In this document: positions 1 to 64,000 of the stretch, piece by piece
Numbering within the stretch: position 1 is the stretch's first letter
Layout: each line of letters starts with the position of its first letter
Assembly: GCA_026874595.1 (NCBI GenBank)
Contig: CM049316.1
Span: 18,313,839 to 18,377,838 of the forward strand
Source of the DNA: Sipunculus nudus
Lineage: Eukaryota; Annelida; Sipuncula; Golfingiida; Sipunculidae
Direction of reading: 5' to 3'
Length of the DNA: 64,000 nt
Program-made: the position numbers and the translations under genes
Notes under the pieces: generated by a model
Databases searched by the model: none
Seen by the model: only the letters and a program-made list of their open reading frames with translations
What the model was told of the DNA's origin: nothing

Positions 1-3000
1 AGCTGGACAATTAAAATCTGGATCAAAGTCCAAGCCACCTTTCCATTAAAGTAGGGCTCAGCCGCTTGGTTGAGGCGTTAGACTTAAAAGCAATTTCATC
101 CTCGCCAGATAAACGGTAAAATATCGATAAATATAAGAAATTCGCTAGGATGCGGTGTCTTAACTACAAGATGTGACTCATGGATTGATTCAAACCCCTT
201 GTATCGAGACCGTTAGGACTTATATATATATATTTATATCTGATATCTATTACTAAATATAATCCCTTGAACCTTTTATAAATATAATCGATAATAGCCG
301 ACCCAACCGCACACAGCTGTTCATTTGTTTATATCTATACGTGATTATAAGGAGTAGGGATCCATCAAATAATTCAAGCACATTCAAGGGTCGTAATACT
401 TTGATATTTTCACCTTTCCAACGGAAAGATCTTAATACAGGTTTGCCTTTTCGCAGAAAAATTGCCTTTCCGCTAAGGATGCATCGTACGGTCATATCAA
501 ACTTTCAGTTACACCTCGCTCAGTATAAACCTGAATCTGCCATCTTACATGGCATCCTATACATGCACACCTGCAACTAAATCTTTCAAAAGTAACACTG
601 TATATCAGAAACACGACTATGCAGTGAACCAAGCCAGGAAAATTTAGGACATGGGGACCTTAATCCCGGAACGTATAAGAAATTGTAGAATTTTTATAGG
701 AAAATATAGGAAATATAGGCAGCTGGTGGGAGACCACATGTAAAATATTTCGTTTTCATACCATGTTTGCTTCTACTTATTTGCTGCTAAGGGGTAAAAC
801 ACGTGATCACCACTCCGCGGATTGGTACAAACTGATATATTGCCTTTCCGTGCACGTGTTTGGATGAGACAGGGGGACAGGCGTTATTTCGACCCCTGAC
901 ATTAAACAAGACATCTGTCGGAAAGTCGGTAATAAACAACCAATACAATTATCACAGAGGCGTCTTTTCCTAACAAGTGTAACAAAATTTTAATTTTAAG
1001 ATGAATTTATAAATTTTCGTGACATAATTATCTTACGGCATTGGAAATGCATGGGAATATAATAATGCTTACAACAATTAGTATCTGGATTTCGGTAATA
1101 TTTACACAGAGTAATCCAGAAATCACACAAATTCTATGGTAAAGTTAGGTGAACAGATGTCTTTATCATTGACAAACTTGTTATATGTTTACCTTTACAA
1201 AAATTCAATAGACCGTGCCAGCGATTGGCCAGGGGTGATTTTTTTAAAAGGTCCCCTATTTTTGTAGCCAGTGGACGGATACCTTGGCGCTTGATTGAGA
1301 TTCAACGATCACGTGACCTGATATGTGACGCCGAGATTGCGCAAACGGTGTCAATTGCAGCAGACAGTCCCATTGTCGTCGGTGACCTGCTCTGCCCGAT
1401 ACGTCTCTCTGGCTTTTTGTATTATGCACTTTGGAGGATTCTCACAGTATCTCTCTTCCAGACATGTTTATTGTTCTTTAGGATTGACGCTCCGGAATCC
1501 GTAACTAGCAATATAACGGATTCCTAATATCAAAGGTTTCCCTGTTCACAAGTGTTTATATGTTCTAAAACAATGCAGACATCACAAGCGGGGCTTCGTG
1601 ATGTGTTCACAGAGTAACATACTTTTATATACAGCGACTGGGTTATGGCTGTCTCAGTTGGCTTTGGAAGAAATTCCGCAAGATTTTAAGTTAAGAGGAC
1701 GACTGCATTGTTTGATATTAAACATATTATTTGTAATTTATGAATGAAATTAAATATATTTGTAAATAAAAACAAGTGTCCTCCCCATAATACTAATTTT
1801 TTAAGGTATTCTACTTAAAATGAGATCATTGGGGAAAGTGAAAGAACGATTTATTGCTTAACAAATAAACGATAAATATTACATTATTATCCGAGTTATG
1901 AATTTAATTATTAAATCAGCCAATGACGTCATACACAGATGTTCAATCAAATTTCTCCAGTGGATTTTGGACTATAGTTCTCGCCTAATAAACTCTCATT
2001 ATTCGCTTTACTTACTAAATTGGCACTCAAATTAACTAAACTTAAGGGTCGTCATGACGATGAGTGTCTATTTGTCGTTACCGGAAAATTCTCTCAGCCT
2101 AGTAACAGATTGTTTATGGCTTGTCTTCAATGTGGCACCGACTGGTTGCTGCCCTGTCGGTTATTTTTTTGAAAGTTATTCTCTGAAAGTTACCAACTAA
2201 ATCTCTATTTAACAATATGACCTTGGATTTGTGTTGTTGTGTATAACAATTAACACAGCATAACATAAAAATATTATACATACCATGCAGGCACTTGTAA
2301 CTCACGCATTCCATTCCTGGTTATTCACAAATGTCATGTCGACATCAAACGGATTACAGGGAATAGAATACGGCCCCTGGGCGGGGACTGCTCGTTTGCA
2401 AACCTTTATTTCAGCATATAAAGCTGGACTGAAATTTGTTTATTGACTAATCATGATTAATTAAAATCATTACTTTATATTCTAATTCTATATTACTATA
2501 ATTCGTTCAACTGGTTAACCATCCCTGTTAATATGTGTTTTGAGATTATTTTTTAGCAAGACAGACTGGAGGGATGAAAATTGCACCAATGGTAGAAAGA
2601 GGACAATTTTTAGAATCGTACCTATTTATTATATAAATATTAATCCCTTTACGTTTGAATTCTCTGTTATATATATCTGCGTGGCTGTTGGTGATCAAGG
2701 ATATGGTAATAAGGTAGTGTGATATAAAGATTTTCGGCGTGCACTAGACGACTACAAGCATCAGTGTAAAAAGTTTTCTGTAGTTCTTGATATTTTTTTT
2801 TTTTTTCGTATTTGTGGCTTAATCTTTTGTACATGCTATCCTAGGGTGTGTTTCAATAAAGTGACTATAAAGAATATCTGTTTGTTACTTTGGTAACCAT
2901 TATTCCATCGAAATTGTAACAATGATATTTAAGCCTGCTCCTGGGATTAAGTGCAGATTAATGTTATTGTAACAAGACCCTAGTCCTATTATGACGCCAT

Positions 3001-4973
3001 TTCGGTTCCTTGTCATGTCCATATCATATGGAAGGCGGAAGATGTCGCTAACAGTGGGGCTAACAAGGGGCACGTAAAATCACAGTCCATTGCCATGGTA
3101 AATCCCTGCCAGTTACAAGCGTATGGTAACTTGCTGCCAGGATCATGGAACGTTATTTTACGGACAACTTTCCAAAGTGATGTTACCATATTAAAACTTA
3201 ATTCATACACTTTACATTTGTGTTTTATTGGCTTTCTATGTAGAATTGTTTTTACAAAGGGGCTTCTATCTCAAAATCTACAGCTCCGCTTTGATTTATC
3301 ATATGAACAGAAGGGGGCGTTGTTAATCAGTCATGGGCGACGTTTTGGTTATTAAGCATGGGATCCGCACCAATATCTGTATTTTTCAGATCCTCACGTG
3401 TTATCAGCAGTTGTTAATTAATGCCACTTAGTGCCCCAAAAGGAAATTTGGCAGTCGGCCAAAATAATGTACATTATGTACATATATTTCAAAGGTCACT
3501 TGTAAACCGTGTTAAATCTGCTGAATAGCTTAAAATATATTTTAGCGAAGGAAATCCTAAATATCCCTCTAACTTGCATAAAAAAAGCAGAAAGTATGTT
3601 ATTCGAAATAAAGTTGGTCATATGACAGTGACATATCTGCGGAGATTTTACTGTTCCCTCTTTGAAATTTTCCCATGACAATAAGGGGTACCTAAATTGT
3701 TCCTTTTCAATATCCGTTTTTCATCTTTCCGTTTTTGCTTTTTAGGAAAAGTGCAATGTGAACTATATTTTTTTGGCTTGAGGTCGTGTCTTATCGAAAA
3801 TCAATTTCGAGACGTTAACTTTCTGTCAACGTGGGTAATACAAATACTCAATTTGTAAGATGGTTTTGTGTTACGTCTGATTCCATAAGTGTTTTCCTTT
3901 GACGATATGTCAGCGGGACATGAAGTTAAGGGACCAAGCATTTTTGACAGGAGGGAACGCGTGTTTAGGATAACTAGTTTTGCCATGAAGAAGAAATTGG
4001 TCCATGAGTAACATAGGTTTGTAGTAACGGGTTTGCTACCCAAACGGAGAATTCCAGGGAACACCAGTTACATTTATTAAGAAACAGAAGTTCTCTTTAG
4101 TCGGAAATTTTGTTCTTTCATTTCTGCATCTATTATTATTATTTATATTATTATTAAAACCTAAATGCTGCCAACAGGAATTTAGAAACAGCTATTATAC
4201 TGTCCCATCATTCAAACAAGATTCGCAATGGCTAAAATGTTTTATGCTATACTTTTTTATGTTTAAAATATGCATGATTCTATTATCATTATCAGATTTA
4301 ATATGTGTATATATAATGTATTTGATTTGTTCTAATGTATTTTAATGTGACAATTTTCAGTGGAATAATAGGATGACTTCTGAAAACATATCCTGAATAA
4401 ATGTGTTGAAATAATAATAATAACATGAATAACAATTATTGTTTTGTACAGTGAAATAACAGAATTGTTTTGTATAATATTAGCATTTTATATTCCATGC
4501 GCTGGGTACCATTGTCAATTAACTGGAGCCAGAAGACAAAATGTGTGCGTTCTTGTATGTATGTAAGAGAAAGACAGAGGGAAAGACAGAGAAAAGGGAA
4601 GAACAGGCGAGGAAGGCCAAAATCACAATGCATTTTCTCATATGCGTAAAGAAACAGTTTGCCAGACATATAAGAGCCCGGCGGCGGCGCCATTTTTTTT
4701 AAGAGCAAGCCGAGCCGAGTGTACCAGAAGGCGCTGCCGATGTTTCATTTAGCCGAAGTGAGCCGATTATGTGCGGCTCCGTTTAGCTTGAGAAAAAATT
4801 AATACAAAAAGATAAATCCTTACAATTAAATCCTTGTTTTTCTGGTGGATAAAGCCCTGAACACTTCGAAAAACGTCTTCTACGCGTATAAATACAGATA
4901 AACGGAGAGGCCCGGGTTCCAGAGTTAACTTGAAAATTAACAAGCAAGCGCACCAAAAGAAAATGTGTTCTTT
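1..4973. other. Non-coding upstream flank of PhyH copy A
   Basis: I see no supportable gene here. Short open frames at 253-580, 1225-1527 and 3095-3355 also occur in unit B, but their changes follow the general nucleotide divergence and they have no convincing splice context. The stretch 4670-4800 is rich in AGCCGA/GCCGAG words, repeated at 29280-29400 and 29660-29770. Nothing in the sequence tells whether enhancers are present. Confidence 0.5.
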
Positions 4974-4981
4974 GGTAATAT

Positions 4982-5222
4982 TAGAGGCGTCAATACAGGG
5001 GGGTGAAGATATATCCCCCTCCCCTATTTTCGCAAGGGTATATGGTAAATGTAATTATAGATTAATATACTGGAAATAAAATAAATCAATATATCAATTA
5101 TTAGAATGAGAGACTTCTGTCAAATTTCTGCCTTTCTTCTTGACCATTATTTTATAAATTTTATATACTTTTTTTAATTATATACTTGGTTACAATATCT
5201 CAAGTATATTAAGGTTCACACG

Positions 5223-5286
<64 letters not shown>

Positions 5287-5333
5287 CCCTGAGAGTCTTC
5301 CCCACAACCCTTGAAGATAAATTGACGACACTG
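4982..5333. mobile_element. hAT-type MITE (CAGNGGCGTCAAT family)
   Basis: The element runs from TAGAGGCGTCAAT to ...ATTGACGACACTG. These ends match, with a few changes, the CAG(G/T)GGCGTCAAT inverted termini of the element at 30801-31279. Flanks are GGTAATAT (4974-4981) and GGTAAAAT (5334-5341), a target-site duplication of 8 bp with one mismatch, which is the hallmark of hAT elements. The interior has no ORF and holds a long (TA)n tract (5226-5284). Unit B has a decayed homologue at 31520-31896. Confidence 0.6.
5226..5284. repeat. (TA)n microsatellite
   Basis: Perfect TA dinucleotide tract of about 58 bp inside the hAT MITE at 4982-5333. The homologous MITE in unit B has a shorter TA tract at 31751-31789. 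Confidence 0.9.
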
Positions 5334-5676
5334 GGTAAAATATTTGTACTTGGTATACCTTTATTTCAGTTTAGTAAACACCTTTTCTCTGCACGAAAGT
5401 TATTCCCAGGGAATTTCATGTCACACATTATTCATACAGGCTCGTTTCGTAACATAACTTTACAATCATAGCCAGGACATGAACAGATAAATAAATCAAT
5501 CAAGATGTTTTTACCAAGTATTTTCATCTGAATGTAAATCAGATACAAAGTACGCTGAGAGGTCAGTGTCTTGTCAATTACTCAATATCACATATACCAG
5601 TAGTAGAGGATTAATACCGAGTCGGACTGTAATAACGAGAACAATATTGTATATATATATACAAGAATTCATTGCC

Positions 5677-5692
5677 ATGAGGCCGAATTCAG
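5677..5692 (+). CDS. PhyH copy A, exon 1 (start codon exon)
   Basis: ATG AGG CCG AAT TCA G then donor GTGAGG. It encodes MRPNS plus the first base of D6. It is preceded by a TA-rich stretch and GCC just before ATG. The same 16 bases are present before exon 2 of copy B, and the phase (1) fits exon 2 exactly. This is why I choose this start, although the exon is too short to detect by ORF length. Confidence 0.8.
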
Positions 5693-8600
5693 GTGAGGGA
5701 AGCCTGCTGCAACCTACTTTGTATGTTATCTTTCAAAACCCTTTTTAATATTTTCAACTTAAGTTAATTAATTCCGTTTCCCTTTATTTTAATTGGAAAT
5801 ATAATTCTGGCGAACATTTATTTATATTTATAATATGTTAATGAGAAGTATGCTCTATATCTTGTTATTTCAGATTTCCATTACCAGCCTGGTCTGGAGG
5901 TATCTGAGATAATCCGGAAAGGTTTTGATGAAAATGGATATGTAATTTTTCGGTAGGTTTTAATCAAATACATTTTACAGCATAAGGAAAAATTCTATAC
6001 AGTTTAATATAATGGTTTAGACGAGTACGCCCACAGTACGCCCAAATATTCTCTGGGCAACCCCAATTTTATGACCCCACAAACTGAATCATACAGCTTT
6101 GTCCCCCGAAAAAACGATGAAACGCCCACAAGAGTACGCCCATAAAATTCTATGGGCAACTCCTATAACTACTATAGCTACTTTATTCGCTGATCACCTG
6201 TATTGCTATTGTACTCGCAAAATACGTCCATTGCTACTTTATTCGCCAAATAAATCGAACTGTTCGGTCTGCCTAAATTTCGGTCTGCGCTTACCACGTG
6301 CAACAACTATGTATTACATTGTCTAGTATATCTATTGAGTAACTCCTAATTCCAACGCCCGATACATCAGTAGTTCATATGTAACGATTATTACATAAAA
6401 TCCTACCTGTTAACGACTGTCCTCACTCAACATTTAACCAGTTCTGTACCCTCAAACATCCGTCATTCTCATCTGTCGCTAATACGGTAGTTCATATATT
6501 GACAACCAGCATTACAGACAGATAAAACATTCACCCGTAAATCTTTTTGAAGCGTTTTTAAATACATTTGATTTAGATAAGTACCATTTACGCACGGAGC
6601 GGGCTCAAGATGTTTACACATAAACAGGACGGCAGGCAGCCTAATAACAGATCAAACACTGATTTTTTTAAAACCAGTTAAATTTCTTTACCTTGTGCAG
6701 TTGATAAAATGGATATTGTATCATTCGTGAGGGTTTCAGTATTAGAAAGTTGCCATGTTGCTAATTTGCTTTCACACGTAGCTTCCTGTTAGCTGGTGCG
6801 AACGAGATAATAAAAAACTAATGTGACCTATCGGAGCTATCGTTTTACAGTTTTTAATATCCATCCATGTCATTATTGATGTTGGTGACAATCAACCGTT
6901 TTTAGGCAACTCCACTGCAGCCATGCGCCCTATTTTATTCACTGGAAGAGCCGGGAACGATGCCATGTTATCCTATTGGGCTCATTTTCCTTATTTTCCC
7001 ATTATTCCAGAGAATTCGACATTTTACGACAATATGTATCTGGAACTATATGCCAGTTAACTCGGCCTATGGCAGCTAAGCCGACCGGTGTACCCAGCCC
7101 ATATGAACTCGGCCAATAGAAATCCCGCCCTGAACAAACCTAGTCGAAGTCCCTAGACCTTTTCCAGGACAATTTCTACATATTATTTAATGTCCGTATA
7201 CCATATTAACTACAGGAAATTTCTGGGTCAGAAAGAACTGCAAAAACTCAATAGCGCCATAGAAAATGATGAGGGGGTCATTAAATATGCTTACGGCAGG
7301 GATGATGGCGCGGGCATGCGCACTCGGACGGCTCTGTGGAACCACCCCGGAAATGACATCACGGGCGTCATAGCACGGTCCCAGAAGATGGCGGGCACGT
7401 TTGAAGCCGTAAGATATATAAAGTGTTTTCAGTGTATATATTTGTAAAACCATAATTAAGGTTAATTCTTACTCAATTGTTATATTTTGATTTAATCATT
7501 ATTAAATATGGTCCATTTGTGAAGCTAAAAATATCAAACTCTTATGAACATTACATTCACTTAAAAATAAGGAACTCCTGAAACCAAAAATAAGAATTAA
7601 GAGAGACTGGGTAATCATGGCAGTGCACTGAATTATGTTATGACAATAATGTGAAAGTTCTTTTTAGTATAAAACATTATTCTTGAATAATTGTAATTAA
7701 TTTAAATATGTTAATTCTATTCTTAAATGAGCCGAACATGGAGATTAATTGTTTATCTATCCAAAAGATGTCGCCACAAGCTTATTCATACAGCTGTGTC
7801 CTAACCAAACGGGGATATGTAAATATTATACAGCGCGATTCCCCTTTGAATGTGTTCTAAGGAGAATATCATCTTGACGTATTCATAAAGAAGAATTATG
7901 TGTGTAAAATGTCCTCAACATATTCTGAGCGCTTAATTCCATATACCTCCGTCGGGATGCGAGAGTGTTATGCATTTTACTATGTGTTCTCCCTGGTTCC
8001 TATGTCTATTAGCAGCTTGTATACAATGGAAAACATAGCGGCGATTTTGATGACATTTTCAGGAGGAACGGCCAATTACACTTTGGAGATATTCTGTGTG
8101 ATAATCATATTATTTTTCATGCAAAGACGTCTTTTCCATAATGACACGATTTGATTCCTTTGTCCCAAGGTTCAAGCTGCCCAGTAATATAAATTAGTGC
8201 CAGTGTGCAAGGAGAACCCGTTTTATTAATACGCCACGCTGCATGTACGCATGTACGGTTTGTAGGCTCCGGACACATAATCTAGTTTGATTTTTCTTTT
8301 CTTTTTTTGTCACTTCAGCTTCTAGGTGGAGAGGTTTACCATTACCATTCCAAAGTGATAATGAAGAACGCCGGCACAGGGGGCTCTTATGTATGGCACC
8401 AGGATTATGGGTGGGTCATGCTTGGATTCACATATCATATGTCACTGCAAAATTTAACCTCGATAGCTTCATCTTACCAGTTTTCTGTAACTTACTGTTT
8501 GGTGGAAATATGACTTTCTGTTCCACTTATAGTTCTAACAATTTCCAAATGTCATCCAAATTAAATAAATGTCAATCATGGGCGGATCCAGGGTTTAGGA

Positions 8601-11216
8601 AAAGGAGGTTTTAAACGTAGGAGAACTTATGTAAACCTAACAAAAAGATTCCCAGGTCCGGAAAGTGGGGGGGGGGGGGGTTGGGTTCTAGACCCGCATA
8701 AATTGGTCTGAAGCCCTTTAAAAAGGTTGCTGCGGCTTAAAAGGGGTATCTGGACCCCTCCCTTGAAACCGCTTCTGTCAATGGATAAATGAATACGCTG
8801 CGAACACAAAATAAACAGGCAAAATTGACCTGATAAATGAGTGTGCAATATTTATCCGTTCTAATCATTGAATACTGACACGCCATCTCGCGGCAGGTAC
8901 TGGTACGAGAATGGTTGTCTGACGCCCAACATGGGAACCGCATGGGTCGCACTGGACAGGGCACACAGGGGGAACGGGTGTCTCCAGGCAAGTGTCAATA
9001 AACCGTTGTCCTATATGACGCATTTTCCTCAGCTTTTTCTGTAAAGTGTCATCGTGTTTGAATTATGTTCGACTATAATCTATGATCAGTTAGACTATAG
9101 TGTTTTAGTTCAGCGTGCTCTGAAGCTGCTTGACTGTAGTATAATGCAATTTAAAAAGGAGATCATGAATGGATGCTTCTCAGAATGAACACAGTGGATA
9201 TTTAAAACTGACTATAATTCGTATGTAGCCTTATTCAACAGACTGTAAAAATTTATCTTTTCATGTGCGGCCATTTTCCTGAGGCATCATGGGGATCATA
9301 TACAGTGGCGGATCCAGAGGGGTAGCTTTGGGGGCAGAAGCCCCCCCCCCCCCCCCCCCCCCAAAGACTGAAACATTGTTAACAATTTTTATCAGAGAAA
9401 ATTTTCTTTACATTATTTCCAGTTGCCGTCATACAAACATCACCCTATCAACTAAAAAAACAAAAGTTGAAAACCCAAGAAATCGTTAGGAGAAACGCAT
9501 GTCGACACCAGTATCAGGCATCTTTTTTATTCCCCCGCCGTTAGGAGAGAGGACTACTAAAATGGTCCGCGTCTGTCAGTCCTTCAATCCGTTCGTCCGT
9601 CCCGCATCATCATTGATGCCACACTTTCATAGTTAAACATATGGCCGGGGACCATTGTGACCCAAGGTCCTTGTTGTATTTTTAAATTATGAGTTTGGCA
9701 TTTTCCAACATTGGTTATAAACGTTACAAATTTCTATCTACATAATCTATTAACCGTGGCTCCCTCAAGCATTTCTCATGGGATGTTCCAGCTGTCCTTG
9801 GGCTTGGATATCTTGCTTGTGAACATGATTAAGCGTTAAAATAAAAAGCAAGCCTTATTCACCTGTCTTTATCCTAGGAATAAAGTAATGCATTTTAAAT
9901 TTCAGACGTATATATAAAAGAGATCTGACGTGTGAACGCATTAAAGCAAAAATTATAGACAAATGAAGCAACTGCACACGTGGAAAAGTAGTTCAAGCTA
10001 TACCAGTTATTCAAAATAAACGCTGGTGAGTAATGCCTTAAATAAGTAGTTAGAAAATAATATTCATTCATGAGTTATTCGTTTGCCTTTTTTAATGATG
10101 TTTAATGCAACTAAAAATGTTTATATGTATAGTTCTGTGTTTATTTTATGACTGATCAATTATTTGAGATTAAATAATGAACAAAATGTTTACATCGTTG
10201 GGCACTTGTGCTCACACCTCATTTTCATCTCTATACGATACCTAAAAGAGAGATTATTAATACATGTATACCCAAGTCTTATTTTTATTTGTAAATCAGT
10301 TGATAGAAAAAAATAATGTCCAGATCATTAATTCTTTTACTATGAATTCCCCATTCATTCTGCTTGCTCCAGTGAAGTTTTATTTGCTTTTTTTTATTTG
10401 AGTTAATTATTCCTCTACGAAGCAAGGTTTTCATGTAATTATCGACGTTGGTTGATTCGTCTGTTAGCAGCTGTACTCAACAATTATAGACGGACTTATC
10501 AGGAGAGACAGAAAAAAATCAATGTTTACCTGGATCACAATAATATCTCACAAATATATTTATAAAAAAAACCGTCTTTTTTTTTTTTTGGTTTTAGGGG
10601 ACCTTTAATTGATATAAATTTCCGAAAGGGGCGAGCAGACCGGTTATGCAAAATCGAGTTGGTTAACTTGCCCCACATTTCTCTTGAATTTATATAATTC
10701 TCGCTATAAAGTGTAAATTCACAAAATTTAAAATACACATAATATGAATTGTCTGACTTTAAAGTCTGCATTTACGTTTAGTCCCAACTTCGTTAATGCG
10801 TTTCCAGTTGTAAACTATGTCTCCGGAAAATATTATGTTGCACATCTGTTCCCATTTACAACAATTTCACAATTTACAAATTGTCAGATCGTATAAGAAG
10901 TAGGAAAATGCAAAAGGTATATTTTGATATCTATAGCCGTGGAGTTATGTTTTTGTTAGTTTCCAGTCTGCAACTTATTTAATGTTAGACCGAAACTACG
11001 ACTACATGTTTACAAGAGATTGAATGTGGCACTGGCCATTCGGTACCTCTTTCTCTCATCCATCAATAACAGTTGATTAAAAAAATAATATTCTGAAGTT
11101 TATGAACAGAAAAAAGGCAGTTTTTCGTTTTTAAAAAGGGCAACGAATTCAGTTTTTTCATAGGTACAAAGTGACTTAAACTCAAATAACGTATCCAACG
11201 ATTATAACCTTTTGAA

Positions 11217-11279
<63 letters not shown>

Positions 11280-12943
11280 CATAAGATAAATGTCTATGGC
11301 AAGTACCTGCGCCAATATATATATTATGCAAAATATCAACTAGCCCCCCCACTTGCAAAATCCTGGATCCGCCCCTGATATAGTTGAGTAATATCTGATT
11401 TCTCTGTTCATGCTATAAAAACATAAATTATTATACCTTTTCACTAGGTCATGTTGTATGTCAGACAGAATTAAGCGAACTCTTGTTTTGATGATGTTAT
11501 TTCTAGGTTATGGTTGGATCACATCGCCTGGGTCGAGTCAACCATGTTCCTGTGGGTGAACAGTTAAGAGCTGATCTGGAGAGAGTCGCGCAGGCGCAGA
11601 AGCTGTGTCCGCCATTGTATGTAGAACTGGAGCCCGGGGACGCCATTTTCTTCCACAGTAACCTGTTACATACTAGCGCCCAGAATCACAGCTCTGACCG
11701 CCGCTGGGCGTTCTTGGTAGCGTACAACCGAGCAGATAACGACCCCGTGTACAAACATCATTTCCCGCAGTACACCAAACTACACAAGGTCCGTAACCTG
11801 TTTAATTCACTTTTTAAGGGATATTTAGAACTAAACAAGCTTGCAGTTGAAACTAGAATATGTTTGTTTTAGAGTCGCAAAAAAACAACAGATAAATAAC
11901 TTCCCTTATGGTTCCCTTCGTCCACAAATTTGAGGAAAGTATATTGACTACCTTAAAAGTTGATGGGTTCACATCAATCCTAGAATTCTGATGGTTTAAC
12001 CTTGAAGATGAAGTGAAAAGTCACCAATTATCAAGCTTCTGCAAAAGATAAGCTTTAATACATACACTCCTAACGCAGTGGTCACGTTACATTTGGTCAA
12101 ATTCATTCCACTCGGCCACAACTTGGAAATTTCTGTAAACTGCACCGTTCAAAAACGTAGTTAGTGTTTTTTCCTAGCGGCGGCTGATGATTTGCTTTTC
12201 ATGCTTTCATTGCTTTATAGTTTTGATCAATTGAATCCGATTGGAACACAAAACATGATGTTTTTTCATTAGATGCTAGAGGGTCAACAGTCATTTATCT
12301 TTGTTTTCCGATTCACCTGTCCTTCAAACTGACAAGATCACGTCATGATTATTAAAAACAACAAGGAATCCACAGTTGGATCATGTTATATCATTTGAAT
12401 GAATCCTTATAATGCCAGCACGTGGGCGTGGTCCCCAAAGAGTGTTGTTCCCGCTTCTCCTATGCCGATATTGGTCCAATCCCCACCAGTCCCTTTCTGC
12501 AGATAGATTTCGGACTTCAGATTAATAGATTATCCTTAAAATATCTTCCTGTAGTCTATCTCAACCCTTGTAAAATAAAGATTAATTCCTCGCAAGCATT
12601 TCAAAACATGTGCTGCCGTCTTTCGTACAGACTGAAGCCCGGGTGTCGCAAGTTGGGTGACTGAAGTAAACTTGACTGAAGTAAAGACAAGAGCTTAGTA
12701 AATAGAAACTTGTAGAGGATTCGCAGTACCGGGTTCTCATTTTTCAGACGTGGAACGAGTTGCAACGATGAGACGTGACCACTCTTTAATGATTTTATTG
12801 AATAGCATATTGTTCTTTCTAACGGCTTGTTCATAAAATAAATTAGAACATTTTTATTGTAGAATTTCTAATTTTTATAAAGGAGATTTCCTTAAACACT
12901 CACGAAACTGTCTCTTGTTTTAACAAGATATTTTCTCTCATCC

Positions 12944-12988
<45 letters not shown>

Positions 12989-13347
12989 CACTAATAAACC
13001 AAATGTCTTACTCATATTAGATTGAACACGGACAGGAATCTGTTTCTCTCTGTTCATTGGACTTTAGTTTATATTTTAAAAAACGAGCGTTCAAAAGACG
13101 GGCTATTAATCAGAGTTCTTTATCGAGTGACCTTACAAAATGAAAAATGACGCTGTTGATTTGATTGATAAAGTCATCATTTGTGCTCTCTTGGTGAGTA
13201 AATACGGCCGAATATATTATTTGATTGCAGGTTCCTGATTCGGCAATTCTTGAATGCAGCTCGGAGACGAACATGGAGGGGAAGGATTTCTTTCTCGGAC
13301 CTAAGGCTGACTTTAGTCTGAAGAAGGTCAAGGACATGACTTCTTGA
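5677..13347 (+). CDS. PhyH-family Fe(II)/2-oxoglutarate dioxygenase, copy A (L-proline trans-4-hydroxylase-like), 7 exons
   Basis: Coding exons: 5677-5692, 5874-5952, 7216-7408, 8319-8410, 8897-8987, 11507-11788 and 13231-13347. They join in phase to 870 nt, 289 residues plus TGA. Seen: the jelly-roll core with the iron-binding HxD motif (H123-Q-D125), distal H212 in [11 protein letters not shown], and R223 eleven residues later in SDRRWAF, the spacing expected for the 2-oxoglutarate-binding Arg in PhyH and EctD proteins. There is no signal peptide, membrane segment or C-terminal SKL, so a soluble, probably cytosolic, enzyme is inferred. Family knowledge: such enzymes hydroxylate a small substrate with O2 and 2-oxoglutarate. 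Invertebrate members with the motifs VWHQDYGYW and HPQYTKL are usually named L-proline trans-4-hydroxylase-like; the actual substrate is not determined. The start ATG (gccATGA) lies in a tiny first exon, MRPNS. Intron 5 has a GC donor. Length is typical of the family. Confidence 0.92.
5874..5952 (+). CDS. PhyH copy A, exon 2
   Basis: Acceptor ttatttcAG at 5872-5873, donor GTAGGT after TTT CG. It encodes residues 6-32, starting [17 protein letters not shown] and ending NGYVIFR. Family knowledge: this is the N-terminal helix followed by the DGYVxFR-like strand. Confidence 0.92.
7216..7408 (+). CDS. PhyH copy A, exon 3
   Basis: Acceptor ctaCAG, donor GTAAGA. It encodes residues 32-96 from [18 protein letters not shown] to KMAGTFEA. 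It includes the conserved LWNHPGND stretch that precedes the substrate-side strand. GC content is clearly above the flanking introns. Confidence 0.95.
8319..8410 (+). CDS. PhyH copy A, exon 4 (HxD iron-binding motif)
   Basis: Acceptor follows a T-rich tract (cacttcAG), donor GTGGGT. It encodes residues 97-127, [17 protein letters not shown] through VWHQDYG. H123 and D125 are the first two iron ligands. Confidence 0.96.
8577..8777. mobile_element. Short TIR element (CGGATCCAG family) in intron 4, copy A
   Basis: The ends are CATGGGCGGATCCAG and ...CCGCTTCTG, imperfect inverted repeats, flanked by a perfect 5-bp duplication TCAAT (8572-8576 and 8778-8782). It has no ORF and contains a G-run. 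The orthologous insertion is present in copy B at 36297-36500, so it predates the segmental duplication. Related copies lie at 50925-51085 and 55554-55750. Confidence 0.65.
8897..8987 (+). CDS. PhyH copy A, exon 5 (followed by a GC donor)
   Basis: Acceptor gcggcAG. It encodes residues 127-157, [16 protein letters not shown] to NGCLQ. The donor is CAG|GCAAGT, a consensus GC-AG intron start; no in-frame GT donor nearby gives the right phase for exon 6. The same donor is in copy B. Confidence 0.93.
9303..11377. mobile_element. 2.1-kb non-autonomous DNA transposon in intron 5 of copy A
   Basis: It starts CAGTGGCGGATCCAG and ends CTGGATCCGCCCCTG, a 15-bp inverted repeat with one mismatch. ATATA directly abuts both ends, a likely 5-bp target duplication. 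Copy B lacks the whole segment: its intron 5 is 455 bp against 2519 bp here, and its sequence around 37040 runs straight through the junction. The interior has no transposase ORF that I can see. It includes a C-run (9341-9361), AT-rich filler and a (TA)n tract near the right end. The termini place it with the short CGGATCCAG elements. Confidence 0.75.
11222..11278. repeat. (TA)n microsatellite
   Basis: Perfect TA tract of about 56 bp inside the 2.1-kb insertion of intron 5. Confidence 0.9.
11507..11788 (+). CDS. PhyH copy A, exon 6 (distal His and 2OG Arg)
   Basis: Acceptor ttctAG, donor GTCCGT. It encodes residues 158-251, [17 protein letters not shown] to YTKLHK. It contains [19 protein letters not shown] with iron ligand H212, and DRRW with R223. 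This is the largest exon (282 nt). Confidence 0.96.
12947..12987. repeat. (TC)n microsatellite, intron 6 of copy A
   Basis: TC dinucleotide tract of about 40 bp in intron 6. Copy B has the matching tract at 38483-38529, slightly longer. Confidence 0.9.
13231..13347 (+). CDS. PhyH copy A, exon 7 (C-terminus and stop)
   Basis: Acceptor gattgcAG. It encodes residues 252-289, [17 protein letters not shown] to KKVKDMTS, then TGA. The VP(D/N)SAI opening is typical of the invertebrate subfamily. The C-terminus has no peroxisomal SKL-type signal. Confidence 0.92.
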   Translation, partial: VPDSAILECSSETNMEGKDFFLGPKADFSLKKVKDMTS

Positions 13348-13466
13348 ACCCTTGAACCTTGAACTTGGAAATTTTAAACCGATTACATGTTAGCTAATAT
13401 AAACTGGATATAGCGTTTAGTCTGAGGTCAAAATGATTAGTTTGCATCAGAAGGAAAGCTTGGTCA

Positions 13467-13472
13467 AATAAA
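13467..13472 (+). terminator. Candidate poly(A) signal of PhyH copy A
   Basis: AATAAA about 120 bp after the stop codon. It is the first canonical hexamer downstream. Copy B has lost the hexamer at the equivalent place. Confidence 0.4.
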
Positions 13473-14774
13473 ACATAATTCAACATATTATAATATCAAT
13501 GATTAGTTAATTATGTTTAGACAGGTTTCATTCTCAGATACGGATATATACTATAATGAAGTAATTACTTAGAAAATGTAATTTATCTACAGACATGTTT
13601 AATTATAGTGGCAACATTTGTCCTCCCTCGATAAAGACATGCTTTGGACTGCATGTGTATATCTTAATCGTCATCTAGACAATTTGCCATCAGCTTGTTT
13701 AGCTTTCCGTGATATAGAAAAAACTTTAGTAAGGTGATTCTTTTCACAACAACACTACCGCCTTCTGGTGGACACTAAGGAAAACAAGGCTTCGGGTAAA
13801 GGCTAGGAGCTGCTAAGAACTAAATGGTGCGCGTCTTTAACAGTGGACATTTAATGTTTTATGCCGGGGAAAGAAAATTATATGAAAAGTGTTTCCTTTC
13901 AATATTATAGCAGACCACGGGTACACGGGACCGAAGGCTCAGTGACCCGCATCTGATTGGGCTTACATTAAACTGTTCGGAGCATGCGTGAGAAATGGGT
14001 CCGTCGTTTTGCTGTAAGAAAGAATTGAAACCAAGATCTGCATGGCTACAGCACCCTGTCCAACCCTGTCTTTTTCTGGAATGCCTCAGTAACCTTTTGA
14101 AATTTTGACAGGAAAGGGCATGTCCGGGTTAAAACCTAAGAGGGTATTAATACATTATTAATCAATTATTAGTTTTTAATCTCTCTCCTGTGGTTTGGCA
14201 GAGAGAATGTATACTCGTCTTTCGCTTTGCACTCACCATATGAAAACTTTTCAGCCTCCAAAATGCAGGAGTTAATTCGTGTTGACCACTACTTTGAAGA
14301 GCGACAACAAAGGCCCGCTATAAATATACTGTACTTTTTGAACGACGTAGTTATAACAAGCAACGCAGGGAATGCCCGAGGCTAACACAAACATAAAAGG
14401 TCACAAAACGGTCTGCAAGATCTTGTTTGTGATGGAAATTTCCTTTTTGAGTCGGTACAAGGAAGCTTAAATACACAAAATGCGTCTTTCTCACAACACG
14501 CCAATCTGTACACAAGTGCGTTTCTTTTCCTTTGCAGGTTGCGGCGACACTGTACCAAATTTCACATAATCATTTTTATTCTGTCATTTTAATACAATTT
14601 TTCATAAATTTACATGACCGACGATAAAAGTGAAATAACATACCGCAATATTGCATTTGGTCGCTTTTTCATGGAGTGATGTCGGGCCACACAAAGGTGA
14701 TGACATGGACCAATCTACCCGAAGTCGGAAGAAAATAAATACTGATTTATATTAAAATATTTAAGGTCACATGG
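13473..14774. other. Non-coding: end of unit A and start of spacer
   Basis: Up to about 13951 this is 3' flank shared with unit B. From there to 14774 it is unique to the spacer. I see no ORF with coding character and no clear element ends. Confidence 0.5.
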
Positions 14775-15240
14775 TTACAATAAATGACCCCAACTCAAAA
14801 TCGCCTCCGGACAACTCCGCCCTTATGCATGACAAACAGAATGAATGTATATTCTTTACTCCCAGTACATGTTTAGGAGTACAGTAAAACCCCGGACTGA
14901 GGACACCCCTCAGGGGCGGAAATCCCGACTAACGGACATTTTTTAGGCCGACCAAGCTTTTTTTTTTTTTTTTGTATTTTCTTTTCTTTTCTTTAAGGAA
15001 CAATAAATTTATTTACAATAAATGACCCCAACTCAAAATCGCCTCCGGACAACTCCGCCCTTATGCATGACAAACAGAATGAATGTATATTCTTTACTCC
15101 CAGTACATGTTTAGGAGTACAGTAAAACCCCGGACTGAGGACACCCCTCAGGGGCGGAAATCCCGACTAACGGACATTTTTTAGGCCGACCAAGCTTTTT
15201 TTTTTTTTTTTTGTATTTTCTTTTCTTTTCTTTAAGGAAC
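14775..15240. repeat. Recent direct tandem duplication, unit 238-239 bp, with Tigger/pogo-like terminus
   Basis: 14775-15001 and 15013-15240 are nearly identical; the visible difference is one T in a poly-T run. Each unit contains TACAGTAAAACCCCGGACTG (14879-14898 and 15117-15136), which looks like the end of a Tigger/pogo MITE at a TA target, followed by CCGACTAACGGACAT words. I cannot find the matching opposite terminus with confidence. Confidence 0.8.
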
Positions 15241-16176
15241 CACTCTGGTGCGGAAACCCTGCTTTTCAGGACAACGGACACTTTTTGTCCCTTCAATGGC
15301 TAAAATCACCCCGGCTAACGGACATCCAAGTGGCCGCCCCGATCGAAATACTTTGAAATTGCACATCTGGTCTGTTTCCGTTACGCCTTATCTATCTATA
15401 TAATTAATACGGAGTTGTTGTTTTTTCTAGACCACGGTTTACCTGCTTCCGTTCTGATTTGACTCTCCAAATTCGGTAGACGTATCGGTGGTGCGCTCTT
15501 CTAGGACAAGTTTGTTTTATTTTGCGGGATTATGTCCTATTAAGCTGAATGATTAACAATTTTAATATTTCCCCATTAGGTGCCCCTATTTCTTTTGTGC
15601 TGCGAGGTCCACCACGCCTGTGACGCTTTTTCTGGAGGCGCCTCGAGGATTTTCACTTGCCTGTTAAGGTCATGGCCAGAGCGCATGTCCTGCCCAAAAG
15701 GCATTTCCGTGCAATACGCGGTCACGCAGGTCCACTATAATCCCCATTGATCCCCCATGTCCATTGTAACGCCTCTAAAGGAATTTTCTCTCTCAAAAGG
15801 AAGTAAAGGCTTTTACCCCAAAGACCACATGACTCCGCTTTCAATGCGAGGGCTTTTCAGTTTGGTCAACACTGGGCACTTAGTCCAGTGATGTGACCAC
15901 CGTTTGACAAATTTGTTATGGGTTACAGGCATGTTTATGTTTATACATTCAAATATATCTTTCCATGATAACCATGGTTTCAAACGTTCGACCAGGTCAT
16001 GTGTTTTATGAAGTTTTTCTTCAAAAAGAAGGGCAGGGTGGGTTCACATATATTTGTTAAGATCCATTGTCTGTAAGGACGGCGAAATATGAAATAAAAT
16101 ATCACCAGTACATCTTTAAATTGATAACAAATTAGAATTTGTAGTCAGGGCGTACAGACCTCCCCTCGACCAGAAT

Positions 16177-16540
16177 TAGGGCTGTATCAATATATCGATA
16201 TATCGATACGAATCGATACACGCCGTCGATACGATAACCGAAATGCGTTACATGCTGTATTGGTCGTATCGATTGATTGCTAATGAATAGGGATATAACT
16301 CTATCAATAAATATAACCATGACAATTTATAAATCTAAATGCACTGTATATTTTTGCTTTGGCTTTTAAGACTTGTTAATAAATGTATATATACATGCAC
16401 GTCAGTACTTCCATGACAAGCAGGGGCATGTGAGCGATAATAGGAGAATGATATTGACGTTCCTCTTTATTAATGAAATCGAAATCCACATCACATATTG
16501 CTACTAGGAACAAGGTACATTCACGTTTATATCTTATCTT

Positions 16541-16593
<53 letters not shown>

Positions 16594-17187
16594 TCTGTGA
16601 CCTGAACAGGGCATTTATTCGCTTATGATATATCATTTTATCTCTAATTTTTATTTTCGCAACCGGTCATAGGTTCCTCGGAACCCCCGCGTTCAACATC
16701 AGATGTCAGATAAATGGTTGAAGCCTGGTAACAAATCCTGTACATACACGAGATCGAGTGACTAATGGGATTCATTTTCACAGAAATATACAAAACTGGG
16801 TAATTACATGACATAAAAAATACAGCCTATGATCTTCCCCACCAGATGCAATAAAACAGTGTTTGTGCATGGGGGGGGGGGGGGATGCTAAGGGCCCAAA
16901 GAAGATCGAGATTTTGGTAGTCTTGATTAGATAGATTTTGACAATTAAAATCAACTTGTCTGTTTATTTATTTAATATCAAGTTTAAGCTGCTTAAGTGC
17001 ATAGCATACTAAATATTTTGTAGGCCTATATGTTAAAATAAAAAATTAAATAAAAACAAGAAACAGAGATTTTATTTAGAAATGATAAACAAAGAAAAAT
17101 AAACGTATCGTCAATACGTATCGGTATCGAATTAACTGTATCGCAATACGTATTGTACCGGACGAGGCGGACCGATACCCAGCCCTA
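16177..17187. mobile_element. Non-autonomous hAT element, 1011 bp
   Basis: It starts TAGGGCTGTATC and ends GATACCCAGCCCTA; TAGGGCTG is the shared inverted terminus. It is flanked by a perfect 8-bp direct repeat ACCAGAAT (16169-16176 and 17188-17195), diagnostic of hAT insertion. Subterminal zones at both ends are packed with TATCG/CGATA words. The interior is AT-rich with a (TA)n tract and shows no transposase. Confidence 0.88.
16541..16590. repeat. (TA)n microsatellite
   Basis: TA tract with one interruption inside the hAT element. Confidence 0.9.
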
Positions 17188-17454
17188 ACCAGAATGTCCT
17201 TTAATATCAGTCAGTTCACGTGTGTGCGTTTCATGTGTGAACACTCTCATGCTTCAGTAACACGAGTTCGCCTTGCGAGTGGCAGAACAAATAAATACAA
17301 AAGGTCCTTTGTCATAATGGTTCATAAGAAAATATATATTGTGGTGATTCTTATTACCTCAAAAATGAAAAGATATTGATATGTCTTTACCCTAACACTC
17401 TACCAATGTTCAGCAAGCCCTTTTTCGCCCTTTTTCAGAGGCGACCTGAAACCC

Positions 17455-18045
17455 CCACTGAACCCCATTTCCATTATATCGCCTGTTAAGGAATTTTACT
17501 CTGTCAAAAGGGAGTAAAGATTTTTAATTCAACCGCAGAATACATGTCCAAATGAATCCTTTAATAGGGAGCTCGTTTCCGATGAGTGGATACAAAGAGC
17601 CGAGACCCTTTACACGATCACCGTTTTATAGGTTTACAGGTATGTTGATTTTTATACGTTAAAAAGTATATTTCTATGATATCCATGGTTTTAAAGGTTC
17701 GGTCGATTTATGGGTTGTTTGAAAAAAGTTTTTTTTTCTAAAGGAAGCCCGGGGGGGGAGATTGCACACACTTCTAAGGGTCCCCAATCTCTTTGGGACT
17801 TTGAAACCCCCGCCTGAATCTACTTATCGGTCGTTACTTCATACGTTCACCTGTCATGTAAAACATTGTCATGATTCAGAAACACGGGTTCGAGGCGAGT
17901 GGCAGAACAACTGCATACGAATGGGCGGATTCTACTCAGGGAAAAAGGAATAGCCCCTTATAATTATTCCTTTGTGGAATTGTGACTATGGGACCTAAGA
18001 AAAAATATATATTATGTTGACTCCGATTACTTCCAAAAATGTAGT
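17455..18045. repeat. Diverged tandem repeat, second unit
   Basis: Downstream partner of the unit at 15740-17400 and uninterrupted by the hAT element. A short G-run lies at 17751-17758. No gene is seen. Confidence 0.5.
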
Positions 18046-19402
18046 GGATTACGGATGTAGTTTTACACTACCCCTCTACAAATTTTTAACAAAATCTATT
18101 TATTACATTTTGCGTTAATTTGCTGAAAGACAATGCAACGAACCAAAGCTGAAGTGGTTTCTTTCCTAAATGCTGTCATCGAAATATCTCAACCTGCTTT
18201 CATTTATCTGGGAGAGTTGTCAATTTGGCAACAGACCTGCTTATTTCATGACAATTTACAGTAATTAAACCAAAAATTTAATACTGTTGGAATATATTTT
18301 TCTGGGCCTATCTTTTTCACATTGGCAGCTATACGTTTCGCGTACTAGAGACTTCAACGACATATGCATGTGTAAACAAATAACGCATGTGTCTGTTAAC
18401 ATGCCTTAGACAACGCCCTCAGCTGACTACACTTAATAAACATCATGTTTCACGATGTCGCCTTAGCTTCAACTAATACAAATCATACTTCATATAATTT
18501 CACGGTAGAATGCTTCCTTATACAATATCTACGATGACTCCGTATCAATGAAGATTTCGGACCTATGTTGTGTATCGGGAGAAAAAACTTCTCACTTAAA
18601 AATTCGTACACCCAGTATATGCCTCACGTCTCTTTCCAAAATTTATATTTTTGTGTGATTTCTGGAAAAGAATAATTTTTTCTATGTTAAAATTTTTGGG
18701 GAGGGTGTTCCTGGAGAATTTTAGCAGAAGTAATCTTTATATCATATAAGTGAATCACATGACAAAAGTTTTTTCCCCAAACCCTAGGATTAAAATATGC
18801 GTCGTTTAGTTCCTATGAGCTCATTAAAAAATATTCGTCAGATAGAGCCTTGGATTTTCCATGGGGGGGGGGGGGGCTATTATCACTTTAATGTTCATAT
18901 TATTTAAGTATATATCCAACAAATAAGACCTCGGTTAGTTTTACTCAATTTACCTTGTTTTAGCTGGATCATTTAAAGGTATTTATCCTTTTATCCATAG
19001 CAGTGCCCACAAAATGACAGAATTCATGGATTTTCTAATGAGCCGAGCTTTCAGTGCAGCAACATATTCATTCTAAATTCGGGCCACATTATTCTATATA
19101 TATTCGTCATACAAAAGTAATTTTCAACGAGTCAACACTTTTATTTTAATAATTTGAGTTATAAACAACATTTAGCAACACACTTTATGTACACAAACGT
19201 GAAGCGATTAAAGCATACCATATCCTACATTTCCTACAATGTTGTATCAGATGCGCACAGCGGTATTATCTCGAAATAGTATATATCTGTACAAAAATTG
19301 TTATGCGTTTTATTTCAATAAAGAGTGAAGAGGAAAAAGGAACATTGCCGGCCGACCGACCCCCCCCCCCTCGAAAATAAGAAGCATAAACATAAATTGA
19401 TA
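18046..19402. other. Non-coding spacer
   Basis: AT-rich sequence with a G-run near 18865 and a C-run near 19361. I see no coding signal, tRNA or complete element. Confidence 0.5.
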
Positions 19403-21581
19403 CACTGTAAAAAGTGAAAACATGTTTGGCGTTTCAAATGAACATGGCATTTTGTCCCAACTTTTGGCACACGTGTCAGGTACATATGGCGTTTTAAAAT
19501 AAGACATGTTTCAAATTCACGCTTTAACGTTTCAGCTTGAGACGGTACATGTGTCAACTTGAAACATGTTTCGGTGATGGGATTGAGACACGTTTTTCAA
19601 CATGTTTAGCGGGTATTACATGTCGTGCTGCTTACATGTCTCAACCTGAAACACGTATCACAAACACATGATTCGGAAAATCGGCGAACCACGAAACACG
19701 ATTTTGCGACATGTTTCAAAAGATAAACCACCTGTTTCATCTTGAAACTGGAAATAGTTTGAAGCACCAGTTTGTCCCAACTTTTGGCACACGTTTTCCT
19801 GTTTCAAACCCCATTTCACCTTTGTCATGTTTCAAAGTGTAAGAAACATGTTTGAAATAACTCCTCTTGCTTTACATTAAGTATTGATGAAAATCACAGG
19901 TTATACACAACATGCTATACACGACCAAGAACAAGGGATAACGACCCCAAAGTTCACCTGTGAATTTCTCACATATGACAATACTTGAAAAGCACAAGTT
20001 ACTCTTTAATTATTTCACAATAGAAAATTCCTGAAAGTTAATAGATCATTTCAACTACAAAATCATATAATTTCCAGCAGTTTACTATTTTTCCATTTTT
20101 TTTTAAATTTAACAAATATGCCCGTCACAGTTTTGAAAAATAATTGTTGGACCGACTCTCGTAAACAAAATACTTGTCAACAAGACATAACTATGCTGTA
20201 CACAAGTGAAACCAACATTAATGATTATCAAGTGCTGAAAATAAACAAAATTGAGGTCTCATGCAGCTTTTCCATAAAAAATGACCATGGAATCTACATC
20301 TAAAAAGAAATGAAAATATGTGGGCAAATTATAAGAATTGCAAGCCCAATTCAAGAGACAGAAACCAACTGCATCAACACAGGACTGTTTAAGGAGTGTG
20401 TATAATTAGTTCTACCATATATGTTAAAATATACTGACTTAAAGTCAGCTGAGCTTAGATCAAAATCAGTGAAGTAAAGAAGGATGAGCACTGTTTTGTG
20501 ATTCTGGAAAAAGTCAGCATACATCTAAGACCAGATTTAGCTAAAAATGTAAATGAAATCAACAAATTTACCAAGTGATATGCCTTCACCTAGATTAATA
20601 TATGTACAAAATATAGTGCAAATCATGCAATCATTTCTCAGATAAGCTACAATAAAATTTAGTTAGGCAAGTTCCCTTCAAAATTTGCTGGGTAACAAGA
20701 ATTAAATAAAAAAAATGCAAATACTTTCATATTTATGATTTGTTACATTTGGATTAAAGGTATCATTAGCTCCATTGCTCAAGTCAGATTCCTAATGGGC
20801 CCACAATACGCATACACAAACTAGCAAATAAATTACCAAAAATGTGGGGGCACCACAAGTTCCTGTATGTGGTGCACCTGGCACATTTTAAACATATGTA
20901 AAATAATCTAAAGTATCGCCACTAATAAGAAAAGATGTTAGTATCAATAGGTGAACAACAAACGACAGACAGACCAATCGTATAGTGCTGGAGCTCAAAG
21001 AGGTACTAATGAAGGTGCATACACTGTAGGGATATTGATACAGGGAAGACGCTTAATAAAAAATAATCATTTAAAATCATTAAAATACTTGATTTTAAAA
21101 TTAAAAGCATAAATTACAATAAATCAAAGTTGCATGAAAAAATACGTTATATATACCACTCATTAAACCATCCTTCATTGTTATTCTAAATCTTTTTTCT
21201 TGCAGATGAAAATCTGTAACAAAGTAACATGCAAAGAGTGTACAGATGCTCTTTTGAAATTACAGACGATTCTGTTGACTAAAACAAGCTGACTGAAAAC
21301 TCTTGCCATAGTCTTTTATAATTCTGTGAATGATGAATAAAAATTGCAAAAAAAATGTCCACTAATAAATACTTGATAAATTACTGAGGATCATATATGC
21401 TAGAGATAAGCTTGAGGGTGTCTAAGCATAACTTCTTTAAATTACAAAGTGACTTTTAGAAATTGAATTACTCTTGCTTGGTAGAAGTACCTGAAAACAA
21501 TGTTCCACTACTACACATATCTGCTGAAAACAAAGTTTGCCAAAGTGCAAGTTGTCCTTATACTTGACTATTTGTCAAGGT

Positions 21582-21887
21582 TTACTTCTTTAAACTGTCA
21601 ACAAATTCCTTGTAAGAAATAGACTTACTGTTGTTTGGAACAGGTGCCTTAAAACAATGTTCCTGGAATAGATTCAGTAACTGACAAAAATCTCTGGGAT
21701 AATTTAAATACAGTATACAAAGGACCAAGCAAGCAGCAGGTAAAAGCTTCTCTAAATTAATCCAGCGCCATTTAAGGCACATATTTCTATACCATCTCCA
21801 ACTATGGCTGCTGATCTCATCATAGATAAAGACGATAAAAGGCTCAGCTCCTTCAGCAGACTTGAATGTGTTTTCAGTAACATCCTC
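21582..21887 (-). CDS. Candidate terminal exon of an unknown gene inside the CACTA-like element
   Basis: On the minus strand a long T-tract ending ttgcAG-type (gcaAG) is followed by 101 codons and a TAA. The product begins EDVTENTFKSAEGAEPFIVF, has the stretch LPAACLVLCILYLNYPRDF in the middle and ends YKEFVDSLKK. The LNYP-plus-LFQE layout loosely recalls C-terminal parts of uncharacterised proteins in animal repeats, but I cannot assign a family. GC content is higher than the surrounding element, and an open frame of this length is unusual here. Other exons are missing or not recognised. Confidence 0.35.
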   Translation of the reverse strand, partial: EDVTENTFKSAEGAEPFIVFIYDEISSHSWRWYRNMCLKWRWINLEKLLPAACLVLCILYLNYPRDFCQLLNLFQEHCFKAPVPNNSKSISYKEFVDSLKK

Positions 21888-23023
21888 CTTGCAAAAAAAA
21901 AAGAATTGAATCATATATATGAGCTAACAGGAGCAAATCTTGTAGAATAACTGATATTCTCAAAATAACAATTTTATATGCCAACATGTTCCAGATACAA
22001 CTTATGTTATACATCATATGGGGCAATCCAAAATCAACATTGATACCAAGTTTCAATTTAATCAGTGCATAAGGCAATAGGATCTGATGCTTTTGTACAT
22101 GTAATCATAGTAAAAGTGCTTAATTAGGGGAAAGGATAGTGGCATAATTCCTCTTAATACTCTCCATGAGCAATTTATGCATATCAAATATCAGGAGAAT
22201 ATATATGAACCCTGATTTTACATAATCACATGTCTGTTGTAACCTGGGAGTTACCAGCAATAGTGCATAATATTAAAAAATGCCACACCTATTCTTGTTT
22301 ATCAAACTAATCATGACTAATACACATGCACAGTTCTTATTATGATAAGAGATTTATCCACTGCTTAGAAACTGACACCAATGATTTAGCAGTAAAAACA
22401 ATAGGAATAAAAATGCATTAAACAAATGATTAAATATGTTTCCTTACTTATCTTATACTTATCCACCCCACTGCTACCTCACTGCTTAAGAACAGTATTT
22501 AAACATTATATTGAGCTCTTCTTCAATGTGAAAAATATCAATTTTAGTTCATGTAATGTGTTTTAAAAGTTCTTTCAATTTTCAGTGAACTCCAGACATT
22601 CTAAGATATGATAAAAAAAAGCTCAGCCAAGTCACCTAATGAAAACCTTTTTACAGGGAAATATTAATTATTATTTGAGCACATATGAAATGGGTCAAAT
22701 CTGACTTTGAATTGTAATCATTGCCATAATACGAACCTTTTATTTGAAATCTGCCCATATCCTGAAATATCCACTACAGCTGAATTAATTAACACCCCCC
22801 CCCCCCCCCTTTCCCATCTCTGGACCAAAGTGTATCATGTTAGACCTGATGGACCCCAGGTCTAGCATAGGACACAAGGGTCCAGAGATGGACTCATCCC
22901 CCCCTCCCCCCGCCCACCATCACCACAATCCCCCCCCCCCCCCATACACACACACAATGCTGATGCAATAAGAAAAAAGCGGTGTTTGAATGAACGATTT
23001 CTTAATTGATATACCGACCTCAC

Positions 23024-23252
23024 TTTGGCCCATGATATAACATCGTCTAGCGAAGAGTGGCTGTTGAACCGGTTGACGTCTGTTTTTTTTCAGTATTAGA
23101 TGACGGCATTTCAGTTGGAATGCTTCTGCTTGCTCAGACTTAAATTCAAGTGACGAAATATTGAACCGAAAAGGCAAAAAATGGAGCCGTTGAAATATAT
23201 GACTGCTTAAAACACGTATCAAACATATCTCAGACATGTCTTGGTGTTTCAA
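23024..23252 (-). CDS. Candidate 5' exon near the right end of the CACTA-like element
   Basis: Open frame with ATG at 23252 and possible donor CAAA|GTGAGG at 23024. The middle contains FKSEQAEAFQLKCRHLILKK and RRQPVQQPLFARRCY, basic and without runs of low-complexity residues. It overlaps the subterminal repeat zone at its start, so the true start is uncertain. Phase does not fit directly to the exon at 21582-21887, so another exon would be needed. Function unknown. Confidence 0.2.
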
Positions 23253-26200
23253 CGACCGTTAATCGGGAAATATTAGATGTGTCAGCCAGCAAACATGTCA
23301 CAAACTGAAACATGTAAGAGTTTATTTGAAACATGAGTGAAGCGGCACTTTTTACAGTGTATAATATATAAAGTCACAACATTTTTATAGCTTGACAAGG
23401 CATGCTTTCTCTAATTAAAATTTGGATCAAACTCTAAGCCACCTTTCCATTGGAGTAGGGCTCAGCCGCTTGGTTCAGGCGTTATACCTAAAAGCAATTT
23501 CATCCTCGCCAGATAAACGGTAAAATATCGATAAATATAAGAAATTCGCTAGGATGCGGTGTCTTAGCTACAAGATGTGACTCATGGATTGAGTCAAACC
23601 CCTTTTATCGAGACCGTTAGGACTTATATATATATTTATATCTGATATTTATTAACTAAATATAATCCCTTGAACCTTTTATAAATATAATCCATAATAG
23701 TCGACCCAACCGCACACAGCTGTTCATTTGTTTATATCTATACGTGATTATAAGGAGTAGGGATCCATCAAATAATTCAAGCACATTCAAGGGTCGTAAT
23801 ACTTTGATATTTTCACCTTTCCAACGGAAAGATCTTAATACAGGTTTGCCTTTTCGCAGAAAAATTGCCTTTCCGCTAAGGATGGTCATATCAAACTTTC
23901 AGTTACACCTCGCTCAGTATAAACCTGAATCTGCCATCTTACATGGCATCCTATACATGCACACCTGCAACTAAATCTTTCAAAAGTAACACTGTATATC
24001 AGAAACACGACTATGCAGTGAACAAAGCCAGGAAAATTTAGGACATGGGGACCTTAATCCCGGAACGTATAAGAAATTGTAGAATTTTATAGGAAAATAT
24101 AGGAAATATAGGCAGCTGGTGGGAGACCACATGTAAAATATTTCGTTTTCATACCATGTTTGTTACTACTTATCTGCTGCTAAAGTGTAACACATCTAGG
24201 TGATCACCTTTCCGACGGATTGGTACAAACCGAAAAATGCCTTCCTGTGCACGTGTTTGCATGAGACAGGCGGACAGGCGTTATTTCGACCCCTGACACT
24301 GAACAAGACATGTGTCGGAAAGTCAGTAATTATCACAGAGGCGTCTAATGAACTTTTCCAAACAAGTGTAACAGAATTTTGGTTGTAAGATGAAATTTTC
24401 GTGATTTAATTATCTTACGTCATTGGGAATGCATAGGAATATAATAATGACCACAACAATTATTACCTGGCTTTCTTTAATTTTTAAGCAGAGTAATCAA
24501 GAAATCACACAAATTCTATAGTAAAGTTAGGTGAACAGACGGCTTTATCATTGACATTCTTTTTATATGTTAACCTTCACCAAAATTCAATCGACCGTGC
24601 CAGCGATTTGCCAAGGGTAATTTTTTTTAAAAGGTCCCCTATTTTTGTAGCCAGTGGACGGATACCTTGGCGATGATTGAGATTCAACGATCAAGTGACC
24701 TGATATGTGACGCCGAAATAGCGCAAACGGTGTCAATTACAGCAGACAGTCCCATTGTCGTCGGTGACCTGCTCTGCCCGATACGTCTCTCTGGCTTTTT
24801 GTATTATGCACTTTGGAGGATTCACACAGTATCTCTCTTCAAGACATGTTTATTGTTTTTCAGGATTGACGCTCCGGAATCCGTAACCAGCAATATCACG
24901 GATTCCTTATCTCGAGGGTTCCAAGTACTCTGTTTATATGCCCTAAAATGATGCAGACCTCACAAGCGGGGCTTCGTGATGTGTTCACAGAGTAACATAC
25001 TTTTATATACAGCGACTTTGTTATGGCTGTCTCAGTTGGCTTTGGAAGAAATTCCGCAAGATTTTACGTTAAGAAGACGGTTGCATTTTTTAATATTAAA
25101 CACACTCTACATGATTTATTATTGTAATTAAATATATTTTTGTTAATAAAAAAGTGTCCTCCCCATAATACTTATTTCAAGGTGTTCTACTAAAAGGAGA
25201 TCATTGGGAAAAGTGAAAGACAGGATTTATTGCTAAGCAAATAAACGATATATATTACTTTATTATCCGAGTTATGAATTTAATTATTAAATCAGCCAAT
25301 GACGTCATACACGGATGTTCAATCAAATTTCTCCAGTGGATTTTGGACTATAGTTCTCGCCTAATAAACTCTCATTATTCGCTTTACTTACTAAATTGGC
25401 ACTAAAATTAACTAAATTTAAGGGTTGTCATGATGATGAGTGTCTATTTGTCGTTACCGGGATATTCTTTCAGCCGAGTAACAGATTATTTATGGCTTGT
25501 CTTCAATGTGGCACCTACTGGTTGCTGCCCTGTCAATTATTTTTTTTGGACTTGCTCCCCATTCTCTGAAAGTTACCAAATAAATCTCTATTGAACAATA
25601 TGACCATGGATTTGTGTTGTTGTGTAAAACAATTAACACAGCATAACATTATAAATGTTATACATACTATGTATGCACTTGTAGCTCACGCATTCCATTC
25701 CTGGTAGTCCATAAATTTCATGTCGACCTCAAACGGATTACAAGGAATAGAATACGACCCCTGAGCGGGAATTGCTCGTTCGCAAACCTTTATTTCAGTA
25801 TATAAAGCTGGACTGAAATTTTTTATTGACTAAAGATGATCAATTGAAATGATTCCTTTATATTCTAATTCTATATTACTATAATCTGTTCAACTGGTTA
25901 ACAATCCCTGTTAATATGTTTTTGAGATTATTTTTTAGTAAGACAGACTGGAGGGATGAAAATTGCACCAATGGTAGAAAGAGGACAATTATTATAATCG
26001 TACCTATTTATGATATTAATATTATTCCTTTTACGTTTGATTTCTCTGTTATATATCTACATGTCTGTTGGTAATCAAGGAGATGGTAATAAGGTGGTGT
26101 GCTGTGAAGATAATCGGCGTGCACGAGACGACTACAAGCATCTATGTTAAAAGTTGTCTGTAATTCTTGATATTTTTTTCCGTATTTGTGGATGAATCTT

Positions 26201-26454
26201 TTGTACATACTATCCTAGGGTGTCTTGCAATAAAGTGACTTAAGTCACGTAAGTGACTCAAGCTAAAGAACATCTGTGTGTTACTATGGTAACCATTATG
26301 CCATCAAAATTGTAACAATGATATTTAAGCCTGCTCCCGGGGTTAAGTGCAGATTAATGACATTGTAACAGGACCCTAGTCCTATTATGACGTCATTTTG
26401 GTTCTTTGTCATGTCCATATCATAAGGAAGGCGGGAGATGTCGCTAACTGTGGA

Positions 26455-27614
26455 CTCGGTTTCTCATAATATTCCGTTTAATAATATTTCCAGGAAAATC
26501 CAATCAAGCAAGTGTTTTTCTCAATAGTTAATTTAAAAAAAAAATGTCGGGCTTCTTTCCTTACCAAAATGTAAATGTGGACAGGGTTCGTGGAACGGAT
26601 TTATTGCTGTAATATTTACTCTTTATTATTTTTTGACAAACGAATATTATGTATATGACACAACTTTCATTTTTTAGAAGAAATGTTCGGTACCTTACCC
26701 TGCCTGAGATGGTCTCCCCTTGGATAAAGACAAGTAAATCTCCACGACACAACGGGATCACTGCCCGGTGTGCGTGACGTCACACGATGACGTCAGCAGT
26801 CAGGGGTTTCCAAGCGATACCAGACGGACATGAGCGTCATAATGAGCTAATGATCTTCTCAAAATAAATTGACATTTGTTAAACAATGTTCTTCATGTCT
26901 CCTGTTTCTACATATTTCCTCATATTTCACGCACCAGACAGACGGTGATCAAAAGTAAGGTTGGTTTTGTGAAGTGTTCGGTTTGTTGTGAACAGAAGAT
27001 TACACTACAACATTACTTAGTCATAAAAAAATTTGCGTCTTTGAAATTACGAAATCCTTGTCAACATTTTATCGCATTTTAAAATATGCGTGTGTTTCTT
27101 GAAAACAAAAATTAAAGACCTACAAAGAGATGGTTTATCTGAATTTCCCTGTCAAGTTTGTTGTGGTTTTGTGTTTTCCAATGATTGCTTAACCATTGAT
27201 TTTTCTTACGGTTATCAGTTCTCTTTTGTGACATTTATTAACACATTATCAGCTTTGTAACACCTTTTCCTGCATATAAAGTTACTACGTGTCAAGGAGA
27301 TGCTTTTGGTAAATGAAAAGAGTAACCTAAAACATACCATATCCTTTAATTCAAACTAGTGCATGTACCTCATATTTTTTTCTATAGTCTTTGCATAACA
27401 TTATGTGATCAACACACTTGTCATCACTGTTGCATATTAGAACTACACACCGTCTTTACTGAATTTTATGTCTAAGTTTCAGGAAAAGTGAATCTGCTAT
27501 GAGTTTTGCAGAAAATAACATGAATTTCATTTTAACATGAAACAAGTATGTTTTCCTTTAAACTATATAAGAGTTAGCATAAGAACAAATGTATGGAAGT
27601 TATATTCTAGTTAC
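26455..27614. other. Insertion of about 1.16 kb specific to unit B
   Basis: Unit A passes from GCTAACAGTGG (about 3055) almost directly to AGTCC (about 3085). Unit B has about 1.16 kb between the same phrases. No clean inverted termini are visible. The insert contains the double-CRE repeat at 26640-26860. Confidence 0.6.
26640..26860 (-). repeat. Dispersed repeat with two CRE-like TGACGTCA sites, copy 1
   Basis: The reverse complement of this segment matches 43965-44165 over about 200 bp at roughly three-quarters identity. The best-conserved core is GTGACGTCACACGATGACGT, two CRE/ATF-type sites a few bases apart. An adjoining short reading frame (PLCRGD and FLLKN words) is also shared, so it could be an exon or promoter fragment carried by a repeat. 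Confidence 0.5.
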
Positions 27615-29430
27615 AAATTTAAAGTCCATAGTCATGGTAACTCCCTGCAAATTACATGCGATATCAACTAATTTAACGTCCTAAATGCCAGTAAAATTTA
27701 CTTGGACTGTTAATTAGGGGGACGTAATAGTATTTATGGTAACTTGCTGCCAGGACTATGGGACGTAATTTTACGGACAACTTTCAAAAGTGATATTACC
27801 ATTTTAAAACTTAATTCATACTCTTTACATTTGTGTTTTATTGGTTTTCTATGTAGAAGAGATTTTACAAAGGGCTATCTATCTCAAAATCTCCAGCTCC
27901 GCTTTGATTTCTCATATGACCAGAAGGGGGCGCTGTTAATCAGTCACAGGAGGCGTTTTGGTTAATAAGCAGGGGATCCGCACCAATATCTGTATTTGTC
28001 AGACCCTTGCATGTATTACCAGCAGATGTGAATTAATGCCACTTAGTAACCCAAAAGGAAAAATTGGCAATCGGTCAAAATATTGTACATTTTTACATAT
28101 GTTTCAAAGGTCACTTATAAACCATGTTAAATCTGAATAGCTTAAATTCTTTTTAGCGAAGGAAATCTTAAATATCCCTCTAACTTACATAAAAAAGCAG
28201 AAGGTATGTTATTCGACATGTGACAGTAACATATCTACGGAGATTTTACTGTTTTTTCTTTGGAATCTTCCCATGACGATAAGGGGTACCTAAATTGTTC
28301 CTTTTCAATATCCGTTTTTCATCTTTTCGTTTTTGCTTTTTAGGAAAAGTGCAATGTGAACTATATTTTGTGGCCAGAGGTCGTGTCTTATCGAAATTCA
28401 ATTTCCGGACTTCAACTATCTGTCAACGTGGGCAATTTGTAAGATAGTTTTGTGTTACGTCTGATTCCATAAGTGTTTTCCATTGACGATATGTCAGCGG
28501 GACATGAAGTTAAGGGACCGAGCATTTTGACAGGAGAGAACGCATGTTTAGGATCCATAGTTTCGCCATAAAGAAGAAATTGGTCCAGGAGTAACATAGG
28601 TTTGTAGAAACGTGTTTGCTATCCAACCCGAGAATTCAAGGGAAGTCCAGTTACATTTATTAAGAAATGGAAGTTCTCTTTAGTCGGAAATTTTGTTCTT
28701 TCATTTCTGCATTTTTAATTATAATTATTATTATTTATATTAGAACATAAAAATGCTCTCAAAAGTAACTTAGAAACAGCTATTATACTGTTCCATCATT
28801 CAAACAATTCGCAAATGCTAAAATGTTTTATGTTATATGTTTTTTTATGTTTAAAATATGCATGATTCAATTATCATTATCAGATTTAATATGTGTATAT
28901 ATAATGTATTTGATCATATGTGTTCAAAGGTGTTTTAATGTAACAATTTTCAGTGGAATAACAGGATGACTTCTGAAAACTTATCCTGAATAAATATGTT
29001 GAAATAATAATAATAAAATGAATAACAATTATTGTTTTGTACAGTGAAATAACAGAATTGTTTTTTATACTATTAGCATTTTATGTTCCATGCGCTGGGT
29101 ACCATGGTTAATCAACTGAAGCCAGAAGCCAAAATGTGTGCGTGCTTGTGTGTATATAAGAGAGAGACAGAAGGAAAGACAGAGAAGGAGAAAGAAAGGC
29201 GAGGAAGGCCAAAAGCACAATGCATTTTCTCATGTGCGAAAAGAAACAGTTTGCCTGATATATTAGAGCCCAGCGGGGGCGTCATTTGCGCCGCCGCCAG
29301 CCGAGTTAAAATCCAGCCAAGCCGAGAGTACCCGGCGGCGCTGCCGATATTTCAATGAGCCGAAGTAAGCCGATGATGTGCGGCTCCGTTTTGCTTGAGA
29401 AAAACATTAATACAAAAAGATAAATAATTT

Positions 29431-31380
29431 AAAATAAAAAAAAAGCCCAAAACAAATGTTCAGGTTTGTATTTTTTTTTGTTTGTTTCCTTAGCTGAAAG
29501 GAAATGTTGTGATTGTGTAAGTATGAAAGTGTTGGCCTTATGTGACCACAATGAGTTAAATGAAAAATGGATGCAATATGTCACATGTGATATAGAAAAC
29601 TTATTTTAGATGAAACGAATATTTTGTACCATCGTCAATGAATAGGCTTTTAGGTCAGTTAAAGCCAGCCGACATTTTACAAGCCGAGTCGAATCACCTA
29701 ACTCGGCTCACCACTAAAGTCGACCGTCTTTTTGTATTTTAGCCAGCCGCTTTTGTGTAGCTAACATGGCTCTGGGGCCTAAGATATAACACATGCCAAT
29801 GATACACCTTTGAACGGATTACGCCTTGTATGACCCTGCATTGATCAACAGACCTCACACAACATCAATAACAACGACTGGATATATCAGTCTACCATTA
29901 TCGATCAGCAGGTAGTCGATGTTAGAGGCATAGGCCAGGAGCTATCAGGCTGCATGGTTTATCGACCTTTCTCCAAATCACGAGCAACCACTCGGGCTGA
30001 GGACCTTATTAAAATCTCCATTCATTTTTTTTTGCATACGTTTGATTCTAATGAATGAACAAAGTAAATTGAGCGGCGCTAACTGATAAGGAATCAATGT
30101 CTACAACAAGAGGAATAAATTTGACATAAATAAAGTCTATGTTCCAAAGGTACGAAAGCTACAAAATAAACTCGTGACTGCTTGGGTCTGACATTCCTTA
30201 AGATTTCAATGTTATATTAGCTCCAATTGGAGTTAATGAAGTTATGAACAAGTAAGATTCCAAAAAGCAATAATCACTCACAGGTTTTAAAAACTTCCAA
30301 AATTAAATCAGACCGCCGAGAGTAAACAGACTAAAGCAAAGACCGGATTCAAAATCCCTGTTATTCTGAATTATGAATTAGACACACTTGCTGCTGTAGA
30401 CAGTAGAGAAGTGAAAGATCGTCTTGTAAACAAAGTCCATTAATTTGCTGATACATGTAATGGGAAGACCCCTGCACCCTTAGAAAATAAACGTCATTCA
30501 AAGGTATAAATACTGATATACGTAAAACCCCGGTGTTACTGGGTTTACAAATGTACGTAAACACGCAGCCACAAGAGAAAATATGATCTTTGGTAATATA
30601 ATTGGACTTTATCATTTATATAACTTTATTTCAATTAAGTAAACACCTTTGTTAGGTGTTTTTCTCAGTGAATTTCGTTTTACACATTAATCATATAGGC
30701 TTGTTTCGTGACATGACATGCCAATTATAAGTAGTATGGGAATAGGTAAACAAATCAATTAAAATATTGATACTTAATAATTTCCCCTGAATGTAAATCA
30801 CAGGGGCGTCAATATAGGGGGGATGGGGTATATATCCCCCCCCCCCCACTTTTTGGCAAGAAGGGGGGGGGGGGGCGATGGTCAATGTAATCATCCCCCC
30901 CCCCCCCCACTATTCAGATAATAATATTTATTTATTTCAAATGAAATATATAAATAAATAGAATTATAGACTTTGGTTCCATTTATAAGTTCACTATGAA
31001 ATATTAATATTTTAAATGGTTTAGAATTAACATATACCTTATTTTTTCAAAACCTTATACCTAATTGATATACATTTGATGTGTCACACAGACAATAAAA
31101 GGTATATATATATATATTATATATATGTATAAAAATGTCTGTTTTTTCCCAATTTTGACTACCCTCCATGCTTGACCCCCCCCCCCCCACACACACACAC
31201 ACCATTGCGAGTCATCTCCCCACTCTGCGAGTCATTCCCCCCCCCCCCCCCCAACCTTGAAGATAAATTGACGCCACTGGTAAATCTGATACAAAGTACA
31301 CTGAGAGGTCAGTGTATCTGGTGAACTACGCCATAAATTCCAACGGTACTCCCGAGCACAAATAGATATATACAGTAATT
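29431..31380. other. Segment of about 1.95 kb present only in unit B, with a local duplicate of the promoter-proximal region
   Basis: 30507-30800 plus 31280-31330 resemble 31440-32130 and copy A 4890-5620, so the promoter-proximal sequence exists twice in unit B. This local copy carries the 479-bp hAT MITE but lacks the other MITE (its empty site reads GGTAATATaatt near 30591). 29440-30500 is otherwise featureless AT-rich DNA with AGCCGA-type words at 29660-29770. Confidence 0.55.
30801..31279. mobile_element. hAT MITE, 479 bp, with empty sites elsewhere in the window
   Basis: The ends are CAGGGGCGTCAATATA and ...TAAATTGACGCCACTG. Target duplication is GTAAATCA (30793-30800) and GTAAATCT (31280-31287), 8 bp with one mismatch. 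The unoccupied target GTAAATCAGATACAAAG is intact in copy A at 5534 and, nearly so, in the second local copy near 32079. The interior is C/G-run rich (poly-C at 30837 and 30895, poly-C at 31178 and 31239) with no ORF. Confidence 0.88.
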
Positions 31381-31519
31381 ACGCTTGTGGATAAAGCCCT
31401 GGTCACTTCGAAAAACGTCATCCACACGTATAATACAGATAAACGGGAAGGCCCGGGTTCCAGAGTGAACTTGAATATTAACAAACAAGCGATCAAAAAA
31501 TATCTTCTTTGATAATATA

Positions 31520-31746
31520 TGTGGTGTCTATACAGAGGGGATGGGGATATAACCCCCCCCCCTTTTTTTTTGTGGCAAGCATGTATGATAAATCATACCA
31601 GATTTATATACTAGAAATAAAATATATCAATTATTAGATTGAGAGACTTCTGTTACATTTCTACCTTTCCGCTTAACCATTATTTTATATACCATATATT
31701 TTAATTAAATACTTGGTTGCAATATCTCAAATATATTAAGGTTCAC

Positions 31747-31792
<46 letters not shown>

Positions 31793-31896
31793 TGTAGCAA
31801 TGAGAGATTTTAATTTTCGTTTAAGTAAACAAAAAAAAATTGCCCCAGCCTACCCATATGAGTCATCCCCCTACCCTTGAAGATAAATTGACGCCA
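31520..31896. mobile_element. Decayed hAT MITE orthologous to 4982-5333
   Basis: It begins near GTGGTGTCTATACAG and ends near AAATTGACGCCAC, in the same flanking context as the MITE upstream of copy A. A (TA)n tract lies at 31751-31789. Terminal bases are altered, so boundaries are approximate. Confidence 0.5.
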
Positions 31897-32211
31897 CATT
31901 TGTAGTTAGATTTTTAGTTTAGTAAACACCTTTTCTATGCACGCAAAGTTATTCTCAGTCACATTTATCTCACACATTAATCATACAGGCATGCTTCGTG
32001 ATATGACATGACATGCATTACCAGATAAACAAATCAATTAAAATGTTGAAACGGATTATAAATTTCTCCTAAATGTAAATCAGATGCAAAGTACACTGCG
32101 TGGTCATTGTACCCTATCAGCTACGCAATATCACGTATTCAACAATAGTAAAGGATTAATACCGACTGTACTCACGAGGACAATATTATATATATACCAG
32201 AATACATCGCC

Positions 32212-32227
32212 ATGAGGCCGAATTCAG
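32212..32227 (+). CDS. PhyH copy B, exon 1
   Basis: The same 16 coding bases as copy A (MRPNS plus one base), donor GTGAGA. Upstream GCC before ATG is kept. Confidence 0.8.
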
Positions 32228-35200
32228 GTGAGAAAAGCCTGCTGCTACCTACTTTAAATGTAATCTTCCAAAACCCTATTTAATATTTCAACCTAAGATA
32301 ATTAAATTCCGTTTCCCTGCAAAAGAATTTTGCGTACTCCCTGATCCTTGCGATTATACAGGACAAAGTCTGCCTAATACATATACATGCACAAACGTGA
32401 ATTCTATTGAACCCTGTGTAGTGTATATATGAATTCGATGTTCTTTAATGACACTGGCGTTTTACCCGTTATTACAAAGTTTCTGATGGATGGCGCGCCT
32501 GAAAATGTAAATGATATTCATAATTAACAGAGAAAATCTTGGGAATGACCCTCTGGGACACAAATGACATCATTCCCGACAGTTCAAGACAAAAATAAAA
32601 AGGGCATTTCCGATGTGTGGCTATTGAGGAGTTCCATGTAAAAGTGGAGTGATAGCACCGTCAGTTATATGTAAAGACTGCTGTGAATGGAGCAAGAGAA
32701 AACGACGGCTTTGGGATGGGAACCATTATCATTGTCCGAGGGGAAAAAATGTAATTTTGCCTGATTTTGCTACACATCCTGCTCTGAAAAGCATCAGTGC
32801 AAGAGAAGAAAACATAGAGTAGGTAGAACCAAATGTTAAAAAGATCAAGTCCGGTGACCATGGGTGCAGGTTGATAGGAGACAGGGTGGAAGCATTTTGT
32901 CTAAACCAGTGGCGCCAATTTATATTCAAGGGTGGCGGGGGGTGAATCAAATTTGTATGTATATATACATTTGTATATATTTATATTTATATTATACACC
33001 TTATATTATATTGTGTGACATATTTCAAATATATTAAAATTAAATATACGGTTTTAGAACGTTAGGTAAATTTGGAGTATATGGTAATTCTAAACCTGCT
33101 TGGGATATACATTTCATAGTGAATCAAAGTCTCTAATTCGACTTATTAATACATTTCATTTCCCTATATATAAATAATATTAACTGAATATCAGGGGGGG
33201 ATGATTACATTGTCCATCCTCCCTTGCTAAAAAGTGGGGGGGGGTATTGTATATATATCCACCCGCCACCTCCCCACGCCCCTGTTCCAAACGTATTCCT
33301 TTTACCATGTTGTTATGCCCAATACAGTGGTGCCTCTTTTGGTGGGCACCTTGATAAACTTGGCACCTCTATAAAGTGGGCAGTTTCTGAAAGTCCCGTT
33401 TTTTATACTTTATATAATTTATGCTGCGATCACCGCTCCACGTAGTGGACACCTCTATATGTGGGCAGTTTGGCCCAGTCCCAAGGGTGCTCACATTCGT
33501 GACGTTTCTCTGTATATCAAATTCAAAAACCTTTGTATAACCTTTAATCTATAATGTTGCTTGTGATTTTCACAACACCTATCCGATTAAATAAAAAACT
33601 TTCCGTTTATTTTTACCCTTCTGTTAAACAGTGTTTGCAAAGTGAGAAATCATGCACTGCATGTCTTTTAAGGAAGTGACAAAATCTTGAAGTCAGTTGT
33701 CTGTCGCTTTCACAAATTTTCAGCTTTCCGCTGATAAAAAATTATAACCGAATTTCATTGTTTTATAAGTCATACCCGATCTCAGTTTTATAGGGAAATA
33801 ATATTATTTTGTAAGGGTTATTTGGAAAGAAAATAAAATATGTTTCCCTCCTCCCCTCCTCGGCTTAATGCCACAAATTGCACCATTGCACCCCCCCCCC
33901 CCCCCCGAACGGATCTAGGATTTTTATTAACAGTCCTCCCATATTACAAAATAGAAGTCTCGCCTCTTTTCCTGTAGCCAATAAATGTGTGTAGGTGGAT
34001 TTTAATTGGAGATATTATACTGGCAGACATATATTTATATTTATAATATGTTAATGAGAAGTATGCTCTATATCTTGTTAATTCAGATTTCCATTACCAG
34101 CCTGGTCTGGAGGTATCTGAGATAATCCGGAAAGGTTTTGATGAAAATGGATACGTCATTTTACGGTAGGTTTTGACACAAATACATTTTACAGCATAAG
34201 GAAATATTTTATACAGTTTAATATATTGTTATAGACGAGTACGCCCACAGTAAACCCAAATATTCCCTAGGCAACTCCAGTTTTATGACCTCACAAGCTG
34301 ATTCATATGCTCAGTGCTCAATATGCTTACACATAAACAGTACAGCAGGCAGTCTAATAACAGTTCAAACACTAATCTCTTAATACCAATGAAATTACTT
34401 GACCTTGTGCAGTTGATAAAATGGATATTGTATCATTCGTAGGTGTATCTTAGTATTAGAAAGTTGCCATGTTGCTAATTTGCTTTCACACGTGGCTTCC
34501 TATTAGCTGGTGCACATGAGATAATAAAAAAATCATGTTTCCTATCGGAGCTATCGTTTTACACTTTTTTATATCCGTCCATGGTATTATTGATGATGGT
34601 GACACTCAACCGTTTTTACGTAACTCCACTGCAGCCTCTGTAGACGTGCCCTATTTTATTCACTGGAAGTGCCGGGAACGATGCCATGTTTTCCAATTGG
34701 GCTCATTTTCCTTATTTTCTCATAAATCCACGGAATTCGACATTTCACGAATATATGTATCTGAAACTATATGCCAGTTAAATCGGCCCATGGCAGCTCG
34801 GCCGACCAGTGTACCCGGCCCATATGAACTCGGCAAATAGAAATCCCGCCCTGCACAAACCTGGTCGAAGACCCAAAACCTTTTCCGGGACAATTTCTAT
34901 ATATAATTTAATGTCCATATACAATATTTACTACAGGAATCTTCTGAGTCAGGAAGAACTGCAAAAACTCAAAAGCGCCATAGAAAATGATGAGGGGGTC
35001 ATGAAATATGCTTACGGCAGGGATGATGGCGCGGGCATGCGCACTCGGACGGCCCTGTGGAACCACCCCGGAAATGACATCACGGGCGTCATAGCACGGT
35101 CCAAGAAGATGGCGGGCACGTTTGAAGCCGTAAGATATACAAAGTGATTTCCGTGTATATATTTGTAAAACCATAATTAAGGTTAATTCTTACTTAATTG

Positions 35201-38200
35201 TTATATTGAGATTTGATCATTATTAAAGATGGTCCATTTCTGAAGCTAGAAATCTCAGACTCTAATGAACATTACTTTCACTTAAAAATAAGGAACTCCT
35301 GAAACCAGAAATAAGAATAAAGAGAGACTTGGTAATCATGGAAGTGCATTGAATTATTTTACGACAAATTATGAAAGTTTTTTAAGTATAAAACATAATT
35401 CCTGAATAACTGAATTTAATCTAAATAAGTGAATTCAAATCTGAAAGGAGCCGAACATTGAGATTAATTGTTTATCTATCCAACAGATGTCGCCACAAGC
35501 TTATTCATACAGCTATGTCCGAACCAAACGGGGATACGTAAACATTAAACAGCACGATTCCCTTTTGAATGTGTTCCAAAGAGAATATCATCTTGACGTA
35601 TTCATAAAGAAGAATTATGTGTGTAAAATGTCCTCATCATATTCTGAGCGCTTAATTTTATATACCTCCGTCGGGAGGAGAGAGTGTTTTGCATTTAACT
35701 ATGTGTTCTCCTTGTTTCCTTTGTCTGTCAGCAACTTGTATGCAACGCAAAATGTAGGGGTGATTTTGATGATATTTTCAGGAGGAACAACCAATTACAC
35801 TTTAGAGGTATTCTGTGTGATCTTCATATCTTTTTTTCATGCAAAGACGTCTTTTCCATGGTGACAGGAAGTGATTCCTTTATTCCCAGGTTCAAGCCGC
35901 CCATTTACAGGAATTAGTGCCAGTGCTTGCACACAAGGAGAACCCGTATTCTAATACGCCACGCTGCATGTACGCATAACCGATGCCGGTCTGTAGGCTC
36001 CGACTACATAATCTAGTTTGATTTTTTTTGTCACTTCAGCTTCTAGGTGGAGAGGTTTACCATTACCATTCCAAAGTGATCATGAAGAACGCCGTCACAG
36101 GAGGCTCTTATGTATGGCACCAGGATTATGGGTGGGTCATGCTTGGATTCACATATCATATGTCACTGAAAAATTTAACCTCGATAGCTTCATCTTACCA
36201 GTTTTCTGAAACATATGTTTGATGGAAATATGACTTTCTGTTCCACTCAGAGTTCTTACAGTTTCGAAAAATATTTGCAATTAAATGGATGTCAAACAGG
36301 GACGGATCCAGAATTTAAGAAAAGGAGGGGTTAAACCTGGGAGAACTTATAAAAAAACCTTAAAAAAGGAAAAGATAGGTCCGGAAAAGGGTTATGGTGG
36401 GTCCAGGCCGAATTAATTGGTCTGAAACCCCTTTAAAAAGGTTGCTGCGGCTGAAAAGGGGGGTTCGGACCCCTAGACCCCTCCTCTGGAACCGCTTCTG
36501 TCAACGGATAAATGAATAAGTTGCGAACACAAAATAAACGGGGAAAATTAACCTGATAAATGAGTTTGCAATATTTATCCGTTCTAATCGTTGAATACTG
36601 ACACGCCATCTCGCGGCAGGTACTGGTACGAGAATGGTTGTCTCACGCCCAACATGGGGACCACATGGGTCGCACTGGACAGGGCACACAAGGGTAACGG
36701 TTGTCTCCAGGCAAGTGTAAATAAACCGTTGTCCTATATGAAGCAATTTCCTCAGCTTTTTTTCGTAAAGTGTCAACTTGTTTGTTATTATTTTCGGACA
36801 TAATCTGTGATCAGTTTAGCAATAATGTTTTAGTTCCGCGTGTGTCTCTGTAACAAAGTTTGCTCTAAAGCAAATCGTGCAATTTTAAAAGTATTCTCGG
36901 AATGAACACAGAGTATTTTAAAACTGACTATAATGTGTATGTTGTCTTATTCAACAGACTGTAAAACTGTAGCTTTTCATGTGCAGCCATTTTTTTTTTC
37001 TGAGACAACATAGGGAAGCAAATATTAGCAGTATATAGATCATATTGTTGTGTAATATTTGATTTCCCTGTTCATTCAATGAAAAATAACATATATTAAT
37101 ATACTTTTTCACTCGGTCATGAAGTATGTCAGACAGAATTAAGGTTTTGACGATGTTATTAATAGGTTTTGGTTGGATCCCATCGCCTTGGCCGAGTCAA
37201 CCATGTTCCTGTAGGTGAACAGGTAGGAGCTGATCTGGAGAGAGTCGCGCAGGCGCAGAAGCTATGTCCGCCATTGTTTGTAGAGCTGGAGCCCGGGGAC
37301 GCCATTTTCTTCCACAGTAACCTGTTACATACCAGCGCCCAGAATCACAGCTCAGACCGCCGCTGGGCGTTCTTGGTAGCGTACAATCGAGCAGATAACG
37401 ACCCCGTATACAAACATCATCACCCGCAGTACACCAAACTACACAAGGTTTGTAATCTGCTTAATTCACTCTATTCTAAGTGATATTTAGAACTATACAA
37501 GCTTGCAGTTAAAACTAGAATATGTTTGTTTTCCAGTCGCAAAAAAAACAGATAAATATCTTTAATTCCCTTCCGGCTTCTATGGCCCCCTCATCCATAA
37601 ATTTGAGGAAAGTATATTGACTACCTTAAAAGTTGTTGGGTTTACATCAGTCCTAGAATTCTGATGGTTTAACCTTGAAGATGAAGGGAAAAGTCACCAG
37701 TTATCGAACTTCTCCAAAAGATAAGCTTTAATACATACACTCCTGACTCAGTGGTCACGTTACAATTGTTCAAATTCATTCTAATCGGCCATTGCTCAGA
37801 AATATCTGCACCGTTTGAAAACCTAATCAGTGTGATTTCCTTACTGGGGCTCATTTTTTGCTTTTCATGCTTTTCATTGCTTCATAGTTAAGATAAATTC
37901 AACCCGATTGGAACACAAAACATGCAGTCCTGTTACTGAAGGCTGAGAGTGTCAACAGCCATCTCTATGTGTTTCCATTTCATCCGTCCTCCTTCAAACT
38001 GGCAAGATCATGTTATGATTATTATAAAAAAAAAACAGGGAATCCAGAGTTGTATCATATTAAATCATAAGCAGACATATATGAATGCATCCTTATAATG
38101 TCGGCACCTGGGCGTGGTTATCAAAGAGTGTTGTTCCGGCTTCTTCTATGGCGACATGGGTCCAATTGCCACCAATTCCTCTCTGCAAATAGATTCCGGC

Positions 38201-38479
38201 CTTGAGATTAATAGATAACCCTTAAAATATCTTCCTGTCGCCTATCTGAACCCTTGTAAAAACCAGATTCATTTCTCGCAAGCATTTCATTTTTCGGACG
38301 TGGAATGAGTTGCAACGATGAGACATGACCATTCTTTAATGAGGGTATTGATTGCATAGTATATCGCCCTTTCTAACGGCTTGTTCATGTAATAATCTAA
38401 TATATATTAATTGTAGAATTTCTGATTTTATAACCTGGGATTTTTTTAAACACTCACGAAACTGTCTCTTGTTTTTACA

Positions 38480-38530
<51 letters not shown>

Positions 38531-38891
38531 CCCTTTTAAACCAATTTATATCTTACTCTTATTAGATTGAACACGGACAAAAATCTGTTTTTCTCTGTTC
38601 ATTGGACTTTAGTTTACATTAAGAAAAACGAGCATTAAAAATACGGTCAATTAATCAGAGTTCTTTATCGAGCGCTCTTCAAAAATTAAAAATTCGCTGT
38701 TGATTCGATTGATAAAGTCATCATTTGTGCTCTCTTGGTGAGTTAATACGACCGAATATATTATTTGATGGCAGGTTCCTGATTCGGCAATTCTTGAATG
38801 CAGCTCGGAGACGAACATGGAGGGGAAGGATTTCTTTCTCGGACCTAAGGCTGACTTCAGTCTAAAGAAGGTCAAGGACATGACCTCTTAA
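32212..38891 (+). CDS. PhyH-family Fe(II)/2-oxoglutarate dioxygenase, copy B (L-proline trans-4-hydroxylase-like), 7 exons
   Basis: Coding exons: 32212-32227, 34087-34165, 34937-35129, 36040-36131, 36620-36710, 37166-37447 and 38775-38891. They also join to 870 nt and 289 residues, with the same phases and no disrupting change. H123, D125, H212 and R223 are kept. I count 16 substitutions from copy A: F31L, K33N, F34L, G36S, K38E, N44K, I54M, Q88K, G115V, A142T, R151K, M159L, L177V, R178G, Y195F and F243H. Six of them fall within residues 31-44. Both genes therefore look functional and may differ in regulation or substrate. Intron 1 is enlarged to 1859 bp (181 bp in A), while intron 5 is small (455 bp). 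The local upstream region is duplicated, so its promoter context differs from copy A. Confidence 0.92.
32312..33995. other. Insertion of about 1.7 kb in intron 1 of copy B
   Basis: Copy A joins CCGTTTCCCT directly to TTTTAATTGG. Copy B has about 1.7 kb between these phrases. It contains the MITE at 32907-33284, a possible Tigger-like stretch from TACAGTGGTGCCTC (33314) to about 33515, and a poly-C run at 33890-33906. No ORF with coding character is seen. Confidence 0.65.
32907..33284 (-). mobile_element. hAT MITE of the CAGNGGCGTCAAT family, inverted relative to 30801-31279
   Basis: The ends are CAGTGGCGCCAATTTATA and ...CCCACGCCCCTG. Flanking 8-mers GTCTAAAC and TTCCAAAC agree at 6 of 8 positions, a decayed target duplication. 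No ORF. Confidence 0.6.
34087..34165 (+). CDS. PhyH copy B, exon 2
   Basis: Acceptor aattcAG, donor GTAGGT. Identical to copy A except the last full codon, which gives Leu31 instead of Phe. Confidence 0.92.
34937..35129 (+). CDS. PhyH copy B, exon 3
   Basis: Acceptor ctacAG, donor GTAAGA. It opens [18 protein letters not shown], the most changed part relative to copy A, and then is nearly identical to AGTFEA. Confidence 0.95.
36040..36131 (+). CDS. PhyH copy B, exon 4 (HxD motif)
   Basis: Acceptor cacttcAG, donor GTGGGT. H123 and D125 are kept in VWHQDYG; Gly115 of copy A is Val here. Confidence 0.96.
36297..36500. mobile_element. Short TIR element (CGGATCCAG family) in intron 4, copy B
   Basis: Orthologue of 8577-8777. 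It starts CAGGGACGGATCCAG and ends CCGCTTCTG. Flanks TCAAA and TCAAC are the diverged 5-bp duplication. Confidence 0.65.
36620..36710 (+). CDS. PhyH copy B, exon 5 (GC donor)
   Basis: Acceptor gcggcAG, donor CAG|GCAAGT as in copy A. Encodes [16 protein letters not shown] to GNGCLQ. Confidence 0.93.
37166..37447 (+). CDS. PhyH copy B, exon 6
   Basis: Acceptor aatAG, donor GTTTGT. Opens VLVGSHRLG, keeps [15 protein letters not shown] with H212 and R223, and ends YTKLHK. Confidence 0.96.
38483..38529. repeat. (TC)n microsatellite, intron 6 of copy B
   Basis: Perfect TC tract of about 46 bp, orthologous to 12947-12987. Confidence 0.9.
38775..38891 (+). CDS. PhyH copy B, exon 7 and stop
   Basis: Acceptor gatggcAG. 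The 38 residues are identical to copy A; the stop is TAA rather than TGA. I find no AATAAA in the next several hundred bases. Confidence 0.92.
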   Translation, partial: VPDSAILECSSETNMEGKDFFLGPKADFSLKKVKDMTS

Positions 38892-39636
38892 ACCCATGAA
38901 CCTTGAACTTGGAAATTTTAAAGTGATTGCATGTTAGCTAATATAAACTGGATATAGTGTTTCGTCCGAGACCAAAATAATTTAGTTTGCGTATGAAGAA
39001 AAGCTTGATCAGTGAAAAATATAATTCAACGTATAATTAATCCAGCTCTAATATATCAATGATTAGTTAATTATGTTTAGACAGGTTTCATTCTCAGATA
39101 CGGATAAATACTGTAAGGAAGTAATTACTAAGAAAATGTAATGTGTCTATAGAAATGTTTTAATTATAGTGGCAACATTTGTCCTCCCTCGATAAAGACA
39201 TGCATTGGACTGTGTGTATCTTAATCGTCATATAGACATTTGCTGGTTGTGCTTTCCTTGATATCGGGAAAACTTTAGTAATGTGAACCCTGAGCCTTTT
39301 CACAACAACGCTACTGCCTTTTGGGGGACACTAAGGATAACAAGACTTCGGATAAAGGCTAGGGGCTGCTAAAAACTATATGGTGCGCGTCTTAAACACT
39401 GAACACTTTATGTTTTATGCCGCGTAAAGAAAATGATAATGAAACGTGTTTCGTTTTAATATTATAGTAGACCACGGATACGCGAGACCGAAGTCTCATT
39501 GACCCGCGCCTAAGCTTTTATTCAGAGTTTAACAGTTCTTTTTGGTAACCGAGGCGTTTCTCGAACTGACGTCATTGCTGAGAGTATCCAGGGAGGTCCT
39601 GACAGGCCCTTGACAGAGCACACAATTTTTTTTTCG

Positions 39637-39684
39637 AGGGCGGGGGGGGGGGGGGGGGGGGGGGGGGGCGGGAGGGGGGGGGGG
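39637..39684 (+). repeat. Poly-G tract just beyond unit B
   Basis: About 45 G in 48 bases on the + strand with three short interruptions; capable of G-quadruplex formation in principle. It begins 125 bp after the end of homology with unit A. Confidence 0.9.
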
Positions 39685-39751
39685 ATAAATAGAAAAAGTA
39701 CCTTATCTCAGAAATCGGCTCGGCTTATGCAAATTATATACATATGTTAGT

Positions 39752-39966
39752 AAAAAAAAGCTTCCGACATTAGGACGCAAACCCTGCGCCGAAGATAGTG
39801 TTCGAAGTGCCCTGAATGTTTATTACACCTATGTTATTCTTGAGAACTTTTAATTAAAATTAAAAAAAAGCGTCCGATATGGGGACGCAAACTAGGCGCG
39901 GAAGATGCTGTTCAAAGTCTGTGCTATAGAATGTTAATTTAACCTGTGTTATTCCTGGGAACTTTC
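39752..39966. repeat. Diverged direct duplication, unit about 113 bp
   Basis: Each unit begins AAAAAAAAGC(T/G)TCCGA, continues with GGACGCAAAC and GAAGAT, and ends with TGTTATTC and GGGAACTTT-type words. Divergence is high, so it is older than the 14775-15240 duplication. Confidence 0.7.
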
Positions 39967-42817
39967 CAACTGTAAATATTTTGAAAAGCACCCTGGAGAT
40001 CGTGGTATTGCTGTCCTTGACTATAAATATAACGAACAATAACCATACTGCCCCCCCCCCCCCCCTTTTGGGCACATGCACGTTGGTTAATTACTGACAC
40101 CTGTCAGACATTCGGCATGTACACGTTGAGTTACGTCATTGTCCTCTGTGACGTCACGATTCGTACTCCGAAGATGCTCAATAAAAACCCATAAAACACT
40201 CATTCCGGGGTTATTTATGCATGGATTCACTCCAAAATTAAACTTCATGGACATTTTCACAAAAACAACCAATATGTTCAATTTCAAGAACGTCCGTGAT
40301 ACCTTTCTTTACATATCTTGCGGATACACACACACAGAGATTCTCGAGAGTGAAAACAATAACCCTCGCTTCGCGCAGGGTCAGTAAATGTTATGAAGGC
40401 CGATATGATACTGAAGGATACTTAACATTTTTGCGTAGCCTACAGCGGGTTCCGGCTGAATCATGGAGATACTAACTAAAATGGTGGCAGTTGTCATGGT
40501 CATATTAGTAAACAAACAGTACACATGACATTCCCGTAGTCCCCTTTAAACGACCATATTTGGAGAATATTATACATATACATGAAAGCACAATTTACAT
40601 AAACTCGCAAAGTATCATTCAAAAGATAAAGACTCAAACGACAGTATTGACGAAATAAACGTTTTATAACACACTCAAATAGCAGAATAAATAATGCTCA
40701 TATAGCATGAATTCAATAATAAATCAGTATGTTTATAGGTTGCACACCTGTGCAATATGATATAAAATACATGTATATACAAAATGTGGAGTTTTTCTCT
40801 CATGAGGTATCAATTGTTTCATTTATATCATACAGGTGATTTTTTTTCAATTTCTCAATAAAAAATGGATTTCTTGGACTTTCACGAACATAAATATAAC
40901 ATATGTCTTTAAGTGTAGTCCGAATAGTATGCGATTGAGTTTTATTAATAGGAATTGAAACATGGACTGTATATCTTACACTCTATTGAACATTGTAATG
41001 CACTTGTGTCCTCCCTGTCTTCCAAATAGAATCAGTTACTTATATGTCAAAGATTTCAAATCGATTATCAAACTAGGTTAGATGATTTATTTTAAAATGT
41101 AAGTAAGGCCACAATGGTTGATTTCTCAGGCATCATGATCGTCAATCTTATAAACGTATGTAGAAATTTAAAGATTTTTAGCTCAAGACACTACAACCTT
41201 TCCTTCTGGATAAATAAAAGTATAAACATTCGATTAAATTTCCTTTGTTATGTTGAAAACTTATATATATAATGAAAGGGTCAAACTAGATTTGCCCGAG
41301 CGCACTGATTTCTTGAAAGAACTGCCTGAGAAACCAACCTTATTTGGCATAAACAAAGAAATTAAACATATTTTATAAGACTAATGACATTTTGTGACAT
41401 ATTGACCGTGCTCATTTGACAATAAAACACAGTTACGAGAGTGTGATTTGTCATAGCATAATTTATCTGCCCAGCTAAACATAAATTATACTATACACCT
41501 ATAGAGTTTGGTACGAGTTACTGATAGCGCCATCTGTTAATACCTCGACATATTGATAAACCTTGCCGGTTCTAATTCTGAGTCATATTGGCTTTGTTGA
41601 CAAACTCTGCGCAAGATACAATACAACAAACATCGGCAAACAGCGCGTTTTTTATGTATACGGTTCTTACCTTTAATTTATGCAATGGTGGCAGTGAAAG
41701 GATGAGAGTTGCAAATGTCAAATCACTCCTCTATTCTAGAAATTACAAGGTTTATTTTCATATATTTTTGTATCGTGTTAGATACTATAGAGCCAGGTCA
41801 ATCAAAATTATTTTTGTTCAAAATTTTGGAAAAATGATATGCTTGCTTATATGCAATGATTATTTTTTATGTTGCCATAAAATCATCAATGTGCGAGGCA
41901 GGAAAACTGTGTTTTAGTCAATTTTTATTTTTAGAAAAACTAGAACCGAAATATTGTAATCTAGGCCTACATGTTTGTATGTTTCGGCTAAAATCAGTTA
42001 TTTTCTACAATATTATACACATCTGTACTAATTATTTTATAACTTTGTAATTTTAAGGTAAAAAATAATGACAGAGTTTCAAGTCGAGGGTAGTTGCCCT
42101 GGTGCTGTCCACAAATAGTTTTATGCATATTTAAAGCCAATTAAATCTCATACAGAACTTTTTTTTCTTTCTAACATATACCATTCTATATGTTACTGTA
42201 CCCTCCCCCCCCCCCCCCCCCATTTTCCCAGAACGTATTTACTTTTATATATAATAAACACGTTCAGCAGTCCACTGTTCAAAAAAAGCATGCAAACAAT
42301 GTAAATAATAATTACTCAAATAAAAACTACTGTCTACACGTCTACTCATCTAACGGAATGCGATTTAAACGGCAAGTGGCGCCAAGAGACACGTGCTAGT
42401 TTCACGAGTCGCCAGCAGAGGGCATTGTCGGTGATCTTCATTCGTTAACGCCTTTCCTGTGTGCTGCCTGCAAACAAGTCATAGCGTTTCTTTAGATGCA
42501 TTTTTGCTCGCATCTTTATGAAATTACAAAACAAATAAATGCTAGGATGACTGAGTCTTTAAATTAATCTGCAATTTTTTACCAATGAAAACAATATTAA
42601 GAATTTTAATAGCATGTATTAACCATGAAACTCAAATTGCAAAATGCATGTTTGAATGTCGGAGAAATATTAATTAGGACCCTATATACGTGTTCGTATA
42701 CTTGTAAAGTACTACATGTTTGCAGTGCTTCTAGATAAATGTTATCTTGTCTTGAAAATATTTCATGGTTTCGTCGTTCTGTGCGTGAAATCGTTTGGGG
42801 GAATTTTCAGGCAGATA

Positions 42818-42820
<3 letters not shown>
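39967..42820. other. Non-coding region
   Basis: AT-rich, with C-runs near 40052 and 42206. Several open frames of 80-110 codons here are composed of AT-rich codons and lack splice or start context. I find no gene. Confidence 0.5.

Positions 42821-42880
<60 letters not shown>
42821..42880. repeat. (TA)n microsatellite
   Basis: Perfect AT tract of 60 bp. Confidence 0.95.
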
Positions 42881-42882
<2 letters not shown>

Positions 42883-43032
42883 CCTTGCAACTAATCAGTT
42901 TAAATCAAATTAACTCTGACCTTTAATATTTTGGCCACAGAAAATTGGATGAGTGATATTTCTAAACCTTTTTTGGAGGGGACTGAAATTAATTCTGCAA
43001 ATCAACTCATTATCAATACACTTTTTGCCAGT

Positions 43033-43126
43033 TTTTCATAGCAAAAAACAGGTGGACATGAGGGGATGAAATGGACTATATAATCCGTTTCATCCCCTCA
43101 TGTCCACCTGTTTTTTGCTATGAAAA
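43033..43126. repeat. 94-bp near-perfect palindrome from fused element ends
   Basis: 39-bp arms (43033-43071 and 43088-43126) are exact reverse complements around a 16-bp centre TGGACTATATAATCCG that is itself partly palindromic. It is formed by the left end of the element at 43076-43622 abutting another copy of the same terminus. Confidence 0.92.
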
Positions 43127-43622
43127 TTTTTATTAGGTACATTTCAAGGGAAACAATTATAGTGTACAGGAGAGGATTACAGAACCTAATTTTCAACTAG
43201 GTAACTAAATTCCTACCTTATGCCATATTTGAGTTACAGAATTTTCTGAAAATATGAGAAATCAGTCTACATTTTACAACATATCAGACCCACTTATGGC
43301 GGTCAAGGTCATTGGTCACATGCAAAAACAGTCTGAACTGACAGCTGCTGATTGGATAATCTCATGTAAACACTCTAAAAAAATATAACCAACAAAAACA
43401 AAGATGGCTACTTATGGAGGGACACACCATATCTGCCAGATCATGATAAAGAGACTAAAATGTTGTGAAACATAAACGGGGGATTTATTGTAAAATTCTT
43501 AACTGCCATATTAGGTTGTCACTTCCTTGTGTTGTCTACTTGGAAAATATTGAAAAATATAAACTTTTAAGTAAATCATCTACAAAAAACAGGTGGTCGA
43601 CAGGAGGTGAAATGGACTATAG
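43076..43622 (+). mobile_element. MITE of 0.55 kb, copy 1 of an inverted pair
   Basis: The ends are CTATATAATCCGTTTCATCC and ...GAAATGGACTATAG, with the shared subterminal word CCACCTGTTTTTTG in inverted orientation (roughly 45-bp TIRs). A 65-codon open frame inside it recurs in the partner copy and is only a by-product of the repeat. Superfamily not assigned. Confidence 0.75.
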
Positions 43623-43681
43623 TACCAAACAATCGCCTTGGATTTTTTATTTATTCATGTAAGATTGGTCCTTCTTTATAA

Positions 43682-43684
<3 letters not shown>

Positions 43685-43754
<70 letters not shown>
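43685..43754. repeat. (TA)n microsatellite
   Basis: Perfect AT tract of 70 bp in the spacer between the inverted MITE pair. Confidence 0.95.
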
Positions 43755-43758
<4 letters not shown>

Positions 43759-43964
43759 CTGGGAATCGAAAGGAATCTATTAAGACAAGGCACCAGGCAA
43801 CTATCTTAGAATTATGGCATAGCGGGGCCTTAATTAATGGCCTATAGGCCTGAGTCACACATGTTTCTAGGTTTGTCCACTGTGTGTCCTTGGTGCATCA
43901 AATGTGAGGACATGTGTAGAAATATGTGGCACTGAGAACACTGTAGAAGAAAAGTAAATACCTT

Positions 43965-44165
43965 GAGAAGATCATCCCCTCAAAACGACGCTCATGTCCG
44001 ACTGGTATCGCTTGGCCACTCCTGATTGCTGACGTCATCGTGTGACGTCACGCATACCGGGCAGCGCTGACAGTCAGCGTCCCCTTGTGTCGTGGAGATT
44101 AACTTGACTTTATCACAAGAAACAGACACTTGCGGGCAAGGCACCGGGCATTTCTTCTGAAAAAA
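43965..44165 (+). repeat. Dispersed repeat with two CRE-like sites, copy 2
   Basis: Matches the reverse complement of 26640-26860. Core: GCTGACGTCATCGTGTGACG. It lies between the two inverted MITEs. Confidence 0.5.
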
Positions 44166-44450
44166 AAAAACAGTAATGTCATGTACACAACACTGGTAAA
44201 TCAGACAATCATTGATCGGGATTTCACAGCAACACCTCGCTATAGTTCATTACCCCTGCCCGGTCCACTTATTTTGTTTTACTTTTTGCAAGGCAAAGAA
44301 TCCGTCTTTATTGGCGCCAAGGGCAGAATCAGGAAAATGCGAAATTAACTGTTGAGTAGACAATCACTTAATTTTTCCTGTAATTAATTTTTGACGGAAT
44401 ATGAAAAACAAGTCCACAGTAAGCGACGTTTTCTCCGCCGATCCCATAAA

Positions 44451-44995
44451 CTATAGTCCATTTCACCACCTGCTGTCCACCTGTTTTTTGTAGATGATTT
44501 ACTTAAAAGTTTATATTTTTCAATATTTTCCAAGTAAACAACATATGGAAGTGACAACCTAATATGGCAGTTAAGAATTTTACAATAAATCCCCCGTTTA
44601 TGTTTCACAACATTTTTGTCTCTTTATCATGATCTGGCAGATATGGTGTATCCCTCCATAAGTAGCCATCTTTGATTTAGCTGGTTATATTTTTTAGAGT
44701 GTTTACATGAGGTCATCCAATCAGCTGCTGTCAGTTGAGGCTGTTTTTTGCATGTGACCAATGACCTTGACCGCCATAAGTGGGTCTGATATGTTGTAAA
44801 ATGTAGACTGATTTCTCATATTTTCAGAAAATTCTGTTACTCAGATATGGCATAAGGTAGGAATTTAGTTACCTAGTTGAAAATTAGGTTCTGTAATCCT
44901 CTCCTCTACACTATAACTGTTTCCCTTGAAATGTACCTAATAATAATTTTCATAGCAAAAAACAGGTGGACATGAGGGGATGAAACAGACTATAG
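44451..44995 (-). mobile_element. MITE of 0.55 kb, copy 2 (inverted)
   Basis: Begins CTATAGTCCATTTCACC and ends GATGAAACAGACTATAG. It is the reverse complement of 43076-43622 at what looks like well above 90% identity, with an 828-bp spacer. Confidence 0.75.
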
Positions 44996-45039
44996 ATATT
45001 TCAGGGAACAGTTGTTGCGTCATAATAGGACAGACATTA

Positions 45040-46010
45040 GGCTATGTATAAAAGTGCACAAATGAATGAACAAATGATCGAAAACTGCCGACCAGTTTTT
45101 ATGCTTGTAAATGCTAGTACAGTATTCATAGAAAATAAGATGTTTGTCTTGTTTGCAATAGATTTTGCCTTTAACTTAATTTATTATGTATTTTTATTCG
45201 TTTTTGAAAACACATCAATTGATTGGATAAACTTGTAACATAATGGATTAGAAAGCTATACATAATAATAAACAACGGTTATACCCCAGGTTATTTAAAA
45301 CTGGAGCGGGGAACAAGACAAGGTAATCCATTAGCGCCTTGCTTACTTTGTTGGTGGATATTGAAATATTTGCGATTACAGTTCTTCAATCTTTATTGTC
45401 ATAAATGTTATTGATTAAAAGCATCGTCTCTCTGCAAACGACAATACATTTTTCTTAAAAGTCTTAAGATCAATGGCAGCATTGCTAAAATGTAAAACAA
45501 TGATTTCAATGTTACAACGATTTCTTAAGTGAGTGTGAATTATAATAATTAAAAAAAAAAACGCCTGGATGGGAAAAAGAAGGATTTCAAACACTGGAAT
45601 ATTCAAACAGTACTTTATGGTTTACATGCATATTGGAAAGATTTGTCATATGTCAATATTTTATAATCATTTAATATGTGGAAATCGAGAAATCTGGCAG
45701 TATTTCGGCGAAACCAGGTCATTAAAACTTTAGGAATATCGAAGCTATTGTACACTATATGAACCCCACAGACTCTTTTTTGTTAAAAAAAAAAGTAAAA
45801 AAAAAAACAACTTTAAAGTTGATTTTATATGGTTTGGTTGTAAGCCAAAAATTAAATATAATGCACTGATAAGTGAACCAATAAATGGAGGTACAAAATT
45901 ACCGGATTCTAAAGCAAATGAATAATGTCAAATAATGCCATGGTTATTAAGACTGAAGAAAGGCACAGCTTTCTTATTTCCATCAAAGGAGAGTGGGTGG
46001 TATAGAAAAC
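45040..46010 (+). pseudogene. Decayed L1-type LINE reverse transcriptase fragment
   Basis: Translated pieces in shifting frames follow L1-type reverse transcriptase order: LFAIDF then DWI (motif A region, about 45140-45235), NNGYTPGYFKLERGTRQGNP with LAP (motif B, about 45270-45345), and near 45830-45960 WFGCKPKIKYN and INGGTKLPD, the conserved C-terminal GG stretch. The YADD motif region appears deleted. Multiple stops and frameshifts show it is dead. It is 5'-truncated, as is usual for LINEs. Confidence 0.7.
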
Positions 46011-48453
46011 ACATTATAGGATTAACTGTAATGTAAATTGTATGAAACTAAGTATTTCTAAATTTAACAGTCAGTGTTTCGCAGTCTAGAGTAAGTAAAC
46101 ATCTGCTGACCGACGATCTATAGAAGCAGTTATTCTGCAGCACGTTTGGAATAATCACATACAATGTACATCAAGGTAGACAAAACAATTGTTTATTTTC
46201 GTATCTCAGAAAAAGTTGGGGGTACTTTTTGTATCATTTACATAACATTTATATTTAAAAGTAAACCGTTTCAGCATGGAAAATATCTCATTAATAAACA
46301 CGCTCACTCTCAGTTGTCTTATTACACTTACGCCAGCTGCGGGAGTGGGGACTGTTTTTTCTACGTTCCTTGGTTTGTCTGTTTGCAACTTGACGCTCCA
46401 AAGTTATAAAATAAAGTCCACCTACGGAATAGTGCACTGAATTTAGGAGGCTCTTGATCAACTCTTTGCATTTTTGTTTTAAAAAGGTGTAGTATTATTA
46501 AATGGAATTTATATATATATATATAATGGAATATGTATCACAGGATAATAGAACTTGATTTAAGACACTATGCCATGTAAGAAACTGCTTGGGAGGAATA
46601 AACCTGTCAGGATTTGATGTGGGCGCGGAATGCAACACGACAGTACTCGGAGGACAGCGTCCAGTGAAAAATCCATCTACGAACAGAGTTTGGTGGCTAG
46701 GGAACGTGTATCGGAATAGTGTGGAGCGGAGTAACGCTTTTTTAACCACGCCCAAAGGCTCAAATTGCAGTAGGGTTGGACTTTGAGAAACAGATATATG
46801 ATATGCATATAATTAAACTTCATTGACCAAGATTCACTGGAACGGAATGAATGTATTCAAAAATACGCAATAATTTTATAACATCTTTTTGAAAACCTCC
46901 AAGAACTGACTGAATGGTCTACCGTAGACACACAATGAAGCACTTTTGATGTACATCGTTCTAAAGACATTTGTTGTTTGCAGCTGAGAGAGAAAAAAGG
47001 AAATTGACAACTGCTGCTTATATGCGTGTACTGTATTACCTTTATATTATTAACACATTACATTTTATATTACTTAAATTATATTGTTTATCGCTCAAGA
47101 TAGAGTCAAGAAAATTTCCCATGTTTACTATGCCAGCTCTTATAATTACCTCCAGGTGTAGCGATTTTAGAGTACCCCCGCTACAGATTACGGGAGTAAT
47201 ATAAAATCGACCTCAGATTACCTCCTGGTACCTTGAAATCGAATTAAGGCATATTACCCCAGGGGGTAACTAAAGATTTATTCCATATCTCCTTCTGCGA
47301 TTTTACATTACCCCTTTAAAACAGTTGTATCTTTGTTTATTTGTCTAAAATGCGTATAAACTCTTACTTCTTAAATAACCAAGTTAGTTGAATAGCCTTT
47401 TATAGCTCATGTTAAAATGGAATGTACTATGTGCCTTGGTTAACTCTATATAAATATAATTAACAATATAATAAAAATTGTGCAACAGTTTTATTTTTCA
47501 TAGGTTGATTAGATCGTCTAAGTCTCGTAACTTTCACGCGGTTTATTTAAAGAGTTATAAGCGTAAAAATTATCGCTTAGTTAAATCATTTATAGGGGTT
47601 AATCTGAACAGTGAGGGGGTAACCTGAAAATAAGTTCAGACTACTTACGGGCGTAATCTGAATTCGATTTCAGATTAATGGGGGATTTCGGTAACCCTAA
47701 GTCGCGACGCAAGGAATATATAGGTGCGTTGTTTTCACAGAACTTAATCTGAATCTATGTGTTACTCTTAGCCTGACATAGTGCCCTTCTGAACCCATAT
47801 GTGTCAGTCCCAGACCAGAAAGTGTTTCATAAGGGTTCACCATTAATTAACCCTCGCTGTCAGATTTAAATCAGATACATTTTGTATGTTTTGTTGTTTC
47901 TTTTAAAGAGAGATACTACAGAGAGGATTGGTTCAGGTTCAAAGTAATATTTAGAACTGAAAATTAATATGCTTATAGCCATATTGGAAGTTACGTGTGT
48001 CAGTCGGGAGTAAGCTTTACTTACCCTCTGTACAGTAAAGGGTTATATTTACACATGCGACTGTTCCGGTTCACTAAAGTGCTCTTGTAAGAGGGTTCCA
48101 TGAAAAAAAATCCTCAACATATTGTACTACCAGGTACATATAAAGGTTCCCTACTGGTCAGAAGGGGACCAAGGGCAAAGGGGGGTCGGGCGGGGTGGGG
48201 GGGGGTGGTCTTTTCAGCTTTACATGAAACAAAGGCTCAAATGCTTGAACTGACAAAAGACGAATGGTCGTGACACCGGAGTAGTTGTACAAAGCGTGCT
48301 TACATATAGCTGCAAATTAACAAAAGTAAATGTCGTGACAGAGCAGCAGTGTTAGACATGAATACCTATTGTTCTTTGGAACAATAACGGTCAGATGTGG
48401 TTGCGGTTATGTCTTTATTATACGTGGTTTTCATTACGTACCTGCTGTACTGA
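46011..48453. other. Non-coding region with CAGATTA-type repeat words
   Basis: 47150-47290 and 47590-47720 share words such as GATTTCAGATTA and GGGGTAA in opposite orientations, suggesting an old inverted-repeat element. A G-run lies at 48181-48208. A short minus-strand open stretch with a GTAAGT donor near 46333-46420 is discussed among the rejected items. No gene can be supported. Confidence 0.4.
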
Positions 48454-48621
48454 GCGGCGTGACCGATGTGAGCTCAAGAAAGGTCCATCGAGACAGAACG
48501 GACATCCCTGACAGCGCTGTCCTCCCCACTCAAACACTATCACCTCTAACATCCGGCAGTCCTCCGTCACTTGAGGACAGGTACCGATCCAGCGACACCG
48601 GGGGATCCACTGACGGTTCTG
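48454..48621 (+). CDS. Candidate internal exon, Ser/Thr/Pro-rich, unknown gene
   Basis: A GC-richer open stretch in an AT-rich region. The frame reads GVTDVSSRKVHRDRTD, then SPLTSGSPPSLEDRY, and ends TGGSTDGS. A possible acceptor AG is at 48452-48453 and a weak donor at GTAATG after 48621. The composition resembles a disordered linker or cytoplasmic tail. The minus strand is closed by a stop here. No family is recognised and splice signals are weak. Confidence 0.25.
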
Positions 48622-49399
48622 TAATGTAAGAGTTTATAATATCAAGGGCGGATACAGGATCTTATCAAGTGCTGGAAGTGCTTTACATAAAGCTGCTACT
48701 TAATTCATGTATGCAGACATGGGCGCTGTTTTAAGTATTTAGCATATATTATTGTCCCCAAATTTGTTAACATCTAATTAGAGAAGGTGCGCCCTCTGTG
48801 CTCTCGCTAAATCTCCCAGTCCCTAAATATCTTCACTTGTAACTCAATAATGTCGTTAATTATGAGCACAGAGTTTAACCGAGTTGTTTTCGTCATTCCG
48901 CTGAATTACAGAATAATGACATTGTTCACTTTGGTTTCAATTTCGTGATATTCAAGAAAGAGACATTGCTCCGAAAATAAAACATTCGTAAACAGGAGGT
49001 GTACGCAGAGGCGAGGTAAATTATTGTGTAGCCTCATACTGAAGCCTCAACTCTTATACATTATAATGTCTGGAGCCTCCCGGCTTGAAGTAAAATTGTG
49101 AAATATCGATAAAACTTCCGGAATTTCGCTGAATGCCTCTGCCTTGGCTAAAGGTTAATATTTGCTTGGATCTAGAGCAGTCGGTGACCCCTTTTCCTTT
49201 CACTTCACTAATTGATAATATTAGAGAAACGTTAAACCACAGCTTTGAGGAAACCATGCCCATGTTCTGATTCGCACCACGCCCCTCAGAGCTTCAAAGG
49301 CAGACATTGTGATCTATCGAACTAGAGAATGGCTGTAATATCTTAACGACTGGTTATTACTTCTACATTATTGCTGGCAAAATGCATATAAAACACTCA

Positions 49400-49910
49400 A
49401 ACCCGGGAGGCCTAGTTATAATAACCTCAGCGAAGGAGAACTCGAGCCCCGACTTGGATTTGAGTCCGGACTCGAGGACACTTTTTAAGGTACTCAGACT
49501 CGAGCGTCCTGGTCTCGGACGTTTACTCCAACATCGGAGATGAGGACTCAATAAATCAGGCCGAGTCCATCTCGAGTCAAGCAGAAGGAAATCTCTGTCA
49601 CATACCATCAAGACATTTATATACGTAAACGAACAACTAACAGAATATTACAAAAATGATTGTATATATACCAAGCCTTATGTCTGCATCGGGAACTAAG
49701 TTTAATTAAACCTTAAAGGAAAACGCACGTGTAAACTAACATAAAATGTCTCAAAGTTCCATTTTAAATTTCATTTTATAAAGAGATTTTTATTGGACTC
49801 GGACTCGCACTTGGACTCGGGTTCCTGATGACTCATTCTCGAAGAAGTTGGACAAAGACTCAAACCTCAAGGACTCGGACTTGGTTTCCTTCTCACTCTT
49901 TCAAAAGAAA
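49400..49910. repeat. Repeat region rich in GACTCGGACTCG / CGAGTC words
   Basis: Two clusters (49430-49585 and 49790-49890) of ACTCGGAC and CTCGAG words in both orientations flank an AT-rich centre, like the subterminal zones of an inverted-repeat element. Exact ends are not resolved. The open frames through it are artefacts of the repeat. Confidence 0.4.
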
Positions 49911-50369
49911 GTGCCATAGACCCACCTTTATAGAATGCTGGCTGTTACGTACCGCAGAAAGCTTGAAAAAATATGTACTTTATTAACTAGATTTAAGATC
50001 AAAGTTCTGTAATGATTCATAATAAGATATATTTGTGTTCTAGTTGTACAAACGAAGATATATAATGCACTTTTATATGTTTTTATGATTAGGCGCAAAT
50101 ACATGTTTAATACCGGCAATGAACCATTAGTTTATAAAATTCCATGTGTTTCACATAAAATAAAGATGCGGGTTTCACGTTTGGCTGAAAAGGGAGTCTG
50201 AGTAACAAATCACTTCGTTTTTGGCTTTCGTTACTTCTGTGCACTAATAACAGATTTACGACCTGCCACAAGATATCCACTTCTTAATATCACAAGTTCT
50301 AAGCATGTTTATAAGCCTGTTTGGCTGCTCTCACCCGAATTCCTTTGATTTATTACGATATTAAAGATA

Positions 50370-50640
50370 ACTAGAAAGCGCAGACCTACGCCAAGGCAGC
50401 TCATTACCCCTTGTCATTGTCAGAAACGCAGCATTTTTCCTTTTTTAAAAAATCCCGGATACAGGTGGTGATCCGGATCATCTCCACACTTTAATCAGTT
50501 GTTCCTTATGTCATTACCGAGCTATCCTGAAAGTTTCATCAAAATCTGTGAATAACTTTTTGACAACAGACAAACAGACAAACATCCAAACACCGGCAAA
50601 AACAATAATGCACGCCGATTGGCGGCGGTTATGATAGAAA
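50370..50640 (+). mobile_element. RTE-like LINE 3' tail
   Basis: The series GACCTACGCCAAGGCAGCTC, ATCCCGGATACAGGTGGTGA, GAAAGTTTCATCAAAATC, then ACAGACAAACAGACAAAC and GGCGGCGGTT is the characteristic 3' region of RTE-clade repeats widespread in animals (recognised from memory of the family). No coding portion remains. Confidence 0.55.
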
Positions 50641-50664
50641 TTCATATCACAGGATGCCTTCCAA

Positions 50665-50915
50665 GGACAGAACCAGGACAGCTGAGAGGTAAAACGCTCG
50701 ACCCTCTCCACAGGCGACCCGGGATGGATTCCCGGCGTGGCCATGCATGAGAGTTGGTTAATTTGTAGTAGCCCGTCCAAGGTCGGGGTATTCTCCGGGT
50801 CCTCCGGTTTCCTCCACCCTTACAGACTACCGAGCGCCAAAATCCGAGTCATCGAGAGTGTCTCGAATTAGTTATTATAACTAGTTGTACAATCCATGTA
50901 AAATAAAAAAATAAT
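50665..50915 (+). mobile_element. tRNA-derived SINE
   Basis: The head is tRNA-like: CAGCTGAGAGGTAAAACGCT corresponds to the A box and GGGATGGATTCCCGG (50721-50735) to the B box, at normal spacing. A conserved central part with CTCCGGGTCCTCCGGTTTCC resembles the shared domain of molluscan SINEs. The tail is A/T-rich, ending AAAATAAAAAAATAATAAAG. It directly follows the RTE-like tail. Confidence 0.7.
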
Positions 50916-50924
50916 AAAGATCCA

Positions 50925-51085
50925 GGATTTTTGAAGGGGGAGGGGTTAAACCTAGGAAGACAAATACGATAACCTGAAAAAGTCTGAAGAAGGCGAAAAT
51001 CTAGGCCAGGAAAAATGGTTGAAAGGGGCAGAAGGTGGGTATTCGAGACTTCCTAGACCCCATCTCCTATGGATCCGCTACTGCC
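50925..51085. mobile_element. Short TIR element (CGGATCCAG family), truncated at left
   Basis: AGATCCAGGATTTTTGAAGG at the left and ATGGATCCGCTACTG at the right. The interior shares GGTTAAACCTAGGA and GTCTGAA words with the intron-4 elements. The first bases of the left terminus are missing. Confidence 0.55.
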
Positions 51086-51710
51086 TTCGTTTACAACCAC
51101 AGATAATTATATTATTTTTTTCCGAGGAGAAATTCATGGCGACTTTGCCATGCAGACTGTGTCGCCGTGATTGTAGAAAGTCTCATATATGAAGACTAAT
51201 CAATGATTTGCTTTAGGATAACAATCAGAATATAAAAAAATATTTTCTCTGAATGAAAGGTAATATAAGAAACCATTAATGTAAGTCCCAGACGTCTGTT
51301 ACTGTGATATATGTCGTCTTTCTGGTCATTTGCACAAAAGGGAATATTACATGTAATCAAATGCATTTCCGCAGGTTCCGCTAACGCATAGCTATATAAT
51401 GACGGGATAACAATAGTGTCTGGATAATGTAACCAAAAACTGGTCGACACCGGGAATACAGAAATATTAGACAAGGTTTGACACTGTAAGAAATGCTGAG
51501 TCTGCAACTATATACAGTGTGTCCGTGGCGACGACATGCTGACAGTTGTAGGTAGGAGGGAAACCATGTATTGCGTAAATGGATAAATCATTTGTCAACT
51601 TGTCATTAAGCAGGGCATATTTGCAAACTGTTATGGTCACAGAAAACTGGATATCTTGATTTAAAGTGTCACACATGCTATTTCTTTTGTGTATATACAC
51701 AAATTCCGAC

Positions 51711-51712
<2 letters not shown>

Positions 51713-51746
<34 letters not shown>

Positions 51747-51757
51747 GAGAGAGAGAG
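51713..51757. repeat. (GA)n microsatellite
   Basis: GA tract of about 44 bp with one GTGA interruption. Confidence 0.9.
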
Positions 51758-51789
51758 AAATAGCGAGACAGACAAACAGAGTAAAATCA

Positions 51790-54420
51790 ATATGAAAAGA
51801 AAAATTAACAGGATATTGTTATTTTATTCATTGTATTATGTTTTTTTCTCTTCTTTTAAACAAAATTTGTCATATCAATTTATAGAGCAACTGTTTAAAC
51901 AAATTTCCAGAGTAAATTTCTGTATTTCTGAGGTAATTTCTTTGCATAAACAATGCAGGAGATATGAAAGATAAAAAAGAAACATCGAAAGATACAACAA
52001 TAGATGGATTTCAAAGGTACTTGAACGTAAGGATGATTCTGCTGAAATAAGCAGAAAAAAATAAACTGAAACAGGAACTTAAAAAAATAGACACCAGACG
52101 AGGCTGTTGAACAAGGACTTTAGCTAAGAGTTCCTGTCATAACAAGAAAATAAAGAATGAAAAACTTCTTAATAGCTGTGTCTGGGTATGTTTTACGATT
52201 CACCGGTATAATTTAAGTTGGATATAAATATCTTCACCCGTAATGGTGGAATAGGCCTAATAAAAAAAAACTTTTACCTGACATCATCATGAACAAATAT
52301 TGCATGTGTCTTTGAAATTTTGACCCCATATCATAAGGGGCATTCCTTATCTCCCATATACAGTACATATGAAATAAGAATACAATAAGATTTTGTTGAC
52401 TTTAGAAAACTTAATAAAAAACATTAACTTAAGCTACAAGGGGTGTGGCCAGGGGGCACCGAAGTGAGTCATAACCCTCCCTCCCCCAGCCGACTTTGCA
52501 TGTATTATTGATGATAATTTAAACTTTCCAGACACTATGTACCTACTAGGAGAGTGTATATATGAAAATATCGTTCATGTTAACATCTAGATTAATTTCT
52601 GTATATTTTCATTTGCAGCAAGTTAAAATAGGAAGAAATCTATCCCGGGCCGTAATTTCTTAAATTGCCATAAGTAATCTTCGTTGAAGAAGACAGCACG
52701 CATTTTAAACTGGAGGTAATTGTCAATAAAGGGTACGCGAAATGACATGTCTGTATACCATTTACAGGTTTTAAATGGGAAACAGTTTTAATTATGATTT
52801 AGATTCGGTTTCAGTGGGCGATTTTATCTATTTATCTATATATGCCCCTGATGTCAAATTACAATTTCATACTTTATGTTACCGATTTGTCCCGCTGACG
52901 GTCAAAATTCGAAAAGGTTAAAGGTCATCATAATAGCTAGGGCAAAGTACATTATAAAATTAAGGTTGGAACCGATAAATCCAAAGAGTGATGCGTACTA
53001 ATTGGATTTTATCAAATTCACTATAGTTAGTCGAAGAACGAGAATTGGTGGCAAAATTGACAGATATCTGAATTTAATGTTGAATATTTTATATAAACTT
53101 AACACAGATATCGATGCATTTTTATATTTTTAATTATATATTTATGATTTTAATTTTTATTAAAAATATGTTGAGCCCTGAAACATCTCAAACAGGAGGA
53201 TTTATTAAATGTTCTAAAGTAAAATACATTGTCGATCCTGATTCAATGATGATATGATACAATGAAGGAAGAATTTTAAATTATAAATTCGTATAAATTA
53301 GCCAGCTATTTCAGATTAATGCATGCAGGGATCATATATGAATTATGCACGTCTACAAATTAATCGTTTCCTAATATGCATGATATTTGTGCAAAAGACC
53401 GACATAGTTTATGGAACCTATTTTGAGGAAAGTAGGATATCACATAAAATATTTTAAAGGTGGGACTTGCGAGTTTTTTTTTCACTTTTTTTCTTACTCG
53501 AATGTCACCGTGATTTAATAAAAAAAAAGTTTTGCAAACCATTCTATCATTTGAGATGGCTTCCATCCCACATACACTCAAGTTCACCCATCACAAATGG
53601 GCTAAATGCTACAGATACATATAAAAACAACATCATTAAAAGACGAACGAAAATCTACTTTTGCCAATCTAACGTATATATGAACGTCCGATTATTTTTT
53701 CTTAACACCGTAAGGAAAAACATTCATTTCTCTCTCCATTTTCTGTATCAACCTTTTTCTTATGCATTAATACGTGATATTATATTATATATATACAAAG
53801 TGCTTCATGGCCAGGTGAATTATCCCACTTTTTTAATATATAAAGTCTTTTATCCATGCTTCATTAAAAATTTGCCCATAGATTAACCTCTGAATCAGAT
53901 CGCCTTTTCGTTATATAGAATAGATTGTGAAGGAATGACAAAGACGTTTCTTTTCCCTTGTTTTCCATTATAATTCTTACCAGGCCGTGAAATATGTTAA
54001 TCTTTAGAATTTTTTTCCCCAACAAATAAGGCATGCTTTAATTTAAACGAGAATCATTCTATGTTTTCAAGTACAATTTCATTTGCATATTTTAATGTCT
54101 TATAAAGAAGATTTTCTAAGCTTAATGAGGTAATAAACTGAACTTAAAGTATACGTGGATAAGAACAATAAAACCATTGCTAAATATGACAGCAAATACA
54201 AAAGGCAAAACATTCATTTCATTTTTGGATAAAAGGTTTGATTTTTTGTTGCGAAAACGCAGTGGGAAAACGTCCTTTGCGAAATGTTGAAAATGCGTCA
54301 TAACAAATGATAATAATGTTATTGTAGTTGCATTTTGAAGACCTTTTAAAAAAAATGTTCTCTATAAAACATAGTTTTTCGTTAATTTAAGCAAGCAGAA
54401 ATAGTTGTTGTTGTTCAAGT
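51790..54420. other. AT-rich non-coding region
   Basis: No supportable gene. A + strand open stretch at 53467-53886 has a faint resemblance to the end of a LINE ORF but is not convincing. If the signal-peptide exon at 54497-54565 is real, this would be its first intron. Confidence 0.4.
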
Positions 54421-54496
54421 TTTATACACTGATAAAGGTTAGCGTATTACTAAAATTTCTGAAGATACTTAATAGAACGATAAAAAAAAGTCTTAC

Positions 54497-54565
54497 GTAT
54501 TGAGCATCGACGACTCTTCCAGTCATAAGGAAGACGCAGACTACCACCACCTGGAAGATGCTCAT
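54497..54565 (-). CDS. Signal-peptide first exon of a secreted protein, minus strand
   Basis: ATG at 54565 opens 23 codons: MSIFQVVVVCVFLMTG followed by RVVDA-Q-Y, then donor TAC|GTAAGA at 54496. This has a hydrophobic core of about 11 residues and an A-Q signal-peptidase site, typical of an N-terminal secretion signal. The 5' UTR and promoter lie to the right, with GC box, CCAAT and CRE motifs in correct order. The mature protein would be encoded further left and is not identified with confidence. Alternative: chance ORF, but the combination of signal peptide, consensus donor and promoter makes that less likely. Confidence 0.55.
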
Positions 54566-54706
54566 CTTGTTTATCTTCAGTCTTGCTTCAGCAACAGACG
54601 TCGTGTGTACGCTCTCGCAGTGATGTGTGTACACAGTAGTAACACGTTTGTTGTATCTGCCCGCTTAGCAGCCAGACAAAACATTTTACACTGAAACGCG
54701 TGATCA

Positions 54707-54752
54707 TGACGTCACACATGGCGGGCGCTGATTGGTCCAAACCGCCCCCGCC
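54707..54752 (-). promoter_or_regulatory. Candidate promoter: GC box, CCAAT box, CRE (minus strand)
   Basis: Read on the minus strand from 54752: GGGGGCGG, then GGACCAATCAG (CCAAT box), then TGACGTCA at 54707-54714 (full palindromic CRE). The CRE is about 145 bp before the ATG at 54565. The local CpG content is higher than the surroundings. This order resembles cAMP-responsive promoters of secreted peptide genes (inference). Confidence 0.5.
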
Positions 54753-54945
54753 TTCTCCATATGTATACACATACAGTATCAGTTACGGGAAGTTAGCAAA
54801 CTCTCAACTATGGTCTTGGGAAAACTTAATGTTTGCTAGCAACCAGCCCACCCAGACTGCACGCTAATCAGCAGGTCAGCGAGTGCATGGATCACCCAGA
54901 TACACCACGGTACAGTAGGGCACCCCCACGGGATGTAAACAGTCT

Positions 54946-55061
54946 TCATGCAGCTCGTAATAAGTGTTGTAAGTCGTAATAAATAGCGCGCGGGCCCTCG
55001 TATGTCTCCCCGTACTTGTTGGTCCCGTCCCAGCGTTTAACCCGCAGCTCATAAGGTATAG
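54946..55061 (-). CDS. Candidate terminal exon of an unknown gene, minus strand
   Basis: After a possible acceptor TGTAG at 55062-55063 the frame reads IPYELRVKRWDGTNKYG, then ETYEGPRAIYYDLQHLL and RAA, then TGA. Amino-acid composition is balanced and GC-richer than the surroundings, looking like real coding sequence. An alternative acceptor at 55139-55140 would extend the exon by 77 nt in the same frame. No family recognised. It lies upstream (right) of the promoter of the signal-peptide gene, in the same orientation. Confidence 0.35.
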
Positions 55062-55553
55062 CTACACTTCTCGATAATGACAGCAGTTTGTTTTTATGCT
55101 CATTTATCACACAGAACAGCATTGCAAATGTCCTCAAGCTGACAACAAATATTCGACAGTTCAACGGCATTCTTGACTTACTCTTATATAAAATAAACTA
55201 TTTGACCTTTTTTTTACCCAGAAATTGATTTGTCACAAATGCTGCAATGAGTACCACAAATACAAATAAGGGAACGTATTTTAAACTGATGATTCGTCTT
55301 GAAAACTCTTATTCAGGATGAGACAATATTTCAACTCAAAACACATACAATTTTCTTTTACACATTTCCTGGATGGTATTTTAGAATTACATTTTATACT
55401 ATTTTGTACAGATATAGGAAGGATTGCTCTGTCGGGGAAAGAGGGGAACCAATTCATTAAGCGGTCTTTTATAAATATGATTTGTTAAAGCTAAGAACGC
55501 ATCTTTCGTTAGAATTATCCAATATTAACCTTAAGATGTTAATTTTGCATTAT

Positions 55554-55750
55554 CAGGGGAAGATCCAGGATTTAGGAAAAGGAAGGGACCAACCCAGGAG
55601 GACTAATGACTAAACCTAAAAAAGGTCCTCAGGTCTGAAAAAGTGGAGGAGTGCAGGCCGCAAAATGTGGTCTGAAACCCTTACAAAAGGATACGGTGGC
55701 TGAAAAAGGGGGGTCCGGACCCCCTGGACCCTCCCCTGGATCCGCTTCTG
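55554..55750. mobile_element. Short TIR element (CGGATCCAG family), complete copy
   Basis: The ends are CAGGGGAAGATCCAGG and CCCTGGATCCGCTTCTG. The interior shares GGTCTGAAACCC and GGCTGAAAA(A/G)GGGG words with 8577-8777 and 36297-36500. The 5-bp flanks do not match clearly. Confidence 0.65.
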
Positions 55751-56389
55751 AATTAATTTTTGGTTTGCGTATTCTTTATAATGCTTTGTGGCATAATGTG
55801 TAGCGAACCGATTAAAAGCTTCGACGTTAAAAATTTGAATAGAAAAAACAAAACAAAAGAACAGGGTTGACCTTTAAAAGGCGCTGGTAACCATTTTGGG
55901 TATTACCTAAAGAAATGTTCATTTACCCTTTATTTTGCCATTTTATCTCCACCATTTTTGACAACAACTCCATACATTTCTCGCGATAGGTTGAACCTGT
56001 CTAATGAGTTGTCAGCTGTCAAATGTTACATATTTTACAAAAACGATTCCAGTCTTAACCATTTACAATGTATTATTTAAATTAAGCCCGGTTTATGTCA
56101 GATGAGACCGCAGTCTGGAAGAAGAGCAAAGCATTATCGGGCGGTGACCCTGAATGTCCAGGAGAGTGGTGAGCAGCGAGGTCAGGGGAGGGAGCTAGGT
56201 CAGTTTGTCTGCAAAGGCACCCAAATAACCCCCAGCATTATTCAATGGTCAAGAGCTTGGCATTTGGAAGCTTTCTAGTTGTTTTCAATATATCCAAATG
56301 TAATTTCAACAGCGCCAAATTGATATTTACATAACCTCGGGGCAACAGCATAGTGTTTTCCACTTGATTCTTCCGGTTAATGTGTCTGA

Positions 56390-56705
56390 TATCATTTTTA
56401 CGCAGAGAGTATTAAGCTGATTTTTTTGTGAAACTTTCTGGAGGATTCGTTTAACACCATAGGAATACTCCATTTAATTTTGGTGTAATCTGTGTCGTCA
56501 TAATATATTTTGTAAACGGATCATAAATTATTATGACACAGAGCGATTCCTTTCCCCGGGATCAAGCCTCCTATTCACAGGTTACAGGGGCAGCATTTCT
56601 CCTGCTGTTTACCGGTGAAACCGTGTTACTTACGCGTGTGTATTACATGAATGTGAAGATTTTCGCGGAGGTCTGTAGGCTCCGACTACACAAGCTAGTT
56701 TAATA
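56390..56705 (+). pseudogene. Relic of PhyH intron 3 (decayed third copy)
   Basis: 56540-56705 aligns with the end of intron 3 in copies A and B: GATTCCTTT, then CA(A/G)GTT-type words, the ACG(C) stretch and finally GGTCTGTAGGCTCCGACTAC followed by AGCTAGTTT (copy B: ATCTAGTTT). Weaker similarity extends left to about 56390. Directly after this point copies A and B have exon 4, but here the sequence changes and runs into a (TA)n tract, so the exon is gone. Confidence 0.65.
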
Positions 56706-56755
56706 TTTATGATACCAATAAGTAGCTTTGACACTAGGCGTATGTTGCTCTTGAT

Positions 56756-56774
56756 TATATATATATATATATAT

Positions 56775-56849
<75 letters not shown>
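56756..56849. repeat. (TA)n microsatellite, two blocks
   Basis: TA tracts at 56756-56779 and 56782-56849 separated by TTCA-type interruption. Several short open frames run through it and are meaningless. Confidence 0.95.
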
Positions 56850-56851
<2 letters not shown>

Positions 56852-56977
56852 TCCAAGTTTGGAGGTAATAAACGTCCGATATAGCAATGTACATATATCT
56901 CCTTCGGACATTCGGGAAGAAGACGGGTCGGCGGCATTACTAGTTAGAAGTATGGGAGTCATTTAGTGAACAGCTAC

Positions 56978-57127
56978 ATCAAAGTGAAAACGGCGTCTCG
57001 AGTCGCGCCAAATGACCGTCTGCTCCGCCATCCGCCCCACACTGCCTTGCGGAGATGGCGCGAAAAATCGGGTCGTCTGCTGAGGGATCAGTCCGTGCAT
57101 GGCGGGGAGCATTTCCGGGATAGTCAC
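56978..57127 (-). CDS. Candidate internal exon in a CpG-rich patch, minus strand
   Basis: Acceptor cgacAG at 57128-57129, donor GAT|GTAGCT at 56976-56977, exactly 50 codons, phase 0 at both ends. Reads VTIPEMLPAMHGLIPQQTT, then RFFAPSPQGSVGRMAEQ and ends RRRFHFD. Third codon positions are mostly G or C, unlike the AT-rich neighbourhood. The + strand is also open (56966-57202) but gives an Arg-rich product, so I favour the minus strand. No family recognised. It could belong with the exon at 54946-55061. Confidence 0.3.
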
Positions 57128-57202
57128 CTGTCGCTGTTGGCTGTAGCCCTTAATCTATCAGACAACCAGAGAGGCAGACAGCGCTGTTGTAGCTGCCGTT
57201 AG

Positions 57203-60200
57203 TCAGGTCGTAAAGGTCTTATTAAGTACACGCATGGGGAGTTTATACATATTTATCAGGCTGTCCAGGGAACCTGTAGTCTAATTATTTCTAATACTTT
57301 CCCTTTTCTTCTAATACTTTTCTAAAACTTTTTTCACAAGTTTTGTTGTTCCTATTTTTACAATAGGTTGTTTTCCTACTTTTTTCTTACTTTTTTACAT
57401 AATTTGGTATTGTTGTGTAAAATGCAGTTTCAAAATGCCCTTCATTGTCTTGAAACTGTCCTGTGTGTTATATACAGTTTTTAAACGCAGTTTATTGTTG
57501 TGAATTGCATTTTAATTTCCTTATCAGTCAACTGTAATAGGCGATTTTTAACACATTAAATTACAAAAAAAATCTAAGTGCCAATTAAGCATGTTTATAT
57601 AAGTTCACAAAAATATCGTTTTTTTCATTGTACATTATTTTATCCAGAACGAGCTGGAATAATTTTGTTACATGTAAGTTTTCAGTTCTACTTTTTTCCT
57701 ACTTTCATATAAGGTATATTGCGCAGCATTTAATATCTTCCCAATAAATATAGGTGGATAAAATACCTTTTGGGTAAATTTATTATACAGCAAAACAAAG
57801 AAACAGAACCATATTGCTTGCTTATAGACTAGGAATTATATTTTTTTGTAATTTTATATAATAAAATTATATGTGATTTACTCGACTTGATTTATTCAAG
57901 AACAGAAAAGGGTTTTTTTTAATAATAGGAAAGGTTGCTTTTAACTAAAAAGTAATATATAAAAAAAATTATATTCGATTGCAATTTATTTTTATTTGTA
58001 TGGCGCAACTTGACTTATGCATTATTCGGGTTAGATGACCCATGGTATTCTTACCAGGGTATTCCTCTTTCTGGAGGTTTGATAAGAGTAATGACGGATG
58101 CCATTTTCTGCTTCTGCTGCTTGGTGATTATTCAGTTTTTTTTGCGGCCGCACTGAGGTTATATTATAAACAATCCAAATTTTTATTCATATTGTGATTA
58201 CGCCATATAGCTGAAATTGAGCCAAAAAGACTCCTTTAAAATAACTACGCGGTCTTAAATATTAACCTTTCTCATATAACCTCTGAGCTATGCTAAATAG
58301 TTTTTCTTCTGTTTTACATATTTTCAGCTTATTCCTGTTATTAATCTCAGAGACCTTATATTTCAGTTTGCAATTTAGGGCTGGATAATACGGGATTATA
58401 ACGTTGTTTCTTTTATGAACCGTCTCAAATGAATCGAAGATTCTGTCAACTTATTATCAAACAATGGTTTTCACAGTTTCTTTAAAACTATAGCCCTATT
58501 TTTTCCCCTTATGCACTTGATGCAGCATTAAATAGGGCTTACCCTAAAACAACTTTACAATGGTCACTCCCATCAGCGAAATGTATAATAAAGGATGCTT
58601 TTATTAATTGGCGTTTAGATAAGAGACTTGTCGTTAGGGCGCAAAATATTCCATGTTTATCAAATATAACATGTGTTTATATAAAAATTAATAATGTAAA
58701 TATAAATACTTTTTTTTTGTAAATTAACAATTTTATTGAAAATGTGTTATTTTTTTAAAGAACAACATAGTAAAGAAAGTGAAGAACAGAATACAAATAA
58801 AGTCCGATTTAGTAAAAAATATAATATTTTGTAATATGATTATTTAGTTATTTTATCAAATATGCAAATTGCCCCATTAAATATCCTGGATAGAAAGTTT
58901 TCCAACAGAGAAATGTATTCTACTGAGAAAATACCCCTTCACAATAAATTTGGCAGTGAACATTAGCAAACGGATTTTTAAGATGGCCCTGTCTATTTCG
59001 AGGGTTACTTTGCAGACTGTGTATATACAAATTAATTAATGCCAAAAACAGCCAAGACTAAGCCTGCTTAGATTCGCTGTCCACTTAGAGTAAAGTGGAA
59101 GACTGCGATAAGCCCTGACATTTGAAAGAGGGACTACTTTTAATTCCGTGACACCAATTCATTGACTTGTTCTCTGCCAATAAAACCATTTGACCACCAG
59201 CTCACAGAGCACTGTGTAGGACGAAATGGTAGTCTTGTGGAGGAAGAGCTTTCAGTTGGTCATTACATATACGGCACTGAGACATAAACGCAGCTAGCCC
59301 AGTGTGCATTATCATCCTGTGAAAATATCTCACTGTTTGTTTGACCCAATTAAAGACCACTGTTTAAGCAAAGAGCTGAAATTTTCTTAAAACATTCCAT
59401 AAAATTGACCATATTTGTTTATCACTATTTTACTATGAAAGCTTTGACGGGGATGAAACATGAACCTTCTGCTCCGAAGTCCGGAATTTAATAATGACCG
59501 TCCCACGTCCTACTAATTCATTACACGTTTCTTACATGTAAAAATCCTCTCAATTAGGCCACATAAAAAAAAACAAGAATTTTTCCAAAACACTTGAAAA
59601 ATAAAATATGTTGCTACGGCGAACATTTAAATTTTAAATTTACTATGCGAGACAAAATAAAATTTTGCCGAGAAAAATAAATTCGCTTATTCTTTTAAAT
59701 CAGTGCATTTTATTAGCACAATTTTTTCCCAAAAATATTTAAGAAAACCTTTACTCCTAGATACCTAGTATTAGCCATGAATTATTAACGAGCCAATTGA
59801 ACCATTTAAACCACTCAAATGATTTTTTAATGCAACGGTCTTGATATCCCGGAAATCTGACTAGTCATAAATCTATATTTCAGTGCACGCGTTCTGGTTC
59901 ATATTTGCGTGTGAACAAAATAAAGTACTGTCTTTTGTTTACTTTTGTTTCATTGATCCTGTTTGGCCGTAATATTTTCAATCTCGTTAGGTGCAGCTGG
60001 TTAATATCTTATAAAACAGCAGGCAGACCGGCCAGTTAAAGTATACAAACCTTACTGGGACGGAGTGCGTGGAGACCCTGCATGGCTTATAAGCAGATGG
60101 TCTTACCCGTTCCATTGGAGCCGGGTTTTTTTACGAAAAAGACATCGTTGTTTGAAGATAGACAAAATAATGTAAAATACCTACTGTGACAGTGATGACG
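57203..60200. other. AT-rich non-coding region
   Basis: Long runs of T and A, no coding frame, no clear element ends. Words CTAATACTTTTC and CTACTTTTTTC are repeated around 57290-57700. Confidence 0.5.
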
Positions 60201-60214
60201 AGGGTCGTCAATAA

Positions 60215-61480
60215 GGATACTGATGGTGGAGGAGTACAAGGAGAAGAAGGAGCAAGAGAACGAAAGAGAGGATGTGGTAGAGGACACGGAGAAGAAGCAG
60301 TGGGAGAACGAAAGAGATGGTGAGGAGGACAAGGAGAAGAAGGAGCGGATGATGAAAGAGATGATGTGGCGGAGGACAAGGAGAAGAGAAAACAGGATGA
60401 AAAAAAGAGAGGATAATATGGAGGACAAGGTAAAGGAGCGGGAAGATCAAGGGAGGATGTGATGGAGGACAAGGAGAAGAGAAAACAGGATGAAAAAAGA
60501 GAGGATAAAAAAGGAGGACAAGGAGAAGAAGCGGGAGGATGAAACAGAGGATATGGAGTACGACAAGGAGAGGAAAAAACAGGACGAAAAAAGAGAGGAT
60601 GGTGAGGAGGACAAGGAGAAGAAGAAGCGAGAGGATGAAAGAGATGATGTGGAGGTGGACAAGGAGAAGAGAGAACAGGATGAAAAAAGAGAGGATAATA
60701 TGGAGGACAAGGTGGAGGAGCGGGAGGATGAAATAGAGCATGTGGAGGAGGACAAGGAGAAGAAAGAACAGGACGAAGAAAGAGATGATGTGGAGGAGGA
60801 CAAGGAGAAGAGAGAACAGGATGAAAAAAGAGAGGATAATATGGAGGACAAGGTGAAGGAGCGGGAGGATGAAATAGAGCATGTGGAGGAGGACAAGGAG
60901 AAGAAAGAACAGGACGAAGAAAGAGATGATGTGGAGGAGGACAAGGAGAAGAGAGAACAGGATAAAAAAAGAGAGGATAATATGGAGGACAAGGTGAAGG
61001 AGCGGGAGGATGAAATAGAGCATGTGGAGGAGGACAAGGAGAGGAATAAACAGGACGAAAAAAGAGAGGATGGTGAGGAGGACAAGGAGAAGAAGAAGTG
61101 AGAGGATGAAAGAGATGATGTGGAGGAGGACAAGGAGAAGAGAGAACAGGATGAAAAAAGAGAGGATAGTAAGGAGGACAAGGAGAAGAAGCGGGAGGAT
61201 GAAATAGAGCATGTGGAGGAGGACAAGGAGAAGAAAGAACAGGACGAAGAAAGAGATGATGTGGAGGAGGACAAGGAGAAGAGGAAGCGAGAGGATGAAA
61301 GAAAGGGTGTGAGGGAGGACAAGGAGAAGAAAGAACAGGACGTAAAAGAGAGGATAGTAAGGAGGACAAGGAGAAGAGGAAGCGGGAGGATGAAATAGAG
61401 CATGTGGAGGAGGACAAGGAGAAGAAGGAACGGTAGTGTGAAAGAGAGGATGTTGAGGACGACAAGGAAGAGAGGGTTTA
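60215..61480 (+). repeat. Purine-strand minisatellite with 141-bp higher-order repeat
   Basis: The + strand is almost pure A/G over 1.25 kb, built of GAGGACAAGGAGAAGA-type units of roughly 42-51 bp. The word GAGGATAATATGGAGGACAAG recurs at 60691, 60832 and 60973, exactly 141 bp apart. 141 is 47 codons, so a + strand frame of 203 codons (60490-61101) stays open, giving a Glu/Lys/Asp/Arg-rich product with EEDKEKKEQDE units. I see no start context, splice sites or 3' signal, and long minus-strand Ser/Pro/Leu frames are also open, so this is most likely non-coding. Confidence 0.85.
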
Positions 61481-61904
61481 GAAAAGTGGAAGCCAGGAAG
61501 AGACTAGAGAAAATGGAGAAGCATACCAGGGGAGGAGCGATTTAAAGTATCATTAATATGAATATAAACTTATTTATTTTACATGATTTTGTTATATTTA
61601 GAATAAAATAAGATGAGCACCCAGTAACATTGAGTCACTTTTTAGTGGTAGTATCTCTACAACTTTGTTTTTCTTCCTTCAAGTTTCTATCTAGCGTTAA
61701 ACTGAAATTTTAAATGTTGATTCAATGAAAAATTACGAGGGCCTACAGGCCTAATGCGAACCGGTGCATTGGGAAATACACCAGGTATAATGCTTCAATG
61801 CTCGACCATTTTCTTCTCATGTATATGAGCAATGCAAGTAATAAACATTTTAAATAAGAAACAATTACACAAACATCACTGCTGAAATTCTGACATGGGT
61901 GCAC

Positions 61905-62262
61905 ACAACACAAAATGATTGTAGCTGGCACCACCAGTCTTGTATACAACAAAGCTATCAGAGATATATACATATGCCCAATTTCAGACTGATATATCAA
62001 ACCCCTCCTGAAAATAAGAAGGGACACACACTGTGCAAAAATTATTGTAGGTGGCACCACCAGTCTTGTATACAACAAAGCTATCAGAGATATATACATA
62101 TGCCCAATTTCAGGCTGATATATTAAAATCCTTTGTGGAAATAAGCAGGCACATACACTGTGCAAAAGTCATTGTAGGTGGCGACACCTGTCTTGTGAAC
62201 GAGAAAGCCATCAAAGACACATAGACAGGTCAAAATATCAGGCCAATACATCAAACTTACCT
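61905..62262. repeat. Tandem repeat, unit 126-127 bp, three copies
   Basis: GGCACCACCAGTCTTGTATA recurs at 61928 and 62054, with a decayed third start at 62181. Units 1 and 2 share AAAGCTATCAGAGATATATA and CCAATTTCAG; unit 3 is strongly diverged. Confidence 0.85.
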
Positions 62263-62332
62263 TGAGTCTGATGCATTGGGCTGACCAGGCTTAGGTGAGA
62301 AAGGCAGTTGCCCCGAGTGAACTGTAACAAAT

Positions 62333-62900
62333 TTGCTGGCTCAGGCTACTGCACTGAGTAAACTCATGACCTGCACCTGGCTAGACTGAGTAAACTTTTG
62401 ACGTGTACTTGGCTGCACTGAGTGAACTCTTGACCTGTTGCATAATCTGACACAGTAGGCTGTAGATCCAGGCTGAACTTTGGGGCCAAATCTTGTGCAG
62501 TGGGCAGTCTGCCAACGCTATAAATAGAATGCAGCTACTGCATTGAGTGAACTCGTGACCTGTTGCCTAATCTGATACGGTTGAAAGTCTGCCAACGCTA
62601 TAAATAGATCCAGACTGACCTCTAGCCTGTTGCCAAATAGTAGCCACACCATTGCATAAGCTCATGCAAGGGCCCTGCCCTGAGGGGCATAACACCCATG
62701 AGGTGATCACATGGTGCCCATGAGGTGTTCACATGTCACCAATGAGGGGATCACATGCTTTGTGCTAGCTGCACTGATTGAACTCTTGACCTATATCTGG
62801 CTGCACTGAATGAACTCTTGATCTGTTGCCAAATCTGAAACAGTTGACAGTTTCTCAACCTATTTAAAGATACAGACACAATCTTGGCCTGTTGGTAAAT
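62333..62900. repeat. Degenerate repeats of CTGCACTGAGTGAACTCTTG type
   Basis: At least six variants of the word CTGCACTGAGTGAACTCTTG occur at irregular spacing, with CTGCCAACGCTATAAATAGA twice (62510 and 62590). An internal triplicate of ATGAGG(T/G)G(A/T)TCACATG lies at 62698-62757. Confidence 0.7.
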
Positions 62901-64000
62901 CTGTTTAGACATACTGAAAGACTTTGGCTAAAATGCTTATTTTTCAAGCTGGCATATTAAGACTGTCATTTTAGTATGCTTTTTTGGCAGATGACTAAGT
63001 TTAACTTCCAGTAACTCGGCCAAGATTCACTGAACTTGAACCATTCGAACAAACTTGAGAGAGATGGTATAAAAGATTATTTCTGTGAAATATTGAACAA
63101 TTTGGCTTGACCGTTTCGTCGGAGAAGATTTTTAAAGTTTTTTTTAGCTTTTTCTCTATAAAATCTAAGAAAATGCAGTTTTTCAGATGGCTAATTTTTT
63201 GCATTAAATTTCATGATGCTAGCTCCAGTTGTTTTCGAAATAGTATGGGTTAATGTATAGACGACGGACGCCGCCACACCTTCGCATTAGCTTACAGGTT
63301 CGCTAAAAATTACTACAGATGCATATTGAATGCAAAATTATAATACAGATACATCTCACTGATGGCAAAATCTGGAATTAAGTTGAGTATGGATACTAAT
63401 TGTTTATAATCCATGTAAAGCCGTCTTTATATACCCACAGAGAGCTATACACCTGTGATTGTAAACATTGCCTGGCATGAGGAATATCTAAATCATAAAT
63501 CTACATTTTTAAAAGCTTTGAAGAAACATTCTTGTCAATATTAACCATAGATAATCTGAAATCTAAATGTCTAGTGGCATGATGTAACGGAAGCTGATAA
63601 ACTGGTGCCAGGCTAGATGTATCTGCTTCACACAGTTAACATATATGGTAAAATGACTCAATGCCATATTTATAATTCAGCCAAAGGAATATAAGAATGA
63701 TTCAGGGGATTATTCTTGTAAAATATTAAACAAATTGGCCTCAGTGGCGTCAGTCAAAAAACGTTTTATAACTCATATGGGAAAATTCAGCAAAATGGCT
63801 TAGTTCAGCTTCCCATAACTCAGCCAAAATATCACTGAACCAAAACCATTTGAACAAACTTGAATTATCAACATCTAAGGATATTTAATGTGTGAGATTT
63901 AAGAATCTGGCCCAGTGGTTTTTGAGAAGAAGATCTTTGTAGCCACTGAGCTAAAATGGGCTGTTATGGCATATGACTAAATTCAGATTTTCCATAACTC
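62901..64000. repeat. Dispersed repeat with CCATAACTC(G/A)GCCAA words, running off the window
   Basis: 63000-63300 and 63655-64000 are diverged copies of the same sequence: TAACTC(G/A)GCCAA(A/G)AT, then GAACC(A/-)TT(C/T)GAACAAACTTGA, then GAGAAGA(A/T)GATTTT-like words. GACGACGGACGCCGCCACAC at 63261-63280 followed by GCTTACAGGTTCGC closes the first copy. This type is common in mollusc genomes (from memory). No gene seen. Confidence 0.55.

Follow-up and report, generated by a model that had tools for sequence, protein, structure and literature searches.

The 64,000-nucleotide stretch of the Sipunculus nudus genome analyzed here (the window; C11:18,313,839-18,377,838 in a genome of 1.43 Gb in 153 contigs) probably encodes two PhyH oxygenases of a single subfamily that are both under selection, one of which (copy 1) is altered at its presumed substrate site. 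A head-to-tail segmental duplication produced two complete Fe(II)/2-oxoglutarate oxygenase genes. In the scheme that we propose, their products would use Fe(II), O2 and 2-oxoglutarate either to hydroxylate a small molecule or to remove a methyl group from it. Copy 2 would keep the ancestral pocket, with a histidine (H243) at the place where Arg242 of the enzyme GriE holds the carboxylate of an amino acid, and copy 1 would have replaced this histidine by phenylalanine and gathered most of the amino-acid changes whose direction can be resolved. As a gene duplication the pair is ordinary in kind, and most tandem duplicates are unremarkable; what is added here is the H243F change and the correction of a proline hydroxylase label.

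Both genes were reassembled on the forward strand, copy 1 at 5677-13347 and copy 2 at 32212-38891. As the initial annotation had proposed, each consists of seven exons with phases identical between the copies, and each reads through 289 codons and a stop with no in-frame stops. Exon 1 of copy 1 (5677-5692) comprises 16 bases, encodes MRPNS and is followed by the donor gtgag, and it is the same in copy 2 (32212-32227); this exon is predicted from the identity between the copies and the good donor rather than from homology. Exons 2 and 3 were placed by assembly of the gene models at 5874-5952 and 7216-7408 in copy 1, and at 34087-34165 and 34937-35129 in copy 2. Both copies have H123 and D125, two of the iron ligands, in exon 4 (8319-8410 and 36040-36131), which in copy 1 ends in WHQDYG. 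Exon 5 (8897-8987 and 36620-36710) is followed in both copies by a GC-AG intron, the other five of the six introns in each copy having GT-AG borders; a paralogue on contig C16 has a GT donor at intron 5, in contrast to the GC of the window pair. Exon 6 (11507-11788 and 37166-37447) supplies H212 and R223 in both copies, together with R178 and F243 in copy 1 and the retained G178 and H243 in copy 2. Exon 7 (13231-13347 and 38775-38891) ends with TGA in copy 1 and TAA in copy 2. All catalytic residues had been reported intact in both copies; this is true of H123, D125, H212 and R223, but not of position 243, where copy 1 has phenylalanine for a conserved histidine. The two proteins are identical at 273 of 289 residues (94%), and the sixteen substitutions counted previously are correct for amino acids but not for DNA, in which 40 of 870 coding bases differ (9, 5 and 26 at the first, second and third codon positions). 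Elsewhere in the window, 84 open segments, drawn from 280 that passed a length and complexity filter with known-exon segments and others excluded, yielded a single weak Pfam match with E ≤ 0.01 (UPF0146, 0.0039), and an Rfam search of the window at gathering scores gave zero matches.

Self-comparison of the window plus its flanks revealed one head-to-tail tandem duplication, with units at -3868..13950 (1-13950 within the window, the true start lying 3.9 kb to its left) and 14022..39507, both on the forward strand and separated by 71 bases. The tandem duplication of the gene pair was thus confirmed, but the duplicated unit is larger than first described. Colinear blocks of the two units are 75-91% identical. 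Each unit also has stretches without an aligned counterpart in the other, at 6094-6602 and 9296-11377 in the copy 1 unit and at 15848-17248, 19403-23370, 26454-27734, 29439-31383 (in part) and 32319-33998 in the copy 2 unit, which has more of them and is longer. The intron sequence said to be common to the copies was recovered, introns and flanks being about 88% identical where they can be aligned. Noncoding divergence was 11.2% (1128 differences in 10,038 aligned bases) in one count and 11.7% (1422 differences in 12,156 bases) in a second count, which omitted two short blocks beyond the left edge of the window as well as -17..899, the region with a near-identical stretch. In the coding sequence, three methods gave dS of 0.11-0.125 and dN of 0.023-0.027 (NG86: dS 0.125, dN 0.026). 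Silent coding sites and introns therefore agree, and the duplication can be called recent only loosely, in the sense of a silent divergence of about 12%.

The near-identical stretch lies upstream of copy 1, at 299-769, with its partner at about 23702-24162 in the copy 2 unit. It differs from the partner by a single substitution, whereas a divergence of 11.7% would give about 55 (calculated by hand). From about position 385 it overlaps a dispersed repeat that is found at many other places with 75-80% identity (40 matches scored of 1518 candidates). The simplest account, and a likely one, is that gene conversion has acted between the two units: the sharp right edge of the stretch fits it, and a 9-base deletion inside the stretch makes strong constraint less likely. 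We considered the stretch as a conserved control element and dropped this idea because of the repeat overlap and the right edge.

The pattern of change indicates that both copies are under purifying selection. The ratio dN/dS between the copies, a check suggested at the outset, is about 0.2. We also simulated neutral evolution, with substitutions and frameshifts at the rates seen in noncoding sequence, under a simple model with equal rates and copy 2 as ancestor, and the margin was large: only 10 of 5000 copies stayed open, 4890 being lost by frameshift and 100 by stops. Over 3000 trials of the simulation, one copy gained about 38 amino-acid changes, with a minimum of 20, compared with the 16 observed over both copies. 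It is accordingly very improbable that one copy is a decaying pseudogene still open by chance, even though more of the amino-acid change is assigned to copy 1: such a copy would seldom have stayed open, and the changes of both copies together fall below the neutral minimum for one. The retention of two open copies, put forward in the initial annotation as a sign of dosage or specialisation, is thus borne out by the open frames and the simulation; for specialisation beyond mere dosage, the suggestion comes from H243F.

We then asked where the pair belongs. A profile search with the copy 2 protein confirmed membership in PhyH (PF05721) with 116.7 bits over residues 23-223, against a cut-off of 22, and copy 1 is 94% identical to it. 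The hallmark of the family, an HxD...H iron triad with a distal arginine, is present in both copies as H123, D125, H212 and R223, of which R223 would bind 2-oxoglutarate. Bacterial and archaeal genomes, scanned with the patterns WHQDYGY and LWNHP, yielded at least 577 relatives, from which the best 80, ranked by likeness to copy 2, were kept. These 80 belong to Alphaproteobacteria, Burkholderiales, Verrucomicrobiota, Acidobacteriota and other groups, and share 43-56% identity with the window proteins in the best segment, which covers most of the length. All 80 have the iron triad and R223, although the conservation of H123 and D125 is partly by construction because both lie within a search pattern. 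They also have the WHQDYGYWY and GRxxH motifs in common with the window proteins, and nearly all have HHPxYT. By contrast, at four other near-invariant positions, namely 91, 119, 120 and 229, both copies differ from the bacterial proteins (W120 and C229 being replaced in both), indicating that the entire branch has moved away from the bacterial pattern. In this genome the subfamily comprises at least seven loci including the pair, with three on C15 (one apparently partial), one at C5:7.80 Mb and one on C16.

In a quick maximum-likelihood tree, the window pair and the C16 gene formed one clade (SH-aLRT 97) beside Pseudomonadota (87), a placement that is open to long-branch attraction. When the window pair was left out, the C16 gene took no supported place, and when the C16 gene was left out, the pair fell in no starred group beyond itself. 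The C16 gene has the five comparable intron positions in common with the window pair, which argues for their common descent independently of the tree; the C5 gene lacks the intron at the exon 2/3 boundary, so that intron positions are only partly shared. Human PHYH (2a1x) and PHYHD1 (2opw) are PhyH proteins too, but they gave only 41.9 and 33.4 bits, respectively, to a whole copy protein. The genome has separate homologues of both, a 64-residue exon at C1:45.14 Mb for PHYH (109 bits) and a 44-residue exon at C5:34.33 Mb for PHYHD1 (66.4 bits), and among its PhyH genes the window genes are not the closest to either. Taken together, the pair belongs to a branch, separate from PHYH and PHYHD1, within a large and uncharacterised PhyH subfamily whose members are mostly bacterial.

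Copy 1 differs from this subfamily at position 243, where it has Phe. Copy 2, all 80 kept bacterial homologues and four of the five other paralogues have His, and the C16 paralogue has Cys; position 243 is in neither search pattern, although ranking by likeness to copy 2 may over-represent His. Codon 243 differs at two bases between the copies, and the residue aligned with Arg242 of GriE in all three MAFFT modes used, so that it presumably lies at the substrate site. The other paralogues polarised the 16 differences into eight derived in copy 1 and two derived in copy 2, with six left unassigned; one of the two copy 2 changes, at position 31, is at an exon edge and unsure. The excess of eight over two is not significant in a sign test done by hand (two-sided p 0.11), and against the C16 gene alone, the base differences that can be resolved, whatever their kind, split 9 to 7. 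Maximum-likelihood branch lengths were 0.068 for copy 1 and about 0 for copy 2. Position 178 (G in all 80 bacterial proteins, R in copy 1) was also considered as a second specialisation site and rejected, as G, Q and A occur among the paralogues.

H243F in copy 1 suggests specialisation rather than mere dosage. Together with the assignment of most resolvable changes to copy 1, it points to an altered substrate preference of this copy, the chance of which, judged from the sequences, is about one half. A little short of an even chance is the alternative that both copies catalyze the same reaction, through simple dosage or neutral subfunctionalisation, and that H243F is tolerated. The high identity of the proteins and the lack of significance in the polarised changes are consistent with it, as is the loss of H243 in the C16 paralogue too, by which the site may simply vary freely in animals. 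Against this alternative stand the two base differences within codon 243 and the His in every kept bacterial homologue and all but one of the other paralogues. A bolder and doubtful extension of the altered-preference reading is that H243F switched the substrate accepted by copy 1, which would then be a new enzyme in the making within a subfamily distinct from PHYH and PHYHD1. If this were true, the independent H243C of the C16 gene would count as another substrate switch.

The sequences lead us to infer that the pair are Fe(II)/2-oxoglutarate oxygenases acting on a small molecule. The initial annotation had called them proline 4-hydroxylase-like, a label that was not upheld; it was judged through GriE and the NCBIfam models. 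The closest solved structure is GriE, a leucine 5-hydroxylase (PDB 5nch; E 1.5e-17), and this is what favors a free amino-acid hydroxylase of the proline or leucine type. The iron triad of GriE (His110, Asp112 and His210) aligns with H123, D125 and H212, but the lid region of the window proteins is 10 residues shorter in the alignment, and the place of the arginine that binds carboxylate is taken by Phe in copy 1 and by His in copy 2. In the tree, GriE and 7dt0, which we take to be a proline hydroxylase, fall far outside the subfamily, their branch being about 5 changes per column long. The copy 2 protein stayed below the cut-off of each of the six NCBIfam models listed for it, and so did the one bacterial homologue, from a set of 56, for which scores were given. 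Among these models, that of the ectoine hydroxylase EctD (TIGR02408), also of the PhyH family, gave 67.2 bits, far below its cut-off of 336.5, and the methylphosphonate hydroxylase model NF052437 gave 45.5 bits against 500. The phrase "L-proline trans-4-hydroxylase-like" was not found in the literature searched. According to PMC5676206, Arg242 of GriE forms a salt bridge with the amino-acid carboxylate of the substrate. Arg at 243 is absent from both copies, the five other paralogues and the 80 kept bacterial homologues, and without this anchor the proline label is unsupported; we discarded the proline or leucine hydroxylase label for this reason. An amino-acid substrate is disfavored, and an amino-acid hydroxylase is quite unlikely.

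Demethylation of free 2'-O-methyl nucleosides is, by analogy, a fair candidate for the activity of the window proteins, since PMC12709175 reports it for PHYHD1 and many animal, plant, fungal, bacterial and viral PhyH proteins. That paper also describes human PHYH as inactive on 2'-O-methyl nucleosides, indicating that the activity is not common to the whole family. That the pair are PHYHD1-like demethylases in particular is unlikely, given the weak likeness to PHYHD1 and the separate PHYHD1 homologue on C5. The genes neighboring the bacterial homologues offer a faint hint of sugar metabolism, with GFO_IDH_MocA (sugar-type oxidoreductases) in 13 of 107 scanned frames (of 153); as this count is weak and has no background control, we set it aside as a clue to the substrate.

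No description of the reaction of this animal PhyH subfamily was found in the literature searched. The two genes, if indeed one is altered at its substrate site, offer a clean natural pair, as both copies look selected yet differ at a position that is near-invariant among the relatives examined and matches a known substrate contact. An assay of both proteins could show which substrate is used by this uncharacterised PhyH subfamily, which is common to many bacteria.

Intron 5 has GC-AG boundaries in both copies of the tandem PhyH gene pair (8988-11506 in copy 1 and 36711-37165 in copy 2), whereas the paralogue on contig C16 has a GT-AG intron at the same position.

Genome comparison revealed that the sequence upstream of copy 1 (window 385-800) and its counterpart in the copy 2 unit (about 23780-24190) are part of a dispersed repeat family. 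Among 1518 candidates in the genome, 40 matches were scored, and the 38 lying outside the window had 75-80% identity. Window 285-800 matched its copy 2 counterpart at 96%.

Other repeats were also found in the window. Just inside the copy 2 unit, a 238-base unit is present twice (14775-15240; 99% alike). The inverted repeat at 43079-44994 has 545-base arms, 95% identical to each other, on either side of about 0.8 kb, a layout resembling that of transposons bounded by long terminal inverted repeats. At 60226-61468 lies a degenerate tandem repeat with units of 48, 141 and 189 bases, whose consensus, read on the plus strand, is rich in lysine, glutamate and aspartate.

Elsewhere in the assembly, a second cluster of the same PhyH subfamily (L129-L131) is located at G000:C15:50365000-50392500. 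Two of its three loci lie on the minus strand and the third on the plus strand; the middle locus yielded nothing beyond fragments of exons 3 and 6. An intronless PhyH frame of 288 residues (L001; G000:C136:76139-79801), 24% identical to the window protein, is carried by an 82-kb contig that is possibly bacterial.

On contig C1, two loci in opposite orientation (L002, L003, L005 and L006; G000:C1:45137655-45195687) have near-identical exons, and L003, the locus tested, matches human phytanoyl-CoA hydroxylase. Accordingly, PHYH also seems to be duplicated in this genome.
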